Shown: positions 1-64,000 of the stretch, in pieces
Position numbering within the stretch: position 1 is the first letter of the stretch
How the letters are laid out: the number at the start of each line of letters is the position of its first letter
NCBI GenBank assembly: GCA_015143295.1
Contig: CM026556.1
Span: 16,306,547-16,370,546 of the forward strand
Direction: 5' to 3'
DNA: 64,000 bases
From: Tetracentron sinense
Lineage: Eukaryota; Streptophyta; Magnoliopsida; Trochodendrales; Trochodendraceae
Made by a program: the position numbers and the translations under genes
Notes under the pieces: generated by a model
What the model was told of the DNA's origin: nothing
Database searches by the model: none
What the model saw: the letters and a program-made list of their open reading frames with translations, nothing else

Positions 1-2625
1 GCATACAAGCCCGAAGCATATCTTCTATTACTTGGTTCACCCTCTCGGTTTGTCCATCCGTTTGTGGATGAAAAGCAGTGCTGAAATCAAGTCGGGAACC
101 CATAGCTTCCTGAAAGCTTTTCCAGAATCGTGATGTGAATCTTGGATCCCGATCCGACACAATACTGACAGGCACTTCGTGCAACCTCACCACTTCCTTG
201 ATGTACAAAGCAGCTAACTGACTAGAGTTGAAAGTAGTTCGGTAAGGCAAGAAGTGAGCGGACTTCGTCAAACGATCCACTACTACCCATATCGCATCTG
301 AACCCCTAGCCGTCTTTGGCAAGCCAACTATGAAATCCATGGATATGTTCTCCCATTTCCACTCGGGAATAGGAAGAGACTGCAATAGACCTGCGGGCCG
401 CATGTGTTCTGCTTTCACCTGTTGACACACCAAGCACCGTGCTACATATTCCGCAACCTCCCTCTTCATATTCCGCCACCAAAAGTGACTCTTGAGGTTC
501 CGGTACATCTTCGTACCCCCTGGATGCACAGTGTACTTTGCCCGGTGGGCTTCATCCATAATCTCCCTCCGAAGATTTGCATTGGCTGGAACACACAGCC
601 TTCCCTTGAATGTGATAGCACCTCGGCTAGTGAGAGAGAAGTCCTCACTACCCTTAGCAACTTCCTTGTCCCGATAAGCCAACAATTCAGCATCCGTGGC
701 TTGGTATTCTTGGATCAAATCTATAATGTATGGCCGAACCGTGACATTTGCCAAGATAGGACTACGGACAGAGTCATTCACACTAATGTCCAGATTTGCC
801 AAGTCTTCAAGTAGCTTCCATTCCTGCACTAACATGCATGCTAATAACCCTGGAGGTCTTCTACTCAAAGCATCAGCCACTACATTTGCTTTACCCGGGT
901 GGTATTGAATGGTACAATCATAGTCCTTCAGAAATTCCATCCAACGCCTTTGCCTTAGATTCAGCTCCTTTTGGGAAAAAAGATACTTGAGACTCTTGTG
1001 ATCAGTGAACACATAGAACTCCACCCCATAAAGGTAATGACGCCAAATCTTAAGTGCAAACACGACCGTCGCAAGCTCCAAGTCGTGCGTGGGATAATTC
1101 TTTTCATGCTCCTTCAACTGCCTTGATGCATAGGCAATGACTTTCTTGTGCTGCATGAGTACACACCCAAGTCCAATGTGTGAGGCATCACTATACACCT
1201 CATACCCATAAGGTCCGGATGGCACAGTAAGGACAGGGGCTGTAGTAAGCCTCTTCTTCAGTTCCGTGAAACTGATCTCACACTTGTCGCTCCATACAAA
1301 CTTAGCGTTCTTCCTTGTCAGGTAAGTGAGCGGTGCTGCAAGGCTGGAGAAACCCTCTACGAATCTCCTGTAGTAGCCTGCCAACCCAAGAAAACTGCGT
1401 ATCTCCGTGACACTCTTGGGCCTCGCCCAATTCATGACTGCCTCTATCTTCTTTGGATCCACCGAAATGCCTTCCGCCGATACAACGTGGCCTAGGAATG
1501 CCACCTCTTCCAACCAAAACTCACACTTGCTAAGTTTGGCGTATAGCTTGTGCTCTCTTAGCATTTCCAAAGCAAGGCGTAGGTCGCGTGTGTGATCTTC
1601 CCGTGTCTGGGAATAAACCAAAATGTCATCAACAAATACAATCACGCACCTATCAAGATATGGCCGGAACACCCGGTTCATCAAATCCATAAAGGCTGCC
1701 GGCGCGTTCGTGAGTCCAAAAGGCATCACCAAGAACTCGTAGTGTCCATATCGAGTCCTGAAAGCAGTTTTGGGAACATCTTCCGCCTTAATCTTCAACT
1801 GGTGATAACCCGATCGAAGATCTATCTTTGAGAAAAATCTCGCTCCCTTCAACTGATCGAACAAGTCATCAATCCTAGGCAAGGGATACCTATTCTTTAT
1901 AGTGACTTTGTTCAATTGCCTGTAATCGACACACATCCGCATCGAGCCATCTTTCTTCTTAACAAACAACACCGGGGCACCCCATGGTGAGACACTTGGT
2001 CGAATGAAGCCAAGGCCTTGCAATTCCTCCAACTGAGTCTTCAACTCCTTGAGTTCAATAGGGGCCATTCTATATGGAGCTCTGAATACAGGAGCTGTGC
2101 CTGGTGCAAGCTCGATCATAAACTCAATCTCCCTGTCTGGAGGCAATCCTGGCAACTCCTCTGGAAATACATCCAGGAACTCACTCACAACCGGAATAGT
2201 CGATGAGTCCTTTGCCTCGGGGTTAGCTAAGCTCAACGCCGCAAAACGGGCAATGTCTCTACTTTTTAACCCCCGAAAGTGAAATGGTTTTCCTTCTACC
2301 GGCTTGAAGAGTACCATCTTCTCAAAGCAAGCTACATGCCCATGATGTGCTGCTAACCAATCCATTCCCAATATAATATCAAAGTCTTGGAATCCAAGGA
2401 CGATGAGGTCAACCGCCAACTCGTGGCTTCCAACTTGGACCGCACTATTTCTATACACTTTATCTGCCAATACTGTTTTGCCGAGCGGAGTCGAAATGGC
2501 TAACTCCGGTTTTAGCTGACTAGGCTCCACAGAAAAGCCTTCTGAAAAACTCGGCGAGACAAACGAATGAGTAGACCCGGTATCAATCAACACTCGAGCC
2601 AAATACTCATTGACTAGTAGGGTTC
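1..2625 (-). CDS. pol: Element A Pol: protease, RT, RNase H, integrase (partial)
   Basis: Open to the window edge; I found no stop in the part translated. Order: aspartic protease with active site [10 protein letters not shown] (about 2570-2595) and ILGMDWL; reverse transcriptase with [33 protein letters not shown] and the catalytic FVDDILVYS near 1615-1640; RNase H with YSDAS and TDHKSLKYL (about 980-1200); integrase with the zinc-binding part ending CLVC (about 440), core aspartates in MDFIVGLP (about 340) and SDRDPRF (about 150) and the glutamate region [11 protein letters not shown] (about 30-60). All core catalytic residues seen are intact, so the enzyme could be functional if the upstream TAG is bypassed and the intron removed. 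The chromodomain expected after integrase is outside the window. Confidence 0.92.
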
Positions 2626-2770
2626 CTGAAATTTTAACTAGCGGAGTTAATCCATGCATCAACAATGTATACGTGTAGGTTTATATACATATAGAACATG
2701 CCGAGTACGTACACAAAAATATAGCATAACATAACAATCACGAATAAAGAAAATAACTCCAAACGCGTAC
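2626..2770 (-). other. Putative spliceosomal intron between gag and protease of element A
   Basis: On the minus strand the frame ahead of protease reads ...GTGCAAG, then GTACGC (donor, 2770-2769), 145 T-rich bases with several stops, then TTTCAG (acceptor ending 2626), and the protease frame resumes with GAACCC. Joining at these sites keeps the reading frame, whereas 145 is not a multiple of three and the retained form is closed. A candidate branch-point context (ATTAACT) lies about 25 nt before the acceptor. Introns are known in Ogre/Tat elements; for a Tekay-like element this is inference. A chance insertion with GT-AG edges is the alternative. Confidence 0.65.
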
Positions 2771-2924
2771 CTTGCACCACATCATCAGATGCAAGTGCAT
2801 CACCCTCTGTCAAAGCAAATACACGCCCCTGGTTCACCTGGCGAGACTGAGGTGTAGACCGGGTAGTCTGAGATGACGCCTGGTATGATCCTGCTGGGCG
2901 TGTCGGGGGCCTACTACCCTGAGA

Positions 2925-4019
2925 CTAGCCTGGTAAATGCCGGCTAGGGCAATCCCTGATCATGTGGCCCTGGCGACCGCAATGATAACATCCACCAGAT
3001 GCTCTTCGGCAATCTCCTGCCGGATGCCTTTTGCCGCATGAAGTGCAGACCTCATATGTGTAGGCTGGAGGGACCGGAGGTGGTGTATACCTCGCTGCCT
3101 GAGGGGTAACTGGCCGTGGGGCCGGAAGAGCCTGAGGTCGAGGTGCCTGTGGCACGTACTGCCGGGGTGCTGGAGGCGCATAAGTCGGCCTCATCTGTGG
3201 TGCTGGCCATGTATACTGATAAGGACCAGTCCGGGCCCGCCTCTCTGGAGGTGCTGAACTACTGGCTTGGCCTCTCGCCAACTCTCTCTTCTTAGACACC
3301 GCTTCGGAATTGGCCTCGACCAATAAGGCCTTGTCTACCACTTCAGGGTAGGTAGCATGCCTGAAAACGGAAACCTTCTCCATAATAACATCCTTGAGCC
3401 CTTGCTCAAATCTTCTCGCCTTCATTGCCTCATTAGCAACCATATGAGGCGCGAATCTCGACAATTCTGAGAACTTGGCCTCATAAGCGGCCACAGACAT
3501 CGAACCTTGCTCAAGGTTGATGAATTCTCTCTCTTTCTTTTCCCGTGCACCGATCGGAAAATACTTCTTGTAAAAAGTATCTTTGAACTCCTCCCAAGTC
3601 CACGGTTGACCTTGCATGGTCAAGTCCCGTGTCCTCAATGCGGACAACCACCAATGGTGGGCTTCGCCCTCTAGCATAAAAACTGCCCATGCCACTTTCT
3701 CTTCCTCTGTAGGAGAGAGCACCGCAAATATCTTCTCAACCTGGAGGATCCAAACCTCCGCAGTAAGAGGGTCCACACTCCCGTGGAAGGATGGAGGCCT
3801 CAATCTCCTGAATGCCTCAACTCCAGCTGTACGATGTACTGGAGCTGCGGGCGGTGGAGTAGGTGCCGCCGACGATGGTATAGCTTGCCGAGCCGCCAGT
3901 ATGGCGAGTGTCTCAGCAATAGAGCCTAAGACCTGGGAGAGGTCAGGCTGCTCATCCTCATCCCGTGAAGAAGAGGAAGCTCTGGTATGTGGCCCACGAC
4001 CCCGTGTGTTCCGTCTCAT
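2925..4019 (-). CDS. gag: Element A Gag, ended by an internal TAG
   Basis: 364 codons from the ATG at 4019. A retrotransposon gag (capsid-like) domain occupies about residues 70-235, with FRRLRPPSFHG, EGEAHHWW and FYKKYFP as landmarks. A Pro/Ala-rich linker follows (about 250-320). The C-terminus has two metal-knuckle motifs: CTSCGKRHPAGDC, then a classical CCHC knuckle CYHCGRQGHMIRDC. Gag packages the element RNA in a cytoplasmic particle. The frame stops at TAG (2925-2927) but continues open for ~50 codons to the putative splice donor. In this family gag and pol are normally one frame, so the TAG looks like a CAG-to-TAG change rather than a true end. Gag itself shows no other break. Confidence 0.9.
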   Translation of the reverse strand: MRRNTRGRGPHTRASSSSRDEDEQPDLSQVLGSIAETLAILAARQAIPSSAAPTPPPAAPVHRTAGVEAFRRLRPPSFHGSVDPLTAEVWILQVEKIFAVLSPTEEEKVAWAVFMLEGEAHHWWLSALRTRDLTMQGQPWTWEEFKDTFYKKYFPIGAREKKEREFINLEQGSMSVAAYEAKFSELSRFAPHMVANEAMKARRFEQGLKDVIMEKVSVFRHATYPEVVDKALLVEANSEAVSKKRELARGQASSSAPPERRARTGPYQYTWPAPQMRPTYAPPAPRQYVPQAPRPQALPAPRPVTPQAARYTPPPVPPAYTYEVCTSCGKRHPAGDCRRASGGCYHCGRQGHMIRDCPSRHLPG

Positions 4020-4379
4020 GACTAAAGTCCTGAGAATAATAACACCACATGAGTCTAACTTGAAACCACAGTTTATTTCAATGTCATTTCACAATAATTC
4101 AATCTGTATTAGTTGTATAATATTAATATACAGCACATCAAGTCATCAGAGTATTCATCACATTATACTTATACTTTAGTGTTCTAGCGTACCTAGGACC
4201 GTACTTGGTTAAAGCAACCATTTTAGACTAAGACTAAAGTATAGTCTTACACTTGGAACCAGACTCGCTCCCGACTCACTTCCTTCCTAACTTGTTTCCT
4301 AACATATGCTCTTGTCAAGCCGTGGTATAAGATTCTAAGTGACCCTAAAGACCTAAAGCCTAAGCTTTGATACCACTTC
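4020..4379 (-). other. Element A leader with tRNA-iMet primer-binding site
   Basis: This is the untranslated leader between the 5' LTR and the gag ATG. The primer-binding site is at 4364-4375, reading TGGTATCAAAGC on the minus strand, four bases after the LTR end. That is one mismatch from the usual plant initiator-Met PBS (TGGTATCAGAGC). The leader resembles that of element C (22865-23147), including the segment around ATAGTCTTACACTTGGAA. Confidence 0.85.
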
Positions 4380-4806
4380 TGTCACGACCCAAAACCCACC
4401 CTAGGAGTTAGAGTGAATCTTGGACGACTTAATCATGACTTACATGACTTGCTTGACGAACCAGCCTGCAAAACTCACAGAACATATACAATAGAGGATA
4501 ACAGCGGAAGCATACTATAAAACACAGCGGAAGTCTAACAAACCTCTAAGTATATATACACATGGTCCAAGTTTAATACAAAAGAAAACAAAACAAAGAA
4601 AGTGTGGACATGCCCGCCAAAATACATGGATATAATCACTCATGCTCACCCACAGCTAAACCACTTAGAATCTAACACCACCTACTGATAACCCTCTATG
4701 GGAGGTTCCTCCAAAGGTTCCTCGACGTACTCCTCCTCCACCCAAGGGCTAGGAGCACAGACATCAAATGGAGCAGCAGCTCCCTCAGAACCTGCCGACA
4801 TAAGAA

Positions 4807-4838
4807 GTACGGCTGAGCATGGAATACTCAGCGGGTAC
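4807..4838 (-). other. Conserved stem-loop in the transcribed part of the LTR
   Basis: Inverted repeat with arms GGCTGAG and CTCAGCG around a fixed GCATGGAATA loop, flanked by GTAC on both sides. It recurs at 19953-19984, 23519-23550, 28782-28812, 29301-29332, 29907-29938, 53591-53622 and 56865-56896. In LTR2 (19953-19984) both arms change together (CTAAG/CTTAG), which preserves pairing. It is a likely RNA structure; its function is unknown. Confidence 0.75.
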
Positions 4839-5094
4839 TAAATACTAACCAATAGTCATAGCAAAACCATAGCAGTATAGGAAGCAGGAAGCATTTCACA
4901 TATATAAAGCAGGAAACAATTCAAGCATATAAAGCAGGAATAATTCATATCATGACAATAAAGTAAAGGAGTATATAATCATGCTTGAATTCATAAAAGC
5001 CGATAAAACCCTTGAAAACACCGTGCACTTGACTTGACTGAAAATACCATTTCCTTGCTTGAAAACTTGTCATGTTTGTCTTATCTTATCGTAT

Positions 5095-5475
5095 CATGCA
5101 TGTCATGCCATGTCTTGTCATGCTTGCTTGGAAAAGTAAACTACTTGTGAGGGAAGGGAGACCCTTCTTCCTAGAATGCTTATGCTTGTCATGCCATGTC
5201 TTGTCATGCTTGCTTGAAAAAGTAAACTACTTGTGAGGGAAGGGAGACCCTTCTTCCTAGAATGCTTATGCTTGTCATGCCATGTCTTGTCATGCATGCT
5301 TGAAAAAGTAAACTACTTGTGAGGGAAGGGAGACCCTTCTTCCTAGAATGCTCATGCTTGTACTTCCACTTGTGAGATTCACTTGTGAGGTATCCTTGTG
5401 AGATGCACTTGCGAGGGAAGGGAGACCCTTCTTATGTTATGTATGCACTTGCGAGGGAAGGGAGACCCTTTTATG
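5095..5475 (-). repeat. Tandem hairpin repeats in LTR A
   Basis: About three units of ~86 bp, then shorter copies, each holding the inverted repeat GAAGGG-AGA-CCCTTC. Related arrays lie in LTR2 (about 20270-20450) and LTR6 (about 30235-30410). One unit in LTR2 has GAGGGG-AGA-CCCCTC, with both arms changed. Confidence 0.8.
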
Positions 5476-6404
5476 AAAATGTATGATTGTCTCATCCTTG
5501 CCAAAAGCGAGGTAAAACATATCGTAGGATATGCCCCACCTCTAAATCTCATTCTTGAAAACCTCGGTAAATCATGTCATGCATGCGTGCTCGTGGAAGC
5601 GTGTACATACTTCCATTTAAATTTAAATGTGACATTTGGAGAGTTAACAATACATAACAATTTATAGACATCAATCAATTGAGCAATTCAATATTTGTGT
5701 AATTTAGGGAAAATAAGATGGCACACTATCATAACCCTAGCAAATTTCCATAAACCTTAAACATGAATTTTCTTAATTTCTTATTCATTTCATTCATCTT
5801 GGCATTTCATCAAACATGGTGTGTTCATTATTTATTAACCCTACAACATGCTTTTCTAGGTGGGTTATACTCACATCACACTTGTATGTTTATTATTAGT
5901 ACAATGCCCCTCCCCATTCATTCATTACATCATCCACACGGCATCCATTCGCCAACATCCATCTCCATTTACCATACATACCACCCATCTCATAATATAT
6001 ATATATATATATATATATGAAGGAAAACAAGAAGAAATAAGGAAAGGAGAGGCTATAACTAGGAGGGTAGTAAAAAGCACCGACCTTGATCAAGTGGGGA
6101 AGAAATCCCCCTTTCCAAAACGACCGTGAGTTGCTGCCCTAGCTTGGAACACGAGCTCCACACGAGCTTGAGCCGAGATCTTGAAGGAAAACGTGCTTGA
6201 GGATGATCTAGGGTCTCAAACCCCTTTGATTTCTCTTCAAAATGGAAACCCTAGGTTTAGGAACCCTTTCTCCTCTCTTCTAATCTCCCAATTCTTCTAA
6301 GTGTTTAGAATGAGCCCTAAAGGCTCGGGCAATCCTATATAAGAAAAGGTATAACACCCTTATGCCGAAAATGCCCCTAGTGAAAATTCTGCAAAAACGC
6401 GAGT

Positions 6405-6588
6405 ACCGAGCGATCGGTGTTAATGACCGATCGATCGGTTGCCTACCGATCGATCGGTTTCATAACCGAGCGATCGGTTAAAATTTCACTCTCTGGAAAA
6501 TTTCTCCATACAAAAATCTTGACCAGTCGATAGCCTCCGAGCGATCGGTTTTGGACCGATCGATCGCTCCATGGACCGAGCGATCGGT
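6405..6588 (-). promoter_or_regulatory. U3 palindrome module of LTR A (4 + spacer + 3)
   Basis: Seven copies of a 13-14 bp palindrome, mostly ACCGATCGATCGGT or ACCGAGCGATCGGT. Four are followed by a ~60-bp spacer (containing CTCTCTGGAAAA, CCATACAAA and CCAGTCGATAGCC) and then three more. The block lies about 60 bp upstream of the TATA box at 6334-6343, a position fitting an enhancer or upstream activating block. The same 4 + spacer + 3 layout occurs in the copia LTR at 47857-48042. Confidence 0.85.
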
Positions 6589-6803
6589 GGTCTGCAGGTC
6601 CAAACTGTTTTGGCCATAACTTTTGACTCGTTCATCCGATTTTGACGATTCAACTTGCGTTGGGTTCGTACTTCGAAAACGAACATTTCTGACGTTTCGG
6701 AATTTCCAATTTCTTCCTTATTTATTAATTGCATTACTTTAAAGGAAAAATGGCTACGAAGGGTCATGCATAAATGTGAAAAGGTCCGGGGCTCTACACC
6801 ATC

Positions 6804-7475
6804 AATGAATGATAAAGTTTCAAAACCGGTTGTGGCATTGACCATCATTTCTATGATGGGCAAAGGGAATTCATCTTTAGGGCAAGCTTTATTCAAATCT
6901 TGAAAGTCTATGCAAACCCGGATCTATCCGTTCTTCTTCTTCACAGGAACCACGTTGGCAAGCCTAGTAGGGTATTGAACCTCTCTTATAAACCCGACTT
7001 TGAGGAGTTTATCTACCTCAGCTTCAGTTTGAGCGATCAGTTCTGGGCGAGCTCGTCTTTATGCCTGCTTGATTGGTCTGACATCTTCTCGAGTTATGAG
7101 ATGATGAACTGTAATTTTTGGATCTAAGCCAGGCATCTCTGTGTAGTTCCAGGTAAAGACATCCTTTTACTCTTTTGGGAGACAAAGATGCTCATCCTTT
7201 TCTATTTGGGAGAGAGAGGCACTGATGAAGGTTGGCCTTAGGTCTTGTTATGAGTCAAGGTTAACTTCAAGAAGGTAATCAACAGTTGCTTGACCTCCTG
7301 CTTCAAATTCTGGAGGAGCCAGACAAAGTCCTGAAGAGGAGTCTTCATCTACCGTAATAGTATTTATGGTCCAGATCAGTTCCTCATTTGGCGAATGATA
7401 AGAATTTCCTGGTTCAAGTTTTCCCAAGTTAGAACCAACCTGCTTATAGGTAGCCAAAGTTCTGGGTGCTGGCAT
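6804..7475 (-). pseudogene. Element B RT, N-terminal part, truncated by element A
   Basis: The broken frame contains motifs preceding and entering a Tat-type RT: DYLLEVNLDS, TEMPGLDPKI, VDKLLKVGFIREV, IRVCIDFQDLNKACP and PKDEFPLPIIEMMVNATTGF. The catalytic DD box lay beyond the break and is not here. In-frame stops include a TAG just ahead of IRVCIDF, where a glutamine is usual, and another in the DVFTWNY region. The sequence ends at SFIDG where the LTR of A begins. It once copied RNA to DNA for B and is now inactive. Confidence 0.85.
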
Positions 7476-7490
7476 GATTTCATGCTTAAC

Positions 7491-8147
7491 CTACTCTTCT
7501 TCTTCAGTATTAAACCCCTGCTTCTCAAGCATTTTCTTGATCGCCGGATTAAACACAGGCTTCCTTTGATAAGGATTCATTCTTCTACCCCTTCTGTTGC
7601 TTCGGGGAGTGGCTTTGCCTGCTTGTCTTACGGAGTGAAAAACAATGGGCTTTTCCCCTGTTTTTATGGGCGGGACAATGACACTGGGAATGACTTCCGT
7701 TGTTGGCCATTTTTGCCATGCACTGAGGCCGACCTTAGCCAAGCTATCAATCATATTTTGATGCGCTGCCTCAACCCATGGGGATGCTTGTAGGGACTCT
7801 ACTTCTTCTGAAAGCCATTCTATGGAGACTTCTTCTGATGTGGATTCCTCCCTGGCCATGACCATATTTACGGTCTGATTGTGATTTTTCTCGAATACAA
7901 AGACTAGGGGATTATACCCAATTCTTGGTGTATTTGTATCTACATATTCACCAGTATCCAGGGCTTCATGTTGCTCCCATTTGAGCATGGCTTCATAAGC
8001 CGGTAGGGTAGTTCCTTCGACTTGCTCTCCTTCTTCAAGATCAAACCCTTGGTTTTTGAGGAGCCTGGTAGTCTTTTCACCAAAGCTTATCTTCTTCTGA
8101 TAAGGATTGGTGATCCTACCTTTTTCATTGGTCCATGAGGAGTTCAT
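7491..8147 (-). pseudogene. Element B spacer between protease and RT
   Basis: 218 codons without a recognised domain. It contains two imperfect copies of a module (NPYQKK...LLKNQGFDLEEGE and NPYQRK...MLEKQGFNTEEEE), so the spacer carries an internal duplication of ~120 residues. Such a long linker between protease and RT is usual in Tat/Ogre-like elements. Its function is unknown. Confidence 0.6.
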
Positions 8148-8186
8148 CCTATCATATGCACCTGGGGAATTGAAGAGTGTCGGTTT

Positions 8187-8950
8187 CTATCCTCTTTTCT
8201 TAACTGGGACAGTGAAATTGGAGATAGTTTCAACCATTGTACAGTCCATTCTCCTCAAAGGGACTATATGATCACCTTTCAGAGCTTGAAGGGGGTCAAT
8301 TTTTTTAACCTCATAAATCTGGGAAAGGTCGACTGACTTACCCTTCTCCAGATTCTGGGAAGATTCGACCAAAGATAAGGTTAGTTTTCCTTCTTTTCTT
8401 TGAGACTTTGGGGTGTATTTGAACACCCTTTTCGGAGCTACTGTTTGGGCAGGTTCATAATTGCTTTTTGAGCTACTCTCAACCTTTTCCCCTTTGGGCT
8501 TCTGTTGAAGGTTTCTTTGGGCATTTTTGATATAGAAACACGCATCTACGTAATATGCTTCTGCATCATTGAATAGATCATCATCAACATCGATCCTTAC
8601 TTGCCTATTCCCTTGAGGGTATTTGAGGTATTGATGATAGGTGGACGACACAATTAGATGGTTGTGCATCCATTGATGCCCCAATAAGGCGTTGTACGAC
8701 ATATCGACATTGATCACAAGAAACGTATAGTTTCAGCAATATCCCCAAATCTGGTTTTGAGGTTGACCATGCCCATGGGCTTCTGCTCATTTTGGTTAAA
8801 GCCTTGGATGATCAGGTTGCTTTCATGAAGCTGACCTATTTTTCTGCTAAGCTTGGATAGCATTCTTCTTGGAAGAATGTTAACGGCTGAACTCTCATCT
8901 ATCATCACTCTGGAGATACTAGTCTCATTAACTAAACCCGAGATGAACAA
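8187..8950 (-). pseudogene. Element B protease region, frameshifted
   Basis: Two overlapping frames (8714-8950 and 8187-8717) form one ancestral protein. The first has the retropepsin-like site MIDESSAVNILP, where the usual D[ST/G]GSA is altered. The second starts INVDMSYNALLGHQWMHN, the conserved second half of plant gypsy proteases (YNALLGRPWLH type). A one-base change near 8714-8720 moves the frame between them. It cleaved the Gag-Pol precursor and is now broken. Confidence 0.8.
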
Positions 8951-9037
8951 TGGTTAATTATGCTGGAGAGTCTCAGCTTGCATGTCTTCATCATCAAAGG
9001 TGATCGTAAAGAGGCATGAAGCTCCTGTTTGAGGAGG

Positions 9038-9906
9038 CTATGGCAGCTGACTTGTGACCTCTTCAGAAAAGTCCTCAAGATTAGAAATGGCATATATAAG
9101 GGACCTTCTTAATTTCGGAGACATCTTGAGAGCATCATAAATGCTCGGTAAAGAAGGAATTTTCTTTAGGTGAGCCAGAATATCATATTTGACCCTCTCA
9201 TTACCAGGAGCCATTTGAACTTGGGTTGGCTGGGCTCTGGTCTGATTTTCATGCTGGACTAGCACAAACCTCGGTTAAAGCTTTTTTCCTAACCGGAGGT
9301 TGAGTTGATAGACTTTGGCAATTGTCTGATCTATTGGTCCAGATGACTCTCCTTCCAAGAGTTGGATCATGCTCATAGAGCTGAAGTCCAACTTTATTTT
9401 CTTGCTTTCGAAAGATGACTGAATTTTTCTTATATGTTGCCTTGTTAGACTTCTAGGCTGAGCTAAGATTTGTTCAGATGCTTGTGATTTGTCAGTCGGC
9501 CCTGAGTTTACGACTACTTCTTCTGTTTAAGGGTCCTTATTCAAACTGAATACAGTAAGTGAATCTTGGTTCTCGAGCTGAGTTGAGATTTGCACGGGTC
9601 ATCGCATCTGACGATGGTTTGGGTTTGGAACCTCAGGTGTATTTAACCTTTCTTGAGGTGAATCAGATTGTACTTGTTCATCTTCTGCCTCGCTTTCTCC
9701 CCCAGATAAGAATCCTTAGAGAGATTTGAAAGTCCCGTAGGGGTTCGTCCTGGTCTAGATGGTCTCCCTTCTGGGAGTTCAATGTCTTCTGATTGATCTA
9801 GCCAATCTTGAAATACCCGTTGTCTTTTTGGACTATAGGCTACCACTGGTCTTAGCATATCCAACCATAAAGGGGCTTCATTCGGGACCGCGTCAATAAC
9901 ATCCAA
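9038..9906 (-). pseudogene. Element B gag-protease linker remnants
   Basis: Open pieces at 9643-9906 and 9038-9265. The latter has YDILAHLKKIPSLPSIYDA and MSPKLRRSLI, a conserved stretch found just before the protease in Tat-like polyproteins. Between 9266 and 9642 the reading frame is broken and I see no further domain. Confidence 0.6.
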
Positions 9907-10215
9907 CAGGAAAAGATGTTGGATTCGTCTCCTGAATCTATTGACTAAAGGCTATTATAGTCGTAGTCGGAGCAGAAGCCTAGCGGGACAAAATCCATTA
10001 ACATGATCACCGTCAATGGCTTTTTTTCCACAAGAGCATCTTGGGCAGGGCCATTTTTCTTGGCTTTCCTCACTCTTTTTCTTTTCGGCCACGGCTATGT
10101 GCTTCCCTTCTTTTCTTTAGGCTTGAGTTTGCCTTGTATCCTAAGCTTGCTTTTTAGCATAAGCATTTCGAGCTAACTACTTTTTCTTCTTGGCCCCCTT
10201 GCTTTCAAAGAGGGT
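9907..10215 (-). other. Element B gag-linker spacer, no domain seen
   Basis: Decayed polyprotein sequence rich in Lys codons on the minus strand; no recognisable domain or repeat. Confidence 0.4.
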
Positions 10216-11425
10216 CTAATCTTCTTCCTCTGACGGTTTGTCGTCAGGAATTTTTTCACTTGAAGATGCTTCATCTTTATCAACTGGTTCTGAAGCCACG
10301 ACCTCATTGAACGTAGCTACCTGTTGGAGATCACCAATGACAATTTCTTTATTGTCCAAGAGTAGCTGGATGATGTCTTTCAGTACAAAATAGTCACCTA
10401 TCTTGTGACTGATTATACGATGATACAAATAGTATTTGGGATCATTTTTCATCCCGATCTCTTGAGGTCTCCTACTTTTAGGAAGGGTGATCAATTCATT
10501 GGCTAGGAGATCTTCAAATAGATCTTTGACAATATCTCCAGAGAATGAATATGTATTATTCATTCTTTCTTCAATAGTGATCTTCTTTGGCGGAGGATCC
10601 CTTTTATCTTGCCATTGTGGTCTTCTAGCTCCACCCTGAACTATTTTAGCGCCAATCTTAATTGGTCCTTTGTCGTTGCTTGTTTGGCCAATTGATCTAC
10701 CAACACTTGGTGCTAGTTTTGCAGTCTTTTTGGCTTCAACTACTGCGGCTGTTGAGGATTCAAGGCGATCAGTGCCCCTGCCTCCCCTTCTCTTTCCTAT
10801 ATGGCTCTCCATATCATGTGTTTTTGTGCACAAATCTTCGAAACTCGTAAAGGTTTGAGCCATAGGGTTAGTTGAAAGGTCATGCCTGAAGTTATTGAGG
10901 CACATCCGAATGAGTTCTAATTAAGTGAACTTTTGAGGGCAGGAGAAGGCCAATGCTCTCCATCGAGCAATGAACTTTGTTACCATTTCACTGTCCCTCT
11001 GCCTAGTCTCAATCAATTTTGAAACACCTACTCTTCTCTGGGTGTTGTAAAATTACTTGCTGAACTCAGTCACCATTGTGCTCCAACCAGGGATTAAACC
11101 TTCGGGGAGGTTGGCATACTATGTGAAAGCAGCACCCTCTAAAGATTACACAAAGATTTGGAGGCAAAGAGCTCCAGTCTTGGATGTCAATCCGCATCTT
11201 GAGAAGAAGTAAGATAGATGTTGCCTCTAATCTCTAGTTCCATTGAACATCTAGAATGTTGGTTGAATGAAGCCTAGCGGGAATAGAACCGCGTCCATAG
11301 TAGCTGGATAGGGCTTTACGATCATACGAACATCCACTTCCTTCTCTTTGGCTTGTCGCATTTGATTGCGGATAGTCTCTTCAATTACAGCAAGAAGAAA
11401 TGGTTACACCCCTCCTATAAGGGCA
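10216..11425 (-). pseudogene. Element B Gag, C-terminal part
   Basis: The open part is 10216-10905 (229 codons); broken frame upstream to 11425 extends it. A retrotransposon gag core is recognisable by FYNTQRRVGVSKL, ETRQRDSEMVTKFI, RWRALAFSCPQKF and LIRMCLNNFRHDL. Downstream comes the Tat-type tail with DPKYYLYHRIISHKIGD and FVLKDIIQLLLDN, then an acidic end. Stops lie in the upstream part, one next to QKFT. Solo LTR S1 (11431-14720) splits the gene; its other half resumes at 14726. Confidence 0.85.
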
Positions 11426-12071
11426 GCTTGTGTAGCAACCCAGAATTTTAATATCATAAAATTTTGGATTATCGGTCCTTAATTGAGGTTAATTAGTTAT
11501 GTGTTTGATAAATTTGTGTAAAGTAGGTATTACTCGGAATTGGGTTGCACTACTACGAAATTAGTGTTTTTCTTCGATCTGCGCATATAGTGTGCCGGTC
11601 GGCTATCCAGACGTCCACCTATCTTTCCGATTCAGTTGCACATCAATTCGCGAAACCGCGAAGGTCCTGTGTGTGGAAACATCGAGAAAATCAGGGAATT
11701 CGTAGTGTATCGAATTTCGATTGGGGCTCTATATTTAGCGGCCTTTCTAATCGAAATCCATGCGGACTGTTCCACTACATGCTGGAAGGCCATGCGGACG
11801 ACGGTCTATCATTTCGGCAATTTATTATCTCATACGGCGAAACCCTAGTGTGTTTTGTATCCGAAATTGGAAAATTTATGGGTTTTGCAAATTCTTCCAG
11901 TCGCACTTTTTGGCAGTCAAAACTCATTGGATTTCCCCAAAATTTTTACAGCAGGTGTCAGACTACTCCAAGATCGATCACCTAAAGTTTTGTCAAAATC
12001 AAAAATCATATGGTATGGTTTCAGAATGACTTTCGGCGACATTACCGGAAATCGATCACAATTCGCAAGCC

Positions 12072-12126
12072 GCAACACGTGTCTCGGCTCAAGCCAACAC
12101 GTGTCTCGGCTCAAGCCAACACGTGG
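12072..12126 (+). promoter_or_regulatory. G-box repeats upstream of the S1 TATA box
   Basis: A ~24-bp direct repeat (CAACACGTGTCTCGGCTC and partial copies) carries CACGTG three times, about 50 bp upstream of TATAAATA at 12173. CACGTG is a known plant bZIP/bHLH binding core. The location matches the palindrome modules of the other LTRs. Confidence 0.6.
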
Positions 12127-12464
12127 CACCTTCCAAGCGACACTTGGCACGCATGTGTGGGTTAGGCTAGTCTATAAATAGTAGACCATCCCCCAGCCAT
12201 TTCTCTCATCCTAGTGAGAGAGAGGCGAAGCCCTGCCGAATTTTCTAGAGAGAGAAACATTCTAAAGAGAGAAAGGGAATTTTCTAGAGAGAAAGTCTAG
12301 AGAGATAAAGAGGCGTATCCTGACGTTTTTGGACGTGCTGAGCGCATTGGCGGTGTCTATTTCATCTCTCGAAGCTTCGAAACACGTGTACCAGAGGTAA
12401 TAAAAACCCTTTCTTATCTATTTTTCATTCCACTAGATAAATTATGAGAATTGTGCTATTTATA

Positions 12465-13190
12465 TCAGACCCTTTCTGAGCTCTGATCATGCTCAAATTT
12501 GTACTCTAAATTTATCTTCGTAATCTGTAAATCATATCAAAATTTTACTGTAATCTAATGGTTGGATAGGATGATATGAATTTCTACAGGAAAACCTAGT
12601 CTGTTGTTTTTAAGGCTAATAGTACGATTTTCCTAATTATAGGAAACCTTTATGAGCTCTGATCATGCTCAAATTTTTACTCTAAATTTATCTTCCTAAT
12701 CTGTAAATTATATCAAAATTTCACTGCAATCTGATGGTTGGATTGGATGATATGAATTTCTAAAGGAAAACCTAATCTACTATTTTTATGGCTAACAGTA
12801 CGATTTTCCTAATTATAGGGAACCCTCTTAATCTCAGATCATGCTATAAATTTTACCACATATTTATATTCCTAATCTGTAAATCATATCAAAATTTCAC
12901 TACGATCTGATGGTTAGATAGGATGATATGAATTTCTAAAGGAAAACCTAGTTTGTTGTTTTTAAGGCTAATAGTACGGTTTTGATCACTACAGGGAACC
13001 TTTATTATATCAGATCATGCTCAGATTTTTACCATATTGCGACCTTCCTACTTTGTCAATCATATCAAAATTGCAATGAGATCTGATGGTTGGATTTGAC
13101 AATATGAATTTCTAAAATAAAACCTAGTCTGTTGTTTTAAGAACAACAGTATGGTTTTGATAATTACAGAGCCCCTTCCTGATCTCAGAT
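12465..13190 (+). repeat. ~180-bp tandem repeat in S1
   Basis: About four diverged units, each with TCAGATCATGCT or TCTGATCATGCT, AATCATATCAAAATT and GATGGTTGGATAGGATGATA, and ending near CTAGTCTGTTGTTTT. It lies downstream of the TATA box, so it would be in the transcribed leader. Confidence 0.8.
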
Positions 13191-14725
13191 CTTTATTCAA
13201 CATTATGCTTGTCATGGTGTGTTAAAATGGGTTGTATGTACTTGTATGGGGAGGTATGGGAACTGAGCAGAGGGGCGTAGCCCTCGGTTTCGGGTTGAAT
13301 AACTCGGAATTTAGGTTCGACGATCAATTGGGTGACCAATCGCTAAGCGATTTGTTGACTTGACATTGCATGTGTATATGATGGGATGATTATTTTGATA
13401 CTGGAATAGTCGGGGTCGTAGTGTGTAGACCTCTGTGACTGATAGTCGGGAGTGAGTGGATTACTATCCATAGATCCTCTTTGACTAGGTCCAGATTAGT
13501 GATTGTGTATAGTCTGGAATCTTCAGATTCGCAGTTAGTTGAGCCGGTATGCTCAAGCGTTGTCACAATTGGTTGAACTGGGGGATGTCGGAGTCCTAAA
13601 AGATGTCTAAAGTGACTGAGCATTATATAGTGTATTGACCGGGGTTTCTCTATGGTTGGGTCCAAAGAGGCGGCACTATGCCTATCGGGGTTCCTTCTAG
13701 GTGGTACGTCATGGAGAGACGGTGTCCAGTAAGGCCCGGGGTGCCTCCAGTGAATAGCCAGAAGATGACGGTAGACAAGTTGGCCGGGGTTCCTTCGTGA
13801 CTGATAACCAGTGAGATGGCGGTGTGTATACACAGTAGGTGCTATCAGTCAGAGTATATGTGGTAAGTCCTTGGAGGATGATTACCCTAGTTGTGTAGAA
13901 TCTTCAGGATTCTGGTCTGTATGGGTTGGGACACCTAAGGGTTGGTCATGTTCGGGTAAATACCGGAACAGTATTCAGGAGTCTGGATGACTCAAGTTAT
14001 GATGTGACCGGGTAATGCTGGAATTGTGTTGAGCTTGGAATGATCAAGCTCGAATAGGGTATAGAGACCACTCTATGATGAACATGTATGGGCTAAAGGC
14101 CGGTTAACAGAGTCTCAGGACTCGGAGTAAAACATGGTTGATGATCGAAACAAATAACTTGGTAAAAGAAATACATGTTGCATAACGAACTCCATAATTG
14201 GGAAAGATATTCGAGATTGGGAACCTTGTGTTGGGTGCGATGGCCCTGTATGACTAAGCGTTACAATATAACTTGGATATATTACTAAATTGTATCATGA
14301 ACCGTCATATGTATATTATGTGTTTATTGATGCTTTGCTATAATGTGGAAGATAGTATAGATGGATTGTGGTTTTTTTTATTAAGCTTCATAGCTCACTA
14401 ACGTTTCATGTCAACAGATACTAGAGCGGACGAGTAGTAGGTGTGGATCCTGGACCTTGTACTTTTGTCTTTGGATAGAGACTTGTCCCGGCGCGTTAGT
14501 GGCGCCTCCATTTTGTAAAACAGACACAATGGTAAATAATATACAGGTATTTGTTTTGTGATTGATGGCTATTGTGATGACCAGAGTTTATGTTGCTCTA
14601 TGTGAGTAAAGTTTAAATTTTTCTGCATTTGTGCGGTAAAGTCTTCCCCTGAGCTGGTATTAACGACTGGGCACGTGTCTCAAGACACTACTCCGGTAGG
14701 CGCGGGTTCGGGGTGTCACAGCTTG

Positions 14726-15853
14726 ATTTGGAGTGGGACCTGTTCTGGGCATCCTTGGATGATTTGGAGGTGTAGCGGCTATGCCTTGATTGCTGCTATC
14801 TCCTTAGTACGGGAAGCGGTGTCTAGGTGCCGATGCAGATTTGAGGGTTGACAATTGGGTAGTCAACTCTTACATTTAAGACATCATTGTTGTGATCTGA
14901 TCATCCTTGTACCAGAGTTGAGCCTGTAAGGCTACTGTTTGATCATTTGACAGTGGAGGCACCAAAGTTAAAGGGTTATTCCCTTGACTTGTATTCCCAT
15001 CCAATTTTTTCATCATAACTGCTACCGGTCGTTCTGATGTTGGTCCCTATAACCAGAACAGATTTGGAAATTCTTCTTCTGCAAAATAGGCACTGAACAT
15101 CCCGTATAAGGGGTTTAGTGCACTGAAAACCTATCGAGGTAATTCCTGCACAAGTTCTAGCTTGATTGATTGAGGAGCTAGCTCGTCAGAACCATAATCT
15201 TCAATTGGCAGGGTTTCTTCAAATTCTCTTGGAGAAGTTACTAGGGTCGCTTCTTGCTCTGACCCTTCTTGGTATCCACCAGCATCAGGTTCCGGAGCTG
15301 ATTGATCTAAGTCTTGGGCTTTTCATTTGCCTCTGGCCTGATTCTTGTGGCTCATTTTTCTTCTTAGAATTACTGGACCAGGAGCGACTACTCCGATAGC
15401 TCGCAAGGATTATGTCTCGTCCAAAGCGGCTAAAATAGCAAGGACTGAACTTTGAGAATCTTGCCTTACTGATAAGTTCTACTCAGGCATTGCCCCAGTT
15501 CCTTGGAATACTGGGGTTGTAGACTCTTCCGGAGCTGGGTTGAGTCTAGTGCCAATCACATTCACGGACACTCTTTCATAACTAGCATATGATACCCCGG
15601 TGTTTGATCTCTCCCAAGTAGGGTGAATAGGTGCAGAAGGATCAATCTTCCACCTTTGGTGAACAAAATGGATCTTGTCTGAGGCACCAATCGACCTTCT
15701 TGCCTTCTGATCTCTGGACTTTCTTGGCCTTGACCTATAATTATACACCTTTTTTGGCAGAGCCGAAGGGTACTTTCGGTTTCTGAGTTGAAGGATTTCC
15801 TCAGGAGTCTTCTTCTTGGGCATCTCAAAAGCAGAAGTGCTTCTATTTAGCAC
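14726..15853 (-). pseudogene. Element B Gag, N-terminal part
   Basis: This continues the gag frame on the far side of S1. Degenerate coding includes QMRQAKEKEVDVRMI and IVKPYPATMDAVLFPLGF at the junction, the last matching the conserved PYP...FP entry to plant gypsy gag cores (partly on the other side of S1). The best open stretch is 15479-15853 (124 codons) with PKKKTPEEILQLRNRKYPS and a basic segment. The start at 15853 is uncertain. Several stops are present. Confidence 0.6.
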
Positions 15854-16382
15854 CGTAACCCTAAGGTCATATGGTGCTCTAGTTCTTCATTTTGGTTCAA
15901 CACTTGATCTGCCCCAGAACGGGCTTATATCCCTGGATGGAGGCTGTTGGTGTTGATGAGGACTAATGCCATCATTGACGTCGAGGTTGCAAGGTTAGTG
16001 CCTCAAAAAGTATTCGGACCCAGTCTGTACAGCAAGTTCTTGTTTGCTTGTTCTTGATTCGAAGTGTTTCTTGCATTAATAGCTGGATGATCTTGATCGC
16101 AGCTGTTAATGCCCCTTGCATCATCATCAAATGATGAATTTGATTCCAAGAATACCCTTATTTTGTTGTCTGTATAATGCCAACTATTCTCTTTCTTAGA
16201 AAGGGAACTATCCTTGGATGAAAGAATGCCTGTCCTAGGATCTCCCTCTCTTGTGAGGGACCTCTGCCCGTGGGTCATGTCCACGGATTGGCTTGGACCT
16301 GCACCTGTGGAGGGAGCATACTTCTGACCCTCGGACTGGCTTGGGCCTCTGGTCCAGGTGGTTGGGTCCTTGGTCCGTGGAC

Positions 16383-17172
16383 CAAGCTTAGGCCTATCCA
16401 TGGATGGTCTTGAACTTCTGTTCATGGACAGTGCTGGTATTCTGTCCGTGGATAGAACTGGTATTCTGTCCATGGACAGAGCTGATGGTCCATCCATGGA
16501 TGGTCTTGAATTTCTGTCTTTGGACAGTGGTGGTATTCTGTCTGTGGACAGAGTTGGAATTCTGTCAGTGGACAGAGCTACTCTTCTGTCTGTGGACGGT
16601 CTTGATTTTCCATCTGTGGACGGTCTTGATGATCTGTCCATGGATAGTTTTGATCTTCTATCCATGGACAGAGTTGACATTCTGTCCGTGGACAGAGCTT
16701 GTCTTCTGCCATGGATAGTCTTGATTTTTCGTCCATGGACGTTCTTGATTTTTAGTCCGTGGAAGGTCTTGAACTTCTCTCCGTGGACAATGCTGGTATT
16801 CTGTCCGTGGACGGGGCTAGAATTCTGTCCTTGGATGGAGCTGTTATTCTATCTGTGGACGGTCTTGAACTTCTCTCCATGGACAGTGCTGGAATTTTAT
16901 CCGTGGACAGAGCTGCTCTTCTATCCGTGGATGGTCTTGATTTTCCATCCGTGGACAGTCTTGATGATCTGTCTGTGGACAGTCTTGATCTTCTGTCTGT
17001 GGACAGAGTTAACATTCTGTCCGTGGATAGAGCTTGTCTTCCGTCCATGAAAGGTCTTGATTTTTCGTCGATGGACGATCTTGAACTTCTGTCCGTGGAC
17101 AGTGCTGCACTTCTGTCCGTGGACATTCTTGAGGTTCTGTCTGTGGATAGTCTTCTATTCCCCTCCATGGGA
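16383..17172 (-). repeat. 24-bp palindromic minisatellite (~33 units)
   Basis: The unit contains the palindrome CTGTCCGTGGACAG plus ~10 bases ending GGTATT or GATTTT. Variants such as CCATCCATGGATGG keep both arms complementary. It lies inside element B next to the 30-bp array. Confidence 0.9.
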
Positions 17173-17577
17173 TATTTTGGACCTTGGTCTGTGGAATCTT
17201 TCCTTGGACGTTTCTTGTTCATAGATAAGTGCCCTAAGGCATCTTCTCCAATTTCTTTGTATTTTTTAAAGTTATTGGAAGGATTGTTCATTAAGTTCTT
17301 TAGGCCCTTGGCCTTGTTCATTTGCCCTGGTGAAATTTGGGTAGTATCTCCCCCTCTTGGAGAATTTTTCAAAGGGGGAGTCCCAATAGTCAACTTGGAC
17401 TGAGAGGGCTCATATCCAACAAGTCCTATGGTCGGCCCCAGTGATTGTGGCATTTCCACTACGGACTATTGGGATTTAGGACGACTTGTTAGGCCTGGCC
17501 CAGTGTTTGACATAGGTCTGCCTTTTAGGCTAACATGTTGTAGAGTGGTTGAACCACCCTGTAGTATGTGTAACTGA

Positions 17578-17905
17578 TTGGGTACACTCTCCGTGGTGCA
17601 CTCTGACTGGGATGCACTCTGTCCGTGGGGCATCCAATTGGATGCACCCAATCCGTGGCGCATCCTGGGGGATGCATCTGCTCCGTGGCGCATCCTCAGC
17701 CTCTCCATGGAACATCCTGTGGGATGCCCCTTGTCCACGGTGCATCCGTGGGGATGCAACTGCTCCGTGGTGCACCCTTGGGGATGCACCTGCTCCATGG
17801 TGCACCCTTGGGGATACACCCTGTTCGGAGTGTATCCTTGAGGATACACCTACTCCATGGGGGATCTTGAGGGATGCCCCATGTCCGTGGACCTGGCAGG
17901 GATGA
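17578..17905 (-). repeat. 30-bp palindromic minisatellite (~10 units)
   Basis: Units carry an inverted repeat GTGCATCC...GGATGCAC around TTGG. One unit (near 17830) has GTGTATCC...GGATACAC, a paired change. CTGCTCCGTG separates neighbouring stems. Confidence 0.88.
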
Positions 17906-18054
17906 CCCCTCCGTGGAGGGGTCGTAAGACCCTCATTGAGGGTTCGGCCAGTAGACCTCATGCTCGGGGCTGCTGTGACCTCCGCCCAAGTTAAGGGGTG
18001 AGTCGCTGGAATCGTCATTGGAGGGACATAGACCCTCCTCTTGATCGTCAACAC

Positions 18055-18389
18055 ATAGGCCAGCCGGATGTAGAGGATTTCAATATCTTTCTAATGGCTT
18101 AAGAATCACTCAATTCCGATTTGCGGTGAGAAAACTAGAGTTCTCTCAAGTTGAGGGTATTTCCAGACATCCCTCATTGCGACACTTAGAGTATTGTGTA
18201 CTCTTGTTTCATTTATCCCAAGCACCCTAAACAATTTCCATACATAATTTAATTCATTCAAAACACCTCATTTCATTTTAAAACGTGAAACCATAATTTC
18301 ATTAAGGCTTTAGGCCTTGAAAAAACTATTCATAGTACTATTCACAACACTATTCATAGCACTATTCATAGCCTAGTGAACTTGGTTCC
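18055..18389 (-). repeat. U3-like terminal region of element B
   Basis: Similar by eye to the U3 of LTR5 (33660-33894): shared landmarks are AAGAAT-ACTT-ATTC, GCGGTGA-GAAACTA, and TTAGAGTATT-TGTACTCTT. Near 18333-18375 is a short tandem of ACTATTCATAGC. The stretch continues after S2 at 22849-22864, ending GGGTTCTACA, the LTR terminus. Confidence 0.65.
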
Positions 18390-21300
18390 TGCTAGACATG
18401 ATGCTCAGAAAAGTCATTTAGATTGTTAGATTCTAATTAATTTGATTAATAAAGACTTCTTCTTAATCTATTGTATATTCATTATTGGTAATTGACCATG
18501 ATCATGAGATGATTTATACGATGTGAGATATCGATAAAGGTCCATAGGATATATTGTAGGAAAGTTAGGTGATTGGATTATCACAGACAGATATAACTTT
18601 CCGGTTCCTTATACCTTATATAGTCACAGCTATGGTTGAAGCTGGGCATTTCACTTATATGGCTGCCAGAATGTTAAGATGTTCTAATAGTTGAGATGTA
18701 GTTCTATCTTGAACTATTGTAGTGGAGACTACACATCAGCATATGGGTGCTTAAATGTACACTGACTGATTGCATTCAATGAGAGACCTCTTGCATAAAC
18801 ATACTATCAGATAGTTGCTCTCTCATTCACATTGAACGGTTTCGATGATTCTTAGATCTGATGAGTTCATCTATGACTGGGCAGTGATCTAACTGTTTTG
18901 ATTCCACCAACGTATTTTCTAACTTAGGGAATACAATACAGTGATAGATGGATAGTCAGAAAGTTGTTCGAGTCATGATGAATTTCAAACAAGAAATCCA
19001 TGCTAATTAATTTGAGAGATTATCCAAGTTCCAAGTAAGACAATTGATTAAGTTCAAATCCTGCATAGGTGATTTTGAAAACAAAAGAAGTTTTGAAATA
19101 TAATTTTATTAAAAGGTATTATATTTATAAAAGGATTTTTTCAAAATGCTTTTCATGAAAAATTGTTTCTCATGGCTTAATCACAAGTCTTGGAAACCCG
19201 AATGATTTGCAATGGGCTATGGGTTAGATAGTATGTCAATCTCGAAGGGCCATTAGGGATAATGTATTTGGAAGGATAAATCGAATTTAAAAGTTCATAT
19301 GACGGGATCCGTAATGATTAATGTTCAAACACTGGGATTCAATTGCAACATGGATATCTCACGTCACTTGCAATTCCAATGTAATTCCTGTTTAGGGTCA
19401 ATGGGATAACATTGGGTAAGCCAAGGTAAGAATGTCCCAGAGCAATCTGTGGAGATGCTCACATAAGAAATACAAGCTCAATAATTGAATAAATATTAAT
19501 CAATTATTTAAGTGATTAAAAGTTAATTGTCGTGACCCAAAACCCACCCTAGGAGTTAGAGTGAATCTTGGACGACTAATCATGACTTGCATGACTTGCT
19601 TGACAAACCAACTTACAAAACCCACAGAGCATATACAATAGAGGACAATAATAGCAGGAACATGTAACAAGACACAGCGGAAGTCTAAAAACCTCTACGT
19701 ATATACATACATGATCCAAGTTTATACAAAAAGGAAACCAAAAGAAAGTGCGGACATGCCTGCCAAAATACATGGATATATCTCTCTCAACTCACCCACA
19801 GCTACATCACTCAGAATCTACTACAATCTAATAGTAACCCTCGACCGAAGGTTCCTTTAAAGGTTCCTCAAGGTACTCCTCCTCCACCCATGGGCCAGGA
19901 GCACAGACATCAAAAGGAGCAGCCGCTCCGCTATCACCTGCCGACATAAGAAGTACGGCTAAGCATGGAATACTTAGCGGGTACCAAATACTAACCAATA
20001 GTCATAGCATAAAAATGGCAATACATAAATCAGGAGCAATTCATATATGTTAAACGGAAACAATTCATATCATACAAGGAAGTAAAGCAATTTATAATCA
20101 TGCTTGCATTTCCTAAAAACCGATAAAACTCTTGAAAACACCGTGCACTTGGCTTGACTTAAGTACCATTTTCGTGCTTGAAAACTCGTCTTGTCTATCT
20201 TGCTTGATTCTTTTAGATCGTGTCATGTCATGCATGCTTGCTTGTGATCATGTAACTTGTAAGGTACACTTGTAAGATGCACTTGTGAGATGCGCTTGTG
20301 AGATGCCTTGAGAGGGAAGGGAGACCCTTCTTTATGCAATGCACTTGAGAGGGAAGGGAGACCCTTCTTCATGATATGTATGTACTTGTGAGGGAAGGGA
20401 GGCCCTTCTTTATGCTATGCACTTGTGAGTGAGGGGAGACCCCTCATGGAATGTTTGTTCTTATTTTCTTGTGAAAAGCGAGCTAAAACATATCGTAGGA
20501 TATGTCCCACCTCTAAACCTCGTTCTTGAAAACCTCAGTAAATCATGTCATGCATGCCGTGCTCGTGGAATCGTGTGCATTTGAATTTAAACATGACATT
20601 TGGGGGATTTCACAATGTATAGCATATAGCAATTTTAAACCAATAAACATTCATAATATTTTTAGGGAAAACAAGGTCTCACAATATCATAAGTTCTAAC
20701 AAGTTACATAAGTATTTAAGCATGCATTTTCTTAATTTATAATTCATTTCTTTCATCTTGGCATTTCATCAAACATGGGGTGTGTTCATTATGTATTAAA
20801 CCTATATCATGCTTTTCTAGGTGGAATGATGTTCACTTCACACATGTATGTTCATTATGGATACAATGCCCTCCCCATTTCATTCATCACAACCATACAT
20901 ACGGCATCCCATCGCCAATATCCATCTCCATTCACACCATTTACACATTACAACTCATATTGTAGTTATAGATGGGGAAAACAAAGAATAGAAAAGAAAA
21001 GAGAAAGTTATGACTAAGAGGGTAGCACAAGGTACCGACCTTGACAAATGAGGGAAGGAACTCTCCTCCAAAACGTGCGTGAGTTGCTGCCCTAGCTTGG
21101 GGAAGATGCTCCTCACGAGCTTGAATCGGAATCTTGAAGCAATCCAAGCTTAATGTGATTGTGGGTCTTGAAAACCCCTTTGATTTCTCCCCAAAAGCAA
21201 ACCCTAGGTTTAGAAACCCTTCTCCTCTTTCTCTAACACTCAAAATACTCTAAGTGTTGTGAGTGAACCCTCAAATGATCGGGCAAAGCCTTTAAGGCAT

Positions 21301-22848
21301 GAGTGAATCGCCCAAAAGATGAAAACACCCTTAATGAAAATTCTGCAAAAATGCGAAGACCGAGCGATCGGTGGTTATGACCGATTGATCGGTTGCCTAC
21401 CGAGCGATCGGTCAATTGACCGAGCTCTCGACCAAAAATTAACTCTCTGGAAAATTTTCTCATACAAATTTTTTGACCAGTCGATAGCCTCCGATCGATC
21501 GGTTTTGGACCGATCGATCGCTCCATGGACCGAGCGATCGGTGCTCTACAGGTCCAAATTGTTTTGGCCATATCTTTTGACTCGCTTGTCGGATTTTGAC
21601 GATTCAACTTGCGTTGGGTTCGTACTTCGAAAAGGAACATTTTTAATGTTTCGGAATTTCCAATTTCTTCTTATTTATTAATTATACTACTTTAAAGGTA
21701 AATTGGCTACGAAAGTGCCATGCATAAAACATGAAAAAGTCTGGGGCTCTACATTAATCATTAATTAAATAGATTAAAAGTTAATCTATTGTTTAAATTA
21801 ATTGCTAATTTAAATTAAGGGATTATTTTAGTGATTATTTAATTAACATAATTAAAGGGGAAATGGGTTTGACCCATATCCATAAACCCATTTAATATGG
21901 ACCTTTAATATGGGCCCAAGTTCATGGGTTTAAACCCTAGGGTGGGGCACCCACTTTAGAAATCCTAATTGAATTAGGATTTGGTTACTTGAATAATTAT
22001 TGAATAATAATTCTATTTATTATGGAATTAAATTCCAATAGTTGGAATACAAGAAGGATTAAGATAAAGTTGTAATTGGATTACAACTAGGAGTTTTAAC
22101 TCCTCAAAGCTCCCGCCCCTTTAAGCTCATGCCCACCCCTTGTGGTTGTGGTTTCCTAGTTTGACTAGGATTCCTCTCTTATTTTGCTTGTTGACTAATC
22201 TCATTTATTTGAGGAATCCTCAATTGATAAGGATTCTTTAACTAGAAGGATTGCTATAACTAAAGTAGTTATAGTTAATCTAGGAGTTTATTAATAATTA
22301 GAGTTATTATTAATTAATAACTCCTAAAGGGATATGTTGTAGTTGGAGTAGGATTTGGATTTGATCCAATCTACATATACACCAACACCAAAAACGTGTG
22401 AGAGGTATTTATAATTCTCCAGAATTTTTTCACTCCCTCTCATCCTCCTCTCCAAACTGTGAGCCCCTAAGGAGCATCCCTAGAGATTTTCATGAGCTAC
22501 AAGGTGCATCCAAGTTGGGTTATTCAATTCTAGGGTTTTGTACCTTAGGGTTTTTGGTGATAGAAAGTCTACACCATTACTCCATCTTCTTCCTCTTGGT
22601 TCAATAATTCCAAAGAGAGATTCTAAAGCTTCGTGGGGATAGCAAAGAACAAGAATCAAGCTTCGAGTATTTCTTGGAGAAATCTTTACAAAGAGTTCTG
22701 ACGGTTCGAGTGGATTAAGCTTCACCGGTGAACATCATTCACCGAGGTGATATGACTAAAACTTTTAGATAGAATTTGATGTTTTCTATGGTGTTAAGAT
22801 CTAGGGGATCCTATTTTCTGCATAAAGTTTTATCCAAATCCCCCTTCA
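18390..22848 (+). mobile_element. S2: solo LTR, probably Ty1/copia, split by LTR2
   Basis: Starts TGCTAGACATG and ends AAATCCCCCTTCA; the TSD GTTCC is at 18385-18389 and 22849-22853. Without LTR2 it is about 2.2 kb. No coding domain, primer site or second LTR was found. Plus orientation is suggested by ATATACACC and TTTATAATTC TATA-like motifs near 22375-22415 and a pyrimidine-rich leader, but is not certain. Family assignment is weak. Confidence 0.7.
19528..21753 (-). mobile_element. LTR2: Tekay-like solo LTR (2226 bp)
   Basis: Starts TGTCGTGACCC (plus) and ends GGGGCTCTACA; TSD TTAAT at 19523-19527 and 21754-21758. Same family as the LTR of A, with the palindrome module at 21359-21542, tandem hairpins near 20270-20450 and the stem-loop at 19953-19984 carrying compensatory arm changes. 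The TATA position is degenerate (AGCCTTTAAGGC near 21290). It is inserted in S2. Confidence 0.92.
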
Positions 22849-22864
22849 GTTCCAGGGTTCTACA

Positions 22865-23147
22865 GGTTTTCACTTAGCATATAACGTAAAGTATGCATAC
22901 AACACATAGCATATAATATCACATAACACTACAACACAAAATAGTATAAGTATATAAAATTTTTGGGCTTTTCTAGCATAAATAGACACTAACCTTGGTT
23001 GAAATCAACTTGTTCTAGAAAAGGACTAAGTGATTAGTCTACACTTGGAATACGACTCCTAAGATGAACCTAATGCCTTGGTTTACTCGTGGTATCGAAT
23101 TCTAAACGACCCTAGAGAACCTAATACCTAGGCTCTGATACCACTTC
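22865..23147 (-). other. Element C leader with tRNA-iMet primer site
   Basis: Leader of a second Tekay-like element, related to 4020-4379. The primer site TGGTATCAGAGCC (minus) is at 23131-23143, followed by the LTR at 23148. The leader is cut at 22865 by the terminus of element B, so C's gag would lie left of B. Confidence 0.8.
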
Positions 23148-25285
23148 TGTAATGCCCCAAAATACCCCCTAGGAGTTAGACGATGATTTGGGCTCATTAC
23201 TTATCACAACAACCATCCCGCGAAGCATATAAGGCAGGCTAAATAGTGAACTGAAAATTTCTTTTCTATAATTATTCTTCCACCTGTTAACATAAACAAT
23301 TTACTTAATAAAATTTCAATAAGTACAAAAGAGTTCAACACTTGAGTTACCAACTCAAGCCTACTTGGAAATTCCCAAATCCCAAAATACATGTCTCTCT
23401 CACTCATCTCAACCCTAGGACCACATGTCAAACCCCGAACATCTGACTCGCAATCTGAACAAACTCATCTCCATGAATTGCCTCGATAACCGTATGGTGT
23501 ACCTGCTAACATCAATAGGTACGGCTGAGTATGGAATACTCAGCGAGTACAAACAACTAGCTAACAATAGTAGTAACAATAATAATTAATAACAATAATA
23601 TGTCATGCATGGTGTAGTTCATTATCACATATACATAATCAGAGTACGGAAGCTAATACAAATAACATTCGTACAATCTTGAACATTATACTTTAATTCA
23701 TACTTTCAATTCTTGCTTTAACCAACACGTATTTTCCATTACTTTTTGAGTTTTGTGAGTTCCTTACATGTCTTATACGTCTTGTGGTTACCTTACACAT
23801 CTTATGAGATTCTTTATTTCTAGTCTTATTTAGCTAGTACTCGAACTATGAAATGGACGGACATACTAGGATCTTGTCTTGTATTAACTAGTACCCGAGC
23901 TATGAAATGGACGGACATACTAGGATCTTGTCTTGTATTAACTAGTACCCGAACTATGAAATGGACGGATATACTAGCGGCTTGTCTTGCTTTACTAATG
24001 TCCAGACTATGATGGAACGGAACACATTAGCATATTATCTTGTTTAACTAGTACCTGAACTATGAATTGGAAGGACATACTAGATTCTTGTCTTGCTTTG
24101 CTAATGCCCGAACTATGAGGGGATGGAACACATTAGCATCTTGTCTTGAATTGACTAGTGCATGGACTATAGTGGAATGGAACACACTAGCATTTCACTT
24201 GTTTACTAATGCCCGAACTATGATGGAATGAAACACATTAGTATCTTGACTTATTTTTACTAATGCCCGGACTATAATGGAACGGAACACACTAGTAAAT
24301 TTACTTACTTAGCTAATGCCCGGACTATGATGGAACGGAACACATTAGCATCATTGACTTGTTTTTTTGTGAGCTAGGTATAACATATCCAAGGGATATG
24401 TCCTACCCTTGACCGGCCCGATGTCCGACTTTATCATTCATATCGTAATTTACATGTCTTATTCTTGTTTGTTTTCATATACTTATGCTTTATGAAATCC
24501 GGTTCATGCATGCATGCGTGCTTGTGTGTGGCAATTCGTGGCAATCATACTATCATGAATGATCCAAGGGACAACATATAGCATTTCAATTCTTTTAATA
24601 ATCATGTTGACATGAACAATAAAGCATAATATGGCATTTCTTATTTTTTCATAGACATGAGGATTTAATGAAAACACATAGAGCATTATAAGGAACATAT
24701 ATTGCATTTGATTAACAACTAACCAATTGGGGAAAACCCTGAATCATGATACCATAGTCTTGACTAAGTTCACTCATCCTCATATAAGCATTTTATCAAG
24801 CACTTAACATTCAACATCTTGATAGAATTTTATTCATGTTTTTATATTCCTACATTTAATCAAACACATGGAGTGAGTTCATTTGATAGAATTTTATTCA
24901 TTTTTTTATATTCCTACTTTTCATCAAACACATGGAGTGAGTTCATTATGAGTACATTGCCCATCCATCATTTTCCAACACACATTCATCACCATTCACA
25001 CGGCATCCAATCGCCTCCATCCACCATCCAACATTTCTAACATCCATCACCACTTACTTAAATCTTATACATTTTAGGTATAATGATAGATTTCAAGAAA
25101 AGGAAAAAATATAAGATCAACCACGATTATTTTTTTGAGAAAAACCCTAGGTTATTACTGAAAAATCAATTCGGTGAATCTCAAAATCTAGGGTTTGAGT
25201 TGAGAATTCACAATTTCGAGGGGATGGTTAGGTTTCCCTAAAAGTCTATTTATCTTTTTTAACAATTAAGTTATTAATGTAAGGA
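23148..25285 (-). repeat. 5' LTR of element C, cut by Sirevirus H
   Basis: Starts TGTAATGCCCC (plus) and shares the CCCCTAGGAGTTAG end, the stem-loop (23519-23550) and the layout of the other Tekay-like LTRs. The other terminus is not reached: sequence switches to the copia LTR of H near 25286, and the rest must lie right of the window. A hairpin with CATATCC/GGATATG arms is at about 24371-24408. Confidence 0.8.
23832..24360 (-). repeat. ~60-bp tandem repeat in the element C LTR
   Basis: About nine diverged units with CCCGAACTATG or CCGGACTATG, GGAACGGAACACA or GGACGGACATAC, and CTAGTA or TTAGCA. The arms CTAGT...ACTAG and CTAAT...ATTAG change together between units, so each unit can fold. 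Confidence 0.75.
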
Positions 25286-26552
25286 TGATAAACTTTAAAG
25301 TACGGAATAGAAGAGCAACAAGCAAACCATAACACAAGGATTTTTACGTGGAAACCCTTCCGGGAAAAACCATGGGACCTAGTCCAGCCATGAGAATCCA
25401 CTAAGCCAAAGTAAACAAGAACTTACACGACTCGAACTTTACTCCTTCGGACTCCACACTATGATACTTCAGTTCTTAGTCCTCCACGTCTCGAAAAGTC
25501 ATCACGTACTCACAAGTCCCATGATCAACCGTAGCCGCTCGTACTTCTCTTTGTGTCTCGAAAATAGTCCACGATCTTCTGATCGATCTCCGTCAATGAC
25601 GGTTTCAAATTCCACCGACCAATTCACACATCCACGATCCATCTCGGATCGTTCTCCTTCGCAAAGGCTCTGGAACACTCCGGCCAAGTTGTTCTATCCA
25701 GAATGGGTTGATGGTTTGATAAGAATCAATTCCTAGAAGGACTCCTTCAATGCACAAGTCCAAACAAGCTAATATGGAGCTTTAGGCTTGTAATCTCTAG
25801 GTAGAATGCACCTAACAAAGAGGGTAGAGAACAACAATTTCCATAGGTTCTATAACCTCTGGAAAAACTTAAAAACCCTCTCCACACACTCCCTAAGTTG
25901 TCACTCACGAACTAGAAGGGTTCTAGCTTTATGGGGAATCAAAAACCATAGTTAGAAGTTGCTTAAAAGTGTTTAAAATAACCAAAGTAGGCAAAAAATA
26001 TCAATTTGGCATGTTTCCCATATTAGGGTCGACCCCCAACGATACTTGGGTCGTCCCAAATGTGCACTTGAGTCGTGAGGTGAAAACTGAATTTCAATCC
26101 TCATTTTCAGCTCTCAGTCGCTTCACAAAATTTGTAGCTCTTTTCGATGCGATTGATTTGATATATTATAAAACAAAATCTGAGTTACGGTTTGGGAGAT
26201 ATGCCACTTTGAAACAACCTTGGTTTTTTGAAAAAATTCAGAATTTTTACCATGTTTTGCACCTCTTATCTCATCACCTAGGGTCCGTATGATTAGGCTA
26301 GGACACTTACCACCTAAGGCATCATGTTAGGATTATTCTAGGTCAAATCCGACCTATGGTCACATGGTATCTTGGTCACTTACCATCCTATGAAGGAAAT
26401 GATCATCCGAGTGAATCAAACGATTCTTCAACGTGCTTCAACTTCACTTGTCATGGATGCTTGACGGCAATGACACAAGATATACACTTAGACACCTAGA
26501 CTCCCTTATTTTGACACTAGAATATGCCAATACAAAAAACATGGACTTTACA
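25286..26552 (-). repeat. 3' LTR of element H
   Basis: Ends GGACTTTACA (26552) as the F LTR does, and includes the shared copia LTR segment GGATTTTTACGTGG with GGGAAAAACCA (25340-25375). The outer boundary (TGATAAACTTT at 25286) is inferred. Palindrome-like GGGTCGACCC and relatives lie at 26018-26080. A polypurine tract follows at 26553-26564. Confidence 0.75.
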
Positions 26553-28288
26553 ATCTCCCCCTTTGACAATTCCGTGTCAAAACCGAACTGAAGTACATGA
26601 CTTGACACAAACTCACCCAAACACATCAAAACGATGAATCAGGACATTACATGACTCCAACACTCTTACATGACATCAATTGACAAATCATCTTAAATTA
26701 AACACTGAAGCTCTTGTCAAGTAAATTTTGTCTTCTGCAACCCTGCACCTACACATGCTCATAAACAAAATACCCAGTGAAGCAGTATGGTATATAAAAG
26801 TACATAAACACAGGTAATGCAAGGAATGTACTGAACATTCTCCCCCTTTTTGGCACAATTGCCAAAGGTAATCATAAAGCCAATATCACAGAGAATATAT
26901 CAATTCAACACATGTGGAGTATCAAGGCAATCACAACCAATCAATGCAGGGACTTAAGAGCGGGGAACAAGATAGTAATATATAGTATAAACTCTCCCTC
27001 AACAACTCAAGTACAAACTCCCCCTCAACAACTCAACTTGATCTTCTCCCCCTAAGATCAAGGACACCACCAAAATCAGGGCACCTATGCTAGAAAGGCC
27101 CATGCCAAACAAAAAGAAACACACAAAAAAAATATCATGTGCCACACAAACATGCATCAAAAGCATTTCAAGCAGTAGTAATTTAAAATTATAAATCCAA
27201 TAAAGAACATGATTAGTTAGACTGACTGAGGATACACATCTAACTAAATCTCACGGAATGCTAAAGCATAGCCAATTCACTTAATCACATTTAGTGAACA
27301 GTTCAAAAGTGAAGCAATATGTGTGTAGTGGTGGTCTGACAAGATACTAGATTAAGGTTTCTTTCCCTTTCCAAGGATATGACATTAACCACAAAGAGGA
27401 CTCTCGGAGATATACATCATAGAAGACAAACCTAGATAGATCTAGATATGCTGATGTTTTACATTTTGGTGAACCTTTATCCATTTTATTTGACTCATTA
27501 TTTTTCTTTTACTTTGGGTCAAATACCTCCAAATTTTATAAAATTTCTTTTGATGTTCTTTATCTGAACATATCTTTTCATGCAATGATGGCTTTAACAC
27601 TACCCGGGTAGGTAGTCCTATCTATTGGCAGTAGGGGCTTTCACTCTAGTGACCCAGATAGATACCTACTGTCCGCCAAGGTAGCCATTTCATACTATTT
27701 GCATCCAATAGTGACTTTCACACTATCCCAGTAGGTAGCCCTTTTCATTGCAACAATTTTAGCTCATGGACGATACACAAAATGGGGATGACTAACAAAT
27801 ATGGTCATATTCTAGATTGGTCATCCAACGTCACACTTATGGGATAAGTCAAACACCTACAAATTGGAAAATAGACCTCTCAACAGAATCAGTCAAAGTG
27901 TATGTGAAATTTGTGAAGCATACACACATGAATAAGTCTCTAACTATTCAACGTAAAACCGGTCTAATTTTTAACCTAACCAAGAGACTATGCAGGTGAT
28001 ATACCCTCAATCAGTAACAAACTCATGTTCAACCCTGGACAAGTATAGAAATATAGATCACACAAGGAATGCAGATCATGCAAGTCAAACAGGGGCAACA
28101 TGAAAAAAATCTTTTTGGATTTTATGGTTTTTCAATGTTTTTTGGGTTTTTCAAAATAAAGAAAACAGAAAAACATACCAAAGCAAATAAACACTAGTAA
28201 AAAGAGAAACTACTAGTATACACAGATAGCATAGCACTAGGACAAGATATATCAATACAAGCACACCCTAGGCTATGACAGGCATGGG
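26553..28288 (-). other. Element H 3' non-coding region
   Basis: No ORF of note. It holds a PPT beside the LTR, a second polypurine tract with a TTGGC/GCCAA hairpin (about 26840-26870), further CTCCCCCT tracts (27010-27055) and the post-pol conserved segment (27588-27740). The ORF3 present in F and G is absent. Confidence 0.7.
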
Positions 28289-28346
28289 CTAAGTGAAGCC
28301 CTTCACGTCTTCATTTCTCACCCAAACGGTTTTAGAAGTTTGATTT
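28289..28346 (-). pseudogene. Element H gag-protease junction fragment
   Basis: Reads SKTVWVRNEDVKGFT then a stop. It matches KFIYVRKDDLKCLVIHT, which in F and G lies just before the protease. It is cut by LTR4 on one side and by the pol deletion on the other. Confidence 0.7.
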
Positions 28347-28869
28347 TGTCGCGCCCCAAAATACCCCCTAGGAGTTAAGGGATACTTTAGAGGTGACTGT
28401 ACGTACCTGCCAAACCATCCTGTAATGAACAAGGCTAAACATGATATAATAATTCCAATAAATAGAGTGCGGAAGCAAATCATGAGTGCGGAAGCGTGAA
28501 CTAACTTTTTCATTTCTTCTATAACTCTAAAATAGTATTCCCAAGTTAACATATACAAAACATATCAAGTCAGAGGTGGACATGCCCACCGATCAAAATA
28601 TCAAAATATACAAAAGAACTCTCTCGGACTCTCCTCTCAACAGTAGTCGAGGTATGGCCACACGTCCAAATCCCTATCCTCCTGGGATTGCAACGGGATA
28701 GGTGGCTCCCTTTCCTCCACGTACTCTTCCTTGACCCAAGGCTCAGGGTCGAGGACATCTACGGAACCTGCCGACATAAAAGTACGGCTGAGCATGGAAT
28801 ACTCAGCTAGTAAAAGCTACTAGCTAACTATAGCAATAACAAAAGCATAACAACAGTGAACACAATACG
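28347..28869 (-). mobile_element. LTR4 part 1 of 4: Tekay-like solo LTR split by LTR5, F and G
   Basis: LTR4 starts here (TGTCGCGCCCC) and ends at 63416 (GGGGTGCTACA), with parts at 28347-28869, 33900-34025, 45833-47124 and 63063-63416, together about 2.3 kb. Flanks are GATTT and GATTG, an imperfect TSD. Part 1 holds the stem-loop at 28782-28812. Confidence 0.85.
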
Positions 28870-29492
28870 TGTCATGCCCCAAAATACCCCCTAAGAGTTA
28901 AGGGATACTTTGGTCGTGACTAAACTTAACCTGTCAAACCATCTTGCAATGAACAAGGTGAACTAATCTAATAATGACAATGATCAGAGTGCGGAAGCTC
29001 ATAAAAAGTGTGGAAGCTCATTATCAACTTTTTCTTTTCAAAATAAGGTAATTTGTATCCCAAATTTACATATACAAACACAAACATCAAAGCTAAGGTG
29101 GACATGCCCACCTATCAAAATACAAACTCATAACTCTCTCTCTCTCTCAACACTCGTCCGGGTACGGCCATCTATCCAAGTCTCTCGCCTCCACTTGAGG
29201 CTCTACCATAGGATCCACGTGAGGCTCCTCCTCACCATAATCCTCCTCGATCCAAGGATCGGGAGCACAGATGTCAAACCCAGTACCTGCTAACATGAAA
29301 GTCCAGCTGAGTATGGAATACTCAGCGAGTACAAGCTACTAGCTAAACAGTAGTAATAACATGTACAAGAGAACATTGATTTGCACAATCAGTAAAGCAA
29401 TATAAGATCATCTTCTGCATGCATGAATGCGAAAACCCGATAAAATCATACTTTAAAATCATGTCTTGTCTTATCTTGAAAACAGTTGTTTG

Positions 29493-31972
29493 TGTCGCGA
29501 CCCAAAACCCACCCTAGGAGTTAGAGTGAACTTTGGACGACTAATCATGACTTGCTTGACAACCAACCTGCAAAACCCACAGAGCATATACAATAGAGGA
29601 CATCATAGCGGAAACATAACCATAAAACACAGCGGAAGTCTACCAAACCTCTATGTATAATACAATTGCAAATCCAAGTTTATACAAAAGTAACCCAAGA
29701 AAGTGCGGACAGGCCCGCCAAAATACATGGATATAATCTCTCGTCTCACCCACAGCTAATTCACTCAGAATCTACAACCACCTAATGGTAACCCTCTACT
29801 GGAGGTTCCTCCAAAGGTTCCTCGACGTACTCCTCCTCCACCCATGGACCAGGAGCACAAACATCAAATGGAGCAGCAGCTCCCTCAGAACCTGCCGACA
29901 TGAGAAGTACGGCTGAGCATGGAATACTCAGCGGGTACTAAATACTAACCAACAATTATAGCATAAAAATGGCAACACATAATTCAGGAGCAATTCATAT
30001 ATGTTAGACGGAAACAATTCATATCATACAAGGAAGTAAAACAATTTATAATCATGCTTGTATTTCGTAGAAAGCCGATAAAACCTCTTGAAAACATCGT
30101 GCACTTGACTTGACTTGAAATATCTTTTCGTACTTGAAAGCTTGTCTTGTCTATCTTGCTTGATTCTTGTATGTCGTGTCATGTCATGCATGTCATGCGT
30201 GCTTGCTTGTAATCATGTAACTTGTGAGATATCCTTGTGAGATGTACTTGTGAGATGCCTTGAGAGGGAAGGGAGACCCTTCTTTATGCAATGAACTTGA
30301 GAGGGAAGGGAGACCCTTCTTCATGATATGCATGTACTTGCGAGGGAAGGGAGGCCCTTCTTCATGATATGCACTTGTGAGTGAGGGAGACCCCTCGTGG
30401 AATGTTGGTTCTTGTCTTCTTGTGAAAAGCGAGGTAAAACATTTCGTAGGATATGTCCCACCTCTAACCATGTTCTTGAAAACCTTGATAAATCATGTCA
30501 TGCATGCCGTGCTCGTGGGAAACGTGTACATACTTGCATTTAAATTTAAACATGACATTTGAGAAATTTCACGACACATATAACATCAATGATTGAGCAA
30601 TGTAACGTTCACATCATTTAGGGAAAGCAAGAAAAACACACTATCATAGGCCCTAGCAATATCCATAATTTATTAGGCATGCATTTCCCAATTTCCAACT
30701 CACTGTATTCACCTTGACATTTCATCAAACATGGTGTGTTCATTATTCATCATTCATTTAAACCTAAATCATGCTTTTCTAGGTGGGTTATGCTCACATC
30801 ACACTTGTATGTTCATTATTAGTATAATGCCCTTTCCCATTCATTCATCACATCATCTACACGGCATCCATTCGCCCATTCCATCTCCATTCATCTCATA
30901 TCACAAGTGTAAATGAAAGAAAATCAAAAGGAAAAAGAGGGAAAGGGGGAACTATAACTAGGAGGGTAGTAAGAAGTACCGACCTTGAAGAGATGAGGAA
31001 GAAATCCCTCTTCCAAATGACTGTGAGTTGCTGCCCTAGCTTGGAACACGAGCTTCGCACGAGCTTGAGCCGAGATCTTGAAGAAAACCGGACTGGAAGT
31101 GATCTAGGGTCTCAAAACCCTTTGATTTCTCTCCAAAATGGAAACCCTAGGTTGGAATCGCCTTCTCCCCTTTCTCCTATTCTCTCAAACTCTCTAAGTG
31201 TCGAATGATGCCCTAAAGGCTCGGGTTAAACTCTTAAGGTAAAAGTGAACTGACCAGAAGACCATAATACCCTTACTGAAATTTCTACAAGAGCACGAGT
31301 GCTGAACACGTTGTGTTGTGAACAGTGCTGAACGCGTTGTGCTGTGAACAGTGCTGAACACGTTGTGCTGTGAACAGTGCCAACTCGTTGTGCTGTGAAT
31401 AATGCCAACTCGTTGTGCTGTGAATAGTGCCAACTCGTTGTGCTGTGAATAGTGCAAACTCGTTGTGCTGTGAATAGTGCCAACTCGTTGTGCTGTGAAT
31501 AAAACTAAACACGTTGTCCGTTGTGAAGGGTGCCGACCCCGTTGTCACGTTGTGTCGTGCATAGTGCTGAGCTCGTAGTCCGTTGTCTTATGTACAACGT
31601 GCCCGTTGTGCTGTACAACGTACCCGTTGTGAGCTGTACAACGTACCCGTTGTGAGATGTACAACGGATGCACAACGTATACGTTAAGAGTACGTTGTCT
31701 GTGCTACGTTATCAGAGTACGACGTCAGAGCACGTCCTTAGTGCCTTCCGAGCTACGTTTTGCCTACCAGTTCAGACTGTTTTGGCCATATCTTTTGACC
31801 CGTTCGTCCGATTCTGACGATTCAACTTGCGTTGGGCTCGTACTTCGAAAAGGAACATTTCTGACATTTCGAAATCTCTAATTTCTTCCTTATTTATTTA
31901 TTATACCTCTTTAAAGGCAAAATGACAACGAAAGTGTCATGCATTAACTGTGAAAAGGTCAGGGGCTCTACA
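29493..31972 (-). mobile_element. LTR6: Tekay-like solo LTR (2480 bp)
   Basis: Starts TGTCGCGACCC and ends GGGGCTCTACA; TSD GTTTG at 29488-29492 and 31973-31977. It is closely similar to LTR A outside the U3 array. In place of the ACCGATCGATCGGT palindromes it has a 25-26 bp tandem array (about 31295-31690). Confidence 0.93.
31295..31690 (-). repeat. U3 tandem array of LTR6 with CGTTGT/ACAACG arms
   Basis: About ten units of 25-26 bp with CGTTGTGCTGTGAATAGTGC, then copies of ACAACGTACCCGTTGT, an inverted repeat. It occupies the position of the palindrome module in LTR A. Confidence 0.85.
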
Positions 31973-33291
31973 GTTTGGGTGTGTGTTCATGTGTTTTTAA
32001 TCTTGCTTGTCATTCTTGAAAACAATGTGTGGTCTTGGGTCTAGTTCGTAAGAATCACGTATGTATCATGTCTTGCTTGGAATCATGTGTCTTGTGTTCT
32101 TGCTTGACTTGCCATGACTTGACTTGACTTGCCTTGTTTTCTTGTGAGCCAGATATTAGTGCCCCGTGAATAAGAATACATATATATAGATATTGAAAGG
32201 GGGGCACACTAACATCCTTGACCGGCCCTATGTCCGGCTTCATCACCTTGTTTTCTTGTGAGCCAGGTATGACATATCTTGCAATATGCCCTACCCTTGA
32301 CTGGCCCGATGTCCTGCTTTATCCACCTGCTTGTTTACTCGTGAGTCAGGTATGACATATCCGGAGATATGCCCTACCCTTTACCCGCCCGATGTTCGGC
32401 TTTATCATTTGATTCGTGAATCACTTTTGTTGTTGTCATTGAAATACGTGTACTTTGAAAACATCGGTTCATGGATGCATGCATGTTTGTGTGCGACAAT
32501 TTGTGGCAATTGTACTAGCATAATTGATAAAAAGGGGAAAACACATAACATATGAACCCTACTTATAATCATGTGATATGTGAACAATGGTGACAATACT
32601 ATATCAAATTTAGGGTTAGAAAAAGAATTACATGATCCGTATTTTTCATAATCTCCATTTGTTTAGGCATTTTGTCAAACACTTAGCAAGGAACACATTC
32701 ATGGTTCTTATATTCAAGTTCCTTAGTGCATATCTTTCAACAATACAATAGTGTGTTTATTATGTATGAAATGCCCTTCCACCATTTATCCATCACACTA
32801 CATACATCACATTCCATGGCATCCAATCGCCACATCCACCATCCATTCTTCCATATCATACCATTCACATTCTTATCTTGTTTATAATTAGAGAAATCCA
32901 TACATTTCAAGGGAAGGAAAGAACACAAGAAGAAATCATCATTTTTAAAGGAAAACCCTAGTTATTACTAAGCTAGTTAGTAAGGGTGTACTAACCTTGT
33001 GAGGATCCCATCTTAGTTTGAAAAAACCCTTGAACAAGAATCCCAACTTAAGGAAGAAGACACCACCACTTGAGGATGATGATTCTTGCTTAAGAGTATG
33101 ATCCAAGCTTGATTTGTACTCTCTTTGATCTCCACAAAACCCCTCTTGGAAATCCCCAAACTTTTCCTCCCCTTTCTATCTTTTTCTCTCAAAAAGTCAC
33201 TCTCTAAGTGTTAGGAACCTTGGACCCCCGAAAAATTGGGTATATATAGTGTGAGGTTAGTGAAAAACCTAAAAAAAAACATTTCTGGGCA

Positions 33292-33400
33292 ATCTCGCTC
33301 GAGCTGGCTTCCATCTTGCTCGAGCGGGTTACTCCCTAGCCTCAAAAACTCGGTTTTGGTCAATCTCGCTCTAGCGGGTTTGGATCTCGCTCGAGCGAGT
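33292..33400 (-). promoter_or_regulatory. U3 palindromes of LTR5
   Basis: Four sites based on CTCGCTCGAGCGAG (imperfect copies) lie about 40 bp upstream of the TATA box, the same place as the modules of other LTRs. Confidence 0.7.
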
Positions 33401-33899
33401 TTTTCTGCAAAAATGTGCTTCGGTAAATCAACCATAATTTTGACTCGGTGGTCCAATTTTGACGATTCAACTTGTGTTAGATTCAAATTTTGAAGGGGAA
33501 CAACTTTTATGTTTTGTAAAACTCTAAATTTGGAGATTTACTTTATCAAAAATGACTCTAAAGTCAACTGGTCCGAAAATGGGTTTCGACAATCCAGATT
33601 TTCAACAGTCCCGACTTTGGAAATCGGACTTTGACTCGACCCCGACTCAAAATCTGGAAAAGTGATCAACATAAACCTTGAAGAGGGTTTAAAAACCTTT
33701 CCAAATATTCAAGAATTACTTGATTCTGATGAGCGGTGATGAAACTAAAGCTTCTTAAATTTGAGGGTCATGCTAAGGCATAACCTTCATTAATACTTAA
33801 GAGTATTTTGTACTCTTAATCCTTCATCCCAACACTCATAAACTAAAAAAATCATCTTAAGGTTTTAATGTATGTCATAAATATCTGGGGTTCTATACG

Positions 33900-34025
33900 A
33901 AATATCAATTAAAGCAATACTAGCAGCATAAGATAAATAGTATTGAACATGAAGCAATATCAATATCTTGACATAAGTGCATGAATGCGAAAACATCGGT
34001 AAAACTCATGTTGGGAAACCCTTTT
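33900..34025 (-). mobile_element. LTR4 part 2 of 4
   Basis: Short continuation of LTR4 between LTR5 and Sirevirus F, ending in the F TSD copy CTTTT (34021-34025). Confidence 0.8.
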
Positions 34026-35242
34026 TGAAATTCCTTATTCCAATGCACTCTTAGACCTAGAGGGGGGGGTGAATAGGTCTACTATAATTTTCTCTACCAA
34101 TTTTAATTTTTATCAATCACACATAGCCAAACTCACTTGGACACACAGGATTTTTACGTGGAAAACCCATCCGGGAAAAACCACGGGACCTAGTCTAGCA
34201 CAGAATCCACTATGAGAAGATTTAAACAATATAAGACTCGAATCTTACCCAACTGGACACAACACAACGTTCCTCGGTATCGATTCCTCAGCTTGCAAAC
34301 CACGAACACAGCACGTTCGATCTCCGCAACAGCAGCTCCGGTTCCTCACTGGCCAATCTTACTCAAAGTAATCAACCACGATCTCCGAAGACCGATCTCC
34401 ATCCTTGACGGCTTTAGCACAGGCTAACCACCACTCACAGTAGAGCAACAATGGATTTTAGGGTTTGTGGAAGCCCTAGGGTGATCTCTTGATGTTTAAG
34501 GATCATCTAATGCAAAGTATAGAAAATATGCTTTAGAACCATTCAAAACCTAGAGGTCAATTATTGGAGATGAAGATCAATGAACTAAAGAGTTTTCATA
34601 AACTCAAAGCAAGCACAAAGTGTTCTAAAAAGTCTCCAATTGATGTCTCTCATGGATTGGAAGAAGTCCCTTATATAGGAAAGGTCCAAGGGATTAGAAG
34701 TTGCTAAAAAATGATTTTGGAAAGTTTTTTCATATCAGGGTCGACCCTGGGTCGACCTATTGTAACAAAATCAAGATTCAGCCGAAAATCTATATCAGGG
34801 TCAACCCATGGGGCACATTCGGTCGACCGGATGGTGCCTTTCGGTCGACCGGTTTGCCCTCAGGGTCGACCATCACAATTTTCACTCTCTGCCAAAAAAC
34901 ATGGTAGAAATTGGGGGCTCTTCAAGGTTGACCCAAAACGGTCAGGGTCGACCCTAGGGTGCATTATTTTGGTTTTTCAACTTTTTAATCATTGAATGCA
35001 TTCCCCTATCACCCCTTCTCCAATTTGACTTATTTTTAATGATAAATGAGTATTTTCATGAGGTATCATAGGGCCAACTAGGTCTCTTTCTTAATCCCAA
35101 CTTTTGAGCCACTGTAAGTGATGAGACTTCAAGATCCTTCACGGCTTCTTCTTCACTTTGTCTTCGAACCAGACGAGACCTACTATGACCTAAATACAAC
35201 ATTTTGAGCTCGAAATTTTGCCAACAACATTTTGACTTTACA
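34026..35242 (-). repeat. 3' LTR of element F
   Basis: TGAAATTCC...GACTTTACA. U3 palindromes at 34738-34958 (GGGTCGACCC, CGGTCGACCGG), TATA CCTATATAAG (minus, 34670-34679). The PPT follows at 35243-35254 (AAAGGGGGAGAT on the minus strand). Confidence 0.92.
34738..34958 (-). promoter_or_regulatory. U3 palindrome module of F
   Basis: Several copies of GGGTCGACCC or CGGTCGACCGG in two groups around a spacer containing TTTTCACTCTCTG, like the spacer of LTR A and G. About 60 bp upstream of the TATA box. The 5' LTR copy is at 45318-45549 and has diverged (for example GTCAACCC). Confidence 0.78.
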
Positions 35243-35254
35243 ATCTCCCCCTTT

Positions 35255-36003
35255 GGCAATTCCGAGACAAAACAACCAATAAAACTAATGGTCATGGCTT
35301 TATAGACTCTCTTAAACCCACAACAAACCAAGAGAATAAAAAAAATACATGACACTGGACATTTGGACCTCTTCCATGGAGCAGTATGCGTTACACGATG
35401 TTTGAAGCATTAATCAAACCTGAAACTTTTGAAACAACCAATACCTTCGTGAAGCATGGGGGAATTTCATAAAAGAAGATAAATATTGAAACAATGAATC
35501 ATCAAGCAAGGAGTATGAGTTCTCCCCCTCAATCTGAGATCCCATCCGACAAGGTTTCAAAATCATGAATAGGAGAGTAATGTGAATATATGCAACATGT
35601 TAGTATGTAACCGGAGATAATATGACATAACAATTTCACATATGATGAATAACATGTGATCAAACTTAGGCACCTTCTCCCCCTTTTTGGCTTGAATTGC
35701 CAAGGGAACAGCGTTCCTGTATAACAGAGACTCTAGCATGAAGCAATATGATTAGCAAGGAGCAAGAGCATAGAGAAAAACAAGAAAGCAGAGGCAGGAA
35801 CTAAACTGCAGAAACAAATCAAAAGCATCCCATATACAGGAACCAAGGGTGCACAACATAAAGTTCAACCCAGATGCATAATACACACATCGAACTAGCT
35901 ACATCAAGCATAAACTATGAGCAAAACAAAGCGAAAACCATCATCGCAATAAGAGCTAATCATCCTGGGGCGAAGGAAAGTGACGAGCAACATCGTCCTG
36001 ATA
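35255..36003 (-). other. F 3' non-coding region with second polypurine tract
   Basis: Contains CTCCCCCT tracts at about 35521 and 35678. The latter reads TCTCCCCCTTTTTGGC with a TTGGC/GCCAA hairpin, matched in G (about 48679) and H (about 26840). No gene seen. Confidence 0.6.
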
Positions 36004-37322
36004 TCAAGAATGAAAATCGCGAAGCTCCTGGCGAGATGCCTGCACTTTGTCGGAAAGTGCATCAATCCGACGATTAGTCGCCGAAAAACTGTCCTGAGTA
36101 GCAGCAGCATGAGAATCTAGGCGGGCATAAAGATCATTAGTAAAATGTGACTGAGCAGCCGACATATCAGCAAGCATGACAACCATTGTCTTGAAGGACC
36201 AGGGCCCTGACGGAGCTCGAGCATGGCTGGGAGTTGGACCGGCATCCGGGGCCGAAGGAGCGATGTCATCGTCAATGTCCTCATGCTCTGGCATCGCAGC
36301 ATGGGACAGACTACTAACCAAGGTGCGAGCACAGATGGGTCATAAGGAAGGCTTAATAGCCTCAGAGGAACGAGCCCGAACACCCTCAGCAAACATGAGA
36401 TTGGTGATGAGGACACCAAAAGGAAGAGCAGCTCACTTTTGATGCACAGCGATAGCCTGAAGGATTAGGTCGATAATGTGAGCACCAGTATCAATAGTGT
36501 CTCCAGTCATGATACTATACAGGAACCGAGCCCTATCAACACTCAGAGTAGTAGAGTGCACCTTGGGATGAATGTTGGAACACATAATAAGATGAAGGAG
36601 ACGACCCAAATATGAAAGACTGGAGTGAGGTAAAGAAGGATGAGTCCATTTTTGTGAGGGATCATCACAAAGATTGCTGGCGACCATGTCCAAATCATGC
36701 TTATCCTCATCGGTAGGATATTGGTAAGGGTAATAGGCGCTCAGAATCCGAGGGCCACTAATGAAAAAGGCAATGACATCCGGATTAATGAGAAATTTCT
36801 TACCCCTAACCTGAGTGTTGAAGGTAAAATTTCAAGGATTAACAAAATAAATGTTCGCATAAAATTCCCGAACAAGGTCAAGACTGGCATAACCGGTCAA
36901 ATTTAAAAGACTAGAACATTGGCGAGAGGCAATAATTTCCTCGAAACCAGGATGGGTGAAATCCAAAATGACAGTAGCTCGTTCAATTGTAACAGCCCGA
37001 TTTTTAAGCAAAGAATTGAACAGCTTTTCATTCCCTGTGGTGCGAAACCGTACAATTTCAAGCTCAGGAGTGGGGACTTGAGATTTACCATTGGATTTGG
37101 CCGAGGGCTATGAACTGGAAGCACCCATGGCTTTCTTATGAGAAGATGAGGGTGGAGAAACCCTAGAATGGACCGCATGGCCCACATGGATGTCATGGCC
37201 AGCATCATATGAGGCATCTGCAGACTCAGGGACATCATCTTTATCCGAGAGATGACGAGGCGGCGCTTAGGGCATCCCACCATAAAAATAGAGGCAATGA
37301 GAAGAAGATATTGAACAGCCAT
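36004..37322 (-). pseudogene. Element F ORF3 (env-like position), broken
   Basis: Homologous to the intact ORF3 of G (49015-50238). It starts with a hydrophobic leader then PKRR, and has LVREFYANI, RGKKFLINPDVIAFF, YYPYQYPTDEDK, NIHPKVHS, DRARFLYSIMTGDTID and AHIIDLILQ, ending in a predicted coiled coil (SFSATNRRIDALSDKVQ). At least one frameshift near 37240 and several stops break it. It lies between pol and the 3' LTR, where Sireviruses carry an env-like ORF. The fold resembles the plant transposon protein domain PF20167; I could not test this. Confidence 0.7.
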
Positions 37323-38485
37323 GGATCCAAATGCAAGAAAAGGAATAGAAGGTAAGGGGTTACCTTGAGGATGGGAGTGCGAAGAACAAACCCTAAAACT
37401 TGACCAAGGAAGGATGGAGGATCGTACGGCACTGTGGAAGGAGCAGACAGCTGAGCAAGGGAACTTGGAGTGAAGGAAGTAGCTCACTGGAACAGGGATG
37501 AGCCAAAATATCCTTGCAGTACAGAGTCTTTGAAGAACTCATGAAGCCTATAAACTTTCAAAATGAAGGCAGTGAAATCGTGAACCATGAATCCAAGAGT
37601 AAAGCCTGATAGAACACATGTGAGGGCTGAATGCATACGAATCCCAGTTGGATTCTTGCAGAGGAAAACTCCAAAAGGGAAGGAATCTCCGTAAAGCAGC
37701 AAGGGGGGTTTCGAAACCCCATTTCTAGGTGTTCGGTCGACCGAACAATCACTCAAGGTCGACCTATTGTGACTGAGGTGAATCCGTGTAAGAGATGAGG
37801 GAGACCAATTTGGATGCATGTGAGGGGGCAGCTTTTGGAGAAGAATCTCTGAAAAATCTGAAAGAGAATATCAAATTCCTCCAAAACAGAAATTAGAACA
37901 AGCTAGTGACCCAAGGATTGCAACACTTGATGGACAAGGTAAGATCTTTTCATGAAAACCTCCAAAATCAACCAACAACACGCAATTTGCTAGAAAGGAT
38001 TTTCAAAAATTTATTATTTTGCAAATCAAATTTCTTCATGATAATTTCAATAAGAAAATCCATGATGTGCACATTTTGCAGGTAACCAATAATACCATGT
38101 CCAAGAATATGTAGAATAAATTGATGAGTAGATGAGGATATTTCCATCGACACTATGCACAAGGGATGGCAAGACATAGGCACATAATGTAATGTGCAGT
38201 TAGTAATAGGCTATACCAACAATGTGCAGTGGAGGTGAAATTCTGACTATACACCTTTAGAGGTAAGCACCCTTAGATAGATAAGGACATTAGTGCAGAT
38301 CAGGAACACCAAGCTTCAAAAATAACTGAGAGATGCATATAGGGTAATCAAAAAAATGAAGAATTTTATGTGCTATTTTTACCCCTTTTTATAAGTTGCT
38401 CTCACATTGTTGATGGAATTTTTGTTTGGTGAAGCTATTCGTGATCAATTTTTTTTTTTTTTTTTTGAATTTTGAGATGCAAAAG
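37323..38485 (-). other. F region between ORF3 and the conserved post-pol segment
   Basis: No gene recognised. Contains GGTCGACC-type palindromes near 37735-37765 similar to the LTR ones, and a poly-T run near 38440-38465. Confidence 0.5.
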
Positions 38486-38638
38486 GTGGCTTTCACACTG
38501 ACTGGGTAGGTAGCCCTAGCTATTGGCAGTAGGGGCTTTCACTCTAGGGACCCAAATAGATACCTACTGTCCTCCTAGGTAGCCATTTCATACTATTTGC
38601 ATCCAATAGTGGCTTTCACACTATCCCAGAGGTAGCCC
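38486..38638 (-). other. Conserved post-pol segment (F copy)
   Basis: About 150 bp shared with G (50996-51150) and H (27588-27740). Three copies of GGCTTTCACACT (plus strand) alternate with GGTAGCC and CTACTG motifs. No ORF is conserved. A structured RNA element or processing signal is possible. Confidence 0.65.
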
Positions 38639-39194
38639 TTTCCCTAGCATAAAACTTTTAACGGGGGCACATTTTGGGGAATGTACCTTCATGATCAAAT
38701 CAGAATTTGTCAACTAGAAGAACCATCATGACTAATATCATTGCCTGTTCATAGGGATATGTACCATTTTCAGGAGATAGACAGAGTGCTAGTGCAGATG
38801 ATTGTGCAACAGTATTTACCATATTTCTAGTTGTATTTAGCAAGATAGTCTATATGCACTTCCCTAAAGCATTTTGGTCGGTATTATATCCTCATGTACT
38901 CAATAGAATCAAATATGTATCTTGGGCAAGCATTATGAGCACAAGAAAAATTCAGCAAAGCACACCACAAAAGGACACAACCAATGCCAACAAAAATCTT
39001 TTTGGTAAGGCCTAACTAAAAGAGAACAAAAAGTCTTTTTGGAATTTTTCTGAATTTTTTAATATTTTTGGATTTTTGAAATAATCGAAACAAACCAAAA
39101 CAGTAGTATACAAAAACAAATAATATACACCGGAGGAATAGATCTAGGAAGTGATATGAATATGAGGTTACCTAGTCTATCAAGAAGCACTCAA

Positions 39195-41815
39195 TCACTC
39201 AATACTGCACACACCAATGGATTTCCTAAGAAACTCAAACCTAAGGGAGTCTAGAGGTTTGGTTAGGAGATCTGTAAGTTGAGTATCAGTTTGCACATAT
39301 TCCAATGTAATGACACTTTGCTCAACAAGCTCTCGAATGAAGTGGTGTCTAATGTATATGTGTTTGGTGCGAGCGTGTTGTACGAGATTTTTTAGAGATG
39401 TTGATGGCACTTGTATTATCACAATACACAGTCATGGTGCCCTGTTTTATCCCGTAGTCCTGTAACATCTGTTTCATCCACAGAAGTTGAGTGCAACAAC
39501 TGCCGGCTGTAATGTACTCAGCCTTGGCAGTAGACAAAGAGATGGAATACTATTTTTTGCTAAGCCCAAGCAACCAAACAGTTTTCAACATAAAAGCATC
39601 CTCCGGAGGTACTTTTCCTGTCATCAGCATTTCCGACCCAGTCGGCATCGGAATATCCAACAACCACGGCATTAGTATCAAAGGGATACCATAGGCCAAA
39701 AGAGAGAGTTCCACTTACATTTCGAATAATTAGTTTAACTGCAAGTAAGTGTGACTCTTTGGGGCTTGCTTGATCGCGAGCACAAGCTCCGACACTAAAG
39801 GCAATGTCAGGACGACTGGCAGTGAGGTAAAGCAGACTACCAATCATACTTCGGTATGTGGTTTGGTCAACACTTTTGCCTGAAGTATCTTTGCTAAGTT
39901 TGGTGGTGGTGCTCGTAGGAGTGCGAGCATGTTTAGCTGAGCTCATGCCAAATTTCTTTGCAAGGTCTTTGGCATATTTGGTTTGGGACACAAATATCCC
40001 ATTGCTCATTTGTTTTACCTGCAGACCAAGAAAGAAATTCATCTCACCAACCATGCTCATCTCAAATTCATTCTTCATTTGTTCAGCAAAGGAGTGTGCA
40101 TATAAGTCAGATGTGGAACCAAAGACAATATCATCAACATATATCTGAGCAATAACCATATCATCCTTGATGTTTTTAATGAATAGAGTCCTTTCTACTC
40201 CCCCTCTCGAAAATCCCTTTTCTAAGAGGTATGTAGTCAATCTCTCATACCAAGCTCTTGGAGCTTGTTTCAAACCATAGAGAGCCATTTTTAATCGGTG
40301 AACCTGATCAGGATGATTAGGTTCTTCAAACCCTTTTGGCTGTTCTACATAGACTTCTTCCTGAAGAATACCATTCAGAAATGCACTCTTGACATCCATC
40401 TGAAAAATTTTGAATTTGAGATGGCATGCAACAACAAGCAAGATCCTAATAGACTCTAGTCGGGCAACATGAGCAAAAGTTTCATCGAAATCAATGCCCT
40501 CAATCTGAGTGTATCCCTGTGCAACTAACCTAGCCTTGTTTCTTACAATGGCACCATGTTCATCGGATTTGTTCTTGAAAATCCATTTAGTACCAATAAC
40601 AATTGTATTTTTAGGCCTAGGAACTAAAAACCATACATCATTCCTCGTAAACTGATTGAGCTCTTCTTGCATGGCATTTATCCAATTTTCATCAGTGAGA
40701 GCTTCAGTCACATTTTTGGGTTCAAATGTAGAAGTGTAGCAACAGTGACTAACTTCATTTTCAACTTGTTTTCGAGTTCTCACTCCACTTTCAAGGTTTT
40801 CTATAATTTCAGTTGAGGAGTGAGGCCTCATAACCCTAGGATGTGTAGGTTTTTTAGGAGGTGACTTGGAAGGTGATTCATCTTCTGATTTAGATAATGG
40901 AATTTTCATACCTTCATCAGCATTGTCATCCTCGAGTTGCAAGGACTCAGATCCTGAGTCATCAACCACCACATTTATGAACTCCATAACAGTGGAGGTT
41001 CTCAAGTTGTGCACTCGATAAGCCCTACTGTTTGAGGAATATCCAAGAAAAATCCCTTCATCACTCCGGGAATCAAATTTACCCAATTGCTCTCTATCCC
41101 TAAGGATATAGCACTTACTTCCGAATACTCGAAAGTACTTGACATTGGGTTTCTTGTTGTACCACAGCTCATAGGGTGTCTTCCTAGTTCCGGGCCTAGT
41201 GTAGACTCTGTTAACAGTATAGCATGCAGTGCTAACTGCTTCAGCCCAGAAATGAGCAGCCAGGTTTTTGCTGTGAAGCATCACCCTAGCCCTCTCTTGA
41301 AGCACCCTGTTCTTTCTTTCCACCACACCATTTTGCTGTGGTGTTATTGGTGCTGAAAATTCATGCTTGATGCCCGCTTCATCACAAAATTCATTGTACT
41401 TGAAGTTTTCAAACTCCTTTCCATGATCACTTCGAATAAGAGTGATGGGGCATCCTTTTTTATTTTGCACTCTTAAGCAGATGTTCTTGAAGTTCTCAAA
41501 TGCATCCGACTTCTCTCTTATGAATGCCACCCAAGACAACCTTGAGAAATCATCAACCATCACTAGGATATATCGCTTTCCTCCTAGACTTTCAGTTCGA
41601 GTTGGACCCATGAGATCCATGTGTATTAGTTCTAGTGGGTGTGAGGTAGCGATATTTGAAGCCTTATTGTGTGGAGTTTTAATTTGTTTGCCAATTGACA
41701 TGGCCCACACATAGCAGTAGAGGGCTTCCCTAGTTTTGGCACACCTCTCACACGCTCGTGTTTTGAGAGTTTGCTTAAGTCTTTGAAATTCATGTGACCT
41801 AGCCTCCTGTGCCAC
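39195..41815 (-). pseudogene. pol: Element F Pol: integrase, RT, RNase H
   Basis: The main frame (39560-41815) has integrase [41 protein letters not shown] and [11 protein letters not shown] (DDE residues present); RT with [40 protein letters not shown] and the catalytic YVDDIVFGS; and the RNase H start with GYSDADW. The frame breaks near 39560 and the tail resumes in 39195-39422 (HHFIRELVEQ, ADxLTKPL-like TDLLTKPLDSLRF, then stop). Its N-terminal edge near 41700 is also shifted relative to the GAG-pre-integrase frame. Confidence 0.92.
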
Positions 41816-42326
41816 AGTTCAACTTCTTCAACTTTAGCCCTGTTGCACATTTGAGAAGAACCAACACTAGGTATTAAACCATAACAATTTTCAGTGTTCT
41901 TGACCATTCCAAAACACACACACCTTTGTCATCCATAACAGAACACTTGTTGTTGGCGAAGTGGATAGCATGGTGATCATCGCACAATTGACTTATGTTA
42001 ATTAGATTAGCTTTCAGTTCTTCTACAAACAAGACATCATTTAGTTTAGGAATGCCTAGTGCTTGGATGACACATTTTCCTTTTACAAAGGATTTACTTT
42101 CATCACCAAAAGTAACAATCCCATCTGAGCATTCCTCAAGATGAGTAAAGAGGGACTTGTTACCTATCATGTGTCTGGAGCATCCACTATCGAAATACCA
42201 CATGTCAGAATTTTGGGCTTTCAAAGCGGTGTGGATGACAAGGCATTTTAGATCATCCTTTCTCACATAAATGAACTTAGACTTTTGGGGAACCCTATGG
42301 TCTTTGTTCACTTCATTTGTAGGCAT
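41632..42326 (-). pseudogene. Element F protease and GAG-pre-integrase domain
   Basis: Frame 41874-42326 has the copia aspartic protease site WYFDSGCSRHMIGNKSLF and later LISISQLCDD-like INISQLCDDHH. Frame 41632-41919 carries the pre-integrase zinc-binding domain with [14 protein letters not shown] and CGPCQ. A frameshift near 41880-41915 separates them. Confidence 0.88.
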
Positions 42327-42339
42327 GACCTTCTTCTTG

Positions 42340-44551
42340 TTAGATCCCCTGTTCTTCCTTCTTTTCTGGGTGAACCTTGCATTTTTGGTTCATCCTGTTA
42401 CCTTCTTCATGATGAGCATAAGATGTGTCACGACCATTTTGTGTACTAGAGAGTTGAACAATTTTCATCACTTCTTCACTCAAACTCCTAGACTTTTCTA
42501 CTAAGGCTTGAATTTGCCTTTGGAGATTCCCTTGATGTTGTGTTTGATTCCAAGAACCATTTCGGGGATTTCTCTTAAAGGCATTACAGTTAGGTCGGAT
42601 GTGACCCTTCACTCCACAATGGTGACAAGTAGGAATGAACCTGGAAGGAGGAGATCTGTTAGCCTTGGACTGAACTCTTGTTCTCTTAGTTTCAGTTGAA
42701 TTTTTACCTTGTCCAGATGTAACAAAAGTTTGGTACAACTGAGAGTTTGGCATCCTGGATGTTGATCCTGAGGAGTTAGAACCCACAAATCTTGGATTTT
42801 CATATATTGGCTCAAATGTTGCAGTAGACATTGTTCCGACATTCAAAGGGCCGGATGGTCTATCGGGATGTCCTATACCGGACATGTTTACTGTTGAGCG
42901 CTGCATGCTAGCCAGTTTATCCAAGACTGGAGTGTTGCTAAGGAGTAGCTTCTTTTTCGAGTTCAGTTACTTTCTTAGCTAGCCCATCCTTAACTTTCAG
43001 AATATCAAGAAATTCCTTTTCTAGAAATCTAACTTTTTCAATAAGGTTATTTCTTTCAGATTCCAATTCTGAAATTCGAGCCTTTGACTCTTCAGATACA
43101 CTCATGGAGTTTTCTTCCTCAATTTCTAGAACCTTGATCCATTTGGATAGAGAAGCATTTTCTTTCTCAAGGTATTCTAGTTTGGACACCAGTTCAGCCT
43201 TTTCACTTTCAAGCTGAGAAACTAGAGCATTCTTCCCTTCTGCTTCTAGTTTGCAAGAGTCTCTTTCTTGTTGGGTAAATTTAAGTTGTTTGTTCAAAGA
43301 GATCTTTGCTTTCTTCAGCTTAAGGCTTTCAGAGAACAACCTTTCATAGGCTTTGTCCATATCTTCATCAGACTCAGAGACAGTGTGACTCTAATCATGA
43401 TCTTCACCAGACTCACTTACTTGATCTTCATCACTCTTTTCTTCATGAGTAGTGGGAGGATAGTCTATCTCTGATAGGGTGACAGTGAAAGCCATGTGAT
43501 TTTCTGATTCCTCACTTGAGGTAGAACTTTCAGATTGTTCTTCATCAGAATCACTATCATCCCATGTGGCATTCATCACCTTTCCCTTAGACTTCTTCTT
43601 GTTAGGGCAATCAGGTGAGATATGGCCATAACCTTTGCATTCATAGCATTGAATGCCACGAGATTTCTTGTCAGTTCCTTTGGGGACTTTCTTGTTATCC
43701 CAAGGTTTTGACTTTGGCTTTTCAAGAGGTTTTCCTCCTGCTTTAGGCTTGAACCTTCTATTTGTTTTCAGATATTTTTGAATTTTTTTAACAAATAGAG
43801 CCAATTCCTTCTTTCCCAACTCAGCATCACTGTCATCCTCATCCAAGGTCTCCTTGACAATTTTCAAGGCTACAGATTTGTTTTTCTTGGATGGTCGAAG
43901 ATTGAGTTCGTAGGTTTGGAGTGATCCGACCAATTCCTCAATCTTGAGAGCATCGACATTCTTGCTCTCCTCGGTGGCAGTGACCTTAGATTGAAACCTT
44001 TCCGGTAGAGATCTAAGGATTTTTCTAACAATTTTGGACTCACTGATTTTCTCACCCAGGTTGAAACTGGAGTTGACAATATCACTTAGTTTAGCATAAA
44101 ATTCATCAAAAGTGTCATTGTCCTCCATTTTCAGATTTTCAAATTTTGTGGTGAGAATTTGAAGCTTAGAGATCTTGATAGTGGTTGTACCTTCATGAGT
44201 CATTTCCAAAATATCTCATGCCTCCTTAGCTGTTTCACATGAAGAGATTCGTCTGAATTCTTCAATAGTGACTGCAGTAAAGATGGCATTGAGACCTTTC
44301 ATGTTCCAACCACTTGTCTCGAGCTCTTCTTTGCTCTAATCCTTGGTGCTTTTAGTGAGAATTACATCACCTAGAATATTCACCGGTGGAGTCCATCTAT
44401 CCTGAATGGACATCCAGATTCTCTCGTCTATGGATTTGAGAAATGCTCTCATTCGAGCTTTCCAATACGCATAATTGTTCCCATCAAACAGTGGGGGACG
44501 AGAGAAGGATCCACCCTCTCTTAAAGTAGTCATTGACTTAAGGATAGACAC
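42340..44551 (-). pseudogene. gag: Element F Gag (long Sirevirus type), several breaks
   Basis: The start region (44336-44551) has REGGSFSRPPLFDGNNYAYW. Stops of TGG origin follow (KEA-stop-DIL near 44218 and KD-stop near 44338). The main block 43391-44209 is a UBN2-type gag with DTFDEFYAKLSDIVNSSF and RKILRSLPERF, a knuckle CYECKGYGHISPDC, then an acidic serine-rich stretch. 42938-43360 is a long coiled coil. 42340-42924 has a second knuckle, CHHCGVKGHIRPNC. The extended gag with coiled coil and two knuckles is typical of Sireviruses. Confidence 0.88.
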
Positions 44552-44591
44552 AAGATAACACTTAAGGGATTTAACCTTATGAGTGAACCTG

Positions 44592-45832
44592 CTCTGATAC
44601 CAATTGAAATTCCTTATTCCAATGCACTCTTAGACCTAGAGGGGGGGTGAATAGGGCTACTATAATTTCTCTACCAATTTTAATTTTAATCAATCACACA
44701 CAACCAAACTCACTTGAACACACAGGATTTTTACATGGAAAACCCTTTCGGGAAAAACCAAGGGACCTAGTCTAGCACAGAATCCACTATGAGAAGATTT
44801 AAACAATACAAGACTCGAATCTTACCCAACCGAACACGACACAACGTTCCTCGGTATCGATTCCTCAGCTTGCAAACCACGAACACAGCACGTTCGATCT
44901 CTGCAACAACAGCTCCGGTTCCTCACTGGCCAATCTTACTCAAAGTAATCAACCACGGCCTCCGAAGACCGATCTCCATCCTTGACGACTTTAGCACAGG
45001 CTAACCACCATTCACAATAGAGCAACAGTGGATTTTAGGGTTTGTGGAAGCCCTAGGGTGATCTCTTGATGTTTAAGGATCATCTAATGCAAAGTATAGA
45101 AAATATGCTTTAGAACCATGCAAAACCTAGAGGTCAATTATTGGAGATGAAGATCAATGAACCAAAGAGTTTTCATAAACTCAAAGCAAGCACAAAGTGC
45201 TCTAACAAGTCTCCAATTGATGTCCCTCACGGATTGGGAGAAGTCTCCTATATATAGGAAAGGTCCAAGGGATTAAAAGATGCTTAAAAATGATTTTGGA
45301 AAGTTTTTTTCATATCAGGGTCGACCTTGGGGGTCCCTGGTTAGACCCATTATAACAAAATCAAGATTCAGCCGAAAATCCATATCAGGGTCGACCCATG
45401 GGGCACATTCGGTTAACCGGATGGTGCCTTTCGGTCGACCGGTTGGCCCTCAGGGTCAACCCTCACAATTTTCACTCTCTGCCAAAAAACATGGTACAAA
45501 TTGGGGGCTCTTCAGGGTCGACCCAAAACGGTCAAGGTCGACCCTGGGGTGCATTATTTTGGTTTTTCAATTTTTCAACCATTGAATGCATTCCCCTATC
45601 ACCCCTTCTCCAATTTGACTTACTTTTAATGATGAATGATTATTTTCATGAGGTATCATAGGGTCAACTAGGTCTCTTTCTTAATCCCAACTTTTGAGCC
45701 ACTATGAGTGATGAGACTTCAAGATCCTTCACGGCCTCTTCTTCACTTTGTCTTCAAACCAGATGAGACCTACTATGACCTAAATACAACATTTTGGGCT
45801 CGGAATTTTGCCAACAACATTTTGACTTTACA
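44592..45832 (-). repeat. 5' LTR of element F with adjoining primer site
   Basis: LTR 44605-45832, PBS TGGTATCAGAGC (minus) at about 44591-44602, two bases from the LTR. TATA near 45248-45258. The palindrome module at 45318-45549 is partly decayed compared with the 3' LTR. Confidence 0.9.
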
Positions 45833-47124
45833 CTTTTCATTTCTCGGTCTTGCTTGTGAACATCATTCATGCATGTCTGTCTTGTCTTGTATTTTCTGTC
45901 TTGACTTGTTCTTGACTTGTATACTTATGAGCCAGAGGCTAGCACCTGCACATTCTTGGGCTACCAACCTTCTTGACATTTCATTCTCTTATGAGCCAGA
46001 GGCTAGCACCCTTCACTTGGGCTACCAACCTCCTTGTCATGTACTTGTTTCCTTTCACTTGTGAGCCAGAGGCTATAGTACCCTTTCCGTGGGCTACCAA
46101 CCTCCTTGACATGTTCTTGTTTTATTCACTTGTGAGCTAGAGGCTAGCACCCTTCATTCGGGCTACCATCCACCTTGAAATGTACTTGTTTTCATGTTTG
46201 ATTTATCATACAAAGCTAGTCGTGGAAAACCCGGTTCATGCATGCATGCGTGCTTGTGTGCTTGTCAATAGTGACAACCATGATGACATGTTTGAATGGG
46301 AGGATCACATGAATACATCATTTTGATTTCTAGTATAATCATATGACAAAGTAGGTAACATCTAGCGCATTTGAGCAATTGATCATTCATAAGAAGATTT
46401 ACACAATTCCTGTTTCCATTTTCTTCATTTAATTCCTTTACTCCTAGTTTAGACATTTTGTTGAACACATAGCATGCAACATTTCCTTAGTAGTTCATCT
46501 TACTCTTTTTAGTGCATATTTTCCATCAAATCATCAAGGTAAGTTTCTTATTTGTAGAGTGCCCTTCCACCATTTTTCCATTTCATTCATCACACAACAT
46601 CCATACGGCATCCAATCGCCTCAACTCCTCATCCATCCACATATCACCATGTTCTTTATTATCTTGTTTACATTTTATAGAAATAGCCCTTTCAAAAGAG
46701 AGGGAAAGCATGGAATCAAGAATCATCAACAAAAATGGAAAACCTAGGTTATTGCTAATGGGAGTTAGTAGGGTGTACTAACCTTTAAACTTGGAGGAGA
46801 ACTTGAGGGAAGATGAGATTAGATCCTGTGAGTAGAAAATCCTTGCTTGAGATGGGTTTTGAGCAAAATCCTAGCTCTTCCTTTCTCTCCTTTCTCTAAA
46901 TCTCCCAATATAAGCCTTGAGGGTTTATGAAACCCTCACCCACGGATTTGGGGTTTATATAGAAAGTGGGGTGGTTGAATGACCATCCTACCCTTAAAAT
47001 CTCGGCTAAAACAGACCAAATAGGCAAAGTACTCGAGGAGCGGTCAACCGGTCATAGGAGCGGTCGATCATTAAGCTAGCGGTCGATCGGTTGACTGGAG
47101 CGGTCGATCGGTCCAAAACCCCCT
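45833..47124 (-). mobile_element. LTR4 part 3 of 4, with hairpin repeats, TATA and half of the U3 module
   Basis: Tandem units of ~65 bp (45921-46182) with GAGCCAGAGGCTAGCACC and GGGCTACCAACCTCC. TATA box (TATATAAACC, minus, about 46952-46962). The first four palindromes of the module (AGCGGTCGATCGGT type) are at 47037-47112. Element G is inserted in the module spacer. Confidence 0.85.
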
Positions 47125-48345
47125 TGAAATTTATCCAGATCAATGATCTCTAAGACCTAGAGGGGGGGTGAATAGGTCTATCTAATAATTTCTAACCAAT
47201 TTTAATTTTTCAATTAATATGTTTACAAATCAATGAACAAATCACTCAGACAATCCACACAAATCAAACACAGAAGATTTTTACGTGGAAAACCCTAACG
47301 GGAAAAAAACCACGGGACCTCGTCTAGCAACAAACTTCACTATGAAAATATTTCAAGTACAAGACAAGACCTTACCAAAACAAAAATGACGTTCCTAGGT
47401 ATAGACTCTTACTCTTGATTTCCACGAACCAGCAGGTTCGATCTCCGCCGTAGCAGCTTCGGTTCCACACCGACCGAATCTTCTCAAGCTACTTCAAAAC
47501 CACGATCACACACGATCGATCTCCTTCCACGAAGGCTCCGGATCAAACACCGGACACACACACAAGGTGTAGGGTTGTGAATCAATTTAGTAAGTTTCAA
47601 ACCCTAGAGGGATCTCATATAGATCTGAGATCACACAAGGCAAGATCAAAGGTTTAGATCTATACTTGCATTCTTTAGGATAAAAAAAAGAGGAGGGATC
47701 AACAAAGATCTAAAAGAACAAGAGGAAAAACCCTAGAGGAGTTTCTCAGACCTCTACTCTTTCAAAAATAAACAAAGATACGAATTAGGTCTCCAAAAAG
47801 TTGTTTATATAGGGTTTAAAAAAAAATCCAGAAAAATAAAAATTCTTTTTACGGGGACCGATCGAGCGGTGCTCATTACCGATCGCTCGGTCCAAAACGG
47901 ATGGCTCGGTGCTCATAACCGATCGCTCGGTTAAAAATCACCTCTCTGGAAAAATACCCCATACAAATTTTTTGTCCAGTCGATAGCCACCGATCGCTCG
48001 GTAGGCCACCGATCGATCGGTCTCAACACCGAGCGATCGGTTGAGACAGAATTTTTTCCAAACCATTTTTCTTTTCATGTTTATTTGATTCAACTAAGAT
48101 CAAACAACTTTGTTAGGTTTAAAACTATCCTACTAGGTATGTTTAGAGTTATCTAAGTCAAATCCAACCTAGGTAGGGGTCTCTAAGTCCATTACCTTTC
48201 TAGATCCAGAGTAGGAGCTGTTTCTTCACTTTCTTCAATCTTGTTTATGCTTTAGCTCTTCTCTTCTGACAAGTTGAACACGACTCAACTCACATGACCT
48301 ATCTAATGATCACGGAAATTTCCAACACCTACTTAGGGATTTACA
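47125..48345 (-). repeat. 3' LTR of element G
   Basis: TGAAATTTATCC...GATTTACA; TATA (CCTATATAAAC on minus) at about 47804-47814; palindrome module at 47857-48042. A polypurine tract (AAAGGGGGAGAT on minus) abuts the LTR at 48346-48357, a second one lies near 48679. Confidence 0.93.
47857..48042 (-). promoter_or_regulatory. U3 palindrome module of copia G, same layout as gypsy LTR A
   Basis: Four palindromes (ACCGATCGAGCGGT, ACCGATCGCTCGGT and relatives), a ~60-bp spacer with CTCTCTGGAAAA, CCATACAAA and CCAGTCGATAGCC, then three palindromes. It matches 6405-6588 site for site in order and orientation. About 40-45 bp upstream of the TATA box. Confidence 0.85.
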
Positions 48346-48357
48346 ATCTCCCCCTTT

Positions 48358-49014
48358 GGCAATTCCAGGACAAAACAAGACTAACTCATATACTAGGTTC
48401 AAATTTTCCCATATGATTCAAAAATGGAAAATTGACCTTTACATGACTCAAAAATAATTACATGACATTTGACATTTTAACTTGTGATGATTCACCAAAC
48501 TTAGAACCTGTTTGCCTGCACATGCTAAAGCAAAAACCTATGAAGCATGGGAAATAAAATATGGGAAGAAGTAAAACATGTATAACATCCACAATTCCAC
48601 AATACTATATCCATAACAGGTTAATCATGTTTCCATAACATCATCCACAATATTATATCCATATGCATATCATGCACTCTCCCCCTTTTTGGCTCGAAAT
48701 GCCAAAGGCGGACTATAAACAATAAAATTAATGCATAAACATCAAATGAGATGAGATATAAGAGAATGAGAATAAACCATCCAAATTCATACATCCAAAA
48801 CCAAGTCAATAACATCCAAAAAGGTTTGTACTAAGTACAACCAAGTCAAAATACATCTAAGTCTCAAACTAATACTAGGACTAAGGTAAACTCCAAAATA
48901 TACACATGAACCATAAGGAGTATCTATCCTAGTACATCAATCTAACTATCACTCCTGCTCATCATCAGAAGTGAGCTGGGACTCATAATAAGTTCGAAAA
49001 TCACGAACATCTCT
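48358..49014 (-). other. G 3' non-coding region
   Basis: No gene. It holds the second polypurine tract with a TTGGC/GCCAA hairpin (about 48679-48710). Confidence 0.6.
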
Positions 49015-50238
49015 CTATAGGCCCAGCACTGCTGCATCGAGTGATCCAAGTCTTCCACGGATCTCTGTGGTGAACTCCTGGTGGGATGAAATATGCGTTG
49101 AGAGATCCATCTGCATCTCTCTCATCATTCTGGCTAGATCATCAATCGTGGCCGGAGGTGGATGAGAGGATCCTGTACCAAAATCAGCTTCCTCCTCAAT
49201 ATCTCGAACTGAAGCATGAGAGAAACTCTGAGCGATGGTCTTTTTGTTGATTGGACCTTTCGGATTACGGGTAGGAACTCTAGGAGGAGCAATAATCCCT
49301 TGAGAACCAAGGAGTTTAGTAATCAGTGAACCAAACGAAAGAGCTCCAACAACAGTTTGAGTTTGATGGGCTTGAATCATCAAATCAATTATGTGTGCTG
49401 CAAGGTCAATATCATGTCCACGAAGGAGACTGAATAAAAATCGAGCTCTATCTTCCCTAAGGTCTGCAGTATGAACCTTTGGGTGGATATTGGCACTCAT
49501 TACTAGGTTTACAAGTCTGGCATCCCTAGTGAGTTTTGTTACTTCTATTAAGGAACCAACCCAAAGTGTAGGAGCACCACAAAGAAAGGTGACTACATTG
49601 TTCATAGATTCTTTATCCTCATCTTTCTTGTATTTATAAGGATAATAGGCATCTGGAACTCGAGGACAACCAAGAAATTTAGCAATGACATTTGGATTTA
49701 TCAAAACTGATTGTTCTAAAGATCGAGATTTAAAAGACCAGGTTTTAAAATTGATTTCAGAGAAATTTGAGTAAAATTCCTGGACTAACTGAATAGGAGC
49801 AGGACCGGATAAAGTGAGAAGACCTTCCCAATTACGATCGGTAATGAGCTTAGAAAGGTAATAATCACAAAAATTTGAAATTCTAATGCTCCTTTCAACT
49901 ATAACACCCTTTTTACTAAAATACTCACTATAAAGCTGAGTATCACTAGGGCTAATGAAGGGACCCAATAGAACATTTGAAGATGAACTAGCTTTTCCCT
50001 TTTGTTTCCGGGTTTTATCTGCCAAAGACTTTTGGCGATTTTCAGTAGTAGAATCCACCATTCTACGGATTGGTCGATCCCCTATTGGAATCCCATGTCC
50101 TATTGGAGTGAAGGAAAAGGGCTCTTGGTTTTGTTCATCTTCAGGAGGGTCCTCTTGGTTGTTGAGGACCAACCTTCGGCGTTTGGGAACGCCAGACATG
50201 AGATAGGCTAGAAGGATTAAGGATAAAATGAAAGCCAT
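49015..50238 (-). CDS. Element G ORF3: intact 407-codon protein after pol
   Basis: Open from ATG 50238 to TAG 49015-49017. N-terminus: a short hydrophobic run (FILSLILLAYL) then MSGVPKRRR, so the start could also be the second Met (codon 14); F shows the same hydrophobic leader plus PKRR, favouring the first. The middle (about residues 120-310) has LVQEFYSNFSEINFKTW, LINPNVIAKFLGCPRVP, YYPYKYKKDED, NIHPKVHTADLREDRARF and AHIIDLMIQ, resembling the plant transposon protein domain PF20167 (inferred from memory of its pattern). A coiled coil ends it. Its position matches the env-like ORF of Sireviruses; I see no transmembrane pair, so an envelope role is unsupported. Function unknown. Confidence 0.8.
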   Translation of the reverse strand: MAFILSLILLAYLMSGVPKRRRLVLNNQEDPPEDEQNQEPFSFTPIGHGIPIGDRPIRRMVDSTTENRQKSLADKTRKQKGKASSSSNVLLGPFISPSDTQLYSEYFSKKGVIVERSIRISNFCDYYLSKLITDRNWEGLLTLSGPAPIQLVQEFYSNFSEINFKTWSFKSRSLEQSVLINPNVIAKFLGCPRVPDAYYPYKYKKDEDKESMNNVVTFLCGAPTLWVGSLIEVTKLTRDARLVNLVMSANIHPKVHTADLREDRARFLFSLLRGHDIDLAAHIIDLMIQAHQTQTVVGALSFGSLITKLLGSQGIIAPPRVPTRNPKGPINKKTIAQSFSHASVRDIEEEADFGTGSSHPPPATIDDLARMMREMQMDLSTHISSHQEFTTEIRGRLGSLDAAVLGL

Positions 50239-51636
50239 GGATGAACAGTCGATGCCCTAGATGAGAAATTCAACCTATACGCAAGAAAACGTACAAGGCT
50301 TACCTTTTTGATGCTTGGGAAACCCTTAGATTTGGAGGAGAGGTAACCGAGAGATCGCTCTAGAGTTCAGAGAAGAAGTGAACAGAAAAAAGAGAAATGA
50401 GGGTTTTATAACCCTGTTCACGAAAGACCGATCGATCGGTCTTTAACACTGAGCGATCAGTGGTCTGAAAAAATTTTCAAAAATTTTACTTTTAAAACCA
50501 TTTCTCCCCCTCAACCAATGGTACAGTAAAAACTCATTTTCACCTCAAAATAACCAATTCACCAAAAAATTTGCAATAATTGATTTCATTAAAATCATAA
50601 AGAATATTCACCCAAGAATTGATATATCAAGTACAGTCATAAATAAGGATTATGTAAACAATAATTGATTTTCACAGGTGATTAATTATGGTATTTGCAT
50701 CAAATTCACAATCAGAGTCAAGAAAAAATTAGAAGTAATGTTAGTGTGAAATCAAAATTCATTACTTGACTCTTTGAATTGGTTTCCTTCCTTAAGCTAG
50801 ATTTTGACATTATAGCTCAAATGGGACTCTAAAATTTTCAAAAACTAGTTTTAAAACCAATAAACATCCATACTTATATGATGAGCAATTTTTACCCCAA
50901 ATTTGACTAACAAATTTATTTCATTTCTTTTTCAGTCAAATTGTACTCATTGTGAAAATTCTTTTTGGAGTACACATATATAGTTTTTAGCACACTGGTG
51001 ACTTTCACACAAGTGAGAAGGTAGCTCTTTCTAATGACAGTGGGGGCTTTCACACTAGCAATCCATATAGATACCTATTGTTTGTCTCGGTAGCCATTAC
51101 TCACTGTTTTCATTCACTAGTAGCTATCACACAAACTCACAGGTAGTCCTCTCTATGTCAATAATTTTTATAACTAGGGGGCTCACCTTATGGAATTTTT
51201 TATCACATTGGTTATACTAGATTTGATTAATCTAGGGAACCATATGGTATAATATCAGAACCTTTAAATAGGAACTAATACCATCTAAAGAATCAGTCAG
51301 AGTGCATGTGCAACACATAACATCTTTGTTTACTCAACTCTAACTGAGATTAGTTAGTATGACCAAATTCAATCACAAGATCGAACCAACAGTTGACCTA
51401 TCCTAATTTACTTAATCCTATTAAATATTTATCCTTGGATTATATGTTCAAATATGATTTCAAGGAAATAAATGATGTTTAATACAGGAGTGTAGGTCAA
51501 CCAAACATTCTATTTTTTTTATTTTTTTTTAAATGTTTTTGGATTTTTTTATAAAAAAAAATAAAAATAACAAAAAAATAGCTCTATGACATGAATAGAA
51601 CATGAAGAACACATAGGCTATGAAACAAGTACACCT
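50239..51636 (-). other. G region between pol and ORF3
   Basis: AT-rich, no gene. It has a stray ACCGATCGATCGGT at about 50427-50440 close to the ORF3 start, the conserved post-pol segment at 50996-51150 and a homopolymer-rich stretch near 51512-51575. Confidence 0.6.
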
Positions 51637-53140
51637 TTACTCAACTCCACACAAACCTATGAATTTCCTAAGGAGTTCAAACCTAAGGGAATCTAAGGGT
51701 TTTGTAAGAATGTCCGCAAATTGATTCTCTGTTTGGACATACTCTATAGACACAATCTTTTGCTCAACAAGATCACGGATGAAGTGATGTCTAATGTCTA
51801 TGTGTTTTGTGCGAGAATGTTGAATGGGATTTTTGGAAATATTGATAGCACTTGAATTATCACAATACACAGTCATAGTGCTCTGTTCAATCTCGTAATC
51901 ATTCAACATCTGCTTCATCCACAGAAGTTGAGTGCAATAACTGCCAGCTGCTATGTACTCAGCTTCTGCAGTGGACAATGAAATTGAATTCTGCTTTTTG
52001 CTAAGCCAAGCAACTAAGCAGTTTCCAATATAGAAACATCGTCCTGAGGTGCTCTTCCTATGATCAGCATTTCCGGCCCAATCGGCATCGGAATATCCAA
52101 CTATCGTGGCATTTGTATCAAAAGAATACAAGAGGCCAAATGATAGAGTTCCACTCACATATCGAATGATATGCTTGACTGCAAGCAAGTGAGACTCTTT
52201 TGGGCTCGCTTGATAGCGGGCACATGCACCAACACTAAAGGCTATGTCTGGTCTAGTAGCAGTTAGGTAGAGTAAACTACCAATCATGCTTCTATAAGAA
52301 GTTTGATCAACATCTTTGCCTGAAACATCTTTACTAAGTTTTGTAGTAGAACTCATAGGAGTCCTTACATGCTTAGCAGAGCTCATGCCAAATTTCTTCA
52401 CTAGATTTTTAGCATATTTGATTTGAAATACTGAGATCCCAGAATCCAATTGCTTGATCTGAAGACCAAGGAAGAAACTTAGCTCACCAACTATGCTCAT
52501 TTCAAATTCATTTTTCATTTGTTCAGCAAATGAAAGAGCATGTAAGTCTAATGTGGAACCAAACACTATGTCATCAACATATATCTGGGCGATGACAATA
52601 TCAACTTTCACATTCTTTATGAAAAGGGTTCTGTCTACTCACCCTCTCGAAAATCCGTTTTCCAAGAGATAAGTAGTCAGCCTCTGATACCAAGCTCTTG
52701 GAGCTTGCTTTAAACCATAGAGGGCCCTTTTTAACCGATAGACTTGATCAAGGTGATGTGGATCTTCAAACCCTTTTGGTTGTTCCACATAGACTTCCTC
52801 CTGTAGAATGCCATTTAGAAAGGCACTCTTAACATCCATTTGAAAAAGTTTGAATTTCATATGGCAAGCCACAGCTAGAAGAATTCTTATTGATTCTAGC
52901 CTGGCTACAGGAGCAAAGGTTTCATCGAAGTCAATACCTTCAATTTGGGTGTATCCTTGTGCAACTAACCAAGCCTTATTTCTTATGATAGTACCTTTTT
53001 CATCAGATTTGTTCTTGAAAATCCATTTGGTACCTATCACATTTGTATTGTTAGGCCTAGGTACTAAATACCAAACATCATTCCTAGTAAACTGAAGTAA
53101 CTCTTCTTGCATTGCATTTATCCAATTATCATCTGCAAGA
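51637..53140 (-). pseudogene. Element G RT and RNase H
   Basis: 53151-52639 carries the RT start ([40 protein letters not shown]). A TGA near 52637 replaces the Gly/Arg codon after GFSRG. 52611-51637 continues with the catalytic [18 protein letters not shown], RNase H motifs GYSDADW, STAEAEYIA, DNSSAI and HIDIRHHF, and ends LTKPLDSLRF...GVE. Only the single stop interrupts it. LTR7 sits immediately upstream. Confidence 0.93.
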
Positions 53141-53145
53141 GCTTC

Positions 53146-55616
53146 TGTCACGCCCCAAAATACCCCCTAGGAGTTTAGGGATACTTTAGGTGGACTAAAC
53201 AAACCTGCCAAACCATCCTGTAATGAACAAGATAAATAAGGAAATAAACAATGATAATCAGAGCGCGGAAGCTAAACATAATTTGCGGAAGCGAAAACTA
53301 AAATTTTCTTTTCTTTATAATGATCCAAACTGTAGTATTCCAAGTTAACATGAATACAAAACACGTCTAAGTCTAAGGTGGACAGACCCACCTAACAAAA
53401 TACAAAAGACAAAATACAACTTTGTCTCGCTCAATAGTCATCCCCGTGGGGCCAATGGTCTAAGTCTCTCGCCTCCGCCTGAGGCTCGACTACTAGATCC
53501 TCATAAGGTTCCTCCTCGCCATAGTCCTCCTCTATCCAAGGACCCGGATCACAAATGTCGAGAGGGACTCGAGTACCTGCCGACATGAAAGTACGGCTGA
53601 GCATGGAATACTCAGCGAGTACAAGCCCCTAACTAACAATGGTAATAACGAACAAATAACATATACAAGTGATAGAATAGTACAGATCATAATTATGTAA
53701 AGCAACATAATACGTAAACATTTTATCAAGTCATAATTATTATGAAACTAAAACATGTCTATGCATCATACAATTCCTCTTTGAGTTGTCCTTTCAATAT
53801 TTCTTATGAGCCAGAGGTTAGCACCCGCATATCCCTGGGCTACCAACCTCCTTGACAGTACGATACCTTTCTTATGAGCCAGGGGTTAGCACCCACACAT
53901 CCCTGGGCTACCAACCCCCTTGACAGTACAATACACTTCTTATGAGCCAGAGGCTAGCACCCGCACATCCCTGGGCTACCAGCCTCCTTGACAGTACAAT
54001 ACCTTTCTTATGAGCCAGGGGTTAGCACCCACACATCCCTGGGCTACCAACCCCCTTGACAGTACAATACACTTCTTATGAGCCAGAGGCTAGCACCCGC
54101 ACATCCCTGGGCTACCAGCCTCCTTGACAGTACAATACCTTTCTTATGAGCCAGGGGTTAGCACCCACACATCCCTGGGCTACCAACCCCCTTGACAGTA
54201 TCATTTCCTTTTCTTATGAGCCAGAGGTTAGCACCCTTAACCGGGGCTACCAACCTCCTTGACAATATCATTTCCTTTTCTTATGAGCCAGAGGTTAGCA
54301 CCCTTAACCGGGGCTACCAACCTCCTTGACAATATCATTTCCTTTTCTTATGAGCCAGAGGTTAGCACCCTTAACCGGGGCTACCAACCTCCTTGACAAT
54401 ATCATCCATCTACATAAGTGCTCGTGCATAGCAATCGTGAAATTATGATGACATATAGCATTTTAACAATTTCCAACTCACATGAGAATTTAAGAAGCGA
54501 AATAACACATGCATCCAACTTGCCAAATGGGGAACATTTATGTGACTCATGCTTTCAAATCTTAGTTTATTCATGCATTCTATCAAACATGTGGTATTCA
54601 ACCTTTTTACCTTTAGTTATTTCATATTTTCTCATTCGAACCTTTCATCAAACATTTGGGGTGTGTTCATTATGCGTAATATGCCCTTCCACCATTTTTC
54701 CCATCATTCAACACATCACAACATGGCATCCAATTGCCTCCACTCCTCATCCATTCATACATTCCACCATTTGTTTGTATTATCTTGTTTTTGTTTTAGG
54801 GATTTAGCGTATACCAACACAAGAGAGCAATGGGAAAGATCTAACACATATTTACTTAGAAAAGATCCTAGGTTATTACCAAAGTAACTAGGAAGAGTAT
54901 ACTAACCTTGAAAAGGGAAAGGAAAATCCTTGAGGATGATGTAGAAACGCTGCCCTAGCTTGGAAGAGGTACTCCACACGAGCTTGAGGTTGGATTTGGA
55001 GAATCCAAGCCTTTAGAACGGTTCTAGGGTTCTAAAACCCTTGATTCTCTCAAGTGGAAAACCCTAGATGTAAATCCCCCTTCTCTTCTCTTCTTCTCTC
55101 TCAAAAACCTTCTAAGTGAGGTGAATGAAGCCCTAAAGGCTCGGGCAAGCCCTTATGGGTAAGGGTTAACACCCAAAAGATGAAAACGCCCTTACTAAAA
55201 ATTCTGCAAAACTCGATAGACCGAGCGATCGGTGCCTATGACCGATCGATCGGTTGCCTACCGAGCGATCGGTGTTATTGACCGATCGACCGGTCAAAAA
55301 CTCGCTCTCTGGAAAATTTCCCCATACAAAATTTCTGACCGTGCGATAGCTACCGATCGATCGGTTATGGACCGATCGATCGCTGACTGGATCGAGCGAT
55401 CGGTGCTCTGTATGTCTGGACTGTTTTGACCATATCTTTTGACTCGCTCGTCGGATTTCGATGATTCAACTTGCGTTGGATCCGTCTTTCGAAAACGAAC
55501 ATTTCTGACGCTTCAGAATTTCCGATTTCTCCCTTATTTATTAATTAGACTACAAAAATGGCCAATTAGCTACGAGGGTGCTATTCATTAAGGATGAAAA
55601 AGTTCGGGGTACTACA
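53146..55616 (-). mobile_element. LTR7: Tekay-like solo LTR (2471 bp)
   Basis: TGTCACGCCCC...GGGGTACTACA with TSD GCTTC (53141-53145, 55617-55621). It disrupts G pol between integrase and RT. Stem-loop 53591-53622, hairpin array 53801-54400, palindrome module 55220-55403. TATA position degenerate. Confidence 0.95.
53801..54400 (-). repeat. Tandem hairpin array of LTR7 (9 units)
   Basis: Units of ~60-66 bp: TTCTTATGAGCCA, an arm, AGCACCC, a variable centre, GGGCTACC, the matching arm, CTTGACA. Arms occur as GAGGTT/AACCTC, GGGGTT/AACCCC and GAGGCT/AGCCTC, each pair complementary in its own unit. Confidence 0.9.
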
Positions 55617-55621
55617 GCTTC

Positions 55622-56414
55622 AGCTACATTCTTGGGTTCAAAAGATGAAGTATAGCAAATGTAGCTAACTTCATTTTCAATTTGTTTCCTCGTTCTCACT
55701 CCACTTTCAAGATCACCAATTATATCAGTGGGGGAGTGAGGACTCATGACCCTAGAATGTGTAGGTTTTGATGGAGATGATTGCTTATTAATAAGTGGAG
55801 TTGAAACATTTTCAACATTTTCATTTTCAGCACTTTCATCATCCTCAAGTTGCACATTTTCAACACCGGAGTCATCCACAACTACATTTATGGATTCCAT
55901 AATCGTAGAGGTTCTCAAGTTGTACACTCGATAAGCTCTACTGTTGGTGGAATATCCAAGAAATATCCCTTCATCACTTCAGGATTCAAATTTGCCCAGT
56001 TGCTCTCTATCCTTAAGGATATAGCATTTACTTCCGAATTCTCGAAAGTACTTGACACTGGGTTTCTTGTTATTCCACAACTCATATGGGGTTTTCCTTG
56101 TTCCAGGTCTTACAAAAACTCTATTAACTATATAGCAAGCAGTGTTAACTGCCTCAGCCCAGAAATGAGAAGCTAGATTGTTGCTATGAATCATAACTCT
56201 AGCCATCTCTTGGAGAACCCTGTTCTTCCTCTCTACTACACCATTCTGCTGAGGTGTAATAGGTGCAGAAAATTCATGTTTGATACGCGACTCATCACAA
56301 AAGTCGTTGTACTTAGAGTTTTCAAACTCCTTTCCATGATCACTTCGAATTCGAGTGATTGGGCATCTTTTCTCATTTTGAATTTTCACGCAAATACTTT
56401 TAAAATTGTCAAAA
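55622..56414 (-). pseudogene. Element G integrase C-terminal part and linker
   Basis: 55979-56425: rve core with [37 protein letters not shown] and the C-terminal [19 protein letters not shown]; a TGA near 55978 sits where F has Arg (CGA-to-TGA type). 55622-55927: acidic linker to RT. It is cut off from its N-terminal part by LTR8. Confidence 0.9.
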
Positions 56415-56419
56415 GCATC

Positions 56420-58828
56420 TGTCACGCCCCAAAATACCCCCTAGGAGTTTAGGGATACTTTAGGTAGACTATACAAACCTGCCAAACCATCCTGTGACGA
56501 ACAAGATAAATAAGGTACTAAACAATGATAATCAGAGCGCGGAAGCTAAACATAATTTGCGGAAGCGAAAGCTAAAATTTTCCTTTCTTTATAATGATCC
56601 AAAATGTAGTATTCCAAGTTAACATAAATACAAAACACGTCTCAGTCTAAGGTGGACAGGCCCACCTAACAAAATACAAAAGACAAAATACAACTCTGTC
56701 TCGCTCAATAGCCATCCCCGTGGGGCCAGTGGTCTAAGTCTCTCGCCTCCGCCTGAGGCTCGACTACTAGATCCTCATAAGGTTCCTCATCGCCATAGTC
56801 CTCCTCTATCCAAGGACCCGGATCACAAATGTCGAGAGAGACTCGGGTACCTGCCGACATGAAAGTACGGCTGAGCATGGAATACTCAGCGAGTACAAGC
56901 CCTTAACAAACAATGGTAATAACGAACAACATCATATACAAGTAATGGGAGGAGTATAGTTCATAATCATTTCTAGCAACCTCATACATAAACATTTTAT
57001 CAAGTCATAATTATTATGCAACTAAAACATGTCTATGCATCATACAATTCCTCTTTGAGTTGTCCTTTTAATATTTCTTATGAGCCAGAGGTTTGCACCC
57101 GCATATCCCTGGGCTACCAACCTCCTTGACAGTACAATACCTTTCTTATGAGCCAGGGGTTAGCACCCGCACATCCCTGGGCTACCAACCCCCTTGACAG
57201 TACAATACCTTTCTTATGAGCCAGGGGTTAGCACCCGCACATCCCTGGGCTACCAACCCCCTTGACAGTACAATACCTTTCTTATGAGCCAGGGGTTAGC
57301 ACCCGCACATCCCTGGGCTACCAACCCCCTTGACAGTACATTACCCTTCTTATGAGCCAGAGGTTAGCACCCTTAACCGGGGCTACCAACCTCCTTGACA
57401 ATATCATTTCCTTTCTTATGAGCCAGAGGTTAGCACCCTTAACCGGGGCTACCAACCTCCTTGACAGTGCAACATTTCCGAGTCCTTTCTTATGAGCCAG
57501 GGGTTAGCACCCGCACATCCCTGGGCTACCAACCCCCTTGACAATACAATACGTTTCTTATGAGCCAGAGGTTAGCACCCGCATAATCCTGGGCTACCAA
57601 CCTCCTTGACAATATCCTCCATCTACATATGTGCTCGTGCATAGAAATCGTGAAATTATGATGACATATAGCATTTTAACAATTCCCAACTCACATGAGA
57701 ATTTAAGAAGCGAAATAAACACATGCATACAACTTACCAAATGGGGAACATTTATGTGACTCATGCTTTCAAATCTTAGTTTATTCATGCATTCTATCAA
57801 ACATGTGGTATTCAACCTTTTTACCTTTAGTTATTTCATATTTTCTCATTCGAACATTTCATCAAACACTTGGGGTGTATTCATTATGCGTAATATGCCC
57901 TTCCACCATTTTTCCCATCATTCAACACATCGCAACATGGCATCCAATCGCCTCCACTCCTCATCCATTCATACATTCCACCATTTGTTTGTATTATCTT
58001 ATTTATGTTTTAGGGATTTAGCATATACCAACACAAGGGAGCAATGGGGAAGATCCAACACATTTTCTTAGAAAAAAATCCTAGGTTATTACCAAAGTAA
58101 CTAGGAAGAGTGTACTAACCTTGAAAAGGGAAAGAAAATCCTTGAGGATGATGTAGAAACGCTGCCCTAGCTTGGACGAGGTACTCCACACGAGCTTGAG
58201 GTTGGATTTGGAGAATCCAAGCCTTTAGAACGGTTCTAGGGTTCTAAAACCCTTGATTCTCTCAAGTGGAAAACCCTAGATGTAAATCCCCCTTCTCTTC
58301 TCTTCTTCTCTCTCAAAACCTTCTAAGTGAGGTGAATGAGGGCTCAAAGGGTCGAGCAAACCCTTATGGGTAAGGGTTTAACGCCCAAAAGATGAAAACG
58401 CCCTTACTGAAATTTCTGCAAAAACGCGAAGACCGAGCGATCGGTGGTTATGACCGATCGATCGGTTGCCTACCGAGCGATCGGTGTTATTGACCGATCG
58501 ATCGGTCAAAAACTCACTCTCTGGAAAATTTTCCCATACAAAATTTCTGACCGTGCGATAGCTACCGATCGATCGGTTATGGACCGATCGATCGCTGACT
58601 GGACCGAGCGATCGGTGCTCTGTATGTCTGGACTGTTTTGACCATATCCTTTGACTCGCTCTTCGGATTTCGACGATTCAACTTGCGTTGGATCCGTCTT
58701 TCGAAAACGAACATTTCTGACATTTCGGAATTTCCGATTTCTCCTTTATTTATTAATTAGACTACAAAAATGGCCAATTAGCTATGAAGGTGCTATTCAT
58801 TAAGGATGAAAAAGTCCGGGGTGCTACA
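56420..58828 (-). mobile_element. LTR8: Tekay-like solo LTR (2409 bp)
   Basis: TGTCACGCCCC...GGGGTGCTACA with TSD GCATC (56415-56419, 58829-58833). It is close in sequence to LTR7. Stem-loop 56865-56896, hairpin array 57075-57613 (nine units with GGGGTT/AACCCC or GAGGTT/AACCTC arms), palindrome module 58432-58616. Confidence 0.95.
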
Positions 58829-58833
58829 GCATC

Positions 58834-60888
58834 GGATTTCTCTCTTATAAATGACACCCATGACATTCTTGAGAAATCATCAACCATGACTAGGATGTAT
58901 CGCTTTCCACCTAGGCTTTCAGTTCTTGTAGGACCCATAAGATCCATATGAATTAATTCCAGTGGATATGACGTAGCAATACTTGAAGTCTTCTTATGTG
59001 GGGTTCTAATTTGTTTACCAATTTGGCATGGCCCACACACAGCAGTAGAAGGCTTTCCTAGTTTGGGAACACCTCTTACAAGCTCTTGCTTAGAGATTTT
59101 ACATAGGTCTTTGAAGTTCATGTGACCTAGTCTTCGGTGCCACAAATCAACCTCCTCAATTTTAGTCTTATAACAGACATTTGAGGGATTAGGACTGGGA
59201 ATTAAGCCGTAGCAATTGTCAGTGGTTCTCAACCCTTCTAGAACACACTTACCTTTACCATTAATGACTAAGCATTTATTTTGGGTAAAGTGCACAGCAT
59301 GGTTATCATCACATAGTTGACTTATGCTAATTAAATTAGCTTTCAGTCCTTCAACAAACAAGGCATCTTTCAATTTTGGTATGCCCAGTGAATCGATGAT
59401 ACCCTTCCCTTTGACTAAAGACTTACTTCCATCACCAAATGTAACAGTCTCATCTGGACAGTCCTCAAATTGAGTAAATAAGGACTTGTTACCTGTCATA
59501 TGCCGAGAACACCCACTGTCGAAGTACCACATTTCTGTGTTTTGGGCTTTCAAGGTAGTGTGAATGACGAAGCACTTAAGGTCATCCTTTCTTACATACA
59601 CAGTCTTTAAACTTTGTTTAGATCTTTGATCATTAAACTGTGTATTAGAAACCTTTTTCCTTTTGGTCCTCCTTGACCTTTTCCTGTTTTGTTCAGTTCT
59701 AGCTTTTTGATTAGTCAAATTCTTTCCTCTTGAATAATCATTTGGAATAAATTGACCAGTTCTTGTCATAGAGATTTGAGCAATTCTATTAACATCTTCG
59801 CTCAATATTCTAGACTTTTCAGCCAGAACCTGAATCTGCCTTTGAAGAGTCCCTTGACTTTGATTTTGGTTCCATGAACCATTTCGGGGAGCTCTCCTAA
59901 AAGCATTACAATTTGGTAGAATGTGACCTCTCACACCACAAAAATGACATGTGGGTATGAATCTTGGGAGAGGAGGAGGATTTCTTCTAAAAGGAATTTG
60001 ATTCCTCATAGCATTCACTCTAGGAGCTGTATTTCTAAGCTTTACAAAATTTGTATAAGCCTTAGTACTTGATGTAGAAGGTAGATTCACTTTAGGATCA
60101 GAATGTATTGGCTCAAACACTGCACTAGCCATTGTACCAACAGCTAAAGGACCAGCTGGTGTGTCAGCATGTCCTATCCCAGATCTACTCGAATTTGACC
60201 CATATTTTCTAACTAATTCATCTAGGCAGCTAGTGTTACCAAACATTCTTACTTCTTTTTCAAGAGTATAGACCTTCTGAATCAAGTCAGTCTTGTCTTT
60301 AAGGGTAATTTGATGTTCTTTTTCAAGAAATTTCACCTTATCAACAAGAGAGTCTTTAAAAGTTTCCAGCTCCATTTGCAGATTTCTTAACTCTTCAAAT
60401 TCTTTCATGGAAGTGTCTCTTTCAACTTCTAATTTTCTGACCACATTAGTCAATGAGACATTCTCTTCCAAAAGACATTGAACTTTCATAACAAATGCTT
60501 CTTTTTCATTTTCCAACTGACTAACTAGAGCCCTCTTCTCTTCTGCTACTAGTTTACAAGTATCTCTTTCATTTTGAATGATTTTGAGTTTTTTGCTCAA
60601 AGAGATTTTTGTTTTAGTCAGCTTCAAATTTTCAGCATACAACTTATCATAAGTTGTTTTCAAATCTTCATCACTTTCAGAGTCAGTTTGACTCTTCTGT
60701 ATGTCATCACTAGACTCAGTATGAACACTCTCATCACTTCTATCCTTTTCATCAACCGCAGAGGTAGTCTCAAGAATCCCAGAAAGGGAAACAGTGAAAG
60801 CCGTATGATTTCCAGTATCTTCACTTGAAGAGGAACTGTCCGATTCTTCATTCTCAGAATCATTGTCATCCCAACAGGCATTCATCAC
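58834..60888 (-). pseudogene. Element G Gag C-terminus, protease, start of integrase
   Basis: One open frame: acidic Ser-rich stretch, a coiled coil of ~150 residues (KTKISLSKKLKIIQNERDTC onward), second knuckle CHFCGVRGHILPNC, basic segment, aspartic protease WYFDSGCSRHMTGNKSLF, pre-integrase [14 protein letters not shown] with CGPCQ, and integrase start [16 protein letters not shown] with MVDDFSR. It is cut by LTR8 after IREKSDA; the residues read beyond are LTR sequence. Confidence 0.93.
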
Positions 60889-61841
60889 CTTGCCCTTACT
60901 CTTCTTCTTGTTAGGGCAGTTATATGAAATATGACCGAAGCCATGGCATTCATAACATTAAACACCTTGGGATTTCTTGTCGCCACTCTTGGAATTTTTC
61001 TTGTTTTCCCAGGGCTTAGACTTTGACTTCTCAAAAGATTTTCCTCCCTGTTTGGGATTGAACCTCTTTTTCGTTCTAAAAAATTTTCGAAATTTTTTAA
61101 CGAAGAGAGCCATTTCTTCCTCATTCATATCTTCATCACTGTCATCCTCATCCAAAGTTTCCTTGATAGATTTCAAGGCTAAAGATTTGTTCTTCTTGGA
61201 TGGACGAGATTGAGTTCATAGGTTTGGAGTGAACCAACCAATTCCTCAATCTTCAGAGAGTCAACATTTTTACTCTCTTCGATTGCAGTGACTTTGGGTT
61301 GAAATCTCTCAGGGAGAGATCTAAGGACTTTTCTAACTATTTTGGACTCAGATATTTTTTCACCTAAATTGAAACTAGCGTTGACAATGTCACTAAGTTT
61401 TGCATAGAATTCATCAAAAGTGTCATTGTCATCCATGTTTAAATGTTCAAATTTGGTGGTTAACATTTGGAGTTTTGAGATTTTAATAGTGGTAGTACCC
61501 TCATGGGTAATTTCAAGAATGTCCCAAGCCTCCTTTGCTGTTTCACATGAAGAAATTCGTCTGAATTCCTCAGCAGTGACTGCAGTAAAGATAGCATTGA
61601 GACCTTTAGTGTTCCATCCACTTGACTCAAGCTCTTCTCTGGTCCATTCATTAGAATATTTGACGACAGTCAAATCACCTACAATTTTTATGGGCGTAGT
61701 CCACCCATTCTATATAGACATCCAAATTCTCTCGTCAATTGATTTGAGAAAGGCTCTCATTCTAGCTTTCCAATATGCATAATTATTCCCATCAAAAAGT
61801 GGGGGACGAGAGACGGATCCACCTTCTCTTAGAGTACTCAT
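60889..61841 (-). pseudogene. gag: Element G Gag N-terminal half
   Basis: The ATG is at 61841 (STLREGGSVSRPPLFDGNN). A TAG near 61710 replaces a Gln before NGW. UBN2-type gag (61179-61673) with EEFRRISSCETAKEAWDIL and DTFDEFYAKLSDIVNASF. A one-base frameshift near 61200 follows SLQTYELNL. A TAA just before the knuckle CYECHGFGHISYNC (near 60960) replaces Gln. Confidence 0.9.
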
Positions 61842-61908
61842 GATCACGGATAATACAGGATCACACTTAAGGGATTAGCCTTATTAGTGAACAAGCTCTG
61901 ATACCAAT
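61842..61908 (-). promoter_or_regulatory. Element G leader with tRNA-iMet primer site
   Basis: PBS TGGTATCAGAGC (minus) at about 61895-61906, two bases from the 5' LTR at 61909; gag starts within 70 bp. Confidence 0.9.
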
Positions 61909-63057
61909 TGAAATTTATCCAGATCAATGATCTCTAAGACCTAGAGGGGGGGGGGTGAATAGGTCTATCTAATAATTTCTAACCAATTTTAATTTTTTAA
62001 TTAATATGTTTAGAAATCAATGAACAAATCACTCAGACAATCCACACAAATCAAACACAGAAGATTTTTACGTGGAAAACCCTAACGGGAAAAAACCACG
62101 GGACCTCGTCCAGCAACAAACTTCACTACGAAAAGATTTCAAGTACAAGACAAGACCTTACCAAAACAGAAATGACGTTCCTAGGTATAGACTCTTACTC
62201 TTGATTTCCACGAACCAGCAGGTTCGATCTCCGCCATAGCAGCTTCGGTTCCACACCGACCAAATCTCCTCAAGCTACTTCAAAACCATGATCACACACG
62301 ATTGATCTCCTTCCACGAAGGCTCCAGATCAAACACCGGACACACACACAAGGTGTAGGGTTGTGAATCAATTTAGTAAGTTTCAAACCCTAGAGGGATC
62401 TCATATAGATCTGAGATCACACAATGCAAGATCAAAGGTTTAGATCTATACTTGCATTCTTTAGGATAAAAAAAAGAGGAGGGATCAACAAAGATCTAAA
62501 AGAACAAGAGGAAAAACCCTAGAGGAGTTTCTCAGACCTCTACTCTTTCAAAAATAAACAAAGATACGAATTAGGTCTCCAAAAAGTTGTTTATATAGGG
62601 TTTAAAAAAAATCCAGAAAAATAAAAATTCTTTTTACGGGGACCGATCGAGCGGTGCTCATTACCGATCGCTCGGTTAAAAATCACCTCTCTGGATAGCC
62701 ACCAATCGCTCGGTAGGCCACCGATCGATCGGTCTCAACACCGAGCGATCGGTTGAGACAGAATTTTTTCCAAACCAGTTTTCTTTTTATGTTTATTTGA
62801 TTCAACTAAGATCAAACAACTTTGTTAGGTTTAAAACTATCCTACTAGGTATGTTTAGAGTTATCTAAGTCAAATCCAACCTAGGTAGGGGTCTCTAAGT
62901 CCATTAGCTTTCTAGATCCAGAGTAGGAGCTGTTTCTTCACTTTCTTCAATCTTCTTTATGCTTTAGCTCTTCTCTTCTGACAAGTTGAACACGACTCGA
63001 CTCACATGACCTATCTAATGATCACGAAATTTGCCAACACCTACTTATGGACTTACA
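61909..63057 (-). repeat. 5' LTR of element G
   Basis: Matches 47125-48345 but is 72 bp shorter. Two deletions fall in the palindrome module (62642-62752), one removing about two palindromes, one removing ~33 bp of the spacer. TATA at about 62590-62600. Confidence 0.93.
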
Positions 63058-63062
63058 CCCCT

Positions 63063-63416
63063 CTCTTGAAAAATGCCCCATACAAAATTAGTGCGATAGC
63101 GGTTGACCGGTGAGTAGAGCGGTTGACCGGTAGGCTACGGGTCGACCAGTGGCTGGAGCGGTCGACCGGTTGGTTTGTGTTTTGCCCATTTTACTGATTT
63201 TCCTCATTTTCTCCACTTAGGTCTTTTGGCCATATCTTTTGACTCGTTAGTTGGATTTTGACGATTGAACTTGCGTTAGATTCGTCTTTCAAAAATGAAC
63301 ATTTCGGATATTTCTGAATTTTCAATTTCTCTCTTATTTATTAATTAGACCACGTGAAAAGCCAATTGGCAGCGAAAGTGCTATTCATTAAGTATGGAAA
63401 AGTCTGGGGTGCTACA
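63063..63416 (-). mobile_element. LTR4 part 4 of 4
   Basis: The second half of the U3 module (AGCGGTTGACCGGT, AGCGGTCGACCGGT and others, 63099-63170), the conserved U3 segment with GACGATTGAACTTGCGTT and the terminus GGGGTGCTACA. Confidence 0.88.
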
Positions 63417-64000
63417 GATTGACCCTTTGGTCTCTAACTGTTTCAGTTGAGATAAGTATGACCTTTTGCCTCTTCCTCCTGTTCCTCCTTTTCCAGGATT
63501 GAGTCCTAGAATTATGGCAGGCATTATGGTTCTCCCTGTTACCTCCTTTATATCTAGCATAAGGAGTGTCATGACCATGCCACTATCTAGAGTTGTGAGC
63601 AATTTTCATCACATCTTCACACAAACTCCTAGACATCTCTACTAGGACCTCAACTCTCCTTGGAAGATTCCCATGAAAATTATTGTGGTTCTCAAAACCA
63701 TGATTGGGCATTCTTCGAAGTTTAGGACATCGAGGCTTAATATGACCCTTCACTTCACAGTTATGACATATAGGAATGAATTTCTGAGTAGAAGGGTCTT
63801 TCCCTTTAGTAGGAGGGCGCCTTTTAGCATCAGGCTCAGTGTTCGAGGTGGATGGAGTTCCCTTCTTATCTTCACACCTCTGATTTTGCTCAAGATCAGC
63901 CAACTTGATTTCAAGACTTGTCTTTTCATCAAGATAAACATGTAAATCAGATTCAAGTAGTTGAGTTTTGGCAAGGAGGGAAGCCTTCTCTTCCTCAAGC
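63417..64000 (-). pseudogene. Element H Gag: coiled coil and second zinc knuckle (partial)
   Basis: Coiled coil (EEEKASLLAKTQLLES, LEIKLADLEQNQ), basic segment and knuckle CHNCEVKGHIKPRC, then RVEVLVEMSRSLCEDVMKI, homologous to 42340-42924 in F. A TAG follows HNSR. The frame continues to LTR4 and, across it, to 28346-28289. Confidence 0.82.

Follow-up and report, generated by a model that had tools for sequence, protein, structure and literature searches.

In a 64,000-nt window of the Tetracentron sinense genome (GCA_015143295.1, CM026556.1, 16,306,547-16,370,546, forward strand), one sequence in one base-pair register is common to the LTRs of gypsy elements of probable chromovirus type and of a Sirevirus-type copia element. 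It is a module of about 185 bp, in which seven palindromes of about 14 bp are arranged around a 57-bp spacer. We think it probable that this module is a homologous promoter-proximal cis-regulatory cassette that has crossed between the two kinds of LTR at least once. The classification of LTR retrotransposons rests on their proteins, and each lineage is usually assumed to retain a promoter of its own. A block common to two superfamilies would let both expression control and vulnerability to silencing move between lineages.

Architecture of the module

Scanning the plus strand of the window for ACCGA[TG]CG[ACT]TCGGT, with up to two mismatches, gave 44 matches; ten first-order Markov sequences averaged 0.1. 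The six modules listed in an earlier note on this DNA were all located where it had placed them. Their carriers, however, are four LTRs of gypsy type and a single copia element, as the modules at 47857-48042 and 62642-62753 belong to the 3' and 5' LTRs of that element and thus constitute one copia case. The note had also described four palindromes, the spacer and then three palindromes; this composite is present, but as the elements that carry it are on the minus strand, transcription meets three palindromes first, then the spacer and then four palindromes. A seventh, diverged module, overlooked in that note, belongs to gypsy LTR G6, which the copia element has cut in two. The relevant features of the window are as follows.

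6405..6588, minus strand: G1 module, in a gypsy 5' LTR (4380-6798), with gag downstream at 2925-4088 and pol at 2-2680, cut by the window edge
21359..21542, minus strand: G2 module, in a gypsy solo LTR (19528-21753, TSD ATTAA)
31290..31748, minus strand: G3 slot in a gypsy solo LTR (29493-31972, TSD CAAAC), with ACAACG/CGTTGT repeats and no module
34780..34960, minus strand: array in the copia A 3' LTR (34026-35242), with two GGTCGACC-type palindromes, then 62 bp, then four
47037..47124, minus strand: G6 module, downstream half, with four palindromes at spacings of 21, 19 and 20 bp
47125..63057, minus strand: copia B, Sirevirus-type and nested, with PBS, PPT, poly-C and RVT_2
47857..48042, minus strand: module of the copia B 3' LTR (47125-48345); TATATAAA starts at 47811, about 45 bp downstream
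50404..50461, minus strand: internal palindrome pair of copia B (50427-50461, 21 bp apart), then TATAAAA
55220..55404, minus strand: G4 module, in a gypsy solo LTR (53146-55616, TSD GAAGC) nested in copia B
58432..58616, minus strand: G5 module, in a gypsy solo LTR (56420-58828, TSD GATGC) nested in copia B
62642..62753, minus strand: module of the copia B 5' LTR (61909-63057), with about 73 bp deleted; TATATAAA starts at 62597
63058..63170, minus strand: G6 module, upstream half, with ACCGGTCGACCGCT-type palindromes and spacer

Across the module, gypsy G5 and the copia B 3' LTR align without a gap. The palindrome centres in G5 are 20, 19, 71, 21, 19 and 21 bp apart, and the six centres detected in copia all fall on the same grid. 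The copia spacer is identical to those of G1, G2, G4 and G5 at 46, 49, 43 and 42 of 57 positions, respectively, while shuffled spacers (5000 dinucleotide shuffles per comparison, each taken as the best of 11 offsets) reached maxima of 30-32 of 57 and never the observed value, so the chance-level identity that the earlier note had named as its own undoing does not apply. Over the whole module, copia and gypsy are only 71-80% identical, so the presumed exchange event is old.

The earlier note had proposed comparing the module with the remainder of each LTR. When the copia LTRs were compared with the gypsy LTRs by BLAST (plus strand, E up to 0.1), the matches consisted of the module, at about 190 bp, and pieces of it, the longest being 75.9-79.5% identical; similarity ends at the module edges. 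G3 had no BLAST match to the copia LTRs at the same settings. Over 60 bp of downstream flank, the mean score is nearly 1 sd above shuffles (51 non-independent pairs), so the edge on that side may be softer than BLAST indicates.

The module is rich in CpG, with observed/expected ratios of 1.66-1.92 against 0.51-0.64 elsewhere in the same five LTRs. Protection of these CpGs is suggestive in two LTR pairs: they are better preserved in two of three pairs and the reverse holds in copia A (pooled p = 0.13), while the two favourable pairs, pooled after they had been seen, give p = 0.011.

In both copia LTRs a canonical TATA box lies about 45 bp past the module, and in G1 about 63 bp past it; the earlier note had given 40-60 bp. 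At this position G2, G4 and G5 have weak TA-rich matches only and no clear TATA box. The three loci with X-type LTR bodies (see below) that were inspected on contig C1 have TATA boxes. Judged from sequence, the module would play a role in the promoter.

The gypsy LTRs

The gypsy pol domain order, PR-RT-RH-INT, is found in the G1 ORF of the window and in L036 and L037, which have LTR bodies of types X and Ga. The pol proteins of X and Ga have a Tf2-type SH3 domain, and a candidate C-terminal Chromo match reaches 20.9 bits in X and 24.1 bits in Ga, where the curated cut-off is 25.1; these scores cover X and Ga, the G1 pol being cut by the window edge. At the U5 end, the termini of G4 and G5 (GGGGCGTGACA) fit att type A, which has GGG at -8 to -10, and G1-G3 have T at -8.

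The body of the G3 LTR is 82-84% like those of G1 and G2, while the module slot is only 45-48% alike. Another LTR, from the sample on contig C1 (L015), is 87% like the G3 body yet carries the module (193.8 bits). Such LTRs of like body and unlike cassettes (G1, G2 and L015 versus G3) make promoter acquisition testable. Bodies can themselves be mosaic, as in L034, which is nearest Gb but contains a 279-bp stretch 75% like L023, a Ga body.

The copia elements

Copia B is a Sirevirus-type Ty1/copia element, as indicated by its RVT_2 domain, PPT/att site, PBS junction, poly-C tracts and RM copies. RVT_2 is matched by the ORF at 52639-53166 (E 2e-50) and the ORF at 51637-52638 (E 6.7e-15). In the Sirevirus description of PMC2829016, the PPT octamer is followed by an AT/TG att site, and copia B has AGGGGGAG AT|TGTAAATCCC at 48355. 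Its 5' LTR-PBS junction, TTTCA|ATTGGTATCAGAGC with the PBS at 61906, agrees with the Sirevirus CA/ATTGG pattern, and C runs of 10 and 7 begin at 61955 and 47168, near the LTR 3' ends. The passages on RM motifs in the same paper (Bousios et al. 2010) describe additional copies ahead of the ENV ORF, which the internal palindrome pair of copia B with its TATAAAA resembles. Copia B shares the Sirevirus trait of having RM copies in its LTRs and also ahead of an ENV-like ORF near the 3' end, although the ORF in question (49015-50256) matches Transposase_32 and not a named ENV.

We considered copia A as a further carrier and rejected it, given a spacer score that is weak against shuffles. The array in its 3' LTR contains a CAGAGAGTGAAA box and is similar to the module in layout, but the sequence match is weak. 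Its spacer score is equalled by 1-3 of 400 shuffles in comparisons with G1 or G5, and by 131 and 13 of 400 in those with CB3. The CAGAGAG box of copia A is at the same 24-bp distance from the next palindrome centre as in the module.

Distribution in the genome

In the genome, of 1.16 Gb, the palindrome ACCGATCGATCGGT is present in at least 30,033 copies, against 3 occurrences of a reversed control. Taken with the Markov and shuffle counts, this excludes chance or a simple repeat, which the earlier note had raised against itself. Our genome sample comprised 29 palindrome clusters, the first ones listed on contig C1, and 27 of these are modules in LTRs: 24 gypsy (14 with X bodies, 6 Ga and 4 Gb) and 3 copia. 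Several of the 27 are short of at least one palindrome, and three pairs among them are both LTRs of a single element. The copia modules belong to two other copia-B-like elements (L019/L021 and L035); in the window and the sample, the whole module is found in just one copia family. Of the two remaining clusters, one falls inside copia B and is not an LTR module, and the other (L025) has three related palindromes without a match to the reference LTRs. The spacer pattern TTTTGTATGG-N5-TTTTCCAGAGAG had no matches in viral_contigs and genome_contigs, which hold viral and prokaryote DNA.

Comparison with known systems

A palindrome-rich cis-region of maize Sirevirus LTRs was reportedly described by Bousios et al. 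in 2016, for Sireviruses only. As presented in the relevant passages of PMC5311732, that region resembles ours in having cis-palindromes in the LTR and differs in being confined to Sireviruses, whereas here gypsy LTRs have them also. The Sirevirus RM arrays of PMC2829016 are palindromic with a CGG-CCG core and CpG-rich, and they lie 200-400 bp inside the LTR, ahead of the TATA box; the earlier note, too, had taken palindrome clusters in Sirevirus promoters to be already reported, in maize. The present module is like them in its palindromes and their core, its place in the LTR, its CpG content and its position upstream of TATA, and the Vitis RM motif of that paper, CGGTCGACCG, is contained in the palindromes of copia A. 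However, the RM arrays are stated there to be Sirevirus-specific, while gypsy LTRs hold 24 of the 27 modules in our sample; and the paper's RM passages describe no shared spacer or fixed module, while here a module with its spacer is also in gypsy.

On the gypsy side, Del chromovirus LTRs have 5' CpG islands near the promoter that vary between groups, many of these LTRs exceeding 2 kb (passages on Del in PMC4029996, Cruz et al. 2014). The Del islands, like the module, form a CpG-rich block near the promoter of Ty3/gypsy chromovirus LTRs. The string "palindrom" appears 0 times in the main text of that paper, and its passages on Del CpG islands mention no sharing with copia. Among the open-licence papers listed, covered mostly as titles and the starts of abstracts, we found no report of a promoter block shared between copia and gypsy; within that literature, palindrome arrays in Sireviruses are known and sharing across superfamilies is the new part.

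Origin of the module

The exact register, a spacer identity far above chance, the BLAST similarity that stops at the module and the G3 body with a different cassette argue for exchange, as the earlier note had proposed, and against convergence. Under convergence, one set of host factors would demand the same sites in both superfamilies. Palindromic CGG-CCG motifs do occur in unrelated Sireviruses (Table 3 of PMC2829016), and GGTCGACC-type palindromes are present in both copia A and gypsy G6, but selection on binding sites would not be expected to fix so long a linker as a 57-bp spacer that is gapless and up to 49/57 identical, with a 71-bp gap kept exactly, and we regard convergence as very improbable. 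Independent capture by copia and gypsy from a third party, either a host promoter or another mobile element, seems unlikely. L025 might represent such a source, but it is 1 of 29 clusters and fits just half of the module profile (20.8 bits), while the other 28 are LTR modules or, in one case, inside copia B.

It is also conceivable, if rather doubtful, that the palindromes are mainly hairpin or small-RNA templates for silencing and not promoter elements. Folded as RNA, the modules of G5 and of the copia 3' LTR are far more stable than shuffled sequences, with z of -7.0 and -6.0, respectively, and palindrome regions of maize Sireviruses are described as small-RNA hotspots in passages of PMC5311732; but any palindrome array folds well, and helical register, spacer and pairing with a TATA box would be superfluous for hairpins. 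Nesting might be thought to have produced the copia module, by insertion of a piece of gypsy LTR or by misassembly, as copia B is inserted in a gypsy module (the G6 LTR starts at 63416, and the insertion has TSD AGGGG) and has two gypsy solo LTRs inside it. The copia module is, however, at one position in both LTRs with copia sequence and no gypsy LTR sequence on either side, and it recurs in the C1 elements; we reject this explanation, of which the earlier note had raised the insertion part, and give it almost no credence.

The palindromes, with centres 19-21 bp apart (about two helical turns), may be contacted on one helix face by a host DNA-binding protein acting as a dimer, and the spacer may bind a second factor. 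Their CCG-N6-CGG shape might hint at LOB-domain or AP2-type proteins, which is no more than a guess. Together, palindromes and spacer would drive transcription from the TATA promoter that lies 45-65 bp beyond them. Recombination would have carried the cassette across superfamilies at least once, either through template switching by reverse transcriptase between co-expressed RNAs or through DNA recombination between nested copies, and would then have spread along with the elements. LTR swapping and inter-element recombination exchange regulatory parts of LTRs within a superfamily. All cases known to us stay within one superfamily, whereas the present one joins Ty1/copia with Ty3/gypsy. A broader reading, which we offer tentatively and hold to be possible, is that retrotransposon promoters here are interchangeable cassettes whose capture aided takeover of the genome: the module is in several unlike LTR bodies and, reduced, before the internal copia ORF, and the G3 slot has another cassette. 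Were cassettes so interchangeable across superfamilies, both would answer to the same host factor.

Module trees

In the main module tree (31 rows), the copia modules group in a single branch (100/100) next to those of X, and copia plus X are split from Ga plus Gb at 95/92. The tests do not reject a clade of X (p 0.50) or a grouping of copia with Ga (p 0.13). Ga and Gb are rejected as module clades (p 0.009 and 0.005), a result that leans on body labels which are themselves mosaic, as L034 illustrates. Under another model, the same 31 rows place copia inside X with weak support, and a tree of eight modules places copia beside G1, also with weak support.

LTR retrotransposons of the window

Nested LTR retrotransposons make up the window, and those relevant to the module, a block of about 185 bp built of palindromes of about 14 bp around a spacer, all lie on the minus strand.

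4380-6798, minus strand: G1, gypsy 5' LTR, with a PBS-like TGGTATCAAAGC and gypsy gag and pol after it
19528-21753, minus strand: G2, gypsy solo LTR, 5-bp target duplication
29493-31972, minus strand: G3, gypsy solo LTR, 5-bp target duplication
53146-55616, minus strand: G4, gypsy solo LTR inside copia B, 5-bp target duplication
56420-58828, minus strand: G5, gypsy solo LTR inside copia B, 5-bp target duplication
63416-63058, resuming from 47124, minus strand: G6, diverged gypsy LTR interrupted by copia B
47125-63057, minus strand: copia B, LTRs 47125-48345 and 61909-63057
34026-35242 and 44605-45832: LTRs of copia A

Copia B contains RVT_2 pieces, has an LTR pair separated by a K2P distance of 0.021, and bears the Sirevirus hallmarks described in passages of PMC2829016 (CA followed by ATTGGTATCAGAGC, AGGGGGAGAT followed by TG, and a poly-C close to the LTR end). 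The G4 and G5 LTR bodies hold 68-bp tandem arrays (53800-54398, 57074-57611), to which a 69-72-bp array at 45979-46191 is related; arrays of 176-bp and 24-bp units (12471-13138 and 16394-17154) have no obvious LTR tie.

A module common to copia and gypsy LTRs

Read in the direction of transcription, the module consists of three palindromes, a 57-bp spacer (GGCTATCGACTGG...TTTGTATGG...TTTTCCAGAGAG...) and four further palindromes. In G5 the palindrome centres are spaced by 20, 19, 71, 21, 19 and 21 bp; in the copia B 3' LTR the distances are 20, 19, 71, 40 and 21 bp, the 40 corresponding to 21+19 around a fifth palindrome that has degenerated too far to be called. These two LTRs align without gaps across the module, while G1 and G2 are one base short. 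The gypsy copies of the window are 85-97% identical to one another in the module, and copia is 74-77% identical to each of them; in the spacer alone, 46, 49, 43 and 42 of 57 positions match copia, against a maximum of 32 in shuffles (5000 per comparison). CpG observed/expected in five LTRs is 1.66-1.92 in the module versus 0.51-0.64 in the remaining LTR.

The similarity is confined to this block in BLAST comparisons of two copia with four gypsy LTRs (plus strand, E up to 0.1), which matched only over the module of about 190 bp and fragments of it; under the same settings G3 had no match to the copia LTRs. Module flanks of 15, 30 and 60 bp had mean scores within 1 sd of mononucleotide shuffles (51 non-independent pairs), with upstream flanks near the shuffle mean and downstream flanks up to 0.96 sd above it, leaving room for a faint copia-gypsy similarity downstream. 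The evidence for the presence of the module and for copia-gypsy homology is strong. Palindromic promoter arrays are known in Sireviruses and are termed Sirevirus-specific in passages of PMC2829016, whereas here one block also occurs in Ty3/gypsy LTRs. Variable CpG islands are likewise known in Del LTRs, according to parts of PMC4029996. The single block common to Ty1/copia and Ty3/gypsy appears to be new: we found no report of one in searches of an open-licence library.

Module slot and cassette

G1, G2 and G3 are 79-84% alike in the LTR body and 83-89% alike over the 210 bp that precede the module. Within the slot that the module occupies, G1 and G2 are 87.5% identical, but G3 only 45-48% identical to either, having ACAACG/CGTTGT repeats (partly 25-bp units) at 31290-31748 in place of its relatives' module. 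It is more likely that G3 lost or exchanged its module, since the module, at 193.8 bits, is present in a sampled genomic locus (L015) with a downstream body matching that of G3 at 87%. Conversely, the G4 and G5 bodies are only about 49-50% identical to those of G1-G3, yet their modules are 85-88% identical to those of G1 and G2 (upstream part about 80%). Slot and cassette, the block occupying the slot, are therefore separable: G3 has a like body and an unlike cassette, and G4 and G5 an unlike body and a like cassette.

Other palindromes are found in the remaining LTRs. The G6 slot has ACCGGTCGACCGCT palindromes and a recognisable spacer, and that of G7, a degenerate gypsy LTR, has CTCGCTCGAGCGAG-type palindromes followed by TATATATA (33300-33400 and 33248). 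The palindromes of copia A are of the GGTCGACC type and follow a 2+4 plan, plus one or two others farther downstream; the CAGAGAGTGAAA box of this element lies 24 bp ahead of the next palindrome centre, the same as in G1, and its spacer matches the module spacer weakly.

Genome-wide occurrence

The genome searched (1,161,278,568 bp in 1479 contigs) contains at least 30,033 occurrences of the exact palindrome, compared with 3 for the reversed control. We read all of the first 29 palindrome clusters along one contig, hand-grouped from the listed sites, and 27 had the module at more than 100 bits, several missing one or more palindromes. Assigned by their flanks, 14 belong to gypsy group X, six to Ga (G1/G2-like) and four to Gb (G4/G5-like), and three are copia-B-like. 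Three pairs (L007/L009, L011/L013 and L019/L021) are each by position the LTR pair of one element, so the 27 modules represent 24 elements. The other two clusters are a copia B internal palindrome (L020) and a locus without a match to the reference LTRs (L025), with three CCGATCGATCGG-type palindromes at 1501-1600, a GC-rich cluster amid AT-rich DNA. One X and one Ga element both have pol in gypsy order and a strong Tf2-type SH3 domain; their chromodomain matches score 20.9 and 24.1 bits, slightly below the Pfam cut-off of 25.1.

Ancestry and probable exchange of the module

A tree was built from five window modules plus 26 of the 27 sampled ones, 31 in all; L028 (below the 130-bit limit), the deleted module of the copia B 5' LTR, and G6 were left out. 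The copia modules form a single branch (100/100 support), and copia+X is split from Ga+Gb with 95/92 support, although neither X as a clade nor copia with Ga is rejected. Mean identity is 74.9-76.2% between copia and the gypsy groups and 83.7-85.2% between gypsy groups; because of these lower identities and the single branch, the copia module looks like the product of one old event. The direction of transfer does not follow from the tree, and the case for either is weak: transfer from Sireviruses to gypsy is favoured by Sireviruses being the known carriers of palindromic motifs (in passages of PMC2829016), and the reverse by the greater variety of module-bearing gypsy LTRs.

Template switching by reverse transcriptase and DNA-level recombination between copia and gypsy copies meeting at the module are equally possible routes. 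Recombination would be allowed by nesting, which brings both kinds together: copia B is inserted in the spacer of G6's own diverged module (TSD AGGGG), so that the two meet at exactly this site. Parts of PMC6911290 report that insertions weakly prefer palindromes, but also that nested elements do not commonly target LTRs.

Putative promoter role

The module lies 45-65 bp ahead of TATA boxes in copia B, G1 and X; G2, G4 and G5 have no clear TATA box at that distance after it. TATAAATA is present in the three X loci inspected, in L024 about 63 bp past the module, as in G1. The TATA distance, the two-turn palindrome spacing and the CpG density suggest, with moderate confidence, that the module may be a promoter-proximal activator array. 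Its RNA folds are stable, as expected of any palindrome array.

Copia B also has an internal palindrome pair, 21 bp apart and followed about 16 bp later by TATAAAA, upstream of an ORF at 49015-50256; Sirevirus motifs also occur upstream of the ENV ORF, according to passages of PMC2829016. This 413-aa ORF matches Transposase_32 (PF20167) and sits at the position of the Sirevirus ENV-like ORF. L020 and L038 are one genomic copy of the internal site, reading GAAAATTTTCCAGACC-palindrome-CTTTCGTGA (flanks also given as GAAAATTTTCCAGA and CTTTCGTGA), and these flanks appear to resemble the end of the gypsy spacer and the flank downstream of X modules, CTTTCGTGA. In parallel with the copia B internal site, palindromes TTCGGTCGACCGAA and GGGTTTCGAAACCC lie in copia A at 37705-37747, upstream of an internal ORF (36903-37538).
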